From positions 1 through 53,058 of the forward strand of contig JAURQH010000074.1 of NCBI GenBank assembly GCA_030836185.1: a DNA stretch of 53,058 bases, in the 5' to 3' direction. The DNA is from Planctomycetota bacterium. Its GTDB lineage: Bacteria > Planctomycetota > Planctomycetia > Planctomycetales > Planctomycetaceae. Both the position numbers and the translations under genes were made by a program. Below are positions 1 to 53,058 of the stretch, piece after piece; the first letter of the stretch is position 1; every line of letters starts with the position of its first letter. The notes under the pieces were generated by a model. The model was not told the origin of the DNA. It worked only from the letters and a program-made list of their open reading frames with translations, and did no database searches.

Positions 1-4
1 CAGG

Positions 5-142
5 CTGCGGTAGACCAACAATACCGAACGAATCCACCAGACGTTAAACTACCAGACGCCTGAGGAATTCGAGAAAGACTACGCAGCCAGGCTGGCTGCG
101 TGAATGAAAGATTTGTTCTCCGTTATTGTTGGTCTACCGCAG
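5..142. mobile_element. MITE-like, internally deleted IS remnant with 19-bp perfect inverted ends
   Basis: Bases 5-23 (CTGCGGTAGACCAACAATA) are the exact reverse complement of bases 124-142. Between them lies about 100 bp that ends in an IS3-type transposase C-terminus with its stop at 101-103. The simplest reading is an IS that lost its interior, leaving left end, last codons of the transposase and right end. If the ends are trimmed to 6 and 141, the element starts TG and ends CA, as IS3-family ends often do. No matching target duplication is visible in the few flanking bases. Alternatively the pair is a fold-back artefact near an assembly end. Confidence 0.5.
14..103 (+). pseudogene. C-terminal remnant of an IS3-type transposase
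   Basis: The frame ending at the TGA at 101-103 reads NTERIHQTLNYQTPEEFEK and then an Ala/Arg-rich tail. This resembles the last residues of IS3-family OrfB integrases (the typical N-x-x-R-x-H-x-x-L-x-Y-x-T-P-x-E-F pattern). The same frame has a stop at 11-13, and the catalytic core (DDE) is absent. It is therefore a dead tail inside the inverted-end element, not a working gene. Confidence 0.55.
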
Positions 143-345
143 AGTGGGCCGAACCTGAAACCATTATCTCTCTTGATGAAATTACGGACTTAAGCGTGAA
201 TTATAACAGCTCTTTTTTTGAGGATTCGATGGTCTTTGTCTCGACAGCTTCCGGGATTGAAACAACATTTCCGATCTCCAGTGAACATGGGCTCGACAAA
301 AAATTTGTGGAAGCCCTTCAATTTGAGCCTTCTTTACCCGAATGA
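143..345 (+). pseudogene. 3' part of a small unknown gene, cut by the IS remnant
   Basis: An open frame runs out of the IS remnant and ends with TGA at 343-345. The part outside the element encodes about 67 acidic residues with a beta-rich look (TIISLDEITDLSVNYN, then MVFVSTASGIETTFPIS). A GTG at 100 could formally start an 81-residue protein, but that start lies in the transposase tail. The original N-terminus was probably lost when the element inserted. I do not recognise the family. No signal peptide or catalytic motif is visible. Confidence 0.35.
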
Positions 346-1057
346 CCATCATGTCACTTCGGTTCCACGATCGGAAACATCATTGGCCCTTCAGCATCGC
401 CGTACTGACTCAGAGAGTCGGCATACGACGACGTTTCCCCGCCCCTATCGAACTCCTTTGCTCTTTATGTCTCTTATGTGTCTCGGCGGTTTTGCATCAA
501 ATCATCGATCCCCGAAGTGATCTTGCGAAATGCGATCTACCAGAGTTAACGTTCGTGGTTCGCCTGACGGCGAATTGATCTTTGGCAATTTGACTTACAT
601 ATAGCCATTGTGCGCAAGCACATTGGATAGGTTCGAGTGTCATTCATTGTTCATCAATGACGACCACTGCAACGTGAGAAAGAGAGCGATTTCGCGTGAC
701 GTGGAAAATGCGCACCCACAAAAAGCGACAAGTGTTCACAATATGAAGATCGACGCAAGCCAATGAGAGCCAACAAGTTGCTCAAGAGTATGGAAGATTC
801 GAAATCAAGATTCGGGAAGATTTGATTCAACATTTGGTCAAGATTCGGTCAAGGTGTGTCCCCGAATCTCCGAATCTTCAAATCTTGAAACGGCGTTTCA
901 GTGTTCGGGAATGAGGGGGCGACAGCGAAAATCGGTGCAAAACCCTGCTATTGACCGATTTGGGAGAAAATCCGACAATTCCGTCGCGCTGAATTTCTCG
1001 CAAGAGAACCCCCTGACAACGAATTCTGACATCATCAGTACCACGGAAGGTCATTTG
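346..1057. other. Non-coding stretch upstream of lpxA
   Basis: No convincing gene is seen here; the short open frames lack ribosome sites and family features. It contains a small GNRA-type hairpin (TGTGC-GCAA-GCACA, 609-622) and, nearer lpxA, the nested inverted repeats at 793-879. An in-frame extension of lpxA reaches back to 854. It is rejected because its translation is not LpxA-like and the ATG at 1058 has a ribosome site. Confidence 0.6.
793..879. repeat. Nested inverted repeats built from AAGATTCG units
   Basis: Bases 793-801 (GAAGATTCG) pair with 871-879, and 808-816 (AGATTCGGG) pair with 861-869, giving two stacked 9-bp helices around a loop of about 44 bases. Further related units lie at 817-824 and 840-848 (direct) and 879-886 (inverted). 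No T-tract follows, so it is not a simple terminator. It sits about 180 bases before lpxA and could be a leader structure, a binding-site array or a REP-like repeat. Confidence 0.55.
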
Positions 1058-1849
1058 ATGAGTATCCATCCCTCCGCAATTATCGACGAACAAGCCACCA
1101 TTGCCGACGATGTTACTATTGGCCCATATGTGGTGATTGAAGGCCCGGTCAAAATCGGCGCTGGAACCACCATCAAAGCCACGGCGGTCATCACCGGCCA
1201 TACGACCATCGGCGAGAATTGTGAAATCTTTCCACACGCCGTCATTGGGGGAGAACCTCAAGACATGCGTTATGAGGGTGAGGAATCATATGTCGTCGTT
1301 GGCGACGATTGCATTATTCGCGAAGGGGTCACCATTCATCGAGGTACGGGCGAAGGAACAACGACCTCCATCGGTGATCGATGCTTTTTGATGTCAAACG
1401 CACACGTGGGGCACAACTGTGTTGTCGGTGACGATTGCCTATTGATCAGTGGTTGTTTGCTGGGTGGGCATGTGACTGTCGGCGAGCGAGCCGTGATCTC
1501 GGGGAACACTGCTCTGCATCAATTTGTCCGCATTGGAAAAATGGCCATGTTGGGTGGTGTGGCAGCCGTTGTGCAAGACGTGCCACCTTATGCAATGACG
1601 AACCACGATGGTCACGTAGTGAGTATCAATGTGGTTGGCTTAAAACGTGCCGGGTTTAACGCGGAAGAACGCAGCGAGATCAAAGAAGCCTACCGTTTGA
1701 TGTATCGCGAATCATTGCCGTTAGGGCAAGTGGTCGCGATGCTCACTCAGAATCCCTGTTCTGAAGTATTGCAACCGCTGGTTGATTTTCTGGAAGGTTC
1801 CAATCGAGGGATCGTCAAAGGGACTGTTCGCAAACGTCGAGCTGCGTAA
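1058..1849 (+). CDS. lpxA: Acyl-ACP--UDP-N-acetylglucosamine O-acyltransferase (LpxA)
   Basis: First enzyme of lipid A synthesis: transfers a 3-hydroxyacyl chain from ACP to UDP-GlcNAc in the cytoplasm. The 263-residue product matches the usual LpxA length. It is a left-handed beta-helix of hexapeptide repeats (IGPYVVI, VKIGAGT, TIGENCEI) from about residue 5 to 190, then a helical C-terminal domain. The motif SNAHVGHNCVVG places the likely catalytic His at 119. The ATG at 1058 follows AAGG at good spacing and gives the conserved start ATIADDVTIGP. The usual lpxD/fabZ/lpxB neighbours are absent, so it stands alone here. It supports a lipid A-bearing outer membrane. Confidence 0.95.
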   Translation: MSIHPSAIIDEQATIADDVTIGPYVVIEGPVKIGAGTTIKATAVITGHTTIGENCEIFPHAVIGGEPQDMRYEGEESYVVVGDDCIIREGVTIHRGTGEGTTTSIGDRCFLMSNAHVGHNCVVGDDCLLISGCLLGGHVTVGERAVISGNTALHQFVRIGKMAMLGGVAAVVQDVPPYAMTNHDGHVVSINVVGLKRAGFNAEERSEIKEAYRLMYRESLPLGQVVAMLTQNPCSEVLQPLVDFLEGSNRGIVKGTVRKRRAA

Positions 1850-1876
1850 CGGGCGATGACATTTTGTGTCACGGGA

Positions 1877-2545
1877 CTAATCGATTTGGACGACCAGCAG
1901 TGATTCTGCGGCTGAGAGGCCGAGCGATAGCATGCTGCCGTTCACAGAAATTGTCATGATCCCTCCCGAGAGATTGCGATTTTCGACGACACCTTCGGTA
2001 TCGATATTCAGGTTTGAGTCTGACAGGTATCTCAAGAAATCTCCCTGCTGATCGGTCACGCGGGCTAAGCGAAATTGTTGTCCCGGCTGACAACTGGACA
2101 GAGTGACAATCTCGCGAGTGGTTCCGCGTAGTTGACCATCTTCTGTCGGAATGGGATCGCCGTGAGGATCGAACTGGGGGCGTCCCAGAAACTCGTCAAT
2201 TTTTCCGACCAGGAAATCACTCACCGAGTGTTCCATATCCTCGGCCTCCTCGTGAACCTGATCCCAGGTCAGTTTCAGAGTTTTGACGAGGAAGAGTTCG
2301 ATCAGTCGGTGGCGACGCAGCATTCTCATCGCCAGCTTTCGGCCTGATTCGGTAAGAGCCGCTCCCTCGTAAGGTTTATACTCGGCTAGCTGACTATCAC
2401 TGAGCGTTTTGAGCATGCTGGTGACAGTACCCGGTGACACGACCATCGCTTCGGCAATTTTGCCGGTAGACATTAATGTTTCGCCGGTTTGCAACTCGTG
2501 CTGCAAGATGGCTTTCAGATAATTTTCAACGGTCAGGGTGGTCAT
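1877..2545 (-). CDS. DtxR/MntR-family metal-dependent transcriptional regulator
   Basis: Probable iron- or manganese-sensing repressor of 222 residues. The N-terminus is the DtxR winged helix (TVENYLKAILQHE, then the recognition segment MVVSPGTVTSMLKTL, about residues 5-65). The dimerisation and metal domain follows at about 66-135, with ERRHRLIE-like RRHRLIELFL, then HEEAEDMEHSVSD. The last 75 residues look like the SH3/FeoA-type domain of longer DtxR proteins. The metal preference cannot be read from the sequence. It lies 83 bases downstream of pyrC on the same strand, without a visible terminator. No metal transporter is adjacent, so its targets are elsewhere. Confidence 0.9.
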   Translation of the reverse strand: MTTLTVENYLKAILQHELQTGETLMSTGKIAEAMVVSPGTVTSMLKTLSDSQLAEYKPYEGAALTESGRKLAMRMLRRHRLIELFLVKTLKLTWDQVHEEAEDMEHSVSDFLVGKIDEFLGRPQFDPHGDPIPTEDGQLRGTTREIVTLSSCQPGQQFRLARVTDQQGDFLRYLSDSNLNIDTEGVVENRNLSGGIMTISVNGSMLSLGLSAAESLLVVQID

Positions 2546-2628
2546 AGTTGTCTGGTCTGATGAATGCGATGCGGGCAGAAGAATTATTCGAGAGTCGTGC
2601 TAAAATTCCAATCTCTAAACTCTCAAGA

Positions 2629-3870
2629 TTAAGATATTCCAGATGATTTTTGTCGTTTCCCCTCGATATAAACAGCCTCGACACTTCCCGGAAATGTGAC
2701 TCCCGCAAACGGAGACCAACCACATTTCGTCTTCAAATCCTCCTCTTTGACCGTCCAGGGGCGAGAGAGATTCAAAACTGTGATAGACGCAACATAACCT
2801 GGTTCGAGTCGCCCAAACTTCTTGGGAGCAGTAAATGGATTCACAAATACTCCGGGGTTCGCAGAGCAGACTTCGGCAATCCGTTCGGGACTGAAATTTT
2901 GCTCGGCCATCAGCCAGGTGGTGAATGCAGCAAAGGTATCGAGATGGGGTTGCCCGGAGATCCCTCGTTCGTTTTCTTCTTTGGTATGCGGTGCATGATC
3001 GGTGGCGATGTAATCGAGTGTTCCCTCGCGAAGGGCATCGAGCATTGCCAACTTGTCGGCGTGTTTTCTTAACGGAGGGTTCATTTGCATCCAGCCACGA
3101 TTATCGTCCGTCAAATCACCGTCATCATAATAGAGATGATGAGGGGTGACTTCGCAGGTAACCGGTAGCCCCTTTTCACGAGCCTCACGGATAAGAGGAA
3201 TTCCCTCACCGACGGAATAATGGCACAACTTACCGATCAGTTCGTACTTCTCAATCATCATCAGTGCAAACTTTGTGGCCGACAGTTCGCATTCGGGCGG
3301 GCGGCGTTCTTCATGAGTGGCCGCATTGGCGGCGGCATCCAGAAGTTCGGGATCTTCACAATGAAAACTGACATGGCAACCGCGGTAAGCAGAAAGAGTT
3401 TCATCAAGTTGGGCGAGTGATTTGAAAAACAAATCTCCCACACTAGGGCCCATATAGGCTTTGTAGGGAACCTTACGAGAGAGCGGTTTGGTGCCGGGAC
3501 CGATCCCCGCGTACAGCGTCACTTGAATTGGGACATCACGTTGTCGCAGATGCTCTTCTTTCGCCGCATACGATTCATCGTCAATCGGTGCTGCTGGATT
3601 GTTGGGCATATCGGCAACCTGCACGATGCCGCCGTTAATTGCCGCCGCGGAAACTGTGCGAAAATCTTCTTTATAAATTTGCTCTTCACTGACATCATCG
3701 CGGGCGTGAATATGAATGTCACCCATACCGGCAAAAATGAGACAGTCATCGCTGTAAACTGTATCGGGTTCGCCCGGTAGATCACCCACGGCAGTGATGA
3801 CCCCCTCTTCGAATTGGACCCGACCTTTGGCGATTCCTTTCGGGGAGACGAGTTGTCCTTCAATCAGCAT
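2629..3870 (-). CDS. pyrC: Dihydroorotase
   Basis: Amidohydrolase-fold zinc enzyme that cyclises carbamoyl-aspartate to dihydroorotate in pyrimidine synthesis. The 413-residue product has the metal-binding HxH motif in GDIHIHARDD (His53, His55), the downstream His in TCEVTPHHLYYDD, and the catalytic Asp in ATDHAPHTKEE. The ATG at 3870 is chosen because a GGAG ribosome site lies six bases upstream and the family N-terminus begins here; the frame extends 26 codons further without family resemblance. Allantoinase or hydantoinase relatives are alternatives, but the DHAPHT motif favours dihydroorotase. It diverges from the secreted hydrolase gene at 3966. Confidence 0.88.
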   Translation of the reverse strand: MLIEGQLVSPKGIAKGRVQFEEGVITAVGDLPGEPDTVYSDDCLIFAGMGDIHIHARDDVSEEQIYKEDFRTVSAAAINGGIVQVADMPNNPAAPIDDESYAAKEEHLRQRDVPIQVTLYAGIGPGTKPLSRKVPYKAYMGPSVGDLFFKSLAQLDETLSAYRGCHVSFHCEDPELLDAAANAATHEERRPPECELSATKFALMMIEKYELIGKLCHYSVGEGIPLIREAREKGLPVTCEVTPHHLYYDDGDLTDDNRGWMQMNPPLRKHADKLAMLDALREGTLDYIATDHAPHTKEENERGISGQPHLDTFAAFTTWLMAEQNFSPERIAEVCSANPGVFVNPFTAPKKFGRLEPGYVASITVLNLSRPWTVKEEDLKTKCGWSPFAGVTFPGSVEAVYIEGKRQKSSGIS

Positions 3871-3965
3871 TGAATTCTCCGAGATCGTTTTTGCGTTTTG
3901 TTTTTTGACAGCATACGCTGAGAGCCTCGATTGAGAAACCCTTCCCACCTTCGGAGTGTCCCGTT

Positions 3966-6104
3966 ATGACCGGTTTTCGTTTTCCGCAGATTCTTATTCT
4001 GGCTTCGCTCTTGATGGGAACCTCCGTTTCGTCTTTTGCTCAGGAAACGGCAGAGTCTATATCCCGTGTATTTAGAGAAGGGCGATCTTCACCCGACGCA
4101 CGCTTGGGAAAACTCCGCAATCTACGAGATGCCTATCACCCTTGGACTCCACCGACGAATAAAAACGATTGGATCGAAACTGCTGAGAAAATTCGCACTC
4201 AACTCAAAGTCAGTAACGGCTTGATCCCTGCTTGGCCGAAAACTCCACTCAATGCGGTCGTTCATGGCGAAATACATCGGGGAGATTACATTGTGCAGCG
4301 TGTCTTTTTTGAATCGATGCCCGGGCATTATGTTTCGGGGAATTTGTATCGTCCCACAAAACTGGACGGCAAAGCGCCCGGCATCCTCTCTCCTCACGGA
4401 CATTGGACCGATGCACGGTTTTCGGATATGGGCGAAGAGGCCGCATTGAAAGCGATTGCCGAAGGGGGTGAGAATTATATGTCGGGGGGACGACATCACA
4501 TCCAGGCACGTATGGTTCATCTCGCCCGCATGGGCTGCATTGTTTTTCATTACGACATGGTGGGCTATTCCGACAGCAAAGTGATCGATCATCGTGCCGA
4601 TTTCGCCGATGCGGAGGCCGGGTCGTGGTTGATTAACACGATGGGATTACAAACCTGGAATTCACTTCGAGCACTCGATTTTCTGACATCACTCCCTGAT
4701 GTCGATACGGATCGAGTTGCCGTCACCGGAGCGAGTGGTGGAGGGACTCAAACATTCATGCTGGCAGCACTCGATGACCGTGTTGATGTGGCCTTTCCAG
4801 CCGTGATGGTTTCAACGGCTATGCAGGGGGGCTGTGTCTGCGAAAACGCCGATTACCTGCGACAGGGAATCAACAATGTGGCAATGGCGGCTGTGTTCGC
4901 ACCTAAGCCGTTGGGGATGACGGGTGCCAACGACTGGACGATCGACATCGAAACCAAAGGCCTGCCTGAGTTGAAGCAAGTCTATTCCTTCTATGATAAA
5001 CCGTCCAAGGTTTACGCCGAGGCGCATCCCGAATTCGGTCACAACTACAATTACGTCTCACGTGCAATCATGTACCAATGGATGGCCGAGTATTTGCATC
5101 TTCCTGAGGCTTCGCTAGTCGAAACCGACTTTTGGCCGATCCCCAAAGAAGAACTCTCGGTGTTTGACGATCAGCATCCGTTGCCGGAGAACTCCAAGTC
5201 GCCCGCAGAGTTGCGGCAGCAAATGATCGATTATCTCAAGCGACAAAATACCGCGATGGCAGCTTTGGCAGAGAGCGATCTGCCGAAATATCGCGAGCAA
5301 ATGAAGCCTGTGTTGGAAGTGATACTGGATGAGGGATTGCCGTTGGTGGAAGGAAGTGACGTGGGGCCGCATGAGAAAATATTGGTCAGCGGTCACACTC
5401 TGAACAAAGGAGTACTGATTCGCAAGCAACATAAAGAGATCATTCCAATCATTGCGATCTCACCAAAATTCGAGAGTCGCGGGACTGTGTTGTGGTTCGA
5501 TCAGCAGGGGAAATCTCATCTCTTCGATGAGGAAGGGAATATTAGCGATGAAGTCGTTCGACTCGTCGATGCAGGATTTGGAGTGATATCTGCCGACCTG
5601 TTCTTAACCGGTGAAGCAACTTATCCCGATTGGAAAGAGGGGATGCCGGTTGATGAAAAATATTCGGGATACACTTTTGGCTATAACAAGACCACTATCG
5701 CACAGCGCGTGCGTGACATATTAACTGTTGTTTCCACGCCTAAAGCTTCTCAGGAACTGCATGTGATCGGCACGGGTGACGCGGGGTTATGGACGTTGCT
5801 AGCAGGTACGCTTATCGAAGATGCCGTTGATACGATGATCGTCAATCTCGACGGATTTTCGTTTGCCAACATCACCGAGACATCGGACCCCAATTACTTG
5901 CCTGGCGCGTTGCGATACGGAGATGTGGGTGGGTTGGGATTATTGGCCACGCCCAAGCGATTGGAGATGGGTGGCGTGGCGGAGAAGTCGCAGACGGCTC
6001 AATTACTGAAGCTCGGAACTCCGGCACAGAATGGGAAGTTACGGATCGAAAGTGAAAACTTTAGCCGCAAGCAGATCGTTGATCTCATTCTGAATGCGAA
6101 GTGA
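3966..6104 (+). CDS. Secreted alpha/beta hydrolase, acetyl-xylan-esterase/prolyl-oligopeptidase type
   Basis: Exported 712-residue serine hydrolase. A signal peptide covers about the first 25 residues (hydrophobic ILILASLLMG, likely cut after SFA). The first alpha/beta-hydrolase half carries the nucleophile elbow VTGASGGGTQ (Ser257), a candidate Asp in TGANDWTID (Asp323) and His359 in FGHNYNY, so the triad looks complete. The second half (about 440-712) repeats a hydrolase-like core, but its elbow reads GTGDAG, without Ser, so it is probably structural or substrate-binding. Relatives in planctomycetes are annotated as acetyl xylan esterases. The true substrate is unknown. It has no operon partner. 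Confidence 0.8.
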   Translation: MTGFRFPQILILASLLMGTSVSSFAQETAESISRVFREGRSSPDARLGKLRNLRDAYHPWTPPTNKNDWIETAEKIRTQLKVSNGLIPAWPKTPLNAVVHGEIHRGDYIVQRVFFESMPGHYVSGNLYRPTKLDGKAPGILSPHGHWTDARFSDMGEEAALKAIAEGGENYMSGGRHHIQARMVHLARMGCIVFHYDMVGYSDSKVIDHRADFADAEAGSWLINTMGLQTWNSLRALDFLTSLPDVDTDRVAVTGASGGGTQTFMLAALDDRVDVAFPAVMVSTAMQGGCVCENADYLRQGINNVAMAAVFAPKPLGMTGANDWTIDIETKGLPELKQVYSFYDKPSKVYAEAHPEFGHNYNYVSRAIMYQWMAEYLHLPEASLVETDFWPIPKEELSVFDDQHPLPENSKSPAELRQQMIDYLKRQNTAMAALAESDLPKYREQMKPVLEVILDEGLPLVEGSDVGPHEKILVSGHTLNKGVLIRKQHKEIIPIIAISPKFESRGTVLWFDQQGKSHLFDEEGNISDEVVRLVDAGFGVISADLFLTGEATYPDWKEGMPVDEKYSGYTFGYNKTTIAQRVRDILTVVSTPKASQELHVIGTGDAGLWTLLAGTLIEDAVDTMIVNLDGFSFANITETSDPNYLPGALRYGDVGGLGLLATPKRLEMGGVAEKSQTAQLLKLGTPAQNGKLRIESENFSRKQIVDLILNAK

Positions 6105-6107
6105 AAC

Positions 6108-6431
6108 TCACCAGCCGAGGCTGATGTTGGTTTCGATGGCACGTTGTGCTTCGGTCTTATCAGATCCGGTGTCTCGCATGTAGAGCCTGATCGCGGAGAC
6201 TTTGTCACCTTTGGCGCGGTCGAGACATTCGCGAGCCATTTCGTTCGGGCTCATCGGTTGGTCGATGCCGAGCATTCGTTTTGAGATGACCCAGACATCG
6301 CGCGGTCGGCGCGAAACACGAACCACTTCCTCATCTGGATAGGATTCATTGGCAAGCGATTTGGCTTGCTCATCGTCGTCGGCCCAACCAATCATGATGT
6401 GAGCGGTTGTCTCAATTTCGTACAGCGCCAT
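6108..6431 (-). CDS. Conserved small protein of unknown function
   Basis: A 107-residue soluble protein beginning MALYEIETTAHIMIGW. It is acidic and shows an alpha/beta pattern: a strand, helices around EQAKSLANESYP, a strand with VWVISKR, then a helical C-terminus with AIRLYMRDTG. There is no signal peptide, membrane segment or metal motif. The ATG at 6431 is preferred to an upstream start at 6503 because the extra residues look non-coding. It is convergent with the hydrolase gene, with stops four bases apart. No function is assigned. Confidence 0.6.
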   Translation of the reverse strand: MALYEIETTAHIMIGWADDDEQAKSLANESYPDEEVVRVSRRPRDVWVISKRMLGIDQPMSPNEMARECLDRAKGDKVSAIRLYMRDTGSDKTEAQRAIETNISLGW

Positions 6432-6579
6432 AGTTGTTCTCGCTGAGAGTCCGTTCTCGAAATGTCTAAGTGTGCCAGCGTCCTGCCGTGCAGCATCTCT
6501 CATCTGTTATCGACCGGGAAATTCCGGGTTGGTGAGATATCTTAGTACAATTTTGGAAAACTCGCCATGCAACCCGTCA

Positions 6580-7269
6580 TTAAACCGATTCGGACTGCTT
6601 TTGATCCCACTTCTCTTCGGCGGAACTCTTTCGTAGATATAGGGGTTCCAGCGACCAGCAGTCGGCCAAAGGGATATCTTCTCGGGCGGAAAGTTCGCAG
6701 ATTGCCGAGGCAGAGGGAATATAGATCGAATCTTCCAAAAGACGTTCTCTATCAAGGAGTTGCGACGAATATCGAGTCAATCCAGGTCCGCTGAGAGATT
6801 CGTTGCCTGCGAGAGAATTCTCGAACGATTGTGCCGATTCGATGCGGATTTTACCGATTGGCGCCCATTCTGCTGCATCATTTCGTTCGAAATCACCCAC
6901 GAAAAGATCGCCTCTTTGAGCATCGCCGATGATCGTGACTGCATCAATCGTGGTCGGAGATTGGTGTGCAACGGCCAAAAAAGTGTCGATGGCTTTCACT
7001 TCACAGCCTAAAGAGTAAGCCAGCGTTTTCGCCGCGACCACGCCGATCCGTAAACCTGTAAAACTACCAGGACCGATACTGACCGCAACGCGACCAATAT
7101 CGGCAGGCTTCAGGTTTTGTTCTTTCAGGAGCTCATCGAGAACCTGAAAAATTGTGGTGGCATGTTTTTGGGATTGCGCGCCTAACGAACGCTCGAGAGG
7201 AACGCCTTGCCCATTCCAAATCGCGACACTGCCACGACGTGTTGATGTTTCGAGACCAAGAGACCACAT
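6580..7269 (-). CDS. tsaB: tRNA threonylcarbamoyladenosine synthesis protein TsaB
   Basis: Non-catalytic partner of TsaD in making the t6A37 modification of ANN-decoding tRNAs. The 229-residue length is typical. The ASKHA-type N-terminus (LGLETSTRRGSVAIW) and the signature VSIGPGSFTGLRIGVVAAKTLAY (in two adjoining parts, about residues 65-88) are clear. The ATG at 7269 gives the canonical start; an 18-codon extension is not family-like. It begins 19 bases after the stop of the M16 protease gene, so the two are probably cotranscribed. The C-terminus keeps the PLYLR motif seen in many TsaB proteins. Confidence 0.92.
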   Translation of the reverse strand: MWSLGLETSTRRGSVAIWNGQGVPLERSLGAQSQKHATTIFQVLDELLKEQNLKPADIGRVAVSIGPGSFTGLRIGVVAAKTLAYSLGCEVKAIDTFLAVAHQSPTTIDAVTIIGDAQRGDLFVGDFERNDAAEWAPIGKIRIESAQSFENSLAGNESLSGPGLTRYSSQLLDRERLLEDSIYIPSASAICELSAREDIPLADCWSLEPLYLRKSSAEEKWDQKQSESV

Positions 7270-7288
7270 GAGGAGTTCACCGAGTGTC

Positions 7289-10048
7289 TCACTCGGTGGT
7301 TGTTTTACCTTTCTTGAAATCACCAGCGGTCACGATGTAGATCGAGTCGAAGTTGATATATTTTGTAAGAGCTTTGCGAACCTCTTCCGCAGTCACGGCA
7401 TTGATCTTCTCTTCGAGGTCGTCGTAATACTTCATGTTTCGGTTAACATGTTCTGTTTTGGCAAGAATCGTAGTGAGATTCTTGTCGCTGGATCTCGAAA
7501 CAACCTGTTCTTGCAGATATCCCTGTTGAGCGGCTGCCAATTCTTCTTTGGTAATGCCGTCCTTGCAAATGCGTTCCACTTCTTCGGCAATCGCGGCAAT
7601 CACTTTCTCCATGTTGTCCGGGTTTGTGATCGCATAGAGGTAAAACAGTGCTCGATCATTGGTGGCTTGAGCGTTGAAGCCCGATCCCACGCCGTACGAA
7701 AGCCCTTCTTTTTGACGCACTCGATCTCCGAGTCGCGATGAGAGGGAACCACCACCCAAGATGAAGTTCCCGATCACGAGTGCCGGATAATCGGGATGGG
7801 AATCACTGATCGGCATAGTTGTTGCGCCAAAATAAGTGGCGTTCGCTTTGTCGGGTGTTTCGACGACTTCGATGAGTCCCTTGATGGCAAGATCACCCGG
7901 TTTCATGATTTCTACATAAGTGATATCAGTTTTCCACTCCGAGACGATTGACTCGATACGTGGGACGATCAAGTCGGGATCAAAATCACCCACAATGGAA
8001 AGCACACCGTACATTCCGTTCAACTGTTCCTTGTAGAGTTTACTGAGGCGTTCGGTCGTTACGGCTTTCACCATATCGACTTCCTGATCGAAGCTGGGAA
8101 CATAGCGAGGATCACCCATTGGAAATGGTGAAGTGATTTGCCCGATTTTTTTCTGAGCAATCTTGGTGGGGTCTGTCGAGTTTTGTTCGAGTGTTGCGAT
8201 CTCGGCATTTTTCAGGATGTCGAGTTCTGCTTTCGGGAAAGTCGGTTTGCGCAAAACTTCTTCCAGAATATCGAGCACTTTTGGGAGATTTGTTTGTTTG
8301 CACTCAATGCTGAAAGTTGCTTTCCCGGCGCTAGCCGATGCCGACAAACTCGCCAGTTGTTGATCGAGTTGATCTTTGAGTTGTTGACGTGACAAAGACT
8401 CGGTTCCCCGCAACATCATCTTGGGAAGATACTCGGTTTCTTTGGAATATCCTTGTAGCGATTCTGCATTGCCGTAATACAAGTCGAGTTTCAAGTTGAC
8501 GACCGCTCCGCGCGTCTTTTTCGGCAGTAAAGCCGCTTCGATGCCGGAGGCCAATTTGACGCGAGTCGTGCGTTGTTCAATGTTTTGTGGAGAGACATCG
8601 AAAGCTTCGCCCAACGCGACATCTTCACGCCCTTTGTAATCACCAATCATTTCAGCGAGGTTGGGAGTCGCCGGGATACTGATTCGGTTTGGTGTTTCCA
8701 CCGGAATATAAATTCCCGTGGTGCGGTTGTTTTCTTCCAGATAAAGTTTCGCAACCCGATTTACGTCCTCAACAGTGACGGCTTCGACGCGGTCGCGGTA
8801 GAGGAAATAGAGTCGCCAATCTCCTTGAGCGGCCCACTCCGAAAGTTCCACAGCGATGGAACTGCTTTTGGAGGCCGAGAGTTCCCGTTGTTTCAGCAAT
8901 GACTGTTTCGCTCGCTGAACTTCTTCCTCGGTCACACCGTTTTCACGGAGTTCTTCGATGGCTGTGTACATGGCATCAAGAACGGTTTCCGGTTCGTTTC
9001 CTTCGTTGACTTCAACCAATAATCGTAGGATGCCGGGATCGTGTAACGCAAAGACGCCGCCGTAAACACCTGCCGCTAATTGTTTCTCGACAAGTGCCTT
9101 GTACAATCGCCCGGCTGGTTCAGCCGTCATGATACTTTCCATGACATCGGTCGCCGCAAAGTCGGGGTGTCCACCCGCGGGGATGTGATAAATCGAACCG
9201 ACGACAGACACTTCGCCGACACGCTTGAGAGTGACGATCCGTTCGCCATCCTGCGCTGGCTCTTCGGTGTATGTTTGTGGCAGCTCTCGTTCGGGGGCCG
9301 GGATGACTCCAAAATACTTCCCAATCAGCGAGATCGCGTTTTCCGTTTCAAATTTTCCCGCCACCACGATCATTGCATTGTCTGGTTGATAATACTTTTT
9401 GTAGAACGCTTTGAGATTTTCAATCGGCACGCGTTCGATATCGGCCCGGTTACCGATGGTTGATTGTCCGTAATTGTGCCACTGAAATGCGGACGACATC
9501 ATGCGTTGAAACAGAATCGAATACGGATTGTTTTCACCACGTTCAAATTCATTGCGAACGACTGTCATCTCGGAGACAAGATCTTCACCTTTGACGTAGC
9601 TGTTGATCATGCGATCGGCTTCCATCCGAATTGCAAATTCGAGATTTTCGTCGCTCGCGGGAAGTGTTTCGTAATAGTTGGTGCGATCAAGCCAGGTTGT
9701 GCCATTAAAATTGGCTCCCCGCTCGGTCAAAACTTTCGGAATGTTGGGATGGTCGGGAGTTCCCTTGAAGAGCATATGTTCGAGCAGGTGAGCCATTCCC
9801 GCTTCGCCATATCCTTCGTGCCGACTGCCGACAAAGAGTGTCAAATTGACGGTCACTTTGGAACTGGAAGGGTCAGGAAACAGCAGCACTTTCATACCGT
9901 TTTCGAGTTGGTACTCGCTGATTCCTTCAATGGTCGTCACTTTAGTCATCCCTGACTCCTCAGCGTTAACACGTGGGGGGTGGACATTCATCGCCAGCAA
10001 CATGACCGCCGAGACAACAACTCCAGAAATCGTAAGCCGCCGCTTCAT
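7289..10048 (-). CDS. M16 family zinc metalloprotease, exported, two-domain
   Basis: A 919-residue insulinase/pitrilysin-type protease with a signal peptide (ISGVVVSAVMLLAM, cut near VNA at about residue 29). The first M16 half holds the inverted zinc motif HLLEH (His87, Glu90, His91) and a downstream NEFERGENNPY Glu. The second half (about 480-900) has the inactive-type fold with RLGDRVRQKEGLSYGV, the conserved R/Y region that contacts substrate. Such full-length fusions form a clam-shell chamber that degrades peptides. A GAGGAG ribosome site precedes the ATG. It is divergent from the M50 protease gene at 10223 and upstream of tsaB. Confidence 0.92.
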   Translation of the reverse strand: MKRRLTISGVVVSAVMLLAMNVHPPRVNAEESGMTKVTTIEGISEYQLENGMKVLLFPDPSSSKVTVNLTLFVGSRHEGYGEAGMAHLLEHMLFKGTPDHPNIPKVLTERGANFNGTTWLDRTNYYETLPASDENLEFAIRMEADRMINSYVKGEDLVSEMTVVRNEFERGENNPYSILFQRMMSSAFQWHNYGQSTIGNRADIERVPIENLKAFYKKYYQPDNAMIVVAGKFETENAISLIGKYFGVIPAPERELPQTYTEEPAQDGERIVTLKRVGEVSVVGSIYHIPAGGHPDFAATDVMESIMTAEPAGRLYKALVEKQLAAGVYGGVFALHDPGILRLLVEVNEGNEPETVLDAMYTAIEELRENGVTEEEVQRAKQSLLKQRELSASKSSSIAVELSEWAAQGDWRLYFLYRDRVEAVTVEDVNRVAKLYLEENNRTTGIYIPVETPNRISIPATPNLAEMIGDYKGREDVALGEAFDVSPQNIEQRTTRVKLASGIEAALLPKKTRGAVVNLKLDLYYGNAESLQGYSKETEYLPKMMLRGTESLSRQQLKDQLDQQLASLSASASAGKATFSIECKQTNLPKVLDILEEVLRKPTFPKAELDILKNAEIATLEQNSTDPTKIAQKKIGQITSPFPMGDPRYVPSFDQEVDMVKAVTTERLSKLYKEQLNGMYGVLSIVGDFDPDLIVPRIESIVSEWKTDITYVEIMKPGDLAIKGLIEVVETPDKANATYFGATTMPISDSHPDYPALVIGNFILGGGSLSSRLGDRVRQKEGLSYGVGSGFNAQATNDRALFYLYAITNPDNMEKVIAAIAEEVERICKDGITKEELAAAQQGYLQEQVVSRSSDKNLTTILAKTEHVNRNMKYYDDLEEKINAVTAEEVRKALTKYINFDSIYIVTAGDFKKGKTTTE

Positions 10049-10176
10049 CGTGGACTCCTCTTATTTCCAAGGCGAGAATGAATGTTTTGAACTCCGTAAC
10101 TGCTGCTGAATCGTAGCACGCCGGGCCACCGAAAGAAACACCCCAAGACCGTCGGGATACTGTTCGTTTCGGGAGT

Positions 10177-10199
10177 TTTCCGCTATTGTAATGCGGAAA
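10177..10199. repeat. Hairpin in the leader of the M50 protease gene
   Basis: TTTCCGC (10177-10183) pairs with GCGGAAA (10193-10199) around a nine-base AT-rich loop. It lies in the divergent spacer, 23 bases before the M50 start codon. No T-run follows. It could be a 5'-leader structure or an operator; function is unknown. Confidence 0.35.
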
Positions 10200-10222
10200 C
10201 CATTCTACAGAATAATTGAGTC

Positions 10223-11332
10223 ATGACAGATTCCCAGAAGACTCCTGATCCCGAGGGAGAGAACGACAATCAGGGTCGCGAAAACGAATTCGATCATTTG
10301 CACGAAATGATGGACCAACTCGACGATCAGATTGCCGAATATCAGGCTTCGCTGTCTCGTCCTGCTCCGCCGGTAGAATCTTCGCCCGAGATCGTGGACT
10401 CCTCTGCTCCTCAGAAAACTTCGATCCCGATGAGCACCGATGACCCGCGAGTCGGAGATGTTCCTCGCTGGAAGTTTCTGCATCTGGCGTTGTTTCTGCT
10501 GACATTTCTCAGTTGCTTCTACAAAGGGATGGTGACGGGTGATATTCCATCGCCACCGCCGGGAGTCACAGAAATGACTCCCGAAATGATCTCGGCACTG
10601 CTCTGGAACGGCTTTCAATATTCGTTTGCCGTGATGCTCATTTTGTTCTCGCACGAAATGGGGCATTACTTACAAGCGAGGCGTTATAAAGTGGCCGCGT
10701 CTCCTCCGTTCTTCATTCCGATGCCATTGTTGCCTTTCGGGACGATGGGAGCCGTGATCGTACAGCGGTCGGGATACGCAGATCGTAAAAAACTTTATGA
10801 CATCGCCATTAGCGGGCCGTTAGCCGGTTTGGTGTTTGCTTTACCCGTTGCGTGGATGGGCGCCTTGAACTCTGAAGTGGCCTCACGAGCAAAACTGGTT
10901 GGTGAGTCGGTCGAGTTTGGTGACCCGTTGGTGATGCAGTGGATGTACGAGTTAGTGCATGGGCCATTGGGACCAGATCAAGTGATTATGCTCAATCCGC
11001 TGCTATTTGCCGGGTGGGTGGGAATCTTTATCACCGCGTTAAATCTGATCCCCATCGGACAACTTGACGGTGGACATATTCTGTATTCCCTGATTGGTCG
11101 ACGTGCCCATGTGGTGGCGATGCTGCTGGTTTACGGCACACTTGCCTATATGGTGGCGACGAGAAACTTCCAATACGCATTGATGCTCGGTCTTATCGTG
11201 CTGATGGGCCCCCGTCATCCTCCCACCGCGAATGACCGAATTGAGCTCGGATGGTTCCGAGTCGTTCTGGGTTGGCTGACATTGGCGTTTATTGTGATTG
11301 GATTCACACCTGTGCCGATGGTCATTCCTTAG
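10223..11332 (+). CDS. Site-2-protease-family (M50) membrane metalloprotease
   Basis: A 369-residue integral membrane zinc protease of the type that cuts peptide bonds inside the bilayer. An acidic, Pro-rich cytoplasmic N-tail of about 80 residues precedes the first membrane helix (LHLALFLLTFLSCFY). The zinc motif HEMGH sits at 144-148 in a second hydrophobic segment, and the third ligand is in IPIGQLDGGH (Asp282). FFIPMPLLPFGTMGAV between them is the membrane re-entrant region typical of the family. There is no PDZ domain, so it resembles the planctomycete/cyanobacterial EGY-like group rather than RseP. The ribosome site is weak. Substrate unknown. Confidence 0.88.
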   Translation: MTDSQKTPDPEGENDNQGRENEFDHLHEMMDQLDDQIAEYQASLSRPAPPVESSPEIVDSSAPQKTSIPMSTDDPRVGDVPRWKFLHLALFLLTFLSCFYKGMVTGDIPSPPPGVTEMTPEMISALLWNGFQYSFAVMLILFSHEMGHYLQARRYKVAASPPFFIPMPLLPFGTMGAVIVQRSGYADRKKLYDIAISGPLAGLVFALPVAWMGALNSEVASRAKLVGESVEFGDPLVMQWMYELVHGPLGPDQVIMLNPLLFAGWVGIFITALNLIPIGQLDGGHILYSLIGRRAHVVAMLLVYGTLAYMVATRNFQYALMLGLIVLMGPRHPPTANDRIELGWFRVVLGWLTLAFIVIGFTPVPMVIP

Positions 11333-11358
11333 AGAACGAAAGATCGCAGCCCGACTTG

Positions 11359-12261
11359 TCAGCCTGAGCTGAGCTGAGTCTCGGCCAGGTTTTGCTCTGT
11401 GGTACGGAGCCCTAATGTTTCGATGACCTTCAAGACAGCCGGGTATTGTGAGCGAATATGTTTTCGCAGAGCGTCTCGAGCTGGATCGGCCTCACCGCGA
11501 ATCAGATTTTCCAGAATCTCACGGTGGTGCGCTGCCATCTCTCCTTCGATGTCTCCCCCCAGCGCGGCATAGTCAAACAGAGGCTGATAGAAGGCCCCGT
11601 ATCGCTTGAAAAACTCTTGAATGTAGCGATTGTCGGCCAAGCCAATGAAGTATTCATGGAGGTTGTTGTCGATCTGCGGACGGTTCCGATCATCGGGCTG
11701 ATTACCGTCGAGAATGGATTGCAGACGCGATTGCTGCAAATGGGGAAGTGCCAGTTCCAACGCCTTGAGTTCGAGTGTTTCCCGAATATCAAGAAAGTCC
11801 CGCAAGTCGTCGTCTGTCAGCTCTTTGACTCGCCAACCACGTCGGGGTTCATGAATGAGGAATCCACTGCCGGCAAGTTGGCTGAAGACCTGTCGTAGAA
11901 CCGTTCGGCCCACACCATATTTTTCCGTGAGAATTTCTTCGCGGAGAAATTCTTCTGAACCTCGTAAACTTTCATAAAGCACATGCTGTGTGAGTATGTC
12001 TTCCCAATCGATGGGCTTGGGAGGTTCTCCCAACTCTTTTTCAGTGCTTTCCCCGACACGTTGCGGATTCACGATGAGGCGACGATTTTCTCTCTTGAGG
12101 ATCAATCCGTCTTTATGAAGCAAGCCAATCGCTTCGCGCACAGGCGTCAAGCTGACATCGTATTCTTTCGCCAATGCGGCGAGGGTCAGTTTTCGAGGCA
12201 AGTTATTGCCAATTCGGATTCGACGTTCCAAATCGCTACGGATGTAATCCGTTATAGTCAT
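11359..12261 (-). CDS. GntR-family regulator with two winged-helix segments and an FCD domain
   Basis: A 300-residue regulator divergent from a probable hydroxyproline operon. Residues 1-68 form a GntR winged helix (LAALAKEYDVSLTPVREAI, then LLHKDGLILKRENRRLIV). After a linker, residues about 87-147 look like a second one (LREEILTEKYGVGRTVLRQV, then GFLIHEPRRGWRVKEL). A FadR-C-like FCD domain follows (DLRDFLDIRETLELKALELA, with HHREILENLI near the end). Ordinary FadR-type regulators have one winged helix. Position suggests it controls 12467-15606. The ligand is probably hydroxyproline or a pathway intermediate, by inference. Confidence 0.85.
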   Translation of the reverse strand: MTITDYIRSDLERRIRIGNNLPRKLTLAALAKEYDVSLTPVREAIGLLHKDGLILKRENRRLIVNPQRVGESTEKELGEPPKPIDWEDILTQHVLYESLRGSEEFLREEILTEKYGVGRTVLRQVFSQLAGSGFLIHEPRRGWRVKELTDDDLRDFLDIRETLELKALELALPHLQQSRLQSILDGNQPDDRNRPQIDNNLHEYFIGLADNRYIQEFFKRYGAFYQPLFDYAALGGDIEGEMAAHHREILENLIRGEADPARDALRKHIRSQYPAVLKVIETLGLRTTEQNLAETQLSSG

Positions 12262-12314
12262 CTGTCATTCTTTCAGTCATGAAACTCTGTACAAAAATTC
12301 TTTTTCAGGCTTCT

Positions 12315-12370
12315 AAGACTAACGAGTCTTCAGGCTATTCACATTAGTTTTACATAAAGTGCAATGTAAA
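12315..12370. promoter_or_regulatory. Two palindromes between gntR and the hydroxyproline operon
   Basis: AAGACT-AACG-AGTCTT (12315-12330) is a perfect inverted repeat. TTTACAT-8-ATGTAAA (12349-12370) is a second one 18 bases on. Both lie in the 205-bp divergent spacer between the regulator start (12261) and the first enzyme start (12467), where operators for a GntR protein are expected. Two sites would suit a regulator with two DNA-binding segments, but this is unproven. Confidence 0.45.
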
Positions 12371-12466
12371 CTATAGACCTCCGCTTGGGATTCCAGTAAT
12401 GTGGTGGCTCTACATTCCATAACGAAGCGAGTTTTCAGAACAACGCCGATTTAAGGGGCAGTGATT

Positions 12467-13372
12467 ATGAAGGTTGATTGGACAGGAGTTTATCCCGCAG
12501 CAGTCACACACTTCCATCAGGACGAATCGCTCGATTTGCCTGCAACCATGTCCCATCTCGAAAAGATGATCGATGCCGGTATTCATGGCGTCATCATGTT
12601 GGGAACTGTCGGAGAAAACTGTTCGCTTAGTTACGACGAAAAGCTGCAAGTGCTTCGAGCAACCGTCGAACACGTGAACGGTCGAATCCCGGTTTTGACG
12701 GGAGTCGCCGAGTGCAGTACCAAGTTGGCATGTCACTTTGCGGCGGACTCTCAAACTGCTGGTGTCGATGGGATGATGGTTTTGCCGGCAATGGTTTATA
12801 AATCCGATCCTCGGGAAACCATCACTCACTTCCGCTCGGTGGCCGGTGCCTCGGATTTGCCGATCATGTGCTACAACAATCCGGTCTCTTATGGGGTCGA
12901 TATTACCCCCGAGATGTTCGCCGATATGGCTGACGAAGAGAAATTTGTCGCCATCAAGGAATCCTCGGAAAACCCACGTCGGATCACCGATCTTCGTAAT
13001 GCCTGCGGCGACCGATATACGCTTTTGTGTGGCGTTGATGATTTGGTGATGGAATCATTTATTCTTGGTGCCGAGGGGTGGGTTTCGGGATTGGTGAATG
13101 CGTTCCCTCATGAGAATCGTCTGTTGTGGGATTTGTTGCAAGCAGATGATTTCGCACAAGCCCGCGAAGTCTATCAATGGTACACACCGCTGCTTCACTT
13201 GGACACACATGTCAAATTAGTGCAGTACATTAAATTAGCGGTTGCCGAGTGTGGTTACGGATCGGAACTGACACGCGCCCCTCGATTGCCTCTGGAAGGT
13301 GCCGAGCGGGATCAGATTTTGAATATCATTCGACAAGGGATTGAAGCTCGACCTGCGCTCTCCGTCTCCTAG
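12467..13372 (+). CDS. DapA-family lyase, probably 1-pyrroline-4-hydroxy-2-carboxylate deaminase
   Basis: A 301-residue class I aldolase-fold TIM barrel. The Schiff-base Lys is Lys164 in FVAIKESSENPRR, the catalytic Tyr is Tyr136 in MCYNNPVSYG, and the substrate loop reads GTVGENCSLS. These are shared by dihydrodipicolinate synthase, N-acetylneuraminate lyase and the hydroxyproline-pathway deaminase. Its place before a hydroxyproline epimerase and a D-amino-acid dehydrogenase favours the deaminase, which forms alpha-ketoglutarate semialdehyde. The ATG at 12467 has AAGGGG at eight bases; a GTG six bases earlier is too close to it. The assignment rests on context. Confidence 0.8.
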   Translation: MKVDWTGVYPAAVTHFHQDESLDLPATMSHLEKMIDAGIHGVIMLGTVGENCSLSYDEKLQVLRATVEHVNGRIPVLTGVAECSTKLACHFAADSQTAGVDGMMVLPAMVYKSDPRETITHFRSVAGASDLPIMCYNNPVSYGVDITPEMFADMADEEKFVAIKESSENPRRITDLRNACGDRYTLLCGVDDLVMESFILGAEGWVSGLVNAFPHENRLLWDLLQADDFAQAREVYQWYTPLLHLDTHVKLVQYIKLAVAECGYGSELTRAPRLPLEGAERDQILNIIRQGIEARPALSVS

Positions 13373-13417
13373 GATAATGGGACCAAGGTTTCCGCATTTG
13401 CAGGAAAGTGTTTCGTC

Positions 13418-14356
13418 GTGAATCAAATTCAGGTTATCGATTCGCATACAGGTGGCGAGCCAACGCGCACAGTCATCGCGGGCGGTCCCGATTTAGGAAC
13501 CGGTTCGATAGCCAAACGTCGAGAGATTTTCCGTGACCGATATGACGAATTTCGTTCGTGTGTCATCAACGAGCCACGAGGTTCGGACGTTCTGGTCGGC
13601 GCACTTCTCACCGAGCCAACAGATGATGATTGCGTCGCGGGTGTGATTTTCTTCAACAATGTCGGCGTTTTGCATATGTGTGGTCATGGCACGATTGGTG
13701 TCGCCGAAACACTCGCACATCTCGGACGCATTGAGGTCGGCAAGCATCTCCTGGAAACGTCCGTTGGACCGGTGGCGTTTGAGTATCACGGCGAGAATCG
13801 AGTCACCATCGAAAACGTGCCGTGTTATCGATCTCAGAAGAGTGTCCAACTCGAAGTCCCCGATGTGGGAACCGTGACGGGAGACATTGCGTGGGGCGGG
13901 AACTGGTTTTTTCTGGTGGCCGATCATGGCGAGGTATTATCGCTCGAAAACATTGACCGGCTGACGGACGTCAGTTGGAAGATTCGACACGCTTTGGAGG
14001 CCTGTCAGATCACTGGTGATGAGGGTGGTGAGATTGACCACATCGAATTGTTTGGTCCACCGCAGACAACGGAAGGAAACAGCCGCAGTTTTGTGCTGTG
14101 TCCCGGAGGAGCTTACGACCGATCCCCGTGCGGGACCGGCACGAGTGCCAAAGTCGCCTGCTTAGCTGCTGACGGGAAGCTGTTGCCCGGTGAAATATGG
14201 CGACAGGAAAGCATCATCGGCAGTATTTTTGAAGCCAGCTATACACAATCTGGTGAGGATCGAGTAATCCCAAAAATCACGGGAACGGCATACGTGACGG
14301 CAGAAGCGACTTTGAAAGCCGACCCGCAAGATCCCTTCAAAGCGGGGATTCGTTAA
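13418..14356 (+). CDS. Proline racemase family, probably 4-hydroxyproline 2-epimerase
   Basis: A 312-residue cofactor-free epimerase. Two catalytic cysteines are present: Cys88 in HMCGHGTIG and Cys238 in RSPCGTGTSAK. Having both argues for an epimerase rather than a 3-hydroxyproline dehydratase, in which the first Cys is replaced. The N-terminal IDSHTGGEPTR is the family signature. The start is GTG at 13418, with AGGAAA about ten bases upstream. The product would convert trans-4-hydroxy-L-proline to cis-4-hydroxy-D-proline. Its stop overlaps the next start by one base (TAATG), so translation is coupled to the oxidase below. Confidence 0.9.
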   Translation: MNQIQVIDSHTGGEPTRTVIAGGPDLGTGSIAKRREIFRDRYDEFRSCVINEPRGSDVLVGALLTEPTDDDCVAGVIFFNNVGVLHMCGHGTIGVAETLAHLGRIEVGKHLLETSVGPVAFEYHGENRVTIENVPCYRSQKSVQLEVPDVGTVTGDIAWGGNWFFLVADHGEVLSLENIDRLTDVSWKIRHALEACQITGDEGGEIDHIELFGPPQTTEGNSRSFVLCPGGAYDRSPCGTGTSAKVACLAADGKLLPGEIWRQESIIGSIFEASYTQSGEDRVIPKITGTAYVTAEATLKADPQDPFKAGIR

Positions 14357-15606
14357 TGAAGGATGTCGGATCAGTCATCGTCATTGGTGGTGGAGTCGTG
14401 GGGGCATCTTGTGCTCATTATTTGCAACAGCGCGGTGCTCACGTCACGATTGTCGAAAAGAAAACATTCGGAGCCGCCTGTTCGCACGGCAATTGTGGAT
14501 TTGTCTGTCCTTCACACGTCTTGCCACTCGCCGAGCCGGGAGCGATTCGCTCTACCATGAAGGCGATGCTCAGCCCCAAGTCTCCGTTTTCGATTAAGCC
14601 GCGCCTCGACGTAAAGCTGTGGATGTGGCTATTAAACTTCGCCCGGCATTGCAACGAACACGACATGCTGGCCGGCGGCCATGCGTTACAAGCGTTGTTG
14701 ATGTCATCGATGGACGAGTACGAACGATTGGTGAGAGAGAGCGTGGTCAATTGCGAATGGCAGAAAAAAGGGCTGCTGTATGTTTACAAAGAGCAGCAAC
14801 GACTGGATGCGTACGAATCGACCAATCAACTCTTGAGTGAGACGTTCCACGAACCGGCGATCAAATACACAGGTAAACAGTTAGAGGAACATTATCCGTC
14901 TCTCAAGCCGGGTCAGGCAGGGGCGTGGTTTTACGAACACGACGCCCACTTGCGTCCTGACAAATTAATGGAATCATGGAAAGCCAAACTGCTCAACAGC
15001 GGCGCGATCATCAAAGAAGACTGCGAAGTCCAGCAGATCATCCAAACAGACGGACAGGCTGTCTCTTTGCAGACCAATCAGGGCGAACTGACGGCTGATC
15101 GATTTGTTGTCGCGACGGGGGCATTAACGCCGTTTCTGGAAAAGTTTCTCGGCTGCAAAATTCCGATTCAGCCTGGTAAAGGCTATTCCCTCACGATGCC
15201 GAGACCCAAAGTCTGCCCGACTGTGCCGATGATTTTCCCGGAGCGTCGCGTGGCGGTGACTCCGATGGAAAGTGGTTATCGTCTGGGATCGATTATGGAA
15301 TTCGCCGGCTATGATGAATCCATCAAGCCGGAACGGTTGAAACTTCTGCGTGAGGGGGCTGATGCGTTTTTGAAAGATCCGTACTGCGAACCTGTCGAAG
15401 AAGAATGGTTCGGCTGGCGACCAATGACTTACGACAGTTTGCCCATCATTGATCGCTCCCCGAGCTTGCAAAACCTCTGGATTGCGGCGGGACACAACAT
15501 GATCGGTTTATCGATGTCGACCGGCACGGGCAAACTCATCGCAGAGATGATGTCGGGAGACAAACCTCATATTGATCCCACGCCGTTTCGTGTGACTCGG
15601 TTTTAG
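14356..15606 (+). CDS. FAD-dependent D-amino-acid dehydrogenase, probably for D-hydroxyproline
   Basis: A 416-residue DAO/DadA-fold flavoenzyme. The N-terminal Rossmann motif VIGGGVVGASCAHYL (Gly11, Gly13, Gly16) is followed by Glu34 for the ribose hydroxyls. The C-terminal FAD segment is GWRPMTYDSLPIIDRSP, then AAGHNMIGLSMSTGTGKL, typical of DadA relatives. There is no signal peptide. By context it oxidises cis-4-hydroxy-D-proline to the pyrroline used by the DapA-like enzyme. It is translationally coupled to the epimerase. It converges with the gene at 15615, with eight bases between stops and no visible terminator. Confidence 0.88.
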   Translation: MKDVGSVIVIGGGVVGASCAHYLQQRGAHVTIVEKKTFGAACSHGNCGFVCPSHVLPLAEPGAIRSTMKAMLSPKSPFSIKPRLDVKLWMWLLNFARHCNEHDMLAGGHALQALLMSSMDEYERLVRESVVNCEWQKKGLLYVYKEQQRLDAYESTNQLLSETFHEPAIKYTGKQLEEHYPSLKPGQAGAWFYEHDAHLRPDKLMESWKAKLLNSGAIIKEDCEVQQIIQTDGQAVSLQTNQGELTADRFVVATGALTPFLEKFLGCKIPIQPGKGYSLTMPRPKVCPTVPMIFPERRVAVTPMESGYRLGSIMEFAGYDESIKPERLKLLREGADAFLKDPYCEPVEEEWFGWRPMTYDSLPIIDRSPSLQNLWIAAGHNMIGLSMSTGTGKLIAEMMSGDKPHIDPTPFRVTRF

Positions 15607-15614
15607 AGACAACT

Positions 15615-16637
15615 TCACTCGCTGTCATCGCGACGAATCGGCTGATCAAGATCGGTCTTGTTAATGTATTTCGGGAGTTGAGGAGTCGATTGCTCGAGGC
15701 GTACTTCACCGAATGCCGATCCTCCCGGTGTCATCAATCGCAGATACAACAGCGGATCGATGTTATCGTTGAGGGTGCGAAATGCTCCGTCTGCAAAAAG
15801 GACGTTCACGCCCTTTTCGTGCAATGACCCTGGCGAAGGCCAATGTTCCTCTTTTCCCCCACGAGAGCTATTCATCGCGTAAGGACCGAGAGACTTCGTG
15901 CTGACATGAAACTGCTCGGGAGCGTCTCCCCAAGTGATCTGATCGACACCCACCACAAATGCCAGATTGAATGTTTCCATCGACATCCAGGTTTTTGCGT
16001 TTTGCGTTTCTGAAAGCAAAATGGTTTGGCTCAGTCCGTCGTGTGACTCAATCTCACTTTGTGTCCACGATGAAGGGACCGGTTCCGGTCGCCAGACAAC
16101 TCCCGATGAGCGGATGAGCAATTGTTCTTCATCGCTCACTTCTCCATCATTATCGAGGTCGATGTTGACGGTATGAAGAGTCTCTTCGTACACAAGACCT
16201 TCGTCATCGATGCGAAATTTCCCCCAACCTCCATTGAGAACGTAACAGCTTTTTCCCGGTGCATATTGTTGTCCGTTTGGGCACAGCAATTGGGTGACAG
16301 TGATTAGTTCCTGCTCGTCCATCGGCTTCTCATCAAACTGAATCAAAACCTGATCAGACACTTGCAACAAAGGCATGATGCCGGCGGTCCAGGGCAGATC
16401 GTTCTTGGTCAAGGGAAGAAAACGCCCCGCGTTGTCGTCGGCATCAGACTTGATGGCAAAAGCCAGATTGCGGATGCGATTCTGACAGGCAATCAATCGT
16501 TGGGATTCGCGTGAGTGTTGCACGTAAGGCACGATGACCATTGCCAGAATGACCAGGCACACGAGCACTACGATGATCTCAATGATCGACAAACCATTTC
16601 TGGCTGTAAACCTGTTCCGAGATTGCGAAGAACGCAT
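15615..16637 (-). CDS. Prepilin-like DUF1559/H-X9-DG family protein
   Basis: A 340-residue pseudopilin-like protein of a family greatly expanded in planctomycetes. The N-terminus has a type III/IV prepilin cleavage site, ARNG|LSIIEIIVVL (cut after Gly15, conserved Glu20), then one hydrophobic helix to about residue 38. The C-terminal H-X9-DG signature is HEKGVNVLFADG. In between, an acidic stretch DLDNDGEVSDEEQ could bind calcium. The ATG overlaps the stop of the permease gene by one base (TAATG), with GAGGAA upstream, so the two are coupled. The family's role is unknown; a surface or pseudopilus location is expected. Confidence 0.85.
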   Translation of the reverse strand: MRSSQSRNRFTARNGLSIIEIIVVLVCLVILAMVIVPYVQHSRESQRLIACQNRIRNLAFAIKSDADDNAGRFLPLTKNDLPWTAGIMPLLQVSDQVLIQFDEKPMDEQELITVTQLLCPNGQQYAPGKSCYVLNGGWGKFRIDDEGLVYEETLHTVNIDLDNDGEVSDEEQLLIRSSGVVWRPEPVPSSWTQSEIESHDGLSQTILLSETQNAKTWMSMETFNLAFVVGVDQITWGDAPEQFHVSTKSLGPYAMNSSRGGKEEHWPSPGSLHEKGVNVLFADGAFRTLNDNIDPLLYLRLMTPGGSAFGEVRLEQSTPQLPKYINKTDLDQPIRRDDSE

Positions 16638-18373
16638 TATTGTTCCTCTTGATCGAGGTCTTCATCGGAGTCGTCGTCACCCGCTTCAAATTCGCCCGAT
16701 TGTATCTCTTTGACTCTCTGTTTCCAGGCAATCACGAAGAACACCAAACCAAACAAGGCATAACTGGCGGCTAAGCCTGTCGCTTTGAAAACGAGCACAT
16801 CGTCGCCGGGCTTCTCTCCACCGAACCATTGAAACCAGTGGAAGTAAAAATCGACGACGTTGCCATAATAAATTTGATAGGCGTGCATCAAACCCAGATA
16901 TGTGAACAATGCCGCGATACCCGACCAGAACGCTGCTTGAAAGTAACGCCGTTCGATCAATTCAGCGCCAATGGCTGCCAGTAAGAGACAGGTGAAAATG
17001 TATCCTCGCTCCAGCACGATGAGGCCGTGGATCAGAAAATCGTTGACGCCCGCTGAGTAAATCGCCCCTGCGCCCGAGAGCATTTCTTGTAATGATTTTC
17101 CGTCAGCGGTAATGAGCGCTCCCTGCACGACGGTGAATCCCCACGCGGCAATCGCGGGAAATAACCCCATCGCGACGGCAGGTGCGTGTGATTTGGGAGT
17201 CGTCTGAAACGCTTGAGCTGTAATAATGAGACCGATCCACAAGATGATGGCCATACCAGCGTCGAGCGGGATTATGGTGCTGATAAGCGTCAGGCATCCG
17301 GTAAACGCTGCGGACGCAATGACAATTCCGTTCAAAGCGGAATATTTGGACTTGGCTCCCAACTCTTTCCAGCCGGGGTGACCGATATAAATCGTGGTCG
17401 GAAAGCAACTTCCAAAGAGGGCGGCTGTGATCGTTCCAATTCCATTGGCGGCTAATGACATCCCTGTGTGATACTTGTCACCGGCGGCTTCAGCCGATTC
17501 GATGTTTTGCAAACTACCGAGCAGATTGAACAGCCCCATCGGAATGATAACGGTCAGATATCCTTGCCAGACCGTCGGTGTTGCCAGTAACTCAAATAGC
17601 CCCTCACCCGCATATTTGGGAAGATGAAGGCCGAGCGAACTGGTCGAATCTTTGACGGCCTGGACAGACATCGAGTGTTGCACAATCGATTCGGGCAAAA
17701 ACAGCGGACACACCCAAGCAATGAGCGTCCCGACAAGTACCGCCAGAAAACCGCCCGGCAAGCCAAACGGAAATTTGAATTTCGAGAAATACGACAGCAA
17801 CAGGAATGCCAATGGTACGAGAGCAACCAATGGGTTTGTAAACATCCGCAAGGCAAAGGTCATGGCGATGAAGCCGATGGCAATCCCGGCAAGAGTGGAC
17901 AACAACGCTGCGCGAGGCGTTTTAACCCGGATAAATTCGGCAAAGAGCGATCCAAAGAATTCAATCAAGCCACTTCCCAAACAGGCGATTAAACCAAGTT
18001 GCCAGGCAAAATGAGCGGCATTTTCTGGGTTGGCTCCAGCAGCGAGTTGTGCGTCATAGGCTGGCTTCATGACGAAGAAGATGTAGATAATCAGCGAGGG
18101 AGTATTAATTCCATAGGGAAGGGCGGTGACATCGGTTCGGCTTTCTTTTTTGGCCAATCGGCTCGCTTGCCACGAATAGAATAAGTTGCCGATCAGAATG
18201 CTGAGAGCGGCCCCCGGAAGAATATAATCGAGCAACAGTTCCGAATCGGCGCCAATGCCGCAAAGTCCGCACATGCTGACGATCATCAACAGTTGAACGA
18301 GATTGTCGATCAATAAGCCGAAGAAACCGTCCAGATCACCACGGTCGATTGTGAAGAGAGTTTTGTAATTCAT
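16637..18373 (-). CDS. NCS2-like (xanthine/uracil-type) permease
   Basis: A 578-residue inner-membrane transporter with about 12-14 hydrophobic helices. The early segment RTDVTALPYGINTPSLIIY resembles the NCS2 QxxALxxG/NAT-like region. GLFNLLGSLQNIESAEAAGD matches the helix 8-9 area of AzgA-type purine permeases, and AALFGSCFPTTIYIGHPGW follows it. The C-terminus is an acidic cytosolic tail ending in DDDSDEDLDQEEQ. The substrate cannot be fixed; a nucleobase or similar anion is plausible. It is translationally coupled to the DUF1559 protein downstream, an unusual pairing. The gene starts 143 bases before the terminator that ends cysK. Confidence 0.75.
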   Translation of the reverse strand: MNYKTLFTIDRGDLDGFFGLLIDNLVQLLMIVSMCGLCGIGADSELLLDYILPGAALSILIGNLFYSWQASRLAKKESRTDVTALPYGINTPSLIIYIFFVMKPAYDAQLAAGANPENAAHFAWQLGLIACLGSGLIEFFGSLFAEFIRVKTPRAALLSTLAGIAIGFIAMTFALRMFTNPLVALVPLAFLLLSYFSKFKFPFGLPGGFLAVLVGTLIAWVCPLFLPESIVQHSMSVQAVKDSTSSLGLHLPKYAGEGLFELLATPTVWQGYLTVIIPMGLFNLLGSLQNIESAEAAGDKYHTGMSLAANGIGTITAALFGSCFPTTIYIGHPGWKELGAKSKYSALNGIVIASAAFTGCLTLISTIIPLDAGMAIILWIGLIITAQAFQTTPKSHAPAVAMGLFPAIAAWGFTVVQGALITADGKSLQEMLSGAGAIYSAGVNDFLIHGLIVLERGYIFTCLLLAAIGAELIERRYFQAAFWSGIAALFTYLGLMHAYQIYYGNVVDFYFHWFQWFGGEKPGDDVLVFKATGLAASYALFGLVFFVIAWKQRVKEIQSGEFEAGDDDSDEDLDQEEQ

Positions 18374-18454
18374 GGTTGCAGCCTATCGAGTGTCACTGGT
18401 TGCGGTCAATCAGACAGATGAGGGAATTCAAACAGACTCGTCACGCAATGCGCA

Positions 18455-18492
18455 CAAAAAGAGGCGTCCGGGTGATTTTCTCGAACGCCTCT
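18455..18492 (-). terminator. Rho-independent terminator after cysK
   Basis: On the minus strand AGAGGCGT pairs with ACGCCTCT (18485-18492 with 18460-18467) around a 17-base loop, followed directly by a run of T (complement of 18455-18460). It begins 24 bases after the cysK stop and separates cysK from the permease gene. Confidence 0.85.
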
Positions 18493-18515
18493 AGCTGATA
18501 TGTTGACAAACAGCG

Positions 18516-19445
18516 TCAATCGCGCGTGAAGTCGAACATCGGTGTTGAGAGATATCGTTCTCCCGAGTCGGGTAAGACGACGACGATCGTTTTTCCGGCG
18601 GCTTCCGGGCGTGCGGCAATTTTCAAAGCAGCCGCCATCGCGGCACCACAACTGATGCCACAGATAATGCCCTCTTCACGTGCAACACGCGGAGCCATTT
18701 CAAAGGCTTCCTCGTCGGTCACCTTGATCACTTCGTCGATGAGATCTGTTTCCAGAATGTCGGGAATGAACCCCGCACCGATGCCTTGAATCTTGTGCTT
18801 GCCGGGACCGCCACCCGATAACACGGGAGAGTTTTCCGGCTCGACAGCGACAATTTTTGCCGCTGATTGTTTCTCTTTCAGGAACCGACCGACACCCGTA
18901 ATGGTGCCACCTGTTCCCACACCGGCGACGAAGTAATCGATGTTGCCGTCGGTGTCTTCCCAGAGTTCTGGTCCGGTGGTTTTGAAGTGAATCGCCGGGT
19001 TGGCAGGGTTCTGAAATTGTTGGGGCATGTAGTAGTTGGAGTCTTCAGCAATCTCGGCGGCTTTGTTGATGGCGCCCTTCATCCCTTCGGCTCCGGGAGT
19101 CAACACGAGGTTGGCACCAAACGCACGCAGCATCATACGTCGTTCGAGCGACATGCTATCTGGCATGGTGAGAGTCAAAGGATAGCCGCGTGCGGCACAC
19201 ACAAACGCCAACGCGATTCCCGTGTTTCCGCTGGTCGGTTCGACAACCGACATGCCGGCTTTCAACTTGCCCGATTTTTCCGCTTCCCAGATCATGGAAG
19301 CACCAATACGGCATTTCACACTGTATGCGGGGTTGCGGCCTTCAATTTTGGCAAGAATCGTAGCTTCCATTCCTTCGGTCAGGCGATTGATTTTGACAAG
19401 CGGGGTCTTGCCGATGGCTTCTGAGTTGTCATTCAAAATGGGCAT
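18516..19445 (-). CDS. cysK: Cysteine synthase A (O-acetylserine sulfhydrylase)
   Basis: PLP enzyme that makes cysteine from O-acetylserine and sulfide in the cytoplasm. The 309-residue length is typical. The PLP lysine is Lys44 in [11 protein letters not shown]. The substrate loop [12 protein letters not shown] and the phosphate-binding [14 protein letters not shown] are present, and the C-terminal [14 protein letters not shown] is the family end. The usual NPxxSVKDR reads Cys instead of Asp after the lysine, as in some CysK and CysM proteins. It is monocistronic, with its own terminator at 18455-18492. Confidence 0.95.
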
Positions 19446-19611
19446 CTGTTTCGATCCTTCCGGTGTGTGATTATGTCAGAGATTTCCCTGTAACTCCATA
19501 TAGTCAAGAGAATATCGGCTCCCTCAAAAGCGATAATAGAGGGAAGCAGACAGTCCTGCAATCCCTTTTTTGACTGGTCAAAGAATGCTCTGGGCCTTGT
19601 CGATCCTTGTG

Positions 19612-19821
19612 TTAATTGGTGAAGAAATCGAACAAATTACCGAGGCCCGAGGTATCCGTCTTATAGATCTCTGTGTAGGTACACTGCGAGCAAGTGACGG
19701 TTGTAAATCGCTTATTCTGGACATCAAAGAGTTTCGCTAACGTCCCTCCCGTGGCCTGAAACTGATCGGTTTCAAAACGATCATATTGGCACTTTGGGCA
19801 TTCCCAGTTGGAATCTTGCAT
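19612..19821 (-). CDS. Small zinc-ribbon protein (DUF2082-like)
   Basis: A 69-residue protein with two CxxC pairs, WECPKCQYDR and TCSQCTYTE, which would form one zinc ribbon. Between them TGGTLAKLFDVQNKRFTTV matches the spacing of the nucleic-acid-binding-like zinc-ribbon family PF09855. The ATG at 19821 has GGAG nine bases upstream; an upstream start at 20004 would add 61 residues that look non-coding. It may bind nucleic acid or another protein; function unknown. It is divergent from the PSD1 gene at 20041. Confidence 0.75.
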   Translation of the reverse strand: MQDSNWECPKCQYDRFETDQFQATGGTLAKLFDVQNKRFTTVTCSQCTYTEIYKTDTSGLGNLFDFFTN

Positions 19822-20040
19822 TTGTACTGTCTCCTGGAGTGATAGATATGAAACATTGAACGTGGCTCGGATTGCTTCGGATCCCTCAAAACCGGGTGGA
19901 AGGGATCGGTTCTCGTAATTTTTGTTGTGCGGAGGCAACTTTGATCCGTTATGATACTTGTTAAGAAATTGCAGACGCCATTTCTTCTCCCACCTGAAAT
20001 CCACACATAGTTATCCCCATTGAATCTCAAGAGGCCCAAG

Positions 20041-23000
20041 ATGCCCGTTGTTCGCATCCTGTTTCTGATTGTGTTGATCGTTTGTCCGATTGGTCTGTTT
20101 GCTGGAGAGATCGAATTCAATCGTGATATACGACCAATCCTGTCTGACAAATGTTTTGCCTGCCACGGACCGGATCCGAGTCATCGGGAAGCCGAACTTC
20201 GTCTGGATGATCGCGAGAGCGCCCTTCTGGAACGGGACGGGCATCGGGCCATTACTCCCGGCAAGCCGGAGTTGAGCGAACTGGTGGCTCGCGTCACCTC
20301 AACTGATGAGTTCAGCGTGATGCCACCGCCCGATCACGGGAAGCCACTCACTCCCGACGAGATCAAAACTCTCAAACAGTGGATTGTCGAGGGAGCCGAG
20401 TATCAACAGCACTGGTCGTTCATTGCATCCACCCGGCCTGAGCTTCCCAACGTGACGAACCAGTCCTGGGTCAAAACACCCATCGACACGTTTGTTCTGC
20501 ATCGACTGGAAGCAGAAGGCGTTCAACCCTCTGCTCCCGCCAATCGTCAGACATTGTTGCGTCGTCTGTCATTCGACTTGACCGGCCTACCTCCGACTCC
20601 CGCACAAGTTGCGGCGTTCACCAATGATCAATCACCCGATGCTTACGAAAAGATGGTTGACGAGTTGCTGGCTTCTCCTCATTACGGAGAACGCTTGGCG
20701 ATCTACTGGCTCGATCTCGTTCGGTATGCAGATACTCTCGGTTATCACGGCGATCAAGTGCGCAGTGTGTCGCCGTATCGCGATTATGTCATTCGGGCAT
20801 TCAACCAGAACAAGCCGTTTGATCAATTCACGATTGAGAACCTGGCAGGTGACTTGTTACCCGAGGCGAGTCTCGAACAAAAAGTGGCTTCGACATACAA
20901 CCGGTTAAATCGTGCATCGGGCGAGGGAGGTGTTCAACCGAAAGAGTATCTTGCCAAGTATTCGGCAGATCGCGTGCGGACGACGGGAGCGGTTTGGTTG
21001 GGATCGACGTTTGGATGTGCGGAGTGTCATGATCATAAGTTTGATCCGTTTACGACCAAAGACTTCTATAGTTTTGCCGCTTTCTTCGCGGATGTGAAAG
21101 AACAAGGAATTGTCAGCGGTGCGAAACATATCGCGCAATTACCGGTGCCGACTCCCGCACAAACCGAAGAGTTAAACGAACTCTCCAAGAAGCTGGCAGC
21201 CGTACTTGCAGAGTATGATCGACACACTCCCGAAAGAGATCAGGCGTTTGCTGCTTGGCAACAGAAACTGGCGAATGCTTCGAATCAATGGATTTCTGTG
21301 ACACCCACGCAAACCGTTTCCACAGGCGGTGCGACGCTCACAGTTCAAGAAGCGGGCAGCGTGCTTGCCAGCGGCAAGAATCCCGGCAAAGACGTTTATG
21401 AAATCGAGATTCCGCTGACACTTAATAAACTGAGTGGATTGCGTCTGGAAATCTTGCCGCACGATTCACTTCCCGCGAAAGGGCCGGGACGCGCAGGCAA
21501 TGGGAATCTGGTTCTTCACAAGGTCGAAGCGACTTTGAATGACAAGCTGATCGAATGGAAAAGTGGAGTCACGACCCACACACAAAATGGTCATTCCGGT
21601 CAGTTTGTCGCCGATGGTAAACCTAACGGCTGGGCAATTTTGCCAGAAACCGGTAAGGCCAATTCATTGTTACTGCAAGCCAAAGAGCCGATGGAACTCG
21701 CTGGTCAGCAAGTCCTCAAACTTCGCATCCATCAAAACTACGGCAGTAGTCATACCATCGGTCACTTCCGATTCTATGTGACCGAGTCTGCCGAGCAAGC
21801 GTCTCCTCAATCATTGGCCAATGATCAATTAGTGGCGATCATCAAAAAACCAGAAACTGAACGGACCGACGCGGAGAAGCAGGATTTATGGAACGAGTTT
21901 CGTAGTCGTACTGTGTTGCTGGCGGAAGTTCGCAAGCAACGCGACACGTTGCAAAATCGGAAGAAAGCGGTTGAGGGAGCGGTTGTCACAACACTTGCCA
22001 CTGAAGCGACTCAGCCCCGCGAAATACGTGTTCTTCCACGAGGCAACTGGATGGACGATTCGGGACAAGTTGTCATGCCTCAAGTTCCTGCATTTTTACC
22101 ACCCGCAGACGTGAACGATGATCGGCGATTAGATCGTCTCGACTTGGCCCGTTGGTTAATGAATGACGAAAACCCTCTCGTTGCACGAACATTCGTGAAC
22201 CGTATGTGGATGCTTTTCTATGGATACGGCATCTCCCGCTCGGTGGATGATTTGGGTTCTCAAGGAAGCTGGCCCACACATCCCGAATTACTCGATTGGC
22301 TTGCGATTGATTTCCGCGAACACAACTGGGATATCAAACGAGTGATCAAGATGATGGTGATGTCGAATACTTATCGGCAATCGTCAAAGCCTTCTTCGGA
22401 GTTGAGAGCTCGTGACCCTTATAACGAGCTGTATGCACGCCAAAGCCGCTGGCGGCTCGAAGCAGAAATGATTCGCGATAACGCCTTGGCTGTCAGTGGT
22501 CTTCTGGTGGATGAGTTGGGAGGAAAAAGTGTGATGCCCTATCAACCGGCCGGTTATTGGTCGCAACTGAACTTCCCCAAAAGGTCGTATCAAGCCGATA
22601 AAGGAAACGCTCAATACCGTCGCGGTGTTTATACTCATTGGCAACGTACGTTCTTGCACCCCAGTTTACTGGCGTTTGATGCTCCGGCTCGCGAAGAATG
22701 TACAGCCCGCCGAGAACGATCTAATACGCCGATACAGGCTCTTGTATTGTTGAATGATCCGACCTACGTCGAAGCGGCTCGCAAGTTTTCCGAGCGAATT
22801 CTGAAAGAAGGAGGCAGCGGCTTTGAATCGCGTCTCGAGTTTGCCTGGCAATTAGCGCTCAGTCGAACTCCGACCGAAGAAGAAATTCGATTGATGAAAG
22901 AAATTTTGGACTCTCATCGAGAGTTCTATTCGCAAGACGCCGCCGCTGCTGGACAACTCTTGCAGTCAGGTATTGCACCTGTTGTCGAGGGAATTAATAA

Positions 23001-23073
23001 GACAGAATTGGCAAGTTGGACGGCCGCCGCGCGGACGATTCTCAACTTGCATGAAGCGATTACCCGTTATTAA
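20041..23073 (+). CDS. PSD1-type planctomycete cytochrome (PSCyt1-DUF1549-DUF1553), set 1
   Basis: A 1010-residue exported protein. The signal peptide ends near LFAG (residue 22). PSCyt1 carries haem motif CFACH (Cys38-His42) and the MPPPDHGKPL Met region. DUF1549 (about 145-345) contains LLRRLSFDLTGLPPTP and a second CxxCH, CAECH (326-330), in CAECHDHKFDP. The middle (about 410-580) is beta-rich and resembles a carbohydrate-binding or lectin-like insert. DUF1553 (about 690-970) includes NPLVARTFVNRMW and ERSNTPIQALVLLNDPTYVE. ATG at 20041 has AAGAGG upstream. It is followed by a DUF1501 gene 66 bases on, the usual planctomycete pairing. Enzymatic role is unestablished. Confidence 0.9.
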   Translation: MPVVRILFLIVLIVCPIGLFAGEIEFNRDIRPILSDKCFACHGPDPSHREAELRLDDRESALLERDGHRAITPGKPELSELVARVTSTDEFSVMPPPDHGKPLTPDEIKTLKQWIVEGAEYQQHWSFIASTRPELPNVTNQSWVKTPIDTFVLHRLEAEGVQPSAPANRQTLLRRLSFDLTGLPPTPAQVAAFTNDQSPDAYEKMVDELLASPHYGERLAIYWLDLVRYADTLGYHGDQVRSVSPYRDYVIRAFNQNKPFDQFTIENLAGDLLPEASLEQKVASTYNRLNRASGEGGVQPKEYLAKYSADRVRTTGAVWLGSTFGCAECHDHKFDPFTTKDFYSFAAFFADVKEQGIVSGAKHIAQLPVPTPAQTEELNELSKKLAAVLAEYDRHTPERDQAFAAWQQKLANASNQWISVTPTQTVSTGGATLTVQEAGSVLASGKNPGKDVYEIEIPLTLNKLSGLRLEILPHDSLPAKGPGRAGNGNLVLHKVEATLNDKLIEWKSGVTTHTQNGHSGQFVADGKPNGWAILPETGKANSLLLQAKEPMELAGQQVLKLRIHQNYGSSHTIGHFRFYVTESAEQASPQSLANDQLVAIIKKPETERTDAEKQDLWNEFRSRTVLLAEVRKQRDTLQNRKKAVEGAVVTTLATEATQPREIRVLPRGNWMDDSGQVVMPQVPAFLPPADVNDDRRLDRLDLARWLMNDENPLVARTFVNRMWMLFYGYGISRSVDDLGSQGSWPTHPELLDWLAIDFREHNWDIKRVIKMMVMSNTYRQSSKPSSELRARDPYNELYARQSRWRLEAEMIRDNALAVSGLLVDELGGKSVMPYQPAGYWSQLNFPKRSYQADKGNAQYRRGVYTHWQRTFLHPSLLAFDAPAREECTARRERSNTPIQALVLLNDPTYVEAARKFSERILKEGGSGFESRLEFAWQLALSRTPTEEEIRLMKEILDSHREFYSQDAAAAGQLLQSGIAPVVEGINKTELASWTAAARTILNLHEAITRY

Positions 23074-23139
23074 GAACTTCGCGATATTAGGCTCTATGCA
23101 GCGCACCAAACATTTTAACTCAGTTACGAGTAAGAGATC

Positions 23140-24579
23140 ATGAATCAAATTCCTCTTGAATTGGCCCGTCGCAGTTTTCTCAAAAACTCCGTCATGGGAT
23201 TCGGCTCAGCGGCATTGATGTCGTTGTTGCAAGATGACATGCAAGCTGCCGAGAAACTGACACCTCAAGCAACTTCGGGTGACTTTGCGGGAGTCCTTCA
23301 GCCACTACACTTTCCGACCAAGGTGAAACGGATCGTCCATCTTTGTATGGCGGGGGGGATGACGCATCTCGAGACGTTTGACCATAAGCCCAAGCTGGCC
23401 GAGATGAATGGCAAACCGATGCCCGAGTCGCTGACCGCAGGTCAACAAATCGCCCAGCTTCAAGGTCGCAAATTGACCTGCTTTGCACCCCAGCATCCCT
23501 TTCAGAAATATGGAGAGAGCGGACAGGAGATCTGTTCGTTGTTTCCGCACTTGGGTTCTATTGCCGATGATTTGTGCATTGTGAAATCGATGCACACTGA
23601 CCAAATCAATCACGACCCGGCACATACCCTCTTTAATACCGGTTCCTCAATCGCGGGGCGACCGAGTATGGGTTCGTGGTTGTTATACGGGTTGGGGCAA
23701 GAGACTCAAAACATGCCCGGCTATGTCGTGCTGACATCGGTCGGACGCGGTGGACAATCTCAACCCATTGCCGCTCGACAGTGGCATAGTGGCTTTTTGC
23801 CGTCTCGTTATCAAGGAGTGCAATTTCATTCGACCGGCGCGCCGGTGTTGTATTTGAATCGACCTGACGGCGTAGGACTCAGTCAACAAAAACAGGTCAT
23901 TGATACGGTCAATCAGTTGAACCAAAACTTCAACGAAGTGGTTGACGACCCTGAAATCAACACACGTATTCGTCAATACGAAATGGCGTTTCGGATGCAG
24001 ACCAGTGTTCCCGAACTGATGGATCTCTCTAGCGAAACCAAAGAGACTTTTGAAAGTTACGGCACAAAAGGAGGCGATGGAACGTATGCCTCGAATTGTC
24101 TGCTCGCCCGCCGATTACTCGAACGAGGTGTTCGCTTTGTGCAGTTGTATCACCGCGGTTGGGATCATCACGGCAACTTAAAAGGCTCGATGGAAACGAC
24201 ATCCAAAGAAGTTGATCAGTCAACGGCCGCATTCATCAAAGACCTCAAGCAACGTGGATTATTTGAAGATACCCTGATTGTTTTTGGTGGTGAGTTCGGA
24301 CGCACGCCAATGGCACAAGGGAGTGGACGCGATCATCACATCAAAGGGTACTCGATGTTTCTCTCGGGAGGCGCTGTGGAAAATGGAATGAGTTACGGCG
24401 GCACCGATGAGTTTGGATACAACGCGGTTGACAATCCGGTCCATGTACGAGATTTTCACGCGACCATGCTGAAACTGTTTGGTATCGATCACAAACGATT
24501 TACCTATAAGTTTCAGGGCCTCGACTTCCGTTTGACGGGTGTCGAAGAAGCCCATGTGGTCAAAGATATTCTATCTTGA
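23140..24579 (+). CDS. Tat-exported DUF1501 protein, set 1
   Basis: A 479-residue protein of the DUF1501 family, distantly related to the sulfatase/alkaline phosphatase fold. A twin-arginine signal, ARRSFLKNSVMGFG, points to folded export, perhaps with a bound cofactor. Family motifs are GGMTHLETFDHKP near residue 70, LARRLLERGVRFVQLYHRGW and GGEFGRTPMAQGSGRDHH (about 380-400). The C-terminus VRDFHATMLKLFGIDH is typical. It directly follows the PSD1 gene and precedes a Tat-targeted isomerase-like protein, forming a three-gene cluster. The reaction is unknown. Confidence 0.9.
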   Translation: MNQIPLELARRSFLKNSVMGFGSAALMSLLQDDMQAAEKLTPQATSGDFAGVLQPLHFPTKVKRIVHLCMAGGMTHLETFDHKPKLAEMNGKPMPESLTAGQQIAQLQGRKLTCFAPQHPFQKYGESGQEICSLFPHLGSIADDLCIVKSMHTDQINHDPAHTLFNTGSSIAGRPSMGSWLLYGLGQETQNMPGYVVLTSVGRGGQSQPIAARQWHSGFLPSRYQGVQFHSTGAPVLYLNRPDGVGLSQQKQVIDTVNQLNQNFNEVVDDPEINTRIRQYEMAFRMQTSVPELMDLSSETKETFESYGTKGGDGTYASNCLLARRLLERGVRFVQLYHRGWDHHGNLKGSMETTSKEVDQSTAAFIKDLKQRGLFEDTLIVFGGEFGRTPMAQGSGRDHHIKGYSMFLSGGAVENGMSYGGTDEFGYNAVDNPVHVRDFHATMLKLFGIDHKRFTYKFQGLDFRLTGVEEAHVVKDILS

Positions 24580-24647
24580 CGATGTTTGATCTGTTACGCT
24601 GGATTTGTGTTTGAAACGATCACTCTTTTGAGAATGAACTGACAACA

Positions 24648-25562
24648 ATGAACGACTTTCTGATGCCCGACCGTCGCCTGTTTTTAAAAAGCACCGCTGC
24701 TGCCATGCTCGCCAATCACACACTCTCTGCCTTTGGGGCAGACAAGCCCGGTTATCCCTTGAAAGACCGTCTCTACAAAACACTTAAGATTGGCATGGTC
24801 GGCGTGAAAGGCTCGCTGACCGATAAATTCAAAGCTGCGAAAGAAGCCGGCTTTGCTGCCATCGAAATGAACGCGCCGGGAATGGATGTTGCCGAAACGA
24901 AAAAAGCGATCCTCGAATCGGGACTCCCCGTCGATGGAACGGTGAACTCGACTCACTGGGGCACGCGCCATTCGGACCCCGATCCAGAAGTCCGAGCGAA
25001 AGCACTCGAAAGTTTGAAGGGGGCGATCCGCGATACTCATGCTGTCGGCGGGCACACAGTCTTATTAGTGGTGGGTCACGGTAAAGATGGAACGGAACAA
25101 GAAGTGTGGGATCGTTCTGTCGAGAACATTGCCAAGGCTGTTCCTGTCGCCGCCGAGTATGGTGTGCCGATTGCATTTGAGAATGTCTGGAACCAGTTCC
25201 TGTACGACCACGATGGAGCCGCCGATCAGACTGCCGAGAAATGGAAGAAGTATGTCGATGAATTCAACTCTCCTTTTGTCGGCATGCAGTTCGATATCGG
25301 CAATCATTGGAAATATGGCTCGATGGGAGACTGGATTCGCACTCTCGGCAAACGAATCATCAAGCTCGATGTGAAAGGCTTCTCACGCAAAGAGGGATCC
25401 TTCAAAAAAATCGGGGAAGGCGATCTCGATTTTGACGATGTTCGTAAAGCGCTCACCCAGATCAACTTTTACGGCTACTGTGCGGCAGAAGTGGGCGGCG
25501 GAGACGCAGCACGTCTGAAAGAGGTTTCCGACAATATGGATCGCGTATTCAATCTGGTTTGA
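24648..25562 (+). CDS. Tat-exported sugar phosphate isomerase/epimerase-like TIM barrel
   Basis: A 304-residue AP-endonuclease-2/xylose-isomerase-like barrel. The N-terminus has a twin-arginine signal, DRRLFLKSTAAAMLANH, so it should act in the periplasm. Metal-ligand candidates are Glu in PIAFENVWNQF, Asp in MQFDIGNHW, the His after it, and Glu in CAAEVGGGD. These positions fit the family. Spacing of 68 bases after the DUF1501 gene suggests one transcript with it. A sugar or inositol derivative is the likely substrate type; identity unknown. The ribosome site is weak. Its stop is one base from the convergent glycosyltransferase gene's stop. Confidence 0.85.
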   Translation: MNDFLMPDRRLFLKSTAAAMLANHTLSAFGADKPGYPLKDRLYKTLKIGMVGVKGSLTDKFKAAKEAGFAAIEMNAPGMDVAETKKAILESGLPVDGTVNSTHWGTRHSDPDPEVRAKALESLKGAIRDTHAVGGHTVLLVVGHGKDGTEQEVWDRSVENIAKAVPVAAEYGVPIAFENVWNQFLYDHDGAADQTAEKWKKYVDEFNSPFVGMQFDIGNHWKYGSMGDWIRTLGKRIIKLDVKGFSRKEGSFKKIGEGDLDFDDVRKALTQINFYGYCAAEVGGGDAARLKEVSDNMDRVFNLV

Positions 25563-25563
25563 T

Positions 25564-26676
25564 TTAGTGAATCAGTTGTGACGACCAGAACTGTGTCAGC
25601 CGTTCGGCGGCTTGTTCGACTTGGAAATGGTCTTCCATTCGTTTGCGTGCCGTCGATGCAAGTTTTTTACCGAAATCGGAATCTGACAGCACTCGTTGGA
25701 TGTGCTGAACTGCGGTTTCGACATCATCGACGGGGAACAGCAAAGCGGATTGATTGTGTTCGACGATTTCTGAACTACCACCGACGTCGGTCGCGACTAT
25801 CGGGCATCCCGAAGAGGCGGCTTCGAGCAGGACCCGCCCCAGAGGTTCCTGCCTGGCGGGATGAAATAGCAGATCGAATTCATTCATCAAGTGTGGAATG
25901 TCCTCTCGAAACCCGAAACGATGCAGGTGAGAACTCAATCCCAGTGATTCAAACCCGGCATCAATGGCGGCGTCGAAATCAATCGATTCCTGTTTGGTCG
26001 AATAGCGTTCTCCCACTGGACAGAAATGAATGTCATTCGCTCGACAATCCAATTTCGCCGCGACTTTAGCTAGCAAGTCGTGCCCTTTACGCAGACAGAT
26101 TTGACCGACATTGCCGATGAGGATCGCCGAATCGAGCAAACCAAGTTCTTGCCGTAGCAGTCCATTGTTTCTGGGCTGAAACTGAACGAGGTCAATGCCG
26201 TTATGGATCACGGTGACGATATCTTGCGAGACTCCTTGTTGGACATGGAAGTCGGCGGTTGCCTGAGAGACAGCGACCAGGTTTTGAATTTGATTGAGAT
26301 CGTTCACGGCCTTTTTGCTGAGCTTCATGATGTCGCGTAGATGGCCGGTCGTCGGAATGGCGATTTCGTTAGCAATGCTTCCCAAAAGTCGAGACATACT
26401 GAGACTATTAGCGTGCAACAGGTTGGGACAATATTGTTTGAGGAGAGGTCGCAATTCATCGAGTGCTTCAGGCGGTTTCAATTTTCCATCGGGTGTATGG
26501 ATCGAATAGTTGATGACGGGAATGTTCAACTCTCGAACTTTGTCTGCCAAGGAGCCGTTGGTTGGTAACCAGGCAGAAACCTCAAATTGGTCAATATGCT
26601 TGAGGACGGAGAGCATGGAGAACTCACCGCCGCTGAGTGACGGGAATTCAAACAGGATGGCGATGTGAGGTTTCAC
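25564..26676 (-). CDS. GT4-family glycosyltransferase
   Basis: A 370-residue GT-B retaining glycosyltransferase. The N-terminal half has the FEFPSLSGGEFSML loop that faces the acceptor. The C-terminal half holds IGNVGQICLRKGHDLL and the E-x7-E motif in EPLGRVLLEAASSGCPIVA, followed by TDVGGSSEIVEHNQSALLF. There is no signal peptide, so it acts at the cytoplasmic face. It starts with GTG at 26676, overlapping the DUF420 stop by four bases (GTGA), so it is translationally coupled. The product (glycolipid, exopolysaccharide or small glycoside) cannot be told. Confidence 0.9.
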   Translation of the reverse strand: MKPHIAILFEFPSLSGGEFSMLSVLKHIDQFEVSAWLPTNGSLADKVRELNIPVINYSIHTPDGKLKPPEALDELRPLLKQYCPNLLHANSLSMSRLLGSIANEIAIPTTGHLRDIMKLSKKAVNDLNQIQNLVAVSQATADFHVQQGVSQDIVTVIHNGIDLVQFQPRNNGLLRQELGLLDSAILIGNVGQICLRKGHDLLAKVAAKLDCRANDIHFCPVGERYSTKQESIDFDAAIDAGFESLGLSSHLHRFGFREDIPHLMNEFDLLFHPARQEPLGRVLLEAASSGCPIVATDVGGSSEIVEHNQSALLFPVDDVETAVQHIQRVLSDSDFGKKLASTARKRMEDHFQVEQAAERLTQFWSSQLIH

Positions 26677-27161
26677 GCGACGAATGCAAAGTAATAGAAA
26701 AGGAGCCCAGTAATCGATGTGAGAGTGATGTCAATCGTCGAGGCCCAGGCCATTTTTTTGTGCAGTGGGCTGTGATCGCCGGGAAGTGGTGGAGAAGGAA
26801 ATCTTTTGAGAGCATAGACGATGGTAACAATCCATAAGATTGGTGTCGTGATCGCAAACACCAAGTGAATCCAGAGTAGAGAATGGACGAATGAGAATTC
26901 TTCGGGCGTCAATGGCACATCTCGTTTGGCGACGATGTTTTCCCATCCCCCATGAACAATTTGCAGGTCAATTTCAAAGGCTCCCACAGTCAATAACAGG
27001 ACAATGCCTAAGGCGAGCTGCATGGTTTTATGGAGATGGAATTTGTGTTTGTATTTGACGACGTAGATCGAATACAGCAGAGCCGGGACGACGGCCGCCA
27101 GCGCACAGACGACAAGATCGAGCATAAAAGAAGTTTTGAAACCGAGAAATCCATCCGCCAT
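26673..27161 (-). CDS. DUF420-like membrane protein
   Basis: A 162-residue protein with four hydrophobic helices, at about 11-33, 45-62, 90-115 and 140-160. Conserved-looking histidines sit at helix edges (KFHLHKTMQ, FVHSLLWIHL, HSPLHKKMAW). This fits the DUF420 family, whose Bacillus member CtaM/YozB takes part in cytochrome aa3 maturation. No oxidase gene is nearby, so that role is only suggested. It lies upstream of and overlaps the glycosyltransferase gene. A strong terminator at 27259-27293 isolates it from the gene above. Confidence 0.75.
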   Translation of the reverse strand: MADGFLGFKTSFMLDLVVCALAAVVPALLYSIYVVKYKHKFHLHKTMQLALGIVLLLTVGAFEIDLQIVHGGWENIVAKRDVPLTPEEFSFVHSLLWIHLVFAITTPILWIVTIVYALKRFPSPPLPGDHSPLHKKMAWASTIDITLTSITGLLFYYFAFVA

Positions 27162-27258
27162 CGCTGTCTGTTCCCAATTGTGTAATGAGCTTTGATTGTA
27201 GTCTCTGAAGTGTGAAAGTCACGCCCGAGCGACAATCCAGTCTTGGCATGAGCGCATC

Positions 27259-27293
27259 AAAAAGCCCTTCGGCAGAATTCTCCACCGAAGGGC
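27259..27293 (-). terminator. Rho-independent terminator after the 545-residue secreted protein gene
   Basis: On the minus strand GCCCTTCGG (27285-27293) pairs with CCGAAGGGC (27264-27272) around a 12-base loop and is followed by five T. It lies 27 bases past the stop at 27320 and before the DUF420 start. Confidence 0.9.
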
Positions 27294-27319
27294 CGGGAAT
27301 CATGTCTTCAATTCAATCA

Positions 27320-28957
27320 TCAGTTTCTCGGAAAAGGGTTTCCTGAAGCGAGAGGGCCGTTTCCGCCATCTTGCGTCAGCGTACGAACTTCAACCAATGT
27401 TGGGCCGATATGAGCGGCCAGACGTGCCAAGTGGGCACGGTCTTCATTCGTACTACGCGAAATATAGCTGTGGACAACACGCCACTGTTCGTAGAGATCA
27501 TCGCTGATCGTACGCAGTTTATTCGCGTTGCTGCCGTTTAAGGACTGCTGATGGAAGTTGGCCGACAGTTCCGCGAACCGAGCAGTCGATTCTTCGGCCT
27601 GTCGTCGATAGTTCACCTGCACGTGTGACAGCCAAAGCTTGGTGTCCATGTGCAAGTGTTCTGACAGGTTTTGCAATGACGCACCCAGTTCCACGGCCTT
27701 ACGTCGATCGAACTGTTCTTCCAGAACCAAACCATCACGTAAATCGTGAACATGCTGATCGATGGCATTCAAGACATTCAAAGCGGCTTGTGAACGAATC
27801 GGTTTGAACATGGTGATAAATTCGGTTTGTGATTCTTCGATGTAGCGGAAGGCATCCACCATATCTTCCCGCGATCCGTTGCTATCGACGATGTCTGTGA
27901 AGTTTTCACAAACGCCGTAAAATGCATCGGCGGTCGAGAGCACGAATTCTGGATTCGGCAATGTAATCAATAGTTTCAGTGGAGTGCGTGCAAAAAATTG
28001 ATCCACTTCTTTCTTGAGCAATGAAGTTTGGTAGACGAGTTGTTGGCGATCAATTTCATGAGGCATCCACAACAATTCGTGAACAGCCCGATCCGATTCG
28101 TTGATCCGACGCAATGATCGTTCGATATAACGATTATCGTATGATTGCAGCTTGGTCATCATAGGACCCCAAATGCTGCTGAACCGTCCATACTCAGTTT
28201 TGATTGTGCTGTATTCCACATTGTCGCGGATCAATAAACTAATGTGCCTCACCTGTTGCTGAGCCTTACCACCTTCGAGCAACAACGTACGCCGATCATT
28301 CGAGTCGCTGATCTCGTAGTTTATCTCTTCGAGCAAGTTTTCAAAATCAACATTGAGGCTCGCCAACGTACGAGTCAATTCGTAAGTATTCATCTGCGGA
28401 CGCACATCGAGTTGCTTGATCAAATCGGACGAGATTTGATCGAGGCGAGATGCCAGTCGATCCTGTTGTTGCGAAAGCCCTTGCAGTTGATCTAATTTGA
28501 AGGACACGCTGCGCCAATCACGGTCGATGGTTTTGATATCATCCAGCAGAATGCTCCAGTCGTTTCCTTGCTCAGTCTTGTCGGCAAGAATCGAGGAACG
28601 TGCCCGCAATCGATACAAATCGGGAAGAATCTGATTCAACCCAGCGATCCGGCGGGAGTCCGCGGAGAGTGATAATGCCAGATCATCACAATCGCGAGTA
28701 AAAGATCTCAATGCTGTGTGAATTTCTCGGGAGTTATCAACAACGCGTTTAGGAGCAGGTTGAGCGGCTCCCAAGGCCGGGTTATTTTTGTTCTCCATCA
28801 TCTGGAGCTCATTTTGGATAATCTCTTTAAGGTAATTGTCGAGAAGTTCGCGACGGTCGGCCTGAGCCGAAACTGGTGCCACGCTGGTCACGACGAAGAC
28901 CAAGGCAAGAATGCCTGCGAGCCAGTGGCGCACACGGCCTGCGGGAGAGCTGAACAT
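27320..28957 (-). CDS. Secreted alpha-helical protein of unknown function
   Basis: A 545-residue exported protein. The signal peptide (HWLAGILALVFVVTSVAP, cut near VSAQA, residue 32) is clear. The rest is almost wholly helical and rich in Arg, Asp, Leu and Gln, with coiled-coil segments such as LDQLQGLSQQQDRLASRLDQ (about residue 160-180). There are no cysteine pairs, metal motifs or enzymatic signatures. The ATG at 28957 has AAGGA nine bases upstream and gives a proper signal peptide; the frame extends 29 codons further. It is monocistronic, with a strong terminator. A structural or envelope role is possible. I do not recognise the family. Confidence 0.7.
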   Translation of the reverse strand: MFSSPAGRVRHWLAGILALVFVVTSVAPVSAQADRRELLDNYLKEIIQNELQMMENKNNPALGAAQPAPKRVVDNSREIHTALRSFTRDCDDLALSLSADSRRIAGLNQILPDLYRLRARSSILADKTEQGNDWSILLDDIKTIDRDWRSVSFKLDQLQGLSQQQDRLASRLDQISSDLIKQLDVRPQMNTYELTRTLASLNVDFENLLEEINYEISDSNDRRTLLLEGGKAQQQVRHISLLIRDNVEYSTIKTEYGRFSSIWGPMMTKLQSYDNRYIERSLRRINESDRAVHELLWMPHEIDRQQLVYQTSLLKKEVDQFFARTPLKLLITLPNPEFVLSTADAFYGVCENFTDIVDSNGSREDMVDAFRYIEESQTEFITMFKPIRSQAALNVLNAIDQHVHDLRDGLVLEEQFDRRKAVELGASLQNLSEHLHMDTKLWLSHVQVNYRRQAEESTARFAELSANFHQQSLNGSNANKLRTISDDLYEQWRVVHSYISRSTNEDRAHLARLAAHIGPTLVEVRTLTQDGGNGPLASGNPFPRN

Positions 28958-29332
28958 GATTCCGAATCCTTTCAAGAAGCCTGTTGCGGGTATTTCTACG
29001 AGGAAGCTAGTGAAATTGCTTCCTGTTTTCCGGGTGGTTTTCATCCCATAGATGAGGTCAAGACTTGCTTCAAACGGGATTCTCTTCGCAACCCCATCCT
29101 TGAAATGTTGGGAGTGATAACAATTTCCGGTTCGGGGGGAAAGATCGATTCTTGAGGAAAATTGCTGAAAATCACCTTAAACTGATCAAAAATAAACTGT
29201 TTGGAAACCAGAAGGCTAACCGATGGAGAGAGTATGAGGTGTCTAAAGGGGCATCTTCCCACCTGAGTAAAGTAGAATATTGTGAAAGATCCTGAAGAAT
29301 TTGTCTCGACTGACAGGGCAGGAGATCCTTTG

Positions 29333-29346
29333 AGATCCCGGGATCT
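29333..29346. promoter_or_regulatory. 14-bp perfect palindrome
   Basis: AGATCCCGGGATCT equals its own reverse complement. A partial copy (GGAGATCC) lies just before it. It has no loop and no T-tract, so a dimeric protein site is more likely than an RNA hairpin. Confidence 0.35.
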
Positions 29347-29524
29347 TGGAAAATCGTGCTTGACTTTTCAGTCACATTCGCTTCTGCTTATGATTAAAGA
29401 GTGACGATTCTCAAGCCCGAGAATTGCATCCCACCAAGATTTGATGAGATACCTACCACACAACTTTGATTGGCGCTCACTTAATTTAGGAGAAGCCAAC
29501 AAGCTCCCTGCCTGCAAGTTATCC

Positions 29525-29551
29525 AGTTTCACAAAACGCGTTTTGGAAACT
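29525..29551. promoter_or_regulatory. 27-bp near-perfect palindrome upstream of the set 2 operon
   Basis: The arms AGTTTCaCAAAACG and CGTTTTGGAAACT are reverse complements apart from one extra A on the left. The centre is CGCG with no loop. It ends 80 bases before the DUF1501 start codon, a good place for an operator. Confidence 0.4.
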
Positions 29552-29631
29552 TTGATCCAACTTTATACAATATCGATTGTCACAGCCTGGATTTGACAGT
29601 CGTCAACCTGACACAAACCAAGGAGAGAAGT

Positions 29632-30927
29632 ATGAGCCTGTTTCCGTCACGTCGCGATTTCATGCATGTCGGTTTTATGGGTGGTCTGGGTTTGACACTC
29701 ACCGACTTCCTGAGAATGAAGTCGAATGCCGATATCAAGAACTACGAAACTAAAGAGGGTACCGCGAAGTCGGTCATCTTCATCTATCTACCCGGTGGTA
29801 TGGCTCACCAGGAGTCTTTCGATCCGAAACCGTTTGCTCCGATTGAGTATCGCGGTCCGATGAAACACATCGAGACTAAGTTGCCGGGTGTCTTTTTTAA
29901 TGAGAACATGAAAGAGACTGCCAAGATCGCCGACAAAATTACGGTCTGCCGTTCGATGACACACGGTGAAGCCGCTCACGAACGTGGCACACACAACATG
30001 TTCACCGGATATCGTCCGAGTCCTGCGCTGTCATTCCCGAGTATGGGGTCTGTGATCTCGCACGAGTTTGGTCCTCGTACGGCAATTCCTCCTTACGTGG
30101 CAATTCCTAATCAGCCGAACGAGTTCGCCGGTACCGGTTATCTGAGTTCTTCGTTTGCACCATTTTCGGTGGGTTCCGATCCTGCATCGAGCAACTTCAC
30201 CGTCCGCGACCTGACGTTGCCAGGTGGTGTTGATGATAATCGATTCACTCGTCGTCGAAATATTCTCGATGCCGTCAACGACCATTTTGTCAGTAAGGAA
30301 AAAGCCGACTCGCTGAACGCCGTTGATACGTTCTACAAACGTGCCTATGGGATGGTGAGTTCTCAAGAAGCTCGCGAAGCTTTTGATATCAATAAGGAAG
30401 ACGCCAAGTTGCGAGATGCTTACGGTCGTAATCAGGCCGGTGCCCGTATGTTGCTGGCCCGTCGATTGGTTGAAGGGGGAGCCCGCTTCATCACCATGAC
30501 TTATGGTGGCTGGGATATGCATAATAACATCGAGCAGTCGATGGATGGCCAAATGCCATCGTTCGACAAAGCCTTTGCGACATTGATCTCAGACCTCGAT
30601 CAACGCGGTTTGCTGGATACCACAATGGTATGTGTTGCCTCGGAATTCGGTCGAACGCCCAAAATCAACGCCACTGCTGGTCGCGATCACTGGCCAAAAG
30701 TCTTCAGCGTCGTGCTTGCCGGTGGTGGATTCAAGCGAGGTAGCATCTATGGTTCCTCAAATGCCACTGCCAGTGAGCCGGAAGTTGATGCCTTGAATGT
30801 TCAGGATTGGGCCACCACGATCTACCACAACCTTGGCATTGTTGCCGACAAAGAATTAATGGCACCCGGCGATCGCCCAATTGAGATCGTCGATGGTGGT
30901 AAGGTGCGACAAGAACTGTTGGCTTAA
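29632..30927 (+). CDS. DUF1501 protein, set 2
   Basis: A 431-residue DUF1501 protein. SRRDFMHVGFMGGLGLTLTD near the N-terminus is a twin-arginine-type signal with a modest hydrophobic core. Motifs are IYLPGGMAHQESFDPKP, LARRLVEGGARFITMTYGGW and VASEFGRTPKINATAGRDHW, as in the other two copies here. AAGGAG lies seven bases before the ATG at 29632; a TTG-started extension from 29593 is not needed. It heads a probable four-gene operon with a PPC protein, a PSD1-type protein and a cytochrome-WD40 protein. The reaction is unknown. Confidence 0.9.
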   Translation: MSLFPSRRDFMHVGFMGGLGLTLTDFLRMKSNADIKNYETKEGTAKSVIFIYLPGGMAHQESFDPKPFAPIEYRGPMKHIETKLPGVFFNENMKETAKIADKITVCRSMTHGEAAHERGTHNMFTGYRPSPALSFPSMGSVISHEFGPRTAIPPYVAIPNQPNEFAGTGYLSSSFAPFSVGSDPASSNFTVRDLTLPGGVDDNRFTRRRNILDAVNDHFVSKEKADSLNAVDTFYKRAYGMVSSQEAREAFDINKEDAKLRDAYGRNQAGARMLLARRLVEGGARFITMTYGGWDMHNNIEQSMDGQMPSFDKAFATLISDLDQRGLLDTTMVCVASEFGRTPKINATAGRDHWPKVFSVVLAGGGFKRGSIYGSSNATASEPEVDALNVQDWATTIYHNLGIVADKELMAPGDRPIEIVDGGKVRQELLA

Positions 30928-30996
30928 ACCGTCAACTGTGTTTTGTCCTCCTCCTTCCCGCCTCAAGATTTTCCCGCCTGGATGAACAACTTGGGT

Positions 30997-31025
30997 CGAA
31001 GCAGCCGATGTGATGGTTTGCTTCG
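30997..31025. repeat. Hairpin between DUF1501 and PPC genes
   Basis: CGAAGCA (30997-31003) pairs with TGCTTCG (31019-31025) around a 15-base loop. It stands 26 bases before the start of the PPC gene and is not followed by a T-run. It might modulate processing or stability of the operon transcript. Confidence 0.3.
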
Positions 31026-31051
31026 GCCCGTCCGTTCAAATGGAGTTTGCT

Positions 31052-33496
31052 ATGACCCGGATGACTCAAACGATCTGTTTCGTTGGCTTGATTGCTCTCA
31101 CAGTTTCGAGTGTTTTGCTTGAAGCTGCCGACCCTCGACTGACCTTAATTCGTCCGCGAGGAGGGCAGCGTGGCACCGAAGTTGAATTGTTGCTCAGCGG
31201 TAATCGACTCGAAGATGCAGAGCAGATCCTGTTTCACTCAGAAGGTTTTGAGCAAATTGGCATCGAAGCTGTCAACGCGAACTCATTCAAAGCCAAGGTG
31301 AAAATTGCTCACGAAGTCAGGCTGGGTGAGCATGTCATGGCGGTCCGCACGAAAAGCGGAATATCCGATTACCATACATTTTGGGTCGGCCCATATCCTT
31401 CTGCTGCTGAAAAAGAACCCAATTCGACGTTCGAACAACCACAGGAAGTCGAACTGACCAATCAAACGATGGAAGGTCGGATCGACAACGAAGACGTCGA
31501 TTACTTCCGCGTCAACGCAAAGAAGGGTCAAAGAATTAGTGTTGAAGTGGAAGGGTTAAGGCTCGGTAATACCCTCTTTGATCCTTACTGTGCGATTCTC
31601 GACAAAGATCGATTTGAGTTGGCTGCTTGTGATGATACGCCTTTGCTGTACCAAGACTGTATGGCAAGCGTTGTTGCTCCCGAAGATGGTGTTTACATCA
31701 TTGAAATTCGCGATTCTTCTTATCGTGGTAACGGAGCTTCGTATTATCGGGCGCATCTCGGGACATTCCCGCGTCCCACAGCCGTTTATCCGGCTGGTGG
31801 TCAACTTGGACAAGAAGTTGACGTGACCTACTTAGGAATGCCTGCAGCCGAACTCAAAGCGAAGGTAAAGCTTCCTGCAACGCAGAGTGAAGATTTTGGC
31901 GTGTTGGCGGAAGATGCTGGCGGGCTTTCAGCTTCTCCTAATACCTTCCGATTGTTTCCGCACGGAAATGTTTTGGAGGTTGAGCCCAATGAAGATCGTA
32001 CCAAGGCAACTCCCGCCACAATGCCAAATGCGTTCAATGGAATCATTCAAGCTGATGGCGATGTCGATTTCTTCAAGTTCACCGCCAAGAAGAATGAAAC
32101 ATGGGAAATTCACTGTCACGCACGGTCACTGCGATCTCCGCTTGATCCCGTCATGAATCTCTACGATGCCAATGGTAAAGGGCTTACTGGAAATGATGAT
32201 GCCAACCGCTCACCTGATAGTTACTTTCGTTACAAGTTTCCTGCGGACGGTGAATATTCGATTCGTGTCACCGACCATTTAAAGCGTGGCGGTGCTGATT
32301 TTGTCTACCGCATCGAATTCACGCCGGTCACTCCAAGTATCGATCTGGGGATTCCGCGGGTGACTCGCTACGGTCAGGAACGTCAGACCATTTATGTGCC
32401 ACGCGGAAATCGTATTGCAACTCGCATGACAATCCGCCGTCAAAACTTTGGCGGGGATGTGATTCTGAGCGGAGAAGGTTTGCCGCAAGGGATGACGATG
32501 CAGGCTTTACAGGTTCCTGCCAACATGTCGACATGGCCGGTTCTATTTGAAGCGGCCGCAGATGCCCCTATAGGAGGTAAGCTGCTGGACTTCACCTGTA
32601 AGCCAGCCGACGAGAAGCAAACCGTGACCGGTCACTTCAAGAACTTTGCGGACATGGTTCGCTATCAAAATGCCCAGATTCTTTGGGGGCGCCCCGTTGA
32701 TCAACTTGCGATTGCCGTCATTGAAGAGTCGCCGTATTCATTGGAGATTGTGCAACCAAAAGTCCCCATCGTGCAAAATGGATCGATGGCTTTGAAAATC
32801 ATCGCACATCGTAAAGAGGGCTTTACCAAAAAAATTCGCGTAGAGTTTCCCTTTCGTTCCCCCGGTATCGGGACTCGAAGTTACATTGACATTCCTGAAG
32901 GAAAGAGCGAAGTGATTTATTCGCTCAACGCCAACTCGAATGCAGCAGTGGGAAAATGGCCTGTTTTCGCACTTGGTCTTGCTGATGGGGGGAAAGGGAC
33001 TGTTATGGTGTCCTCTCAAATGGCAACTCTCGAAGTGGCCCCTCCGTTCGTGCAACTGGCACTTGAAAGAGCGGCAACCGAACAGGGGAAACCGGCTGAC
33101 ATCATTTGCAAAGTCACAACCAGCACACCCTATGAGGGGGATGCGACTGTCAAACTTGTCGGACTTCCTCACAAAGCTGAAGCTGTTGAGATGAAGCTCA
33201 ATAAAGAAACTGCGGAACTGATTTTCAAAGTGAATACAGCCGTGGAAAGCCCGGTGGGAAAACACAAGAACATTTATTGTCAATTGGTGGTGACTCAAAA
33301 TGGTGAGCCCATTGCTCATCGCTTGGGGAGTACTCAACTTCAGATAGATAAGCCGTTGCCGCCACCAAAAGAGAAACCAAAAGCTCAGCCGGTCGCGAAA
33401 AAAGTTGAACCAAAACCAGCCGCACCAAAAGTGTTGACACCGCTGGAAAAATTGCGGCTGGAAGCGGAAAAACGTAAGGAAGCGTCGCAGAAGTAA
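31052..33496 (+). CDS. Secreted PPC-domain protein, set 2
   Basis: An 814-residue exported protein. The signal peptide (ICFVGLIALTVSSVLL) ends near EAAD at about residue 27. An Ig/IPT-like N-terminal segment with PRGGQRGTEVELLLSG is followed by two bacterial pre-peptidase C-terminal-like domains. These are near 120-225 (EKEPNSTFEQPQEVE, DVDYFRVNAKKGQ) and 309-410 (VEPNEDRTKATPA, DVDFFKFTAKKNE). Then come beta-sandwich modules and a Lys/Pro-rich tail (about 770-814). The ATG at 31052 has GGAG six bases away. No catalytic residues are seen; it is probably a binding or scaffold partner. Confidence 0.85.
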   Translation: MTRMTQTICFVGLIALTVSSVLLEAADPRLTLIRPRGGQRGTEVELLLSGNRLEDAEQILFHSEGFEQIGIEAVNANSFKAKVKIAHEVRLGEHVMAVRTKSGISDYHTFWVGPYPSAAEKEPNSTFEQPQEVELTNQTMEGRIDNEDVDYFRVNAKKGQRISVEVEGLRLGNTLFDPYCAILDKDRFELAACDDTPLLYQDCMASVVAPEDGVYIIEIRDSSYRGNGASYYRAHLGTFPRPTAVYPAGGQLGQEVDVTYLGMPAAELKAKVKLPATQSEDFGVLAEDAGGLSASPNTFRLFPHGNVLEVEPNEDRTKATPATMPNAFNGIIQADGDVDFFKFTAKKNETWEIHCHARSLRSPLDPVMNLYDANGKGLTGNDDANRSPDSYFRYKFPADGEYSIRVTDHLKRGGADFVYRIEFTPVTPSIDLGIPRVTRYGQERQTIYVPRGNRIATRMTIRRQNFGGDVILSGEGLPQGMTMQALQVPANMSTWPVLFEAAADAPIGGKLLDFTCKPADEKQTVTGHFKNFADMVRYQNAQILWGRPVDQLAIAVIEESPYSLEIVQPKVPIVQNGSMALKIIAHRKEGFTKKIRVEFPFRSPGIGTRSYIDIPEGKSEVIYSLNANSNAAVGKWPVFALGLADGGKGTVMVSSQMATLEVAPPFVQLALERAATEQGKPADIICKVTTSTPYEGDATVKLVGLPHKAEAVEMKLNKETAELIFKVNTAVESPVGKHKNIYCQLVVTQNGEPIAHRLGSTQLQIDKPLPPPKEKPKAQPVAKKVEPKPAAPKVLTPLEKLRLEAEKRKEASQK

Positions 33497-33576
33497 GAAG
33501 CGATCTGTTTTAGCTACTTTCCTGTAAGTTTAAAATAACGACAACATCCTATTTATGGTGTTTTTTGAGGTCACTC

Positions 33577-36024
33577 ATGACGAATTATCGATCTCTGTTT
33601 ACAATTCTTGTTACGGCTGGTCTTGCCGTCGGATTATCCACGCAAGGTTCTAGTGCACAGGAAGGTGCTCCTTCCGAGTTAAGGGTCTTTCCTTCGGATG
33701 TGAATCTTTCGTCGGCCCGTGATCGCCAATCGATACAGGTGCAGGCTGTTTATCCGAGTGGGCTTACACGGGATGTCACTAGCGAAGCCAAACTGTCTTT
33801 GGCAAATGCGGCGCTGGCGAAAATGGAAAAAAACACGCTTTACCCCGTTGCTGATGGTGATTCAGAAATCACGGTCGAATTCGGTGGGCTTACTTCGAAG
33901 TTGCCTGTCAAAGTGACCAATCATGCTAGTGATGGCCCACTCAGTTTTCGTCTGGATGTGATGCCTGTCTTCATGAAGACCAGTTGTAATAACGGCAGTT
34001 GTCATGGTGCCAAAAGTGGAAAAGACGGTTTTGGCTTATCGTTGTTCGGTTATGATCCCGACAGCGACCATTTCAATTTGACTCGTGAGATTCCTGGCCG
34101 TCGCATCAATTTGGCTCTCCCCGAACAAAGTCTGTTACTCGAAAAAGGAGCCGGACAGGTTCCGCATACCGGTGGTAAACGATTTGAACCGGGTGGCGAG
34201 TTATACAACACCACATTGCGTTGGTTAAAAGAAGGCGCCAAAAACGATGAAGGCGAGGTTCCAAAAGTCGAACGTGTCGAGCTATATCCAAAAGAAGCCG
34301 TTATGGATGGCGAAGGGGCGACACAGCGATTAACGGTTCGCGCTTATTACTCGGACGGGACCGACCGTGATATTACCTCTCAAGCCTACTTCATGACCAG
34401 CAACGACAATTCGGCAGAAGTGACGCAAGAAGGAATTGTCACTGCCGGGGCACGTGGCGAATCATTCCTGATGGCTCGTTTTGATACACATACCGTTGGT
34501 TCGCGATTTATCGTCTTACCAAAAGGGTTACAGTTTCAATGGCCTGAAGAGATTGCCGGAAACAATTACATCGACAATTTTGTTCATGAGAAGTTGAAAA
34601 AACTGCGTCAAATTCCATCAGATGTTTGTACCGACGAAGAGTTCATTCGTCGTGTGACATTGGACATTACTGGTACGCTCCCGACTGTCGAAGAGTACGA
34701 AATATTCATGGCCGACAGTTCACACGACAAACGTGAACGCAAAATTGACGAGCTGCTCGAACGAAAAGAGTTTGTGGAAGTCTGGGTGATGAAATGGGCC
34801 GAGCTCCTTAAGATTCGTTCTGATAATCAAAACAGTTACAAAGCCATGTTGCTTTACTACAACTGGTTGAAAGATCGAGTGGCTAGTAACACGCCTGTCG
34901 ATCAGATGGTGCGTGAATTGCTCGGCGCAAACGGCGGAACATTTACCAATCCACCGACTAATTTCTATCAACTGGAACGCGACACTCTGAAAACGTCAGA
35001 GAATGTCGCCCAAGTCTTTATGGGGATGAGAATTCAATGTGCTCAGTGTCACAATCATCCTTTTGACCGATGGACGATGGACGACTACTACAGTTTCTCG
35101 GCGTTCTTCACACAGATCGGGCGTAAGAGCTCTGAAGATGTGCGGGAAACCATTGTCTACAATTCGGGCGGTGGAGAAATGAAGCATCCTGTCGGGAATC
35201 GGAATATGCCTCCAAAATTCTTGGGAGGCGATATCCCCGATGTTAAAGGTAAAGATCGTCGAGAAGTGATGGCAAACTGGTTGGCCTCAAAAGAGAATCC
35301 GTACTTTGCACGGAATCTTGTCAACCGCGTTTGGTCTCACTTCCTGGGTCGCGGAATCATCGAGGAGGTAGACGACATTCGAGTCAGTAATCCTCCCGTG
35401 AATGAACCGCTGTTGAATGAGTTGGCGACGAAGTTCACCGAATACGACTACGACTTCAAAAAGATCGTGAAAGATATCTGCATGTCACGGACATATCAGC
35501 TATCAACACAGGCGAATGAAACCAACGAAACCGACAGCACCAACTTCTCGCACGCATCACTCCGACGCTTACGCGCAGAGTTCTTACTCGATTCGATTAG
35601 CCAAGTGACCGACACGGACGATAAATTTCGCGGGCTACCTAGTGGTGCTCGTGCGGTACAGATTTCAGACGGAAACACTTCAACATACTTCCTCACCACT
35701 TTTGGGCGTGCAACACGAGCATCGGTTTGTTCTTGCGAGGTCAAAATGGACCCGAATCTGTCTCAAGCATTACACCTGCTTAACGGCGATACGGTAAATA
35801 GTAAAATTGCACAAGGAAATCTGATTAAGCGGCGTTTGGATGAGAAGAAGTTGCCGCAGGATATTCTTGAAGAGATATATATTCGCACTTTGTCTCGTCG
35901 GCCTACGGAGTCTGAACGGTCCGCGTTGAATGAAGTGTTGTTGAAGAATGATAACAATCAGCAAGTCCTGGAAGACATTCTGTGGGCTCTGATGAACTCG
36001 CGCGAGTTCTTGTTTAATCACTAG
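33577..36024 (+). CDS. DUF1549/DUF1553 protein with Ig-like segments, set 2
   Basis: An 815-residue exported protein with a signal peptide ending near SSAQE (residue 29). Two Big_2-like Ig segments are seen, LRVFPSDVNLSSARDRQSI (about 34-115) and VELYPKEAVMDGEGATQRLT (about 233-315). Between them is a CX4CH haem-like motif, CNNGSCH (137-143). DUF1549 follows with FIRRVTLDITGTLPTVEEY and a CxxCH, CAQCH (488-492), in CAQCHNHPFDRW. DUF1553 contains NPYFARNLVNRVWSHFLGRG. It lacks the classical PSCyt1 domain of the other two PSD1 proteins. Position in the operon suggests it works with its neighbours. Confidence 0.88.
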   Translation: MTNYRSLFTILVTAGLAVGLSTQGSSAQEGAPSELRVFPSDVNLSSARDRQSIQVQAVYPSGLTRDVTSEAKLSLANAALAKMEKNTLYPVADGDSEITVEFGGLTSKLPVKVTNHASDGPLSFRLDVMPVFMKTSCNNGSCHGAKSGKDGFGLSLFGYDPDSDHFNLTREIPGRRINLALPEQSLLLEKGAGQVPHTGGKRFEPGGELYNTTLRWLKEGAKNDEGEVPKVERVELYPKEAVMDGEGATQRLTVRAYYSDGTDRDITSQAYFMTSNDNSAEVTQEGIVTAGARGESFLMARFDTHTVGSRFIVLPKGLQFQWPEEIAGNNYIDNFVHEKLKKLRQIPSDVCTDEEFIRRVTLDITGTLPTVEEYEIFMADSSHDKRERKIDELLERKEFVEVWVMKWAELLKIRSDNQNSYKAMLLYYNWLKDRVASNTPVDQMVRELLGANGGTFTNPPTNFYQLERDTLKTSENVAQVFMGMRIQCAQCHNHPFDRWTMDDYYSFSAFFTQIGRKSSEDVRETIVYNSGGGEMKHPVGNRNMPPKFLGGDIPDVKGKDRREVMANWLASKENPYFARNLVNRVWSHFLGRGIIEEVDDIRVSNPPVNEPLLNELATKFTEYDYDFKKIVKDICMSRTYQLSTQANETNETDSTNFSHASLRRLRAEFLLDSISQVTDTDDKFRGLPSGARAVQISDGNTSTYFLTTFGRATRASVCSCEVKMDPNLSQALHLLNGDTVNSKIAQGNLIKRRLDEKKLPQDILEEIYIRTLSRRPTESERSALNEVLLKNDNNQQVLEDILWALMNSREFLFNH

Positions 36025-36260
36025 ACACCACGAAGCTCGTTTGAATTTTCAATCGGGCTTATTTTACGAATTTTCCACACAATCGTTATATTAAGAGAAG
36101 GTTCCGTCGTTCACCTGGATTGTGACGATACAGTTTCAATAGGATTCAAAGAGACATAGTTCGGATAAGACGATCCAACTCATCATTACGATGAAAGTAT
36201 GTCGTTGGGTGACCAGTATTATTAAGTCGGGAACAAGATTTCCCACTTGGAGTTGAGACG

Positions 36261-38987
36261 ATGAAACGCCAAACATCACAATTGAGTTTTGCTGCCCTTC
36301 TGTTGACGACCTCTGCACTCTCAGTGGGTGCTCAGGATAAGGTCACCTTTGAAGAGCACATTAAACCGATCTTCCGCCAGCATTGTGCGACTTGTCATAA
36401 TGCTGATAAGAAGTCGGGCGGTCTCGACGTCACGAACTATCTCACCATGATGCAAGGAGGAAGTTCCGGGGCCGTCGTTGAAGGTGGTGATGCGGAGCTG
36501 AGTTACCTCTATATGCTGGTCACTCATGAGTCCGAACCGTATATGCCACCGAAGTCCGACAAAATCCCTGCCAAGCAAATTGATTTGATTGCCAAGTGGA
36601 TCAATGGCGGTTTGCTCGAAACTTCGACCAGTAAGGCAATGCTTTCGAATAAGCCAAAAATGGATCTCTCGCTCGATCCCAACGCCGCACTCGATCAGCG
36701 CCCTGCGGTTGTAGCGATGCCCAACTATCTCAGCCTTCAGCCAGTTTTGAGGACATCTAAAACAACAACAGTCAACACGATCGCCACCAGTCCATGGGCA
36801 CCTCTCACGGCCATTGCTGGTCAAAAACAGATTTTACTTTATAACACGAAAACTCTGGAGCTTGCCGGGGTCCTTCCTTTTCCTGAAGGCGAACCACAGG
36901 TTCTGAAGTTCAGCCGGAATGGGTCGTTGCTGTTGGCCGGTGGCGGTCACTCTGCAGCTCAAGGGAAAGTCGTTGTCTTTAACGTCACGACCGGCGAACG
37001 TGTGATTACTGTGGGTGACGAGTTGGATACGGTTTTGGCTGCCGATATCAGTGCTGATCAAACCAAGATCGCCTTGGGCGGTCCGGGGAAGATGATTCGC
37101 ATTTATTCGACCAAAGACGGTTCACTACAACACGAAATCAAGAAACACACTGACTGGATTTACGCCATGGAATTCAGTCCTGATGGTGTCTTGTTAGCGA
37201 CGGCTGATCGAGTCGGCGGATTACACATTTGGGATCCTTACACCGGACGAAATTTCCTCTCTCTTCCAGGACACAAAGAAGCCATCACAGGCATGTCTTG
37301 GGTGGCAGCAGCAAATACTCTGTTGCTCGCAACGGGTAGCGAAGACGGCAAAGTTGCCATTTGGGATATGAGCAAGCCAAGCGAACAGGCTCAGATCAAA
37401 AACTTTAATGCTCATGGTGGTGGCGTGGCTTCTGTGGAATACACACGGGATGGCCGGATCGTCTCCTGTGGACGCGATAAAGTTGCCAAGTTGTGGGATG
37501 CCAATGGTAAAGAGTTGAAAGCATTCGGTGGCTTGGCAGACATCGCGACGGCTGTCTCGTTCTGCGATGAAACCAATCGAGTTATCGCTGGTGACTGGAC
37601 CGGATTGACGAAAGTCTGGACTGCGGCAGAAGGACAAGATCTGGGGCAGGTTTCCACCAACCCGATGAAAATCGAAGATCGAATTGCCGAGTTGACCAAA
37701 CTGGTGGCAACTCAAACTCAAGACTTCAACACAAAAGCCGCCGCAGCCAAGCCGCTCATCGAAGCACTTGCCAAGGCGAAAGCCGACTTAGCAACAGCCC
37801 AGAAAACGTCTGTGGCGACGAAAAAAGTACTCGATGATACGACGGCTTTGGTGAATACTCTGAAAGCCCAAATTGATACTTTGACTAAAGAGAAAGCGGC
37901 TGCAGATCAACAGGTTGCGACACTCACTCCGGTCACTGCATCATTAAAGTCTGCAATGGATCAAACTGCTGCTGCCGTTGCGAAGTTGCCCGAGGATAAA
38001 AACTTGGCCACCGTGGCGGCTCAGGTGAAGGCTCAACATACTGAAAAGGCGGCTGCTCTCGCTGCTCAGCAAAAAATTCAAGCAGTGAAAACTGCCGCGC
38101 TCAAGAAAGCGACCGAGGACAAAGCCGTTGCCGACAAGAAGTTGCAGGACGCCACTGCAGCATACCAGGCTGCGGTGAAGACTCAACAAACAGTTGATGC
38201 CATGTTGAAACCAGCAACCGACAAAGCCAATGTTGCTCAAGCCGCCATGAGACAGGCTCAACAGACGTTGGCAGTCAGCCAGAAAGAACTGAAAGAGTGG
38301 CAGACACAATTAGCTCTCACTGTTAAATTGACTGAAATGAAAGCCAAAGATCAGGAACTCGCACAGAAACAGTTGGCCGAAGCCGAAGCGAAAGCCGTTC
38401 TGGATATGGCACAAGCCGAACTGGCTAAAGCTCAGCAAACGGCGACAGCCTCACAAGAAAACTTGAACAAGATTGTTGCCGACCTCACAGCCCAAAAGAA
38501 AACTTTAGTCACACAAAACGGTCAGTTAGCTGGGTTGAATACTCAGACAGCAAATCTTGAGAAGGCACTCCCCATGATCACGGAAGCCGCCAAGAAAGCA
38601 CAAGAAGTAGCCGAACAATTAAAGGACGATAAAGAGCTCGCTGCTTCTGCAAAAACATTGATGGACCTGGTTGCCAAGCGGACCGGAGAACTTGGTAATC
38701 TGAAAAAAGCGGTTGAAGCCAAGAAGGTCGAAATTGCAGGGCAGACTACCAAAATTGCGGCCATCACAAAACAGATGGAAACGGCACAGGCTGCTTTAAC
38801 GGCCTCTCAGAAAGTCGTGACCGATAAAACTGCCGCTCTTAAACCGGTCCAAGAGAAGTTCACTGCGGCTCAAGGCGAAACTGCTAAAGCGACACAAGTA
38901 CGTGATGCTGTAAAGAAGGAAGTGGAAGTCATCCGCACGCAGCTTGTACCATTAGTCGGCAGAGAACAGGCTTCAATCGTTCAATAA
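36261..38987 (+). CDS. Cytochrome-WD40-coiled-coil fusion protein, set 2
   Basis: A 908-residue exported protein. After a signal peptide (to about residue 24, SVGAQ) comes a PSCyt1-type haem domain with CATCH (Cys42-His46) and the Met-bearing YMPPKSDKIP region. Residues about 160-470 form WD40-type repeats (IYAMEFSPDGVLLATADRVG, GLHIWDP; LATGSEDGKVAIWDM). Residues about 475-905 are a long Ala/Lys/Gln/Thr-rich coiled coil that could span a great distance in the periplasm. GGAG lies eight bases before the ATG. It ends the four-gene operon. A haem protein with a display propeller and a long stalk is notable; function unknown. Confidence 0.88.
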   Translation: MKRQTSQLSFAALLLTTSALSVGAQDKVTFEEHIKPIFRQHCATCHNADKKSGGLDVTNYLTMMQGGSSGAVVEGGDAELSYLYMLVTHESEPYMPPKSDKIPAKQIDLIAKWINGGLLETSTSKAMLSNKPKMDLSLDPNAALDQRPAVVAMPNYLSLQPVLRTSKTTTVNTIATSPWAPLTAIAGQKQILLYNTKTLELAGVLPFPEGEPQVLKFSRNGSLLLAGGGHSAAQGKVVVFNVTTGERVITVGDELDTVLAADISADQTKIALGGPGKMIRIYSTKDGSLQHEIKKHTDWIYAMEFSPDGVLLATADRVGGLHIWDPYTGRNFLSLPGHKEAITGMSWVAAANTLLLATGSEDGKVAIWDMSKPSEQAQIKNFNAHGGGVASVEYTRDGRIVSCGRDKVAKLWDANGKELKAFGGLADIATAVSFCDETNRVIAGDWTGLTKVWTAAEGQDLGQVSTNPMKIEDRIAELTKLVATQTQDFNTKAAAAKPLIEALAKAKADLATAQKTSVATKKVLDDTTALVNTLKAQIDTLTKEKAAADQQVATLTPVTASLKSAMDQTAAAVAKLPEDKNLATVAAQVKAQHTEKAAALAAQQKIQAVKTAALKKATEDKAVADKKLQDATAAYQAAVKTQQTVDAMLKPATDKANVAQAAMRQAQQTLAVSQKELKEWQTQLALTVKLTEMKAKDQELAQKQLAEAEAKAVLDMAQAELAKAQQTATASQENLNKIVADLTAQKKTLVTQNGQLAGLNTQTANLEKALPMITEAAKKAQEVAEQLKDDKELAASAKTLMDLVAKRTGELGNLKKAVEAKKVEIAGQTTKIAAITKQMETAQAALTASQKVVTDKTAALKPVQEKFTAAQGETAKATQVRDAVKKEVEVIRTQLVPLVGREQASIVQ

Positions 38988-38998
38988 TTTGATCGAGT

Positions 38999-39742
38999 TT
39001 ATGCCGCGGATCGGAGCGACACATCTGTATGCTCTGGGTTGTTGGGAAGTTCGGTAAGCTCACCACTCAAAAACTGATCTGCGAGCTGCTGTAACCGTTC
39101 AAGATCGGCTTCGATCAACGCTTGGTATTTCTCCATTTGTTCCCGTGATATATCTTCGGGAACGTGAATGGGAGTACCGGTCAGCAGGATCACTTTCGAG
39201 AACGGTTTAGGGACAATCTGGTTCGTCCAACTTCCGGCAATGTCCCAGTAGCGACTTACGGCATTCGTATTGGCAACAATCGGAATGCCTGTTTGCGATG
39301 CCAAATACACGATCCCCGGTTTCACTTTATGACGCGGACCTCTCGGTCCATCTGGTGTGATTACGATATGACACTTCTCGGCAGTGGCGAGGAGTTTTTT
39401 CAGAGCGGTGGCTCCCCCTTTGCTTGAAGAGCCGCGCACAGCGCCCAGATCGAAGTGCTTCATGAATTCAGACAGCCACGAGCCATCTTGGTGTTTGCTG
39501 ACGAGAGTCTTCGCGGGGATGTAGGCTTCTTTGTGTGGAAGATTCACTCGGTAGGTAATTGGCATGAATGTTTGATCGTGCCACAGCGCATAAAGGTAGG
39601 GAGTTTTACATTCCGGGCTGACAAGATTCGTCCCGGGAAACTCTTCAATGACTCGATAGCGAATCGTACGCGCCAGCAGCCGAAATGATTTTCCCAGGCA
39701 CCAGCCCATCATACGGGTCAATCGAGGACTACGAATCTTCAC
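38999..39742 (-). CDS. DUF374-type lysophospholipid acyltransferase-like protein
   Basis: A 247-residue membrane-associated acyltransferase of the LPLAT superfamily. The catalytic HX4D-like site reads YALWHDQTFMP, where the Asp follows the His directly, as in DUF374 proteins. VITPDGPRGPRHKVKPGIVYLASQ (in two parts, about 130-155) is the family signature. SSKGGATALKKLL precedes it. Related proteins act on lipid A or Kdo-lipid. The start is GTG at 39742 with GGAG seven bases upstream. It converges with the cytochrome-WD40 gene, 11 bases between stops. A role in outer-membrane lipid assembly is inferred. Confidence 0.88.
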   Translation of the reverse strand: MKIRSPRLTRMMGWCLGKSFRLLARTIRYRVIEEFPGTNLVSPECKTPYLYALWHDQTFMPITYRVNLPHKEAYIPAKTLVSKHQDGSWLSEFMKHFDLGAVRGSSSKGGATALKKLLATAEKCHIVITPDGPRGPRHKVKPGIVYLASQTGIPIVANTNAVSRYWDIAGSWTNQIVPKPFSKVILLTGTPIHVPEDISREQMEKYQALIEADLERLQQLADQFLSGELTELPNNPEHTDVSLRSAA

Positions 39743-39836
39743 GAGCGGGCTCCATCCCGATATTGATTTTCAAACAAGCTGAATTTTAGTGATTTTGCCA
39801 GACTTGTGAAGGCCAACTCCATGCCTGAAAGAGTGG

Positions 39837-40229
39837 TTAAATTCGCTCTAAAAGCTCTTTCACCTTCTTGGAAATGGCATCTCGCACCTGATAAAACTCT
39901 TCGGGGGGAAGATCTCGTGGGTCGGGAAGCTGCCAGTCTTCTTTGATAGCCGCAGGTACATTGGGACAGGAGTCGCCGCAACCCATTGTGATAGCCGCGG
40001 CAAATTCTCCCTCCGGGATATCATCCAAGGACTTGGAGTGATGGAGTGTGAGGTCGTATCCGACCTCTTCCATGGCGGCAATGGCTTTGGAGTTGACCTG
40101 ACCGGATGGCTTCGAGCCTGCACTAAATGACTTCATATCGTCTCCGCCATAGATGCGGGCAAATGCTTCTGCCATTTGGCTACGATTAGAGTTTTCGACA
40201 CAGACGAACAACAGGCGTTTGATGGTCAT
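39837..40229 (-). CDS. arsC: Thioredoxin-type arsenate reductase
   Basis: A 130-residue low-molecular-weight phosphatase-fold protein. The P-loop CVENSNRSQ carries Cys10 and Arg16 (CX5R). Resolving cysteines Cys84 and Cys88 sit in TMGCGDSCPNVP, and the general acid Asp is in LPDPRDLPPEEF. The three cysteines set it apart from tyrosine phosphatases and match the thioredoxin-dependent ArsC mechanism. The ATG at 40229 has AAGGG eight bases upstream. No arsenite efflux gene or ArsR regulator is adjacent, so detoxification would need partners elsewhere. Confidence 0.9.
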   Translation of the reverse strand: MTIKRLLFVCVENSNRSQMAEAFARIYGGDDMKSFSAGSKPSGQVNSKAIAAMEEVGYDLTLHHSKSLDDIPEGEFAAAITMGCGDSCPNVPAAIKEDWQLPDPRDLPPEEFYQVRDAISKKVKELLERI

Positions 40230-40373
40230 CGCGAATCCCTTTTCACATCTGACTTGTCTACTCAGAGAGCATCGCATGGAGGCGAATTTTGATTTCAGAG
40301 TATCGCGCTCAGGCGAATGATGACAATCTGATTAAACAAACTTTGTAGAAATTCACCTTTTATCAAGCGGTTG

Positions 40374-41168
40374 TTACACAAAAGCCGAGCTGCAACCTGC
40401 CATCAACCAATGGTCGATTTCTTTCAGCATGTCGGCAGTCATCTCATGACCGCAATCGTATAAACGCGTGTCGATCAAAACACCTGTTTGTTCAAGCCGA
40501 CTGGTTTGCTCTTGAAAAGACTTCGGATCGAGGACGTGATCTTTTCGTCCCCAACCGAGCAACACTTTTTTCGCAGAGAGCTGACGGAATTTACTGCCGT
40601 AACACTCGGTGGAGGGAATGGTTCCGCCGAGTGAAATGGCACCAGCAAACAACTCGGGAGCTTCCAGCAGAAGTTCCAAGGCAACGGTTGCGCCCGCATC
40701 GAAACCAGCAAGATAAATGCGATCCATATCCATCCGAAAGAAGCGACTCATCTCGGCAATGGTTTCCCGAATTTCTTCTAATAGATCTTCGAGTTTGTCC
40801 TGACAGGCTTCCCAATGAAAAGCTCCGCTTTCAGACTGACCATCATCGGACGTTCCGCGAAACGCCAATCCAATATAATTTTGATCGCTGATTTGTGGCA
40901 TCACCGTGTGTAACTCTTCTTCGTTACTTTCATCCTGATGCAACCAGATCACGACCGGGTAGCGGTAGCGAGGTTCAAACGGGTCAGGCAAATGCAGCGA
41001 GAGGGGAAGGTCGATTTCGACGGCTGATGTTTCGTGGTCAACCGACAATTCTTCATCACCTTCTTCAAAAGGAACTTCCTGGAGGGATTCCGGCAAGTTC
41101 AGGAAATGAGGCCGCGACATCTGCGACCACCAATGAGATTCAGAATGTTGTTCAAAACGAGAGTTCAT
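40374..41168 (-). CDS. Alpha/beta hydrolase with Asp at the nucleophile position
   Basis: A 264-residue esterase/dienelactone-hydrolase-like protein without a signal peptide. The fold motifs are VVIWLHQDE (oxyanion strand), RIYLAGFDAGATVALEL (elbow), GWGRKDHVLDP (Asp210) and YDCGHEMTADML (His241). The elbow, usually G-x-S-x-G, reads G-F-D-A-G, so the Ser is Asp157. Either the enzyme has lost esterase activity or it uses an Asp nucleophile, as haloalkane dehalogenases do. A GTG at 41219 would add 17 residues; ATG at 41168 is preferred but neither has a strong ribosome site. Confidence 0.75.
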   Translation of the reverse strand: MNSRFEQHSESHWWSQMSRPHFLNLPESLQEVPFEEGDEELSVDHETSAVEIDLPLSLHLPDPFEPRYRYPVVIWLHQDESNEEELHTVMPQISDQNYIGLAFRGTSDDGQSESGAFHWEACQDKLEDLLEEIRETIAEMSRFFRMDMDRIYLAGFDAGATVALELLLEAPELFAGAISLGGTIPSTECYGSKFRQLSAKKVLLGWGRKDHVLDPKSFQEQTSRLEQTGVLIDTRLYDCGHEMTADMLKEIDHWLMAGCSSAFV

Positions 41169-41530
41169 GACGATCTTTCGCAGGTATTGTTGCGGCGGCG
41201 GGTCAATCCATTTTGCCACGCCGAGTCTTTTGGACGCCGGAATTTCCTTCCGACGAACGAACTCTAATTCTCACGTAAGTTGCTGTCAACGTAGAGTCTA
41301 CGACAGAGCTTGGCGCGCGAAGTGTTTGCGAATTGGTTGTGGGTGACTTGCGTCAATGTATGTGTTTCTGGCAACATTTAACGCCTTCAAACTGGCCGGA
41401 TATTCTGTGTAAACATCCCGTTTTAACCAACCGTTACTTCAGACCCGGTTTTGGGCCGATTCGACATTTTTCCTTTCGCTGATTACAGTCAGCCTTTGGT
41501 TTTGCCCTGAACTTGTGAATTGATCTCCCG
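41169..41530. other. Divergent intergenic region before hpt
   Basis: No gene is seen in this 362-bp spacer. It contains a palindrome, CGTAGA-G-TCTACG (41290-41302), flanked by CTGT and ACAG arms that extend the pairing with a three-base bulge (41283-41306). It may be an operator serving either hpt or the hydrolase gene. Confidence 0.4.
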
Positions 41531-42064
41531 ATGACTCATCCTCCCGCCAATCAACTTGAAATTCAATTCACTCGCGAGCGAATTGAGTCGCGAATTTCAG
41601 AACTGGCTGCAATGCTGAATCAGGACTACAACGGGCGCGAGATTGTCGTTGTGGGAATTATGTCGGGTGTGGTGGTGTTTCTCTCCGACCTGATCCGTGG
41701 CTTGGAAGTCCCGGTTCGTTTGGAATTCCTCAATGCCTCCAGCTATCGCGGGAAAGCGACCTCTGCGGGGGAGTTGGCCATCGATTTGTCAGGGTTGCCA
41801 ACGCTGACGGGAAAACATGTCTTACTTCTCGATGACATTTTCGATACAGGGCATACCCTGAGTCGAATGATTGAGGTCATTTCTGTGATGAAGCCCGCGT
41901 CTCTGAAATCTGCCGTTCTTTTGTGGAAGTCCGAACGCAACGAAACGGGACTCACGCCAGATTACTTCGGCTTTCAAATCCCCAACAGGTTTGTCGTCGG
42001 TTATGGACTCGATTGGGATGGCTTGTATCGCAACTTGCCCGATGTTCGCATCATCCCTGAGTGA
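41531..42064 (+). CDS. hpt: Hypoxanthine phosphoribosyltransferase
   Basis: Purine salvage enzyme that joins hypoxanthine (and usually guanine) to PRPP, giving IMP or GMP. The 177-residue length is typical. The PRPP-binding loop is VLLLDDIFDTGHTL (about 97-110). VVVGIMSGVVVFLSDL is the first pyrophosphate loop, and NASSYRGKATSAGEL the flexible active-site hood. DYFGFQIPNRFVVGYGLDW is the conserved C-terminal base-binding region. It lies 67 bases upstream of apt, so the two salvage genes are probably cotranscribed. Confidence 0.95.
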   Translation: MTHPPANQLEIQFTRERIESRISELAAMLNQDYNGREIVVVGIMSGVVVFLSDLIRGLEVPVRLEFLNASSYRGKATSAGELAIDLSGLPTLTGKHVLLLDDIFDTGHTLSRMIEVISVMKPASLKSAVLLWKSERNETGLTPDYFGFQIPNRFVVGYGLDWDGLYRNLPDVRIIPE

Positions 42065-42131
42065 TATTACTTCTCTGTTGCGATAAACTGAACTCTCCTT
42101 ATTTTCTGAACTATGAGATTATTGAATCATC

Positions 42132-42665
42132 ATGAACGAAGCCGAATTGAAAGCCAGTATTCGAAATGTTCCCGATTTCCCCAAGCCGGGAATCATGTTT
42201 CGTGATATCACACCTCTTCTCGCTGACCCCAAAGTGTTCCAGGCAGTGATTGATCAATTTGAGGCGAAATACAAAGATTCGGGTGTGACGGCGATCGTTG
42301 CCGCCGAAGCTCGTGGATTTATCTTCGCAGCTCCCTTGGCGTTAGCGCTAGGAGTACGTTTTATTCCCGTTCGCAAGCCGGGGAAACTTCCCTTTGAAAC
42401 CAAGGCTTTTCATTACGAATTGGAGTATGGAACCGATTCATTGGAAATTCATACCGACGCAATTTCTCAATCAGACAATGTCTTAATTCTGGATGATTTG
42501 CTGGGTACCGGTGGTACAATGGAAGCCTGTGTGAAGCTGGTCGATCACAGCAACGCGCGGATTGTTGGCTGTGCCTTCCTAATAGAGCTTGATTTTCTCA
42601 ATGGGCGACAGAAACTGGCTCCGCATGAATGCTTCAGTCTGATCCACTACGCTGACGAAACCTGA
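42132..42665 (+). CDS. apt: Adenine phosphoribosyltransferase
   Basis: Converts adenine and PRPP to AMP. The 177-residue protein begins with the family start IRNVPDFPKPGIMFRDITP, has EARGFIFAAPLALALG, the hood RKPGKLPFETKAFHYELEYG, and the PRPP loop LILDDLLGTGGTMEA (about 118-132). All expected motifs are intact. It follows hpt on the same strand. A separate promoter-like sequence lies after it, so the downstream GntR operon is probably transcribed independently. Confidence 0.95.
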   Translation: MNEAELKASIRNVPDFPKPGIMFRDITPLLADPKVFQAVIDQFEAKYKDSGVTAIVAAEARGFIFAAPLALALGVRFIPVRKPGKLPFETKAFHYELEYGTDSLEIHTDAISQSDNVLILDDLLGTGGTMEACVKLVDHSNARIVGCAFLIELDFLNGRQKLAPHECFSLIHYADET

Positions 42666-42693
42666 GTTTTGTTATCCAATATAGGAAACATGG

Positions 42694-42723
42694 TTGCTCC
42701 TGCTTGCTATTGTTCTATATAAT
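42694..42723 (+). promoter_or_regulatory. Sigma-70-like promoter for the GntR-sulfatase operon
   Basis: TTGCTC (42694-42699), an 18-base spacer and a perfect TATAAT (42718-42723) lie 57 bases before the GntR start codon in a short AT-rich patch. A second TATAAT at 42738-42743 has no suitable -35 partner. Confidence 0.5.
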
Positions 42724-42779
42724 TAAAATTGATTATGTATAATATTGCGGGCAGGTTTCCCGTTTTGAAGGTCGAGCTT

Positions 42780-43514
42780 ATGAACATCAATCACGGTACG
42801 CGACGGCAGTCTGTTGTCGGGCTCATTCTCACACGACTCTTCAATGGGGAGTATGCTCCCGGAGCGCGTCTACGAGTCGAACACCTGGCAGAGCAATGTG
42901 ACGTGAGTGTGACGCCTATTCGTGAAGCTCTTGTTGAATTGGCGGGTTTTGGTGTCATCAAATTACAACCCAACCGTGGTGCGGAAGTGAGCCCCTTCGG
43001 TCCCAAGCAGCTCTGGGAAATTTGTCACCTCCGACGAATTCTCGAATCTGAAGCGGTGCGCGGGTGTGTGGGACATTTCACGCCGAGCGAACTTGAACAG
43101 ATGGAAGCCGATTTTGCACGACTTTCCACCGCAGATCGTGACGAAGACTGGCTGGAAGAAACAAAACTGCTCGACAACCAACTGCACTCTTTGATTTCTG
43201 AGCGTTGCGGCAATAAGCGTTTAAGCTACGAGATCAATCGATATGCGGTTCTGTATCGAACACTTCGCGACGCGCGACACAGTATGCGAACTGCACGTTC
43301 CAATTATTCCGAGATGGATGAGAACCTGGAACATCTTGCCATTGTTCGTGGGATCATCAAACAAGATCGCGAAGCGGCGGCTGAGGCGATGGGTGATCAC
43401 GTCAATCAGGCAGGCAACGCATTAGTGCAAGATTTGTTTGGCAAGCAGGCAATTGCCGACGCCGATCTGGATCCTTACGTCGCCGGGCAAGTGACGCCGA
43501 CCGAAGCCCTTTAA
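42780..43514 (+). CDS. GntR-family regulator with FCD domain
   Basis: A 244-residue FadR-type regulator. The winged helix covers about residues 8-70 (LAEQCDVSVTPIREALVELA, then FGVIKLQPNRGAEV). The helical FCD domain follows, with LRRILESEAVRGC, an Asp in LLDNQLHSLIS, and EHLAIVRGIIKQ and GDHVNQ near the end, giving the D-H-H type residues that often hold a metal in the ligand pocket. The ATG at 42780 is preferred to a TTG at 42729. It is only 30 bases upstream of the PSD1 gene, so it probably autoregulates the sulfatase operon it heads. The effector is unknown. Confidence 0.88.
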   Translation: MNINHGTRRQSVVGLILTRLFNGEYAPGARLRVEHLAEQCDVSVTPIREALVELAGFGVIKLQPNRGAEVSPFGPKQLWEICHLRRILESEAVRGCVGHFTPSELEQMEADFARLSTADRDEDWLEETKLLDNQLHSLISERCGNKRLSYEINRYAVLYRTLRDARHSMRTARSNYSEMDENLEHLAIVRGIIKQDREAAAEAMGDHVNQAGNALVQDLFGKQAIADADLDPYVAGQVTPTEAL

Positions 43515-43544
43515 GTTTGTGTTGTTACGTCTTCGAGGTACACC

Positions 43545-46500
43545 ATGAAAATCACCGTCTCGTTCTGTGTCCTCATGATTGCGGCTTGTCTTGTGGCAAG
43601 TTCAAACGCGGATGATGCTCCCAACTCTTCAGAACAGGTTCATTTCGAGCAGCAAATCGCTCCTCTGTTCGAAGAACATTGCATTCGCTGTCACTCACCC
43701 AACAATCGAAAAGGGGAGTTGTCGCTGGAGACCATCGCGGATTTGAAAGAGAAGAGTTACGTCACTCCCGGCGACCCTGACGGTAGCTATCTGATCGATG
43801 TGGTGACACCCCAGAGTGGTGAACCCGCCGAAATGCCCAAAGAAGGCGATGCTCTTTCCGCTGAAGAAGTCGGGTTGCTCAAACTCTGGATCAAACAAGG
43901 AGCCACTTGGCCTGAAAATGTGTTGGTTCAGGAGAAATCAAAAGCCGATAAATCGTGGTGGTCGCTACAACCGCTGGCTGAAGTGATTGTTCCCAAGCCT
44001 GCCGGGCTTCCCGATTCTTGGCAAGCAAACCCGATTGATGCGTTTGTTTTCTCTCAGTTGGCCGAACAGGGGCTCACTCCCAATCAGCCTGCGGATCGAC
44101 GCACTTTGATTCGCCGTCTCACATACGATCTGACTGGACTTCCACCAACGCCGCTTGAGATAGAAGCTTTTGAGAAGAATTCCGACCCTCAAGCGTATGA
44201 ACAATTGGTGGATCGGTTATTGGCCTCTCCTCGTTACGGCGAACGCTGGGGACGACACTGGCTGGATGTTGTACGGTTTGGCGAGAGCAACGGCTTTGAA
44301 CGGAATGTGATCATCAATGATCTTTGGCCGTTTCGCGACTACGTGATTGAGTCGATCAATCAGAACAAGCCGATGGATCAATTCATACGAGAGCATCTGG
44401 CGGGAGACATCTTTGGTAAGGGGAAACCGGATCAGGAAATCGGTGCAGCGTTTCTTGTTGCCGGTCCGTATGACAATGTCGGAAATCAGGATCCCGTCGC
44501 GGCGGCTCAAATTCGTGCCAATACGATTGATGAAATGATTCGGACATCGGGTGAATCATTCCTCGGATTGACGCTGGGATGTGCACGCTGTCATGACCAT
44601 AAATTCGACCCCATTTTGCAGACAGATTATTATCGTTGGTATGCGACATTCGCCGGAGTCCGTCATGGCTCTCGAGTCTGGGCGACTCCCGAAGAACAAC
44701 GGCGTCACGTAGAACAGATGAAACCCTTGAATGCGCGTAAAGCCGAGTTGACTCAGCAGCAACGCGAATTAAAAAAAGCCATCGCACAGCGCTTGTGGGA
44801 GTCGAACGAGGAATGGTCGAGACCCGCGGTTGATGCTCGGAAGAATGAAGAGACGTTTCCGACCATTTCCACAAAGTATGTGCGATTTTCGATTTCATTA
44901 ACGAATCAAAGTCAGCCATGCATTGACGAACTGGAAATTTACCGTCCAGACGATTCATCGAACCTTGCACTTGCTTCCGCTGGAGGTCAGGCCACGGCTT
45001 CGTCTTTGTTACCCGGTTATCCCATGCATCAGATCGAACATCTGAACGATGGTCAATCTGGCAACAGCCATAGTTGGATTAGTAAAGACGCGACCGGTTG
45101 GGCGCAAATTGAACTCCCTCGACAAATGGAAATCAATCGTGTTGTCTGGGGACGCGACCGAGAGGGGAAGTATCGCGACCGATTACCGCTCGAATACCGC
45201 ATTGAGGTTTCGGTTGATGGTCAGTCGTGGCGCGAAGTCGTGAATGGTGGTGACCGTAAGCCTGTCGATCAAAGTCATTTGACACGGCGAGGGCTCAGCG
45301 GACACACATTATCCATTGAAAAAAACTGGACACGTCCTCCGGTGGACCGTCTCGGTACGACTGAGAAGTTTAATCCTGTTCAGGCGAAGTTTGTCCGACT
45401 CGTTTGCGAAGCACAAGATGGTAACCCGGCGTCATCATCGGGGTTTCGCATTGACGAGTTTGAGGTTTGGTCCGCAGGCTCCGAGCCTCAAAACGTCGCA
45501 CTTGCCAACAACGGCGGTAAGGCGACTGGAAAAGCTCGCGAGATTAAAGATTTTCCCAATGCCTACGGCCCGCATCTTGCCATTGACGGTAAGGGGGGCG
45601 AACGATTTCTGGCGGCAGGAAACGACCTGACGATTAAACTCTCCAAGCCGACAAGCATCAATCGCGTGACATTCTCGAGTGCTCGTGGCGAAGCCACACC
45701 GTCACAACGAAAGTTTGTCTTTGTCGCCGACTATCGCATTGAAGTTTCGTTGGATGGAAAGTCGTGGCGTGAGGTGGCTCATGGTCGTGATCGCAAACCT
45801 GCCAGCGAAGCACATCGTAAGCATCGCATTGCACAGGCTACGCAACCGACATCAGAGGAAGCGGCCAAACTCAAAAAGATCAATCAAGAACTGGCACAAG
45901 TGTCACGAGAGATCAAAGCGGTGCCTTCTTTGCAAACTGCTTGGCTTGGTTCTCGACAGTCTGCACCGGGACCGTTTTATACCTTTCTAGGTGGCAGCCC
46001 ACAGAAAAAAGGGGCGGAGGTCGTTGCTGCGAGTTTATCAACACTCGATCAAGCCGCGCCAACTTACCGTCTCACTCAGGGTGATTCTGAAGCTGATCGG
46101 CGGCGTAATTTGGCCGAGTGGATCACCAGCCCGAAGAACCCTCTGACAGCGCGCGTACTCGTCAATCGAGTCTGGCAAAATCATTTCGGAACGGGCATTG
46201 TCAGTACACCTAATGATTTTGGGTATATGGGGAGTAAGCCGACACATCCGTTACTGCTCGACTGGTTAGCTGGGCAACTACACGAACACAATTGGCGTCT
46301 GAAGCCGCTACACAAAATGATTGTCCTGTCGCAATCCTATCGGCAGTCCAGTCTCTTCCGTGAAGACGTCGCTCGCATTGACGGTAACGCCCGATACTTG
46401 TGGCGTTTCCCTCCGCGACGCCTTTCCGCCGAAGAAATTCGGGATACGATTCTGGCCGTCTCAGGTCGGTTGAACGAAAAAATGGGTGGTCCCGGATTTC

Positions 46501-46931
46501 GGTTGTATGATTACCAACAAGACAACGTGGCGACTTATGTACCGCTCGATCAACACGGTCCCGAGACTTACCGGCGAGCCGTGTATCACCAGAATGCTCG
46601 CGCATCGGTGGTCGATCTGATGACCGAATTCGATCAACCGGATTGTGCGTATTCGACTCCCGAGCGAGCCGAAACGACGACGCCGTTGCAGGCACTCACG
46701 ATGCTCAATCATCAATTTACTCTCGATATGGCAGAAGCATTGGCCGAACGACTTCGCTCTGAGGGTGGCGACAAGCCCGAGCAGCAGATCGAGCATGCAT
46801 TCGCTCTTTGTTACGGCCGCCAACCAACGAAAGCAGAAATTAGCGACTGTCTGGCGTTGATCGAAGAGCATTCCTTGACCGCATTTTGTCGAGTGCTCCT
46901 CAATACTAGCGAACTGATTTATGTGCAGTGA
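43545..46931 (+). CDS. PSD1-type cytochrome with two discoidin-like segments, set 3
   Basis: An 1128-residue exported protein, with signal peptide to about residue 22. PSCyt1 has CIRCH (Cys46-His50). DUF1549 has LIRRLTYDLTGLPPTPLEIE and CARCHDHKFDP (Cys346-His350). Two F5/8-type discoidin-like segments follow at about 466-575 and 646-755, each ending in a matching YRIEVS-DG-SWREV unit and a DRKP tail. They are probably carbohydrate-binding. DUF1553 occupies about 850-1110 (NPLTARVLVNRVWQNHFGTG, TTTPLQALTMLNHQFT). GAGGT lies seven bases before the ATG. Two sulfatases downstream suggest a sulfated glycan context. Confidence 0.9.
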   Translation: MKITVSFCVLMIAACLVASSNADDAPNSSEQVHFEQQIAPLFEEHCIRCHSPNNRKGELSLETIADLKEKSYVTPGDPDGSYLIDVVTPQSGEPAEMPKEGDALSAEEVGLLKLWIKQGATWPENVLVQEKSKADKSWWSLQPLAEVIVPKPAGLPDSWQANPIDAFVFSQLAEQGLTPNQPADRRTLIRRLTYDLTGLPPTPLEIEAFEKNSDPQAYEQLVDRLLASPRYGERWGRHWLDVVRFGESNGFERNVIINDLWPFRDYVIESINQNKPMDQFIREHLAGDIFGKGKPDQEIGAAFLVAGPYDNVGNQDPVAAAQIRANTIDEMIRTSGESFLGLTLGCARCHDHKFDPILQTDYYRWYATFAGVRHGSRVWATPEEQRRHVEQMKPLNARKAELTQQQRELKKAIAQRLWESNEEWSRPAVDARKNEETFPTISTKYVRFSISLTNQSQPCIDELEIYRPDDSSNLALASAGGQATASSLLPGYPMHQIEHLNDGQSGNSHSWISKDATGWAQIELPRQMEINRVVWGRDREGKYRDRLPLEYRIEVSVDGQSWREVVNGGDRKPVDQSHLTRRGLSGHTLSIEKNWTRPPVDRLGTTEKFNPVQAKFVRLVCEAQDGNPASSSGFRIDEFEVWSAGSEPQNVALANNGGKATGKAREIKDFPNAYGPHLAIDGKGGERFLAAGNDLTIKLSKPTSINRVTFSSARGEATPSQRKFVFVADYRIEVSLDGKSWREVAHGRDRKPASEAHRKHRIAQATQPTSEEAAKLKKINQELAQVSREIKAVPSLQTAWLGSRQSAPGPFYTFLGGSPQKKGAEVVAASLSTLDQAAPTYRLTQGDSEADRRRNLAEWITSPKNPLTARVLVNRVWQNHFGTGIVSTPNDFGYMGSKPTHPLLLDWLAGQLHEHNWRLKPLHKMIVLSQSYRQSSLFREDVARIDGNARYLWRFPPRRLSAEEIRDTILAVSGRLNEKMGGPGFRLYDYQQDNVATYVPLDQHGPETYRRAVYHQNARASVVDLMTEFDQPDCAYSTPERAETTTPLQALTMLNHQFTLDMAEALAERLRSEGGDKPEQQIEHAFALCYGRQPTKAEISDCLALIEEHSLTAFCRVLLNTSELIYVQ

Positions 46932-46980
46932 GCGCAAGAGAAGTCATGCTCCAAAAATATTCACCCCACTGGAATCACTA

Positions 46981-49650
46981 ATGTTAGATCGACTTCATTC
47001 CAAGTTGTTTGTTGTAGCTCTCGTGATCCTGAGTGCGTTTCAAGTTCATGCCGCCGAAAAGCCAAACGTCGTCTTCATTCTGGCAGATGACTTGGGTTGG
47101 TCGGAACTTGGCAGCTACGGTAATCATTTCAATGAGACGCCACATCTCGATCAACTTGCCAACGAGGGTGTACGATTTACGCAGGCTTATGCGTCTGCTC
47201 CTGTTTGTTCGCCTTATCGAGCGTCATTATTGACGGGGCAATACCCCGCCCGCATTGGCATTCTGGATTACCTCCGTCCCAACTCATCCAATGCGTTACC
47301 GGTCGATCAATTGACTCTGCCCGAAATGTTGCAACAGCAGGGCTATACCACTGGAATGGTCGGCAAATGGCACCTGACAGGATATGAATATCATGGAGCC
47401 GAACATGAAATCCGCCCAGTCGATCATGGCTTCAAGTGGGACATTGCCCGAGAAGTCAAAGGAGTGGGCAACGGTGCTAATTTCTGGCCGTATGAATTCC
47501 GGGATCAACAGATCCGCTGGCTCGATCTTCCCCAAAACTCTCTCGGCGACAATGAGTTTTTAGTGGACCGTATGAATTTGGAAGCCGTCGATTTTATTAA
47601 ACGGAATCAGGAACAACCATTTTTTCTTTACCTCAGTCATTATGCTCCGCATTCGATTCTGAATGGCAAGCCGAAACTGGTCGAAAAGTATCGCCAGAAG
47701 CAACAGCCCGGCAAGAGTACTAGGGATCGTTGCTATTTGTGCGAGGACCAAGGATATGAGGGGGACACACTCAATCACTGGGCAGGAGACCACAACCCTC
47801 ATCTCGCCGCAATGTTAGAGAGTGTCGATGACGGTGTGGGAATGATCCTCAAAACGCTCGATAACCTTGGGCTGGCAGAGAACACCATTGTCATCTTTAC
47901 CAGTGACAATGGTGGAGAAACCAATGTGACCTCGAACGCTCCTTTGCGTGGAGGGAAAAGTGAACTCTATGAAGGGGGAGTTCGTGTTCCGTTGATTGTC
48001 AGGTGGCCTAGGCAAATACCAAAAAAAACGGTTTGCGATGGTCTTACCATGAATGTGGATTTCTATCCAACAATTCTTGATGTGCTTGGAGTTAACGATG
48101 ATTCTCATCAGAAGTTGGACGGTGTCTCAGTCTTATCGTTATGGAAATCTCCGAAGTTATCTTTGGAACGCGATCCTTTGTATTGGCATTACCCCCTTGA
48201 TCAACCTCATTTTCTGGGTGGTCGTTCGGCAGGCGCCATTCGTGACAAAAACTGGAAGCTCATCGAGTTTTTTGACACGGAAGAGACTGAGCTTTATGCA
48301 ATCGCTGAAGACTCTTCCGAGCAGGAAGATCTGTCAGCCGCAAAGCCGAAGGTTGTTCACGCACTGAAATCAAGGCTGCAAACGTGGCGAACGTCTATCA
48401 ATGCAAGAATGCCTTCAGCGCCGATGTTAGCTCGGCCTCAGAGCCTTTATTTTTCCGATCATTTTTCTGCAGGGCAGGAGAGTGGCCGTTGGCATTTTAC
48501 GAAAGACTGGGCGATTGAAAAAGGAGTTTTGCGACGTGTTAAAACGGGTAGCGAAGACACACGCATGTTTCTGAAAAATGCCCAGTTTCGTAATGCAATC
48601 ATTCGATTTGATTTTCAGTTTCAAGAGTCTAATAATCTGCGTTTGGTCACAGGGTCAAACGGTCATTACAATGCAGTAGTTCATCTTCATCGGGATCACT
48701 TTTTCATTCAGACCGCGCAAGACAAGTCAGGGCCGTACTTCTCTCACCGTCATGGAGAGTGTGCCTTCGACTTCGATCCTAATCGCTGGTACACATTAAC
48801 GGTTGAATTTTTGGAAGATGAGCTTGTGGCCCACATCGACGCCGATCATGTTGTTTACGCCAAGCATCCGATTTTGGATCAAGAGAGGACTTATCTGGCA
48901 TTTCAGGTGGATGACTCTGATGCGGCGTTTGACAACTTGCAAATCCTCAACGCCAGCAAGCATACAGATTATGGGGTGGGCATAAAGCATGTGTTGTCTG
49001 TTGCTAGTAAATATCCCGTACAGATAGCACTCGAAGAACGGCTCAAGATCGAAAAAGTGAATGCTCGTGATCGCCTCTATCAGTCTGATGCACAGTATCG
49101 ACAACTGTTTCAGCAAGTAGAAGAACTTGATGCCAAGCAGAAGAAAGAATATCCAGACGCTTTTCGATCTCACAAAGAGTTCACGAAGAAAATTCAAGAG
49201 AGGCGCAAAGACCTCCATGAGAACGATCCTCGATACAAAGAACTTTTGTTCGCAACTTATCGGGCCAAACGCGCCCTCGATGAGTTTTTGATTGAACAAG
49301 AACTTTTTCTCGAAGAGTTACCCAAAAGTCGCAAGCCGAAAGAGCTCGAGCGCATTCGACAACAGTATCTCGATCACCCCGGCTATCAGGCACTTGTTCA
49401 GAAACAGGCCGTTGCTCAGCAAGTCCTTGAAAAAACGTACCCTCAAATTTTTGTCAGTGATGAAGAGATCAAACAGATTCGGCAGGAACGCCGTGACGAA
49501 GTCGAACAGGAAGAAAAGTTTCGCAAACTCAAAGAAGAGCGTGCAAACGCCTATCGCGCCGAACAAGATTATCTGATGACAAAAGACAAGATTCTTTTCA
49601 AAGTTCAACAGCAATTTGACAAGATGAAACGTGATACAACATCTGAATGA
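46981..49650 (+). CDS. Secreted sulfatase with lectin-like domain and repeated C-terminal helices
   Basis: An 889-residue formylglycine sulfatase with a signal peptide ending near VHAAE (residue 25). Metal site FILADDLGW (Asp36, Asp37), formylglycine motif CSPYR (Cys76) and FTSDNGGETN are intact, so it should be active. Residues about 488-660 resemble a DUF1080/concanavalin-like beta domain (LYFSDHFSAGQESGRWHF). Residues 700-889 are charged helices with an imperfect repeat (702-745 and 798-841, both with YP..F..S and QERR). Such a tail is unusual for a sulfatase. ATG at 46981 gives the signal peptide. It needs a formylglycine-generating enzyme encoded elsewhere. Confidence 0.88.
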   Translation: MLDRLHSKLFVVALVILSAFQVHAAEKPNVVFILADDLGWSELGSYGNHFNETPHLDQLANEGVRFTQAYASAPVCSPYRASLLTGQYPARIGILDYLRPNSSNALPVDQLTLPEMLQQQGYTTGMVGKWHLTGYEYHGAEHEIRPVDHGFKWDIAREVKGVGNGANFWPYEFRDQQIRWLDLPQNSLGDNEFLVDRMNLEAVDFIKRNQEQPFFLYLSHYAPHSILNGKPKLVEKYRQKQQPGKSTRDRCYLCEDQGYEGDTLNHWAGDHNPHLAAMLESVDDGVGMILKTLDNLGLAENTIVIFTSDNGGETNVTSNAPLRGGKSELYEGGVRVPLIVRWPRQIPKKTVCDGLTMNVDFYPTILDVLGVNDDSHQKLDGVSVLSLWKSPKLSLERDPLYWHYPLDQPHFLGGRSAGAIRDKNWKLIEFFDTEETELYAIAEDSSEQEDLSAAKPKVVHALKSRLQTWRTSINARMPSAPMLARPQSLYFSDHFSAGQESGRWHFTKDWAIEKGVLRRVKTGSEDTRMFLKNAQFRNAIIRFDFQFQESNNLRLVTGSNGHYNAVVHLHRDHFFIQTAQDKSGPYFSHRHGECAFDFDPNRWYTLTVEFLEDELVAHIDADHVVYAKHPILDQERTYLAFQVDDSDAAFDNLQILNASKHTDYGVGIKHVLSVASKYPVQIALEERLKIEKVNARDRLYQSDAQYRQLFQQVEELDAKQKKEYPDAFRSHKEFTKKIQERRKDLHENDPRYKELLFATYRAKRALDEFLIEQELFLEELPKSRKPKELERIRQQYLDHPGYQALVQKQAVAQQVLEKTYPQIFVSDEEIKQIRQERRDEVEQEEKFRKLKEERANAYRAEQDYLMTKDKILFKVQQQFDKMKRDTTSE

Positions 49651-49659
49651 GATTTACTC

Positions 49660-51090
49660 ATGAATATCCACGACATGACCCGACGCAGGTTTCTCAACGA
49701 CATCACTACCGGCTTGGCCGGAGTGGGGTTGGTTGACTTGATCTCCCAAAGTCTTTGGGCCGACGGTTCCACTCAGCAATCAGTGCGTGGCACGACCCAT
49801 CATGCCCCCAAAGCGAAACGGGTCTTGCAGATCTTCTGTCCAGGAGCCGCCTCGCATATGGATTTGTGGGAGCACAAGCCGTCGCTCGAAAAGTATCATG
49901 GCAAGCCATTGCCGGGTGAGGAGAACTTCGTCTCGTTTCAAGGTAAGAACGGCAACCTGATGCAAAGTCCGTGGAAGTTCTCTCCCGCAGGCGAGAGCGG
50001 CAAGATGTTTTCCAGCATGCTGCCTCAGATGTCGAAGCATGCCGACGACATCGCGTTCATTCATTCGATGCACAGTGAATTAAACACGCATGGGCCAGGT
50101 TGTGTCTTCATGAATACCGGTCATCCGACCGAAGGGTTCCCGGCTGCGGGGGCGTGGGCCAGTTATGCGTTGGGCTCGGCGAATGAAAATCTGCCAACAT
50201 ATGTGGCCATTTCAGATATCCGTGGCGAGCCACCGAATGGGAAAGCGAATTGGACAAACGGTTTTTTGCCCGCCAAACATCAAGCCATCATGATGAGCGA
50301 TCATCGGCCCATCCGAAATATTTCACCTCCAGCATCGATCAAGTCCGACGAAGAAGCCGCCACGCGCGAGTTATTGCGTAAGTTGAATCAGCAATATGCC
50401 ACCGCTAATGCGAAAGAATCGGACTTGCAAGCGCGCATTGCAGCGTACGAACTCTCGGGGCGTATGCAGGTATCGGCTCCCCAGGTGTCTGATCTCTCGC
50501 GGGAGTCAGAGCAAGCTCACAAAGCCTATGGGACGAATGACGAAAACAAACTGAAGGCAGCCTACGCGCGAAACTGTTTACTGGCGCGACGGCTCCTTGA
50601 ACGAGACGTCCGCTATGTGAATTTATATTGTGCGTCTCGCGCTTCGGGAGTCGACGGTTTGCTCAATTGGGATGCTCATAAGACATTGAAGTCTGACTAC
50701 GAACGGCATTGCCCTATCTTCGATCAACCGACTGCCGCGTTACTCACGGATCTGAAGCAATCGGGGCTTCTCGAAGACACGTTGGTCTTATGGACGACCG
50801 AGTTTGGACGCATGCCCACGCATCAAGCGGGGACGGCTGGGCGTGACCATAACCCGGATGGCTTCACCTGTTGGATGATGGGAGCCGGCGTGAAGGGGGG
50901 AATCAGTTACGGTGCGACGGATGAATTCGGGCGACGTGCGGAAGTCAATCCGACCACTGTCTGGGATTTCTATGCCACGGTTTTACATCTTTTAGGATTC
51001 GATCACGAGCGGCTCACTTGGTATCATAATGGTCTCGACCGCCGTTTGACCGATGTCCACGGCTCCATGATCAAAAACATTCTTTCCTGA
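49660..51090 (+). CDS. Tat-exported DUF1501 protein, set 3
   Basis: A 476-residue DUF1501 protein. MTRRRFLNDITTGLAGVG is a clear twin-arginine signal. Motifs are FCPGAASHMDLWEHKP, LARRLLERDVRYVNLYCASR and WTTEFGRMPTHQAGTAGRDH, and the C-terminus VWDFYATVLHLLGFDH. SHMDLWEHKP differs from the more usual T/S-FDPKP of the family, as does the Cys-rich NLYCASR. It starts nine bases after the sulfatase stop, so coupling is likely. It lies between two sulfatases in the GntR-headed operon. Reaction unknown. Confidence 0.9.
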   Translation: MNIHDMTRRRFLNDITTGLAGVGLVDLISQSLWADGSTQQSVRGTTHHAPKAKRVLQIFCPGAASHMDLWEHKPSLEKYHGKPLPGEENFVSFQGKNGNLMQSPWKFSPAGESGKMFSSMLPQMSKHADDIAFIHSMHSELNTHGPGCVFMNTGHPTEGFPAAGAWASYALGSANENLPTYVAISDIRGEPPNGKANWTNGFLPAKHQAIMMSDHRPIRNISPPASIKSDEEAATRELLRKLNQQYATANAKESDLQARIAAYELSGRMQVSAPQVSDLSRESEQAHKAYGTNDENKLKAAYARNCLLARRLLERDVRYVNLYCASRASGVDGLLNWDAHKTLKSDYERHCPIFDQPTAALLTDLKQSGLLEDTLVLWTTEFGRMPTHQAGTAGRDHNPDGFTCWMMGAGVKGGISYGATDEFGRRAEVNPTTVWDFYATVLHLLGFDHERLTWYHNGLDRRLTDVHGSMIKNILS

Positions 51091-51108
51091 ATATACATTG
51101 AGGTTGTG

Positions 51109-52626
51109 ATGATTCGTTTTCTGTTTTCTTGCCTTGCTCTTCTTTTTGTTTCATCCAGCTCTCTCTCGGCAGCCGAGAAACCGAACATTGTTGTGTTTCT
51201 CGTTGACGATATGGGCGTCATGGATACTTCGGTCGCTTTCCTCACCGACGATAACGGCACACCCAAGCGTTACCCGCTCAACGATTACTACCGGACCCCA
51301 AGTATGGAACGTCTGGCGAATCAGGGCGTCCGCTTCAATAATTTCTACGCGATGTCTGTCTGCTCGCCGACACGCAATTCGATTATGACCGGCCAAAACG
51401 CCGCCCGGCATCATGCGACTAATTGGATCAATCCGTGGCAAAACAACAAAGGCCCCTACGGCCCACCCAATTGGGACTGGGAAGGCTTGGATGCCACGGA
51501 CATCACTCTCCCCGGAACCCTCCGCAAGAACGGTTATAAAACGATTCATGTCGGCAAAGCCCACTTCGGGCCAGAAGAACATGCTGGCTCTGAACCACTC
51601 AATCTAGGGTTTGATGTCAACGTCGCGGGCCGATCAGTCGGTGCGCCGGGAAGTTATTATGGTGAGAAAGATTACGGCAACCCGAAACACAAAAACAAAG
51701 TCCCCGGACTCAAAAAGTATCACGGCACAGAAACCTTTCTGACCGAAGCACTCACCATTGAAGCGAAACAACATCTCACAGACACCGTGAAAGCCGATCA
51801 ACCGTTTTATCTGTATATGTCACATTACGCCGTGCATGCACCGTTCAATTCTGATCCCCGCTTTGCCGATCATTACAAGGATTCTGGCAAACCGAAAAAT
51901 GCCCAGGCGTTCGCGACCTTGATTGAAGGTATGGATAAATCTCTCGGTGACATCCTCGATCACCTGGATAAATTAGGTGTTGCGGAAAACACGCTCGTCA
52001 TTTTCCTGGGAGACAATGGTTCCGATGCACCGCTCGGCCACCAACATGAAGTTGCCTGTGCGGCTCCGTTGCGAGGTAAAAAAGGCGCTCATTACGAAGG
52101 GGGCATGCGAGTGCCGTTCATTGCCGCCTGGGCGCAACCGAATAGTAAGAACGAAAATCAGCAGAAACTTCCCATCCCGGCCAACGTGATTCAATCGCAA
52201 CAGGCTGCCGTGATGGATTTGTTCCCGACCATTTTGAATCTGACCGATGTCAAAATTCCCAACGGTCACAAAGTCGATGGAAGACGGCTCGATACACTCC
52301 TCACCGGAAAGTCCGATTCATCACGCTCTGAAGAGTTCCTGATGAATTATCCACACGCTCCACATCGTAGTGATTACTTCACCGTCTATCGGAATGGTGA
52401 CTGGAAGGTCATTTATCACTTCTATCCCTCGAAACAATCGGATGGATCACACTATCAACTCTACAATCTGAAAGACGATCCGTTTGAGTCGACCAATCTG
52501 GCCGAAGAAAAACCGACCGTGCTGCGTAAATTGATGCAAGGATTGGTCGCCTCGATGAAAGCCCATGATGGCCAGTATCCGGTCAGTAAAGACGACGGAA
52601 TGCCCCTGCAACCAATTGTGCCCTAA
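51109..52626 (+). CDS. Secreted sulfatase (arylsulfatase A type)
   Basis: A 505-residue formylglycine sulfatase. The signal peptide ends near SLSAAE (residue 22). The metal site VVFLVDDMG has Asp33 and Asp34. The formylglycine motif VCSPTRNSIMTG has Cys85 in canonical CxPxR form, and IFLGDNGSDAP supplies the late Asp-Asn pair. Length is typical, without extra domains. The ATG at 51109 has GAGG just upstream; a GTG three bases earlier is also in frame. It follows DUF1501 by 18 bases and precedes the IS-cut gene by 44. The substrate is probably a sulfated carbohydrate, by context. Confidence 0.92.
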   Translation: MIRFLFSCLALLFVSSSSLSAAEKPNIVVFLVDDMGVMDTSVAFLTDDNGTPKRYPLNDYYRTPSMERLANQGVRFNNFYAMSVCSPTRNSIMTGQNAARHHATNWINPWQNNKGPYGPPNWDWEGLDATDITLPGTLRKNGYKTIHVGKAHFGPEEHAGSEPLNLGFDVNVAGRSVGAPGSYYGEKDYGNPKHKNKVPGLKKYHGTETFLTEALTIEAKQHLTDTVKADQPFYLYMSHYAVHAPFNSDPRFADHYKDSGKPKNAQAFATLIEGMDKSLGDILDHLDKLGVAENTLVIFLGDNGSDAPLGHQHEVACAAPLRGKKGAHYEGGMRVPFIAAWAQPNSKNENQQKLPIPANVIQSQQAAVMDLFPTILNLTDVKIPNGHKVDGRRLDTLLTGKSDSSRSEEFLMNYPHAPHRSDYFTVYRNGDWKVIYHFYPSKQSDGSHYQLYNLKDDPFESTNLAEEKPTVLRKLMQGLVASMKAHDGQYPVSKDDGMPLQPIVP

Positions 52627-52670
52627 GTTCACATTGCCATATACGAGATATCTTTCCTCAAGGTAAGACT

Positions 52671-52805
52671 ATGAATATTCGCCCTCGATATTTTTGCATG
52701 CTGTTGGGAATATTGTTGTTCTCCGGTCAATTACCTGCGCAAGAAACTCCTCAACTGCCTGCCGATCCCGGTTTGTGGGTCAATTCTCGACCACTCTCTT
52801 TGGAT
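52671..52805 (+). pseudogene. 5' fragment of a secreted, probably redoxin-type, gene cut by an IS
   Basis: Forty-five codons start at ATG 52671 with AAGG upstream. They encode a signal peptide (YFCMLLGILLFSGQL, then PAQE) and LPADPGLWVNSRPLSLDQ. The W-x-N-S-x-P-L-S/T pattern is common just before the thioredoxin-like fold in planctomycete TlpA/redoxin proteins, so that identity is plausible but not proven. At 52806 the reading frame enters an IS and stops at 52850 after 14 foreign codons (59 in all). The rest of the gene should lie beyond the window, past the IS. Confidence 0.55.
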
Positions 52806-53058
52806 CAGGGCAATCGCATGATATTTCGGCTTGGAAGTTGCATGGTTTGAAGAGTTCACACGTGAGGCTAGGGACTGCCTCGGAATACTCAGAACCCACT
52901 TCCGAGGAACCATTGTCATGCTTACAAAACCGCCTGCCATTTTCACAATCTTTCACGCGCTGAGCGATCCCCGACAAATCAAAACGGTCGATCACAAGCT
53001 CTCCGACATGCTGGTCATCGCCTTGTGCGGAGACATCTGCGGCGTCGATAACTGGGCC
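52806..53058 (+). mobile_element. Left end of an ISAs1-like insertion sequence, running off the window
   Basis: The coding sense of the interrupted gene breaks at about CAGGGCAATCGCATG (52806 on), and 112 bases later an ISAs1-type transposase begins. The left terminal repeat is placed at 52806 from this break and the CAGGGC start. The right end and target duplication lie outside the window, so the boundary may be off by a few bases. Confidence 0.6.
52918..53058 (+). CDS. ISAs1-family transposase, N-terminal part
   Basis: The first 47 codons are present; the gene continues past the window. The peptide IFHALSDPRQIKTVDHKLSD, then MLVIALCGDICGVDNWA, matches the N-terminal DDE_Tnp_1-associated domain of ISAs1 transposases (F-x-x-L-x-D-P-R, H-x-L-x-D-x-L, A-L-C-x-x-I-C-G-x-D-x-W). 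GAGGA stands about nine bases before the ATG. The catalytic DDE residues would come later. The part seen has no frameshift, so the copy may be active and recent. Confidence 0.8.
   Translation, partial: MLTKPPAIFTIFHALSDPRQIKTVDHKLSDMLVIALCGDICGVDNWA

Follow-up and report, generated by a model that had tools for sequence, protein, structure and literature searches.

DUF1501 proteins have been described as the basis of a conserved genetic module of compartmentalized PVC bacteria (Kamneva 2012, as cited in PMC4452313 and PMC4960237), "termed DUF1501" and called highly conserved in these species (PMC4960237). The PSCyt/PSD domain architectures of Planctomycetes and Verrucomicrobia, their neighbouring families and sulfatases have been surveyed by He et al. 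2017 (PMC5615132), who argue for carbohydrate use from gene context. The WD40-DUF1501 neighbourhood in Planctomycetes is also already published, and DUF1800-DUF1501 operons adjoin bacterial chitin synthases (PMC5122149). The initial annotation of the window, i.e. the whole 53,058-nucleotide stretch analysed here, took three PSD1/DUF1501 sets for an undescribed modular system; with the DUF1501 module, the PSCyt/PSD architectures and both the sulfatase and the WD40-DUF1501 neighbourhoods in print, this novelty does not hold. Our own reading, to which we give just short of an even chance, is that two-gene envelope modules of a single known planctomycete family, with putative redox and hydrolase roles, are present in the window in two different branches.

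Pfam scans recovered all three sets and every accessory gene previously named, all on the + strand. Set 1 begins with a PSD1 gene of class A (20020-23073; PSCyt1-PSCyt2(DUF1549)-PSD1(DUF1553)), whose frame is open from a TTG at 20020, with the first ATG, the start chosen by the initial annotation, at 20041. Its product (AlphaFold model, pLDDT 89.7) is laid out as a Sec-type leader, PSCyt1, DUF1549, a beta-sandwich insert and DUF1553, with haem motifs CFACH at residue 45 (20152..20166) and CAECH(xH) at residue 333 (21016..21030). The DUF1501 gene follows (23140..24579; twin-arginine leader, alkaline-phosphatase-superfamily fold, model pLDDT 88), then an AP_endonuc_2 gene encoding a xylose-isomerase-like TIM barrel (24648..25562). 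Set 3 comprises a GntR/FCD regulator (42729..43514), a class A PSD1 gene (43545..46931; PSCyt1-DUF1549-F5/8-PSD1, with CIRCH and CARCH) in which two F5/8 type C stretches separate DUF1549 from DUF1553, a sulfatase with a 3-keto-disaccharide-hydrolase domain and a helical tail (46921..49650), a class A DUF1501 gene with a twin-arginine leader (49660..51090) and a second sulfatase (51106..52626). Both sulfatases carry the formylglycine motif (CSPYR and CSPTR, respectively), and among the proteins scanned in the 20-53 kb region sulfatases occur in set 3 only.

Set 2 has the order DUF1501-PPC-PSD1-PSCyt1/WD40, its PSD1 falling in a deep clade (class B). The first gene encodes a class B DUF1501 protein with a twin-arginine leader (29593..30927, likely ATG start 29632) and the second an exported PPC-domain protein (31010..33496). 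The PSD1 gene (33565..36024, likely ATG start 33577) encodes Big_2-like repeats, a CX4CH cytochrome domain, DUF1549 and DUF1553, the large insert being absent; its haem motifs are CNNGSCH (residues 141-147, 33985..34005) and, in DUF1549, CAQCH (35038..35052), and an invariant His201 (34165..34167) is a candidate distal haem ligand. The fourth gene (36261..38987) encodes a PSCyt1 domain with CATCH and a Met in MPP, a WD40 propeller and a long helical tail. DUF1549 and DUF1553 score above the Pfam cut-offs in all three sets, as in 43/43 aligned PSD1 proteins of the genome. The earlier description of each PSD1 as a cytochrome fused to these two domains was borne out by Pfam for sets 1 and 3, whereas the set 2 protein has no PSCyt1 match in the Pfam scan, its CX4CH domain being a diverged homologue of PSCyt1 recognized by hhalign (probability 97.5, E 5.8e-12).

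The 5.16-Mb genome contains 54 PSD1 genes (58 rows before pieces were merged) and 78 DUF1501 genes (84 rows, from which one two-piece gene was merged and five fragments of 35-85 aa dropped). Genome-wide, 49 of the 54 PSD1 genes have a DUF1501 gene on the same strand within 6 kb, far above chance. Classes A, B and C are cuts by profile score (>700, 540-700 and 300-540) with no preset definition, and the tree does not set class A apart as a separate clade from an outgroup; within this class, PSD1 is immediately followed by DUF1501 in 31/35 cases. The aligned sets comprised 43 of the 54 PSD1 and 70 of the 78 DUF1501 proteins. The partner trees are congruent (Mantel r 0.93 for 48 pairs, 0/2000 shuffles), also within class A (r 0.79, 0/2000), and only weakly so within class B (n = 7, r 0.36, 133/2000) and class C (n = 8, r 0.45, 30/2000). 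Judged from gene order and these trees, PSD1 and DUF1501 are a common core inherited as a pair, as the initial annotation had it. Counting against the pair model, 5/54 PSD1 and ~30/78 DUF1501 genes have no nearby partner, and DUF1501 is missing from 3/14 set 1 loci of relatives. Around the unpaired DUF1501 genes, 21 neighbouring proteins of 150 aa or more were scanned, and in the matches listed no family hit more than one of them. The grouping of three sets within 33 kb is not evidence in itself: when the 54 genes were placed at random (2000 trials), PSD1 starts formed on average 1.29 triples of no more than 23.5 kb, and 71% of trials contained one or more, so that ~1.3 are expected by chance and the clustering does not exceed it.

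PSD1 proteins always carry the DUF1549 CXXCH (54/54 in the genome), and most have a further cytochrome domain N-terminally, with CXXCH in 35/35 class A and CX4CH in 10/10 class B proteins; counting against a general two-cytochrome layout, 8/9 class C proteins have no N-terminal cytochrome. In the 43 aligned proteins, C333, C336, H337 and H339 (set 1 numbering) are invariant. PSD1 proteins are predicted to be c-type cytochromes that bind several haems and have an ordinary export leader. The CX4CH motif is present in 80/80 set 2 PSD1 orthologues, and the CXXCH of the PSCyt1-WD40 protein in 69/69 matches. The PSCyt1 Met is conserved in 35/35 class A proteins, and the class B His (His201 in set 2), two profile columns from it, in 90/90 aligned class B domains; the set 2 CX4CH domain is probably bis-His.

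The sulfatase-like ancestry proposed for DUF1501 agrees with the predicted structure: the set 1 model has the fold of the alkaline phosphatase superfamily, which includes NPP, PafA and sulfatases, with a best Foldseek E of 6.7e-8 and, from VIA-align, Z 19.7 and rmsd 3.1 over 242 aligned residues against 5gz5. The twin-arginine RR and residues D342, H344, H158, R397 and H399 are invariant in 77/77 proteins. The fold is common to both groups, whereas the formylglycine motif C/S-x-P-x-R of sulfatases is absent from the DUF1501 consensus, the nucleophile region being unaligned to the genome's sulfatases, and the metal-ligand motif differs: in the alignment to these sulfatases, the conserved Asp-Asn is Glu-Phe in DUF1501. 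Because of these two differences, DUF1501 may not be a catalyst.

In relatives, the set 2 operon is whole in 30/36 loci, the other six being cut by contig ends, and also in 52/60 named loci with room for it (Planctomycetota, Verrucomicrobiota). Among the matches listed, 39/40 same-class genomes have it; outside the class, only 20 genomes of the phylum draw gave a match. In this genome, PPC homologues adjoin 7 of the 10 class B PSD1 genes, and one 1743-aa protein fuses PSCyt1/WD40 to a class B PSD1. From this conservation of gene order, set 2 is read as a near-universal, mostly single-copy four-gene operon; the absence of the WD40 gene from several Verrucomicrobia loci counts against a fixed unit. 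The PPC and cytochrome-WD40 proteins, formerly regarded as swapped accessories, are fixed members of this operon.

Class A pairs have labile neighbours, unlike set 2. The set 1 isomerase recurs in 2/14 set 1 loci of relatives, both of the same genus, and the set 3 sulfatases in 0/8 loci around PSD1 relatives from outside the genus. Within the genus, the CSPTR sulfatase is present in both relatives, while the CSPYR sulfatase is present in G002 and absent between PSD1 and DUF1501 in G001; the GntR/FCD regulator adjoins the set 3 locus in both and in a further relative, G028. Contents that vary across relatives are therefore seen for class A neighbours and not for the fixed companions of set 2. 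Proximity within the genome was assessed by nine uncorrected tests. Within 5 kb of pairs lie 22/110 sulfatases against 14.2 expected (p 0.023, uncorrected; 117 rows reduced by merging five split genes and dropping two sub-threshold rows in DUF1501 genes) and 2/24 PF01261 isomerases against 3.1 (p 0.83; 27 rows before removal of those below cut-off). For PF06439 (33 rows reduced to 29 by merging pieces and dropping one fragment), 8/29 lie within 5 kb where 3.7 would be expected (p 0.027), three of these coming from one C89 cluster, and 2/29 within 3 kb (p 0.79). Taken with their absence outside the genus, these values do not bear out isomerase or sulfatase as accessory parts, enrichment being weak for the latter and absent for PF01261. 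A 3-keto-glycoside route, hinted at by the set 3 3-keto-disaccharide-hydrolase domain and the set 1 TIM-barrel isomerase, was likewise rejected, PF01261 being unsupported and PF06439 weak.

The region between DUF1549 and DUF1553 also distinguishes the branches. Its length varies from 105 to 528 residues in class A (31/35 measured by motif distance; a second count with a loosened motif measured 21/35), and is short in class B (95-140 residues, 9/10) and in set 2 orthologues (95-100 residues, 78/80). Class A inserts include F5/8, Laminin_G_3, Golvesin_C and PA14 families. Foldseek and VIA-align matches of the set 1 PSD1 model fall on its beta-sandwich insert (residues 420-597), which resembles CBMs with Z up to 8.4, weak by the tool's own scale. 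From sequence families and model, the variable insert looks like a binding module, a lectin- or CBM-like beta-sandwich.

In the mechanism that we propose, the redox-active centre of both branches would be the haem-bearing DUF1549/DUF1553 half, from which the N-terminal cytochrome would carry electrons on towards the respiratory chain, and DUF1501 would act as a metal-dependent hydrolase, its substrate being either the shared target or an ester exposed by the redox step. Branch A (sets 1 and 3) combines a His/Met-type PSCyt1 and the lectin-/CBM-like insert in many copies, which would differ in glycan target as their inserts differ. Branch B (set 2), with its CX4CH domain and its PPC and PSCyt1-WD40 companions, would use the WD40-cytochrome as a fixed electron partner, with three haem sites in series, for envelope housekeeping and not for the use of one food polymer. 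More specifically, and with somewhat less than even probability, set 2 could be a unit for housekeeping electron transfer across PVC bacteria, the WD40-borne His/Met cytochrome, the CX4CH bis-His cytochrome and the DUF1549 haem acting as a fixed relay with a phosphatase-fold protein at their side; the dozens of class A pairs would be relatives refitted with standard PSCyt1 and interchangeable glycan-binding inserts.

The model of the initial annotation, in which sets specialized by substrate degrade polymers, PSD1 oxidizing and DUF1501 with the accessories completing the breakdown, seems to us rather unlikely. It can draw on the lectin/CBM-type inserts, on the carbohydrate use argued from context (PMC5615132) and on sulfatases, which are the one enzyme type found repeatedly when 47 of the 49 class A operon neighbours were scanned (7 sulfatases, 4 loci; two phosphoribosyltransferases were scanned separately) and are operonic in 3/5 members of the set 3 PSD1 subclade, a clade chosen after seeing the data. 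However, the weak or nil proximity enrichment, the absence of isomerase and sulfatases beyond the genus and the near-universal set 2 with fixed companions argue against it, and the 20 proteins scanned at 20-53 kb include zero glycoside hydrolase, lyase or SusC/D-like genes, as looked for in a polysaccharide utilization locus. Class A may perform substrate-specialized oxidation; for set 2 this is unlikely.

It is also conceivable, if somewhat short of probable, that set 2 and perhaps all sets are electron-transport or envelope-organization machinery typical of PVC bacteria, a role already proposed for the DUF1501 module, with class A as expansions. The spread of set 2 through its class and into Verrucomicrobiota, the three predicted haem sites across two adjoining genes and the module reported from compartmentalized PVC species (Kamneva 2012, as cited in PMC4960237) are consistent with this, although matches outside the class were few. 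Quite improbable, in our judgement, are structural or adhesive envelope proteins in which the cytochrome motifs would aid folding or sense haem or peroxide, with DUF1501 as a catalytically dead phosphatase-fold scaffold: WD40, PPC, Big_2, F5/8 and long helical domains commonly serve for binding and the DUF1501 active-site motifs are unlike those of sulfatases, yet its invariant Asp, His, Arg and Glu residues cluster as in metal sites, and haem motifs and candidate axial ligands persist over great divergence.

Few unexplained protein families of planctomycetes are as large as PSD1 and DUF1501. The split that we favour, between a fixed near-universal operon and a variable expandable pair, points to first targets for study, namely one operon, the ligation of one haem site and the sugar binding of the inserts, and cautions against taking neighbouring sulfatases or isomerases for machine parts.

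Likeness to FoxE (E 3.7e-14) and to the hydrazine synthase alpha subunit (E 1.2e-5) is restricted to the PSCyt1 stretch; DUF1549/DUF1553 gave zero sequence matches at E <0.1 among solved structures. The DUF1800-DUF1501 operons (PMC5122149) likewise pair a twin-arginine-exported DUF1501 with a second conserved protein, the partner being DUF1800 there and PSD1 here. With the PSCyt/PSD families (PF07635, PF07583, PF07587; PMC5615132), the window shares domain order, neighbouring families, Big_2, WD40 and F5-8 combinations and the sulfatase neighbourhood, whereas the CX4CH/His domain, the insert-based split between A and B and the near-universal four-gene order are not described in the cited portion of that text. 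Like the module of Kamneva 2012, as cited in PMC4452313 and PMC4960237, set 2 is conserved, exported and built on DUF1501, and it may be that module itself.

Pfam scans recovered all three PSD1/DUF1501 sets in the window, which is the entire 53,058-base contig C53 of a 5.16-Mb planctomycete draft genome. Set 1 comprises PSD1 (20020-23073), DUF1501 downstream of it (23140-24579) and an isomerase gene (24648-25562); set 2 comprises DUF1501 (29593-30927), PPC (31010-33496), PSD1 (33565-36024) and PSCyt1-WD40 (36261-38987), DUF1501 thus lying two genes upstream of PSD1; and set 3 comprises a GntR/FCD regulator (42729-43514), PSD1 (43545-46931), a sulfatase (46921-49650), DUF1501 two genes downstream of PSD1 (49660-51090) and a second sulfatase (51106-52626). 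The initial annotation read a c-type cytochrome fused to DUF1549/DUF1553 in each set. This holds for sets 1 and 3, with the Pfam domain order PSCyt1-DUF1549-insert-DUF1553, but less simply for set 2, in which Big_2-like repeats precede DUF1549-DUF1553 and the Pfam scan gave no PSCyt1 match, a diverged CX4CH relative being present instead.

Profile-score cuts separate the PSD1 proteins of the genome into classes A (sets 1 and 3), B (set 2) and C. A predicted haem-binding CXXCH motif lies inside DUF1549 in 54/54 of them, extending to CXXCHxH in 52. At the N-terminus, CXXCH is found in 35/35 class A proteins and CX4CH, in the form CNxxxCH, in 10/10 class B proteins; only 1/9 class C proteins has an N-terminal haem motif, the other 8 having the DUF1549 motif alone. 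The nine class C proteins are shorter and have a DUF1501 partner in most cases. Profile comparison relates the CX4CH domain to PSCyt1 (hhalign probability 97.5, E 5.8e-12), as against 0.3% for a control comparison with the DUF1549 haem region. An MP motif with an invariant Met column follows the N-terminal CXXCH in 35/35 class A proteins, and class B has an invariant His in the same loop, two columns off the Met column (90/90 aligned domains). From this Met and the nearby His, we infer that His/Met ligation in class A may have been swapped for bis-His ligation in class B; a redox role of these proteins would be plausible. CX4CHG, which played no part in finding the set 2 orthologues, is present in 80/80 of them, and a VPHxGG-type pattern is matched by 64/80; the DUF1549 haem motif is also in 80/80, a circular count since one of the two search patterns derived from that motif.

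Measured from the DUF1549 haem motif to the conserved Asn-x-x-Trp of DUF1553, the class A insert is highly variable in length (105-528 residues, median 378; 31/35 measured), and class B has no insert of that size (95-140 residues, 9/10 measured; 95-100 in set 2 orthologues, 78/80 measured). Of 43 PSD1 proteins scanned, a minority have a Pfam match to F5/8, Laminin_G_3, Golvesin_C or PA14. AlphaFold modelling of the set 1 PSD1 protein (pLDDT 89.7) gives an insert that resembles carbohydrate-binding modules and other jelly rolls, human BIRC6 being the top match, with Z up to 8.4 on a scale where Z <8 may reflect no more than a common arrangement.

The pairing of PSD1 with DUF1501 goes beyond chance: 49 of the 54 PSD1 genes in the whole genome have a same-strand DUF1501 gene within 6 kb, directly after PSD1 in 31/35 class A genes, and the two trees agree over 48 pairs (Mantel r 0.93, 0/2000 shuffles). 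Agreement inside classes A (33 pairs), B (7 pairs) and C (8 pairs) gives r 0.79, 0.36 and 0.45, with 0, 133 and 30 of 2000 shuffles, respectively. As nearest neighbours agree for only 20/48 pairs, the congruence is one of large-scale tree structure. The partners probably make contact. The clustering of three sets in the window is not remarkable. About 30 DUF1501 genes of this genome have no nearby PSD1, and a scan of their neighbours gave no recurrent family.

The DUF1501 model (pLDDT 88) shows the alkaline-phosphatase fold, with Z 17-20 to NPP, PafA and sulfatases. All 77 leaders carry RR and 70/77 match RRx[FLAM], in agreement with the Tat export that PMC5122149 notes for DUF1501. The invariant residues H158, D342, H344, R397 and H399 suggest a putative metal site, different from that of sulfatases, and DUF1501 may act as a hydrolase.

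Comparison of cluster contents across relatives divides the proposal of a common core with swapped accessories: the neighbours of sets 1 and 3 are labile, whereas the set 2 companions form a fixed operon. Set 2 matches occur at E 1e-215 or better in 59 of 244 genomes drawn from the phylum (39 of the same class, 20 outside it); among the rows listed, one same-class genome has no match, and 165 further misses are of unstated kinship. From 39 relatives we retained 36 loci, one per genome, leaving out G011, G029 and G031 (best matches <=46% identity); the order DUF1501-PPC-PSD1-WD40 is complete in 30/36, and in the other six the contig stops before the DUF1501 gene. All four genes are present in 56/80 named loci of Planctomycetota and Verrucomicrobiota, which lean to close relatives because they are the best 80 of 584, and in 52 of the 60 whose contigs extend far enough on either side. 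The remaining eight of these 60 are L270, L281, L287 and five loci recorded as Verrucomicrobia (L298, L301, L306, L307, L313), which have no WD40 gene, L307 also being without the other genes. Within this genome, PPC homologues adjoin 7/10 class B genes, an eighth locus having PPC similarity within a PSCyt1 protein, and PSCyt1-WD40 homologues adjoin 4/10. In a 1743-aa protein (C104:205888-211119, L076), a class B PSD1 is fused with a PSCyt1/WD40-like portion; the protein carries CHGCH, CNQGTCH and CNKCH motifs. Similar fusions may exist in several out-of-class genomes, in which the open frame matching the set 2 PSD1 is 1425-1726 aa long. A 574-aa protein (27320-29044), with no Pfam match, adjoins set 2 only in the two same-genus relatives among the compared loci.

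For set 1, DUF1501 is next to PSD1 in 11/14 loci of relatives, some of which may be paralogues given identities of 42-89%, and the isomerase is present only in two, both of the same genus. For set 3, PSD1 and DUF1501 are adjacent in 9/10 loci, the tenth having a partial DUF1501 5.4 kb off at the contig end. The sulfatase profile found none in the eight set 3 stretches outside the genus; of the same-genus relatives, G002 has both and G001 one only. Both set 3 sulfatases have intact formylglycine motifs, and the one at 46921-49650 is fused to a weakly matching 3-keto-disaccharide-hydrolase domain and to a helical tail that is long and charged. A scan of 47 genes neighbouring class A pairs in their operons shows sulfatases as the sole recurrent enzyme family (7, at 4 loci), the others being mostly single, some of them housekeeping genes; three of these four loci fall in the five-member set 3 subclade, a post hoc observation. 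Sulfatases lie <=5 kb from pairs in 22/110 cases vs 14.2 expected (uncorrected p 0.023), with 16 vs 10.8 at <=3 kb (p 0.073) and 30 vs 21.7 at <=10 kb (p 0.034), both likewise uncorrected. Elsewhere in the window, a GntR regulator, a DHDPS-type lyase, a proline racemase family enzyme and an FAD oxidoreductase are grouped at 11359-15606, in what we take to look like a hydroxyproline degradation cluster.

The abstract of Kamneva 2012 reportedly calls the DUF1501 module likely membrane-targeted and tied to electron transport. That module is cited in PMC4452313 and PMC4960237, and a WD40-DUF1501 neighbourhood is reported in PMC5587647. According to PMC2754498, PSD1 and PSC2 each number 41 copies in R. 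baltica, and a sigma factor induced by stress is proposed to regulate one of these. A search of the open-access literature, outside which most subscription journals lie, found no functional study of the PSD1/DUF1501 families or of planctomycete CX4CH. The initial annotation, which considered the system undescribed, made a real observation and partly misread it: the pair was already known, and He et al, 2017 (PMC5615132) describe PSCyt/PSD architectures, adjoining unknown families and sulfatases nearby, and consider that carbohydrate metabolism may be their role. Two copies of this known, expandable pair make up sets 1 and 3, and set 2 is one copy of an operon that is highly conserved and has a sister pair at its core.
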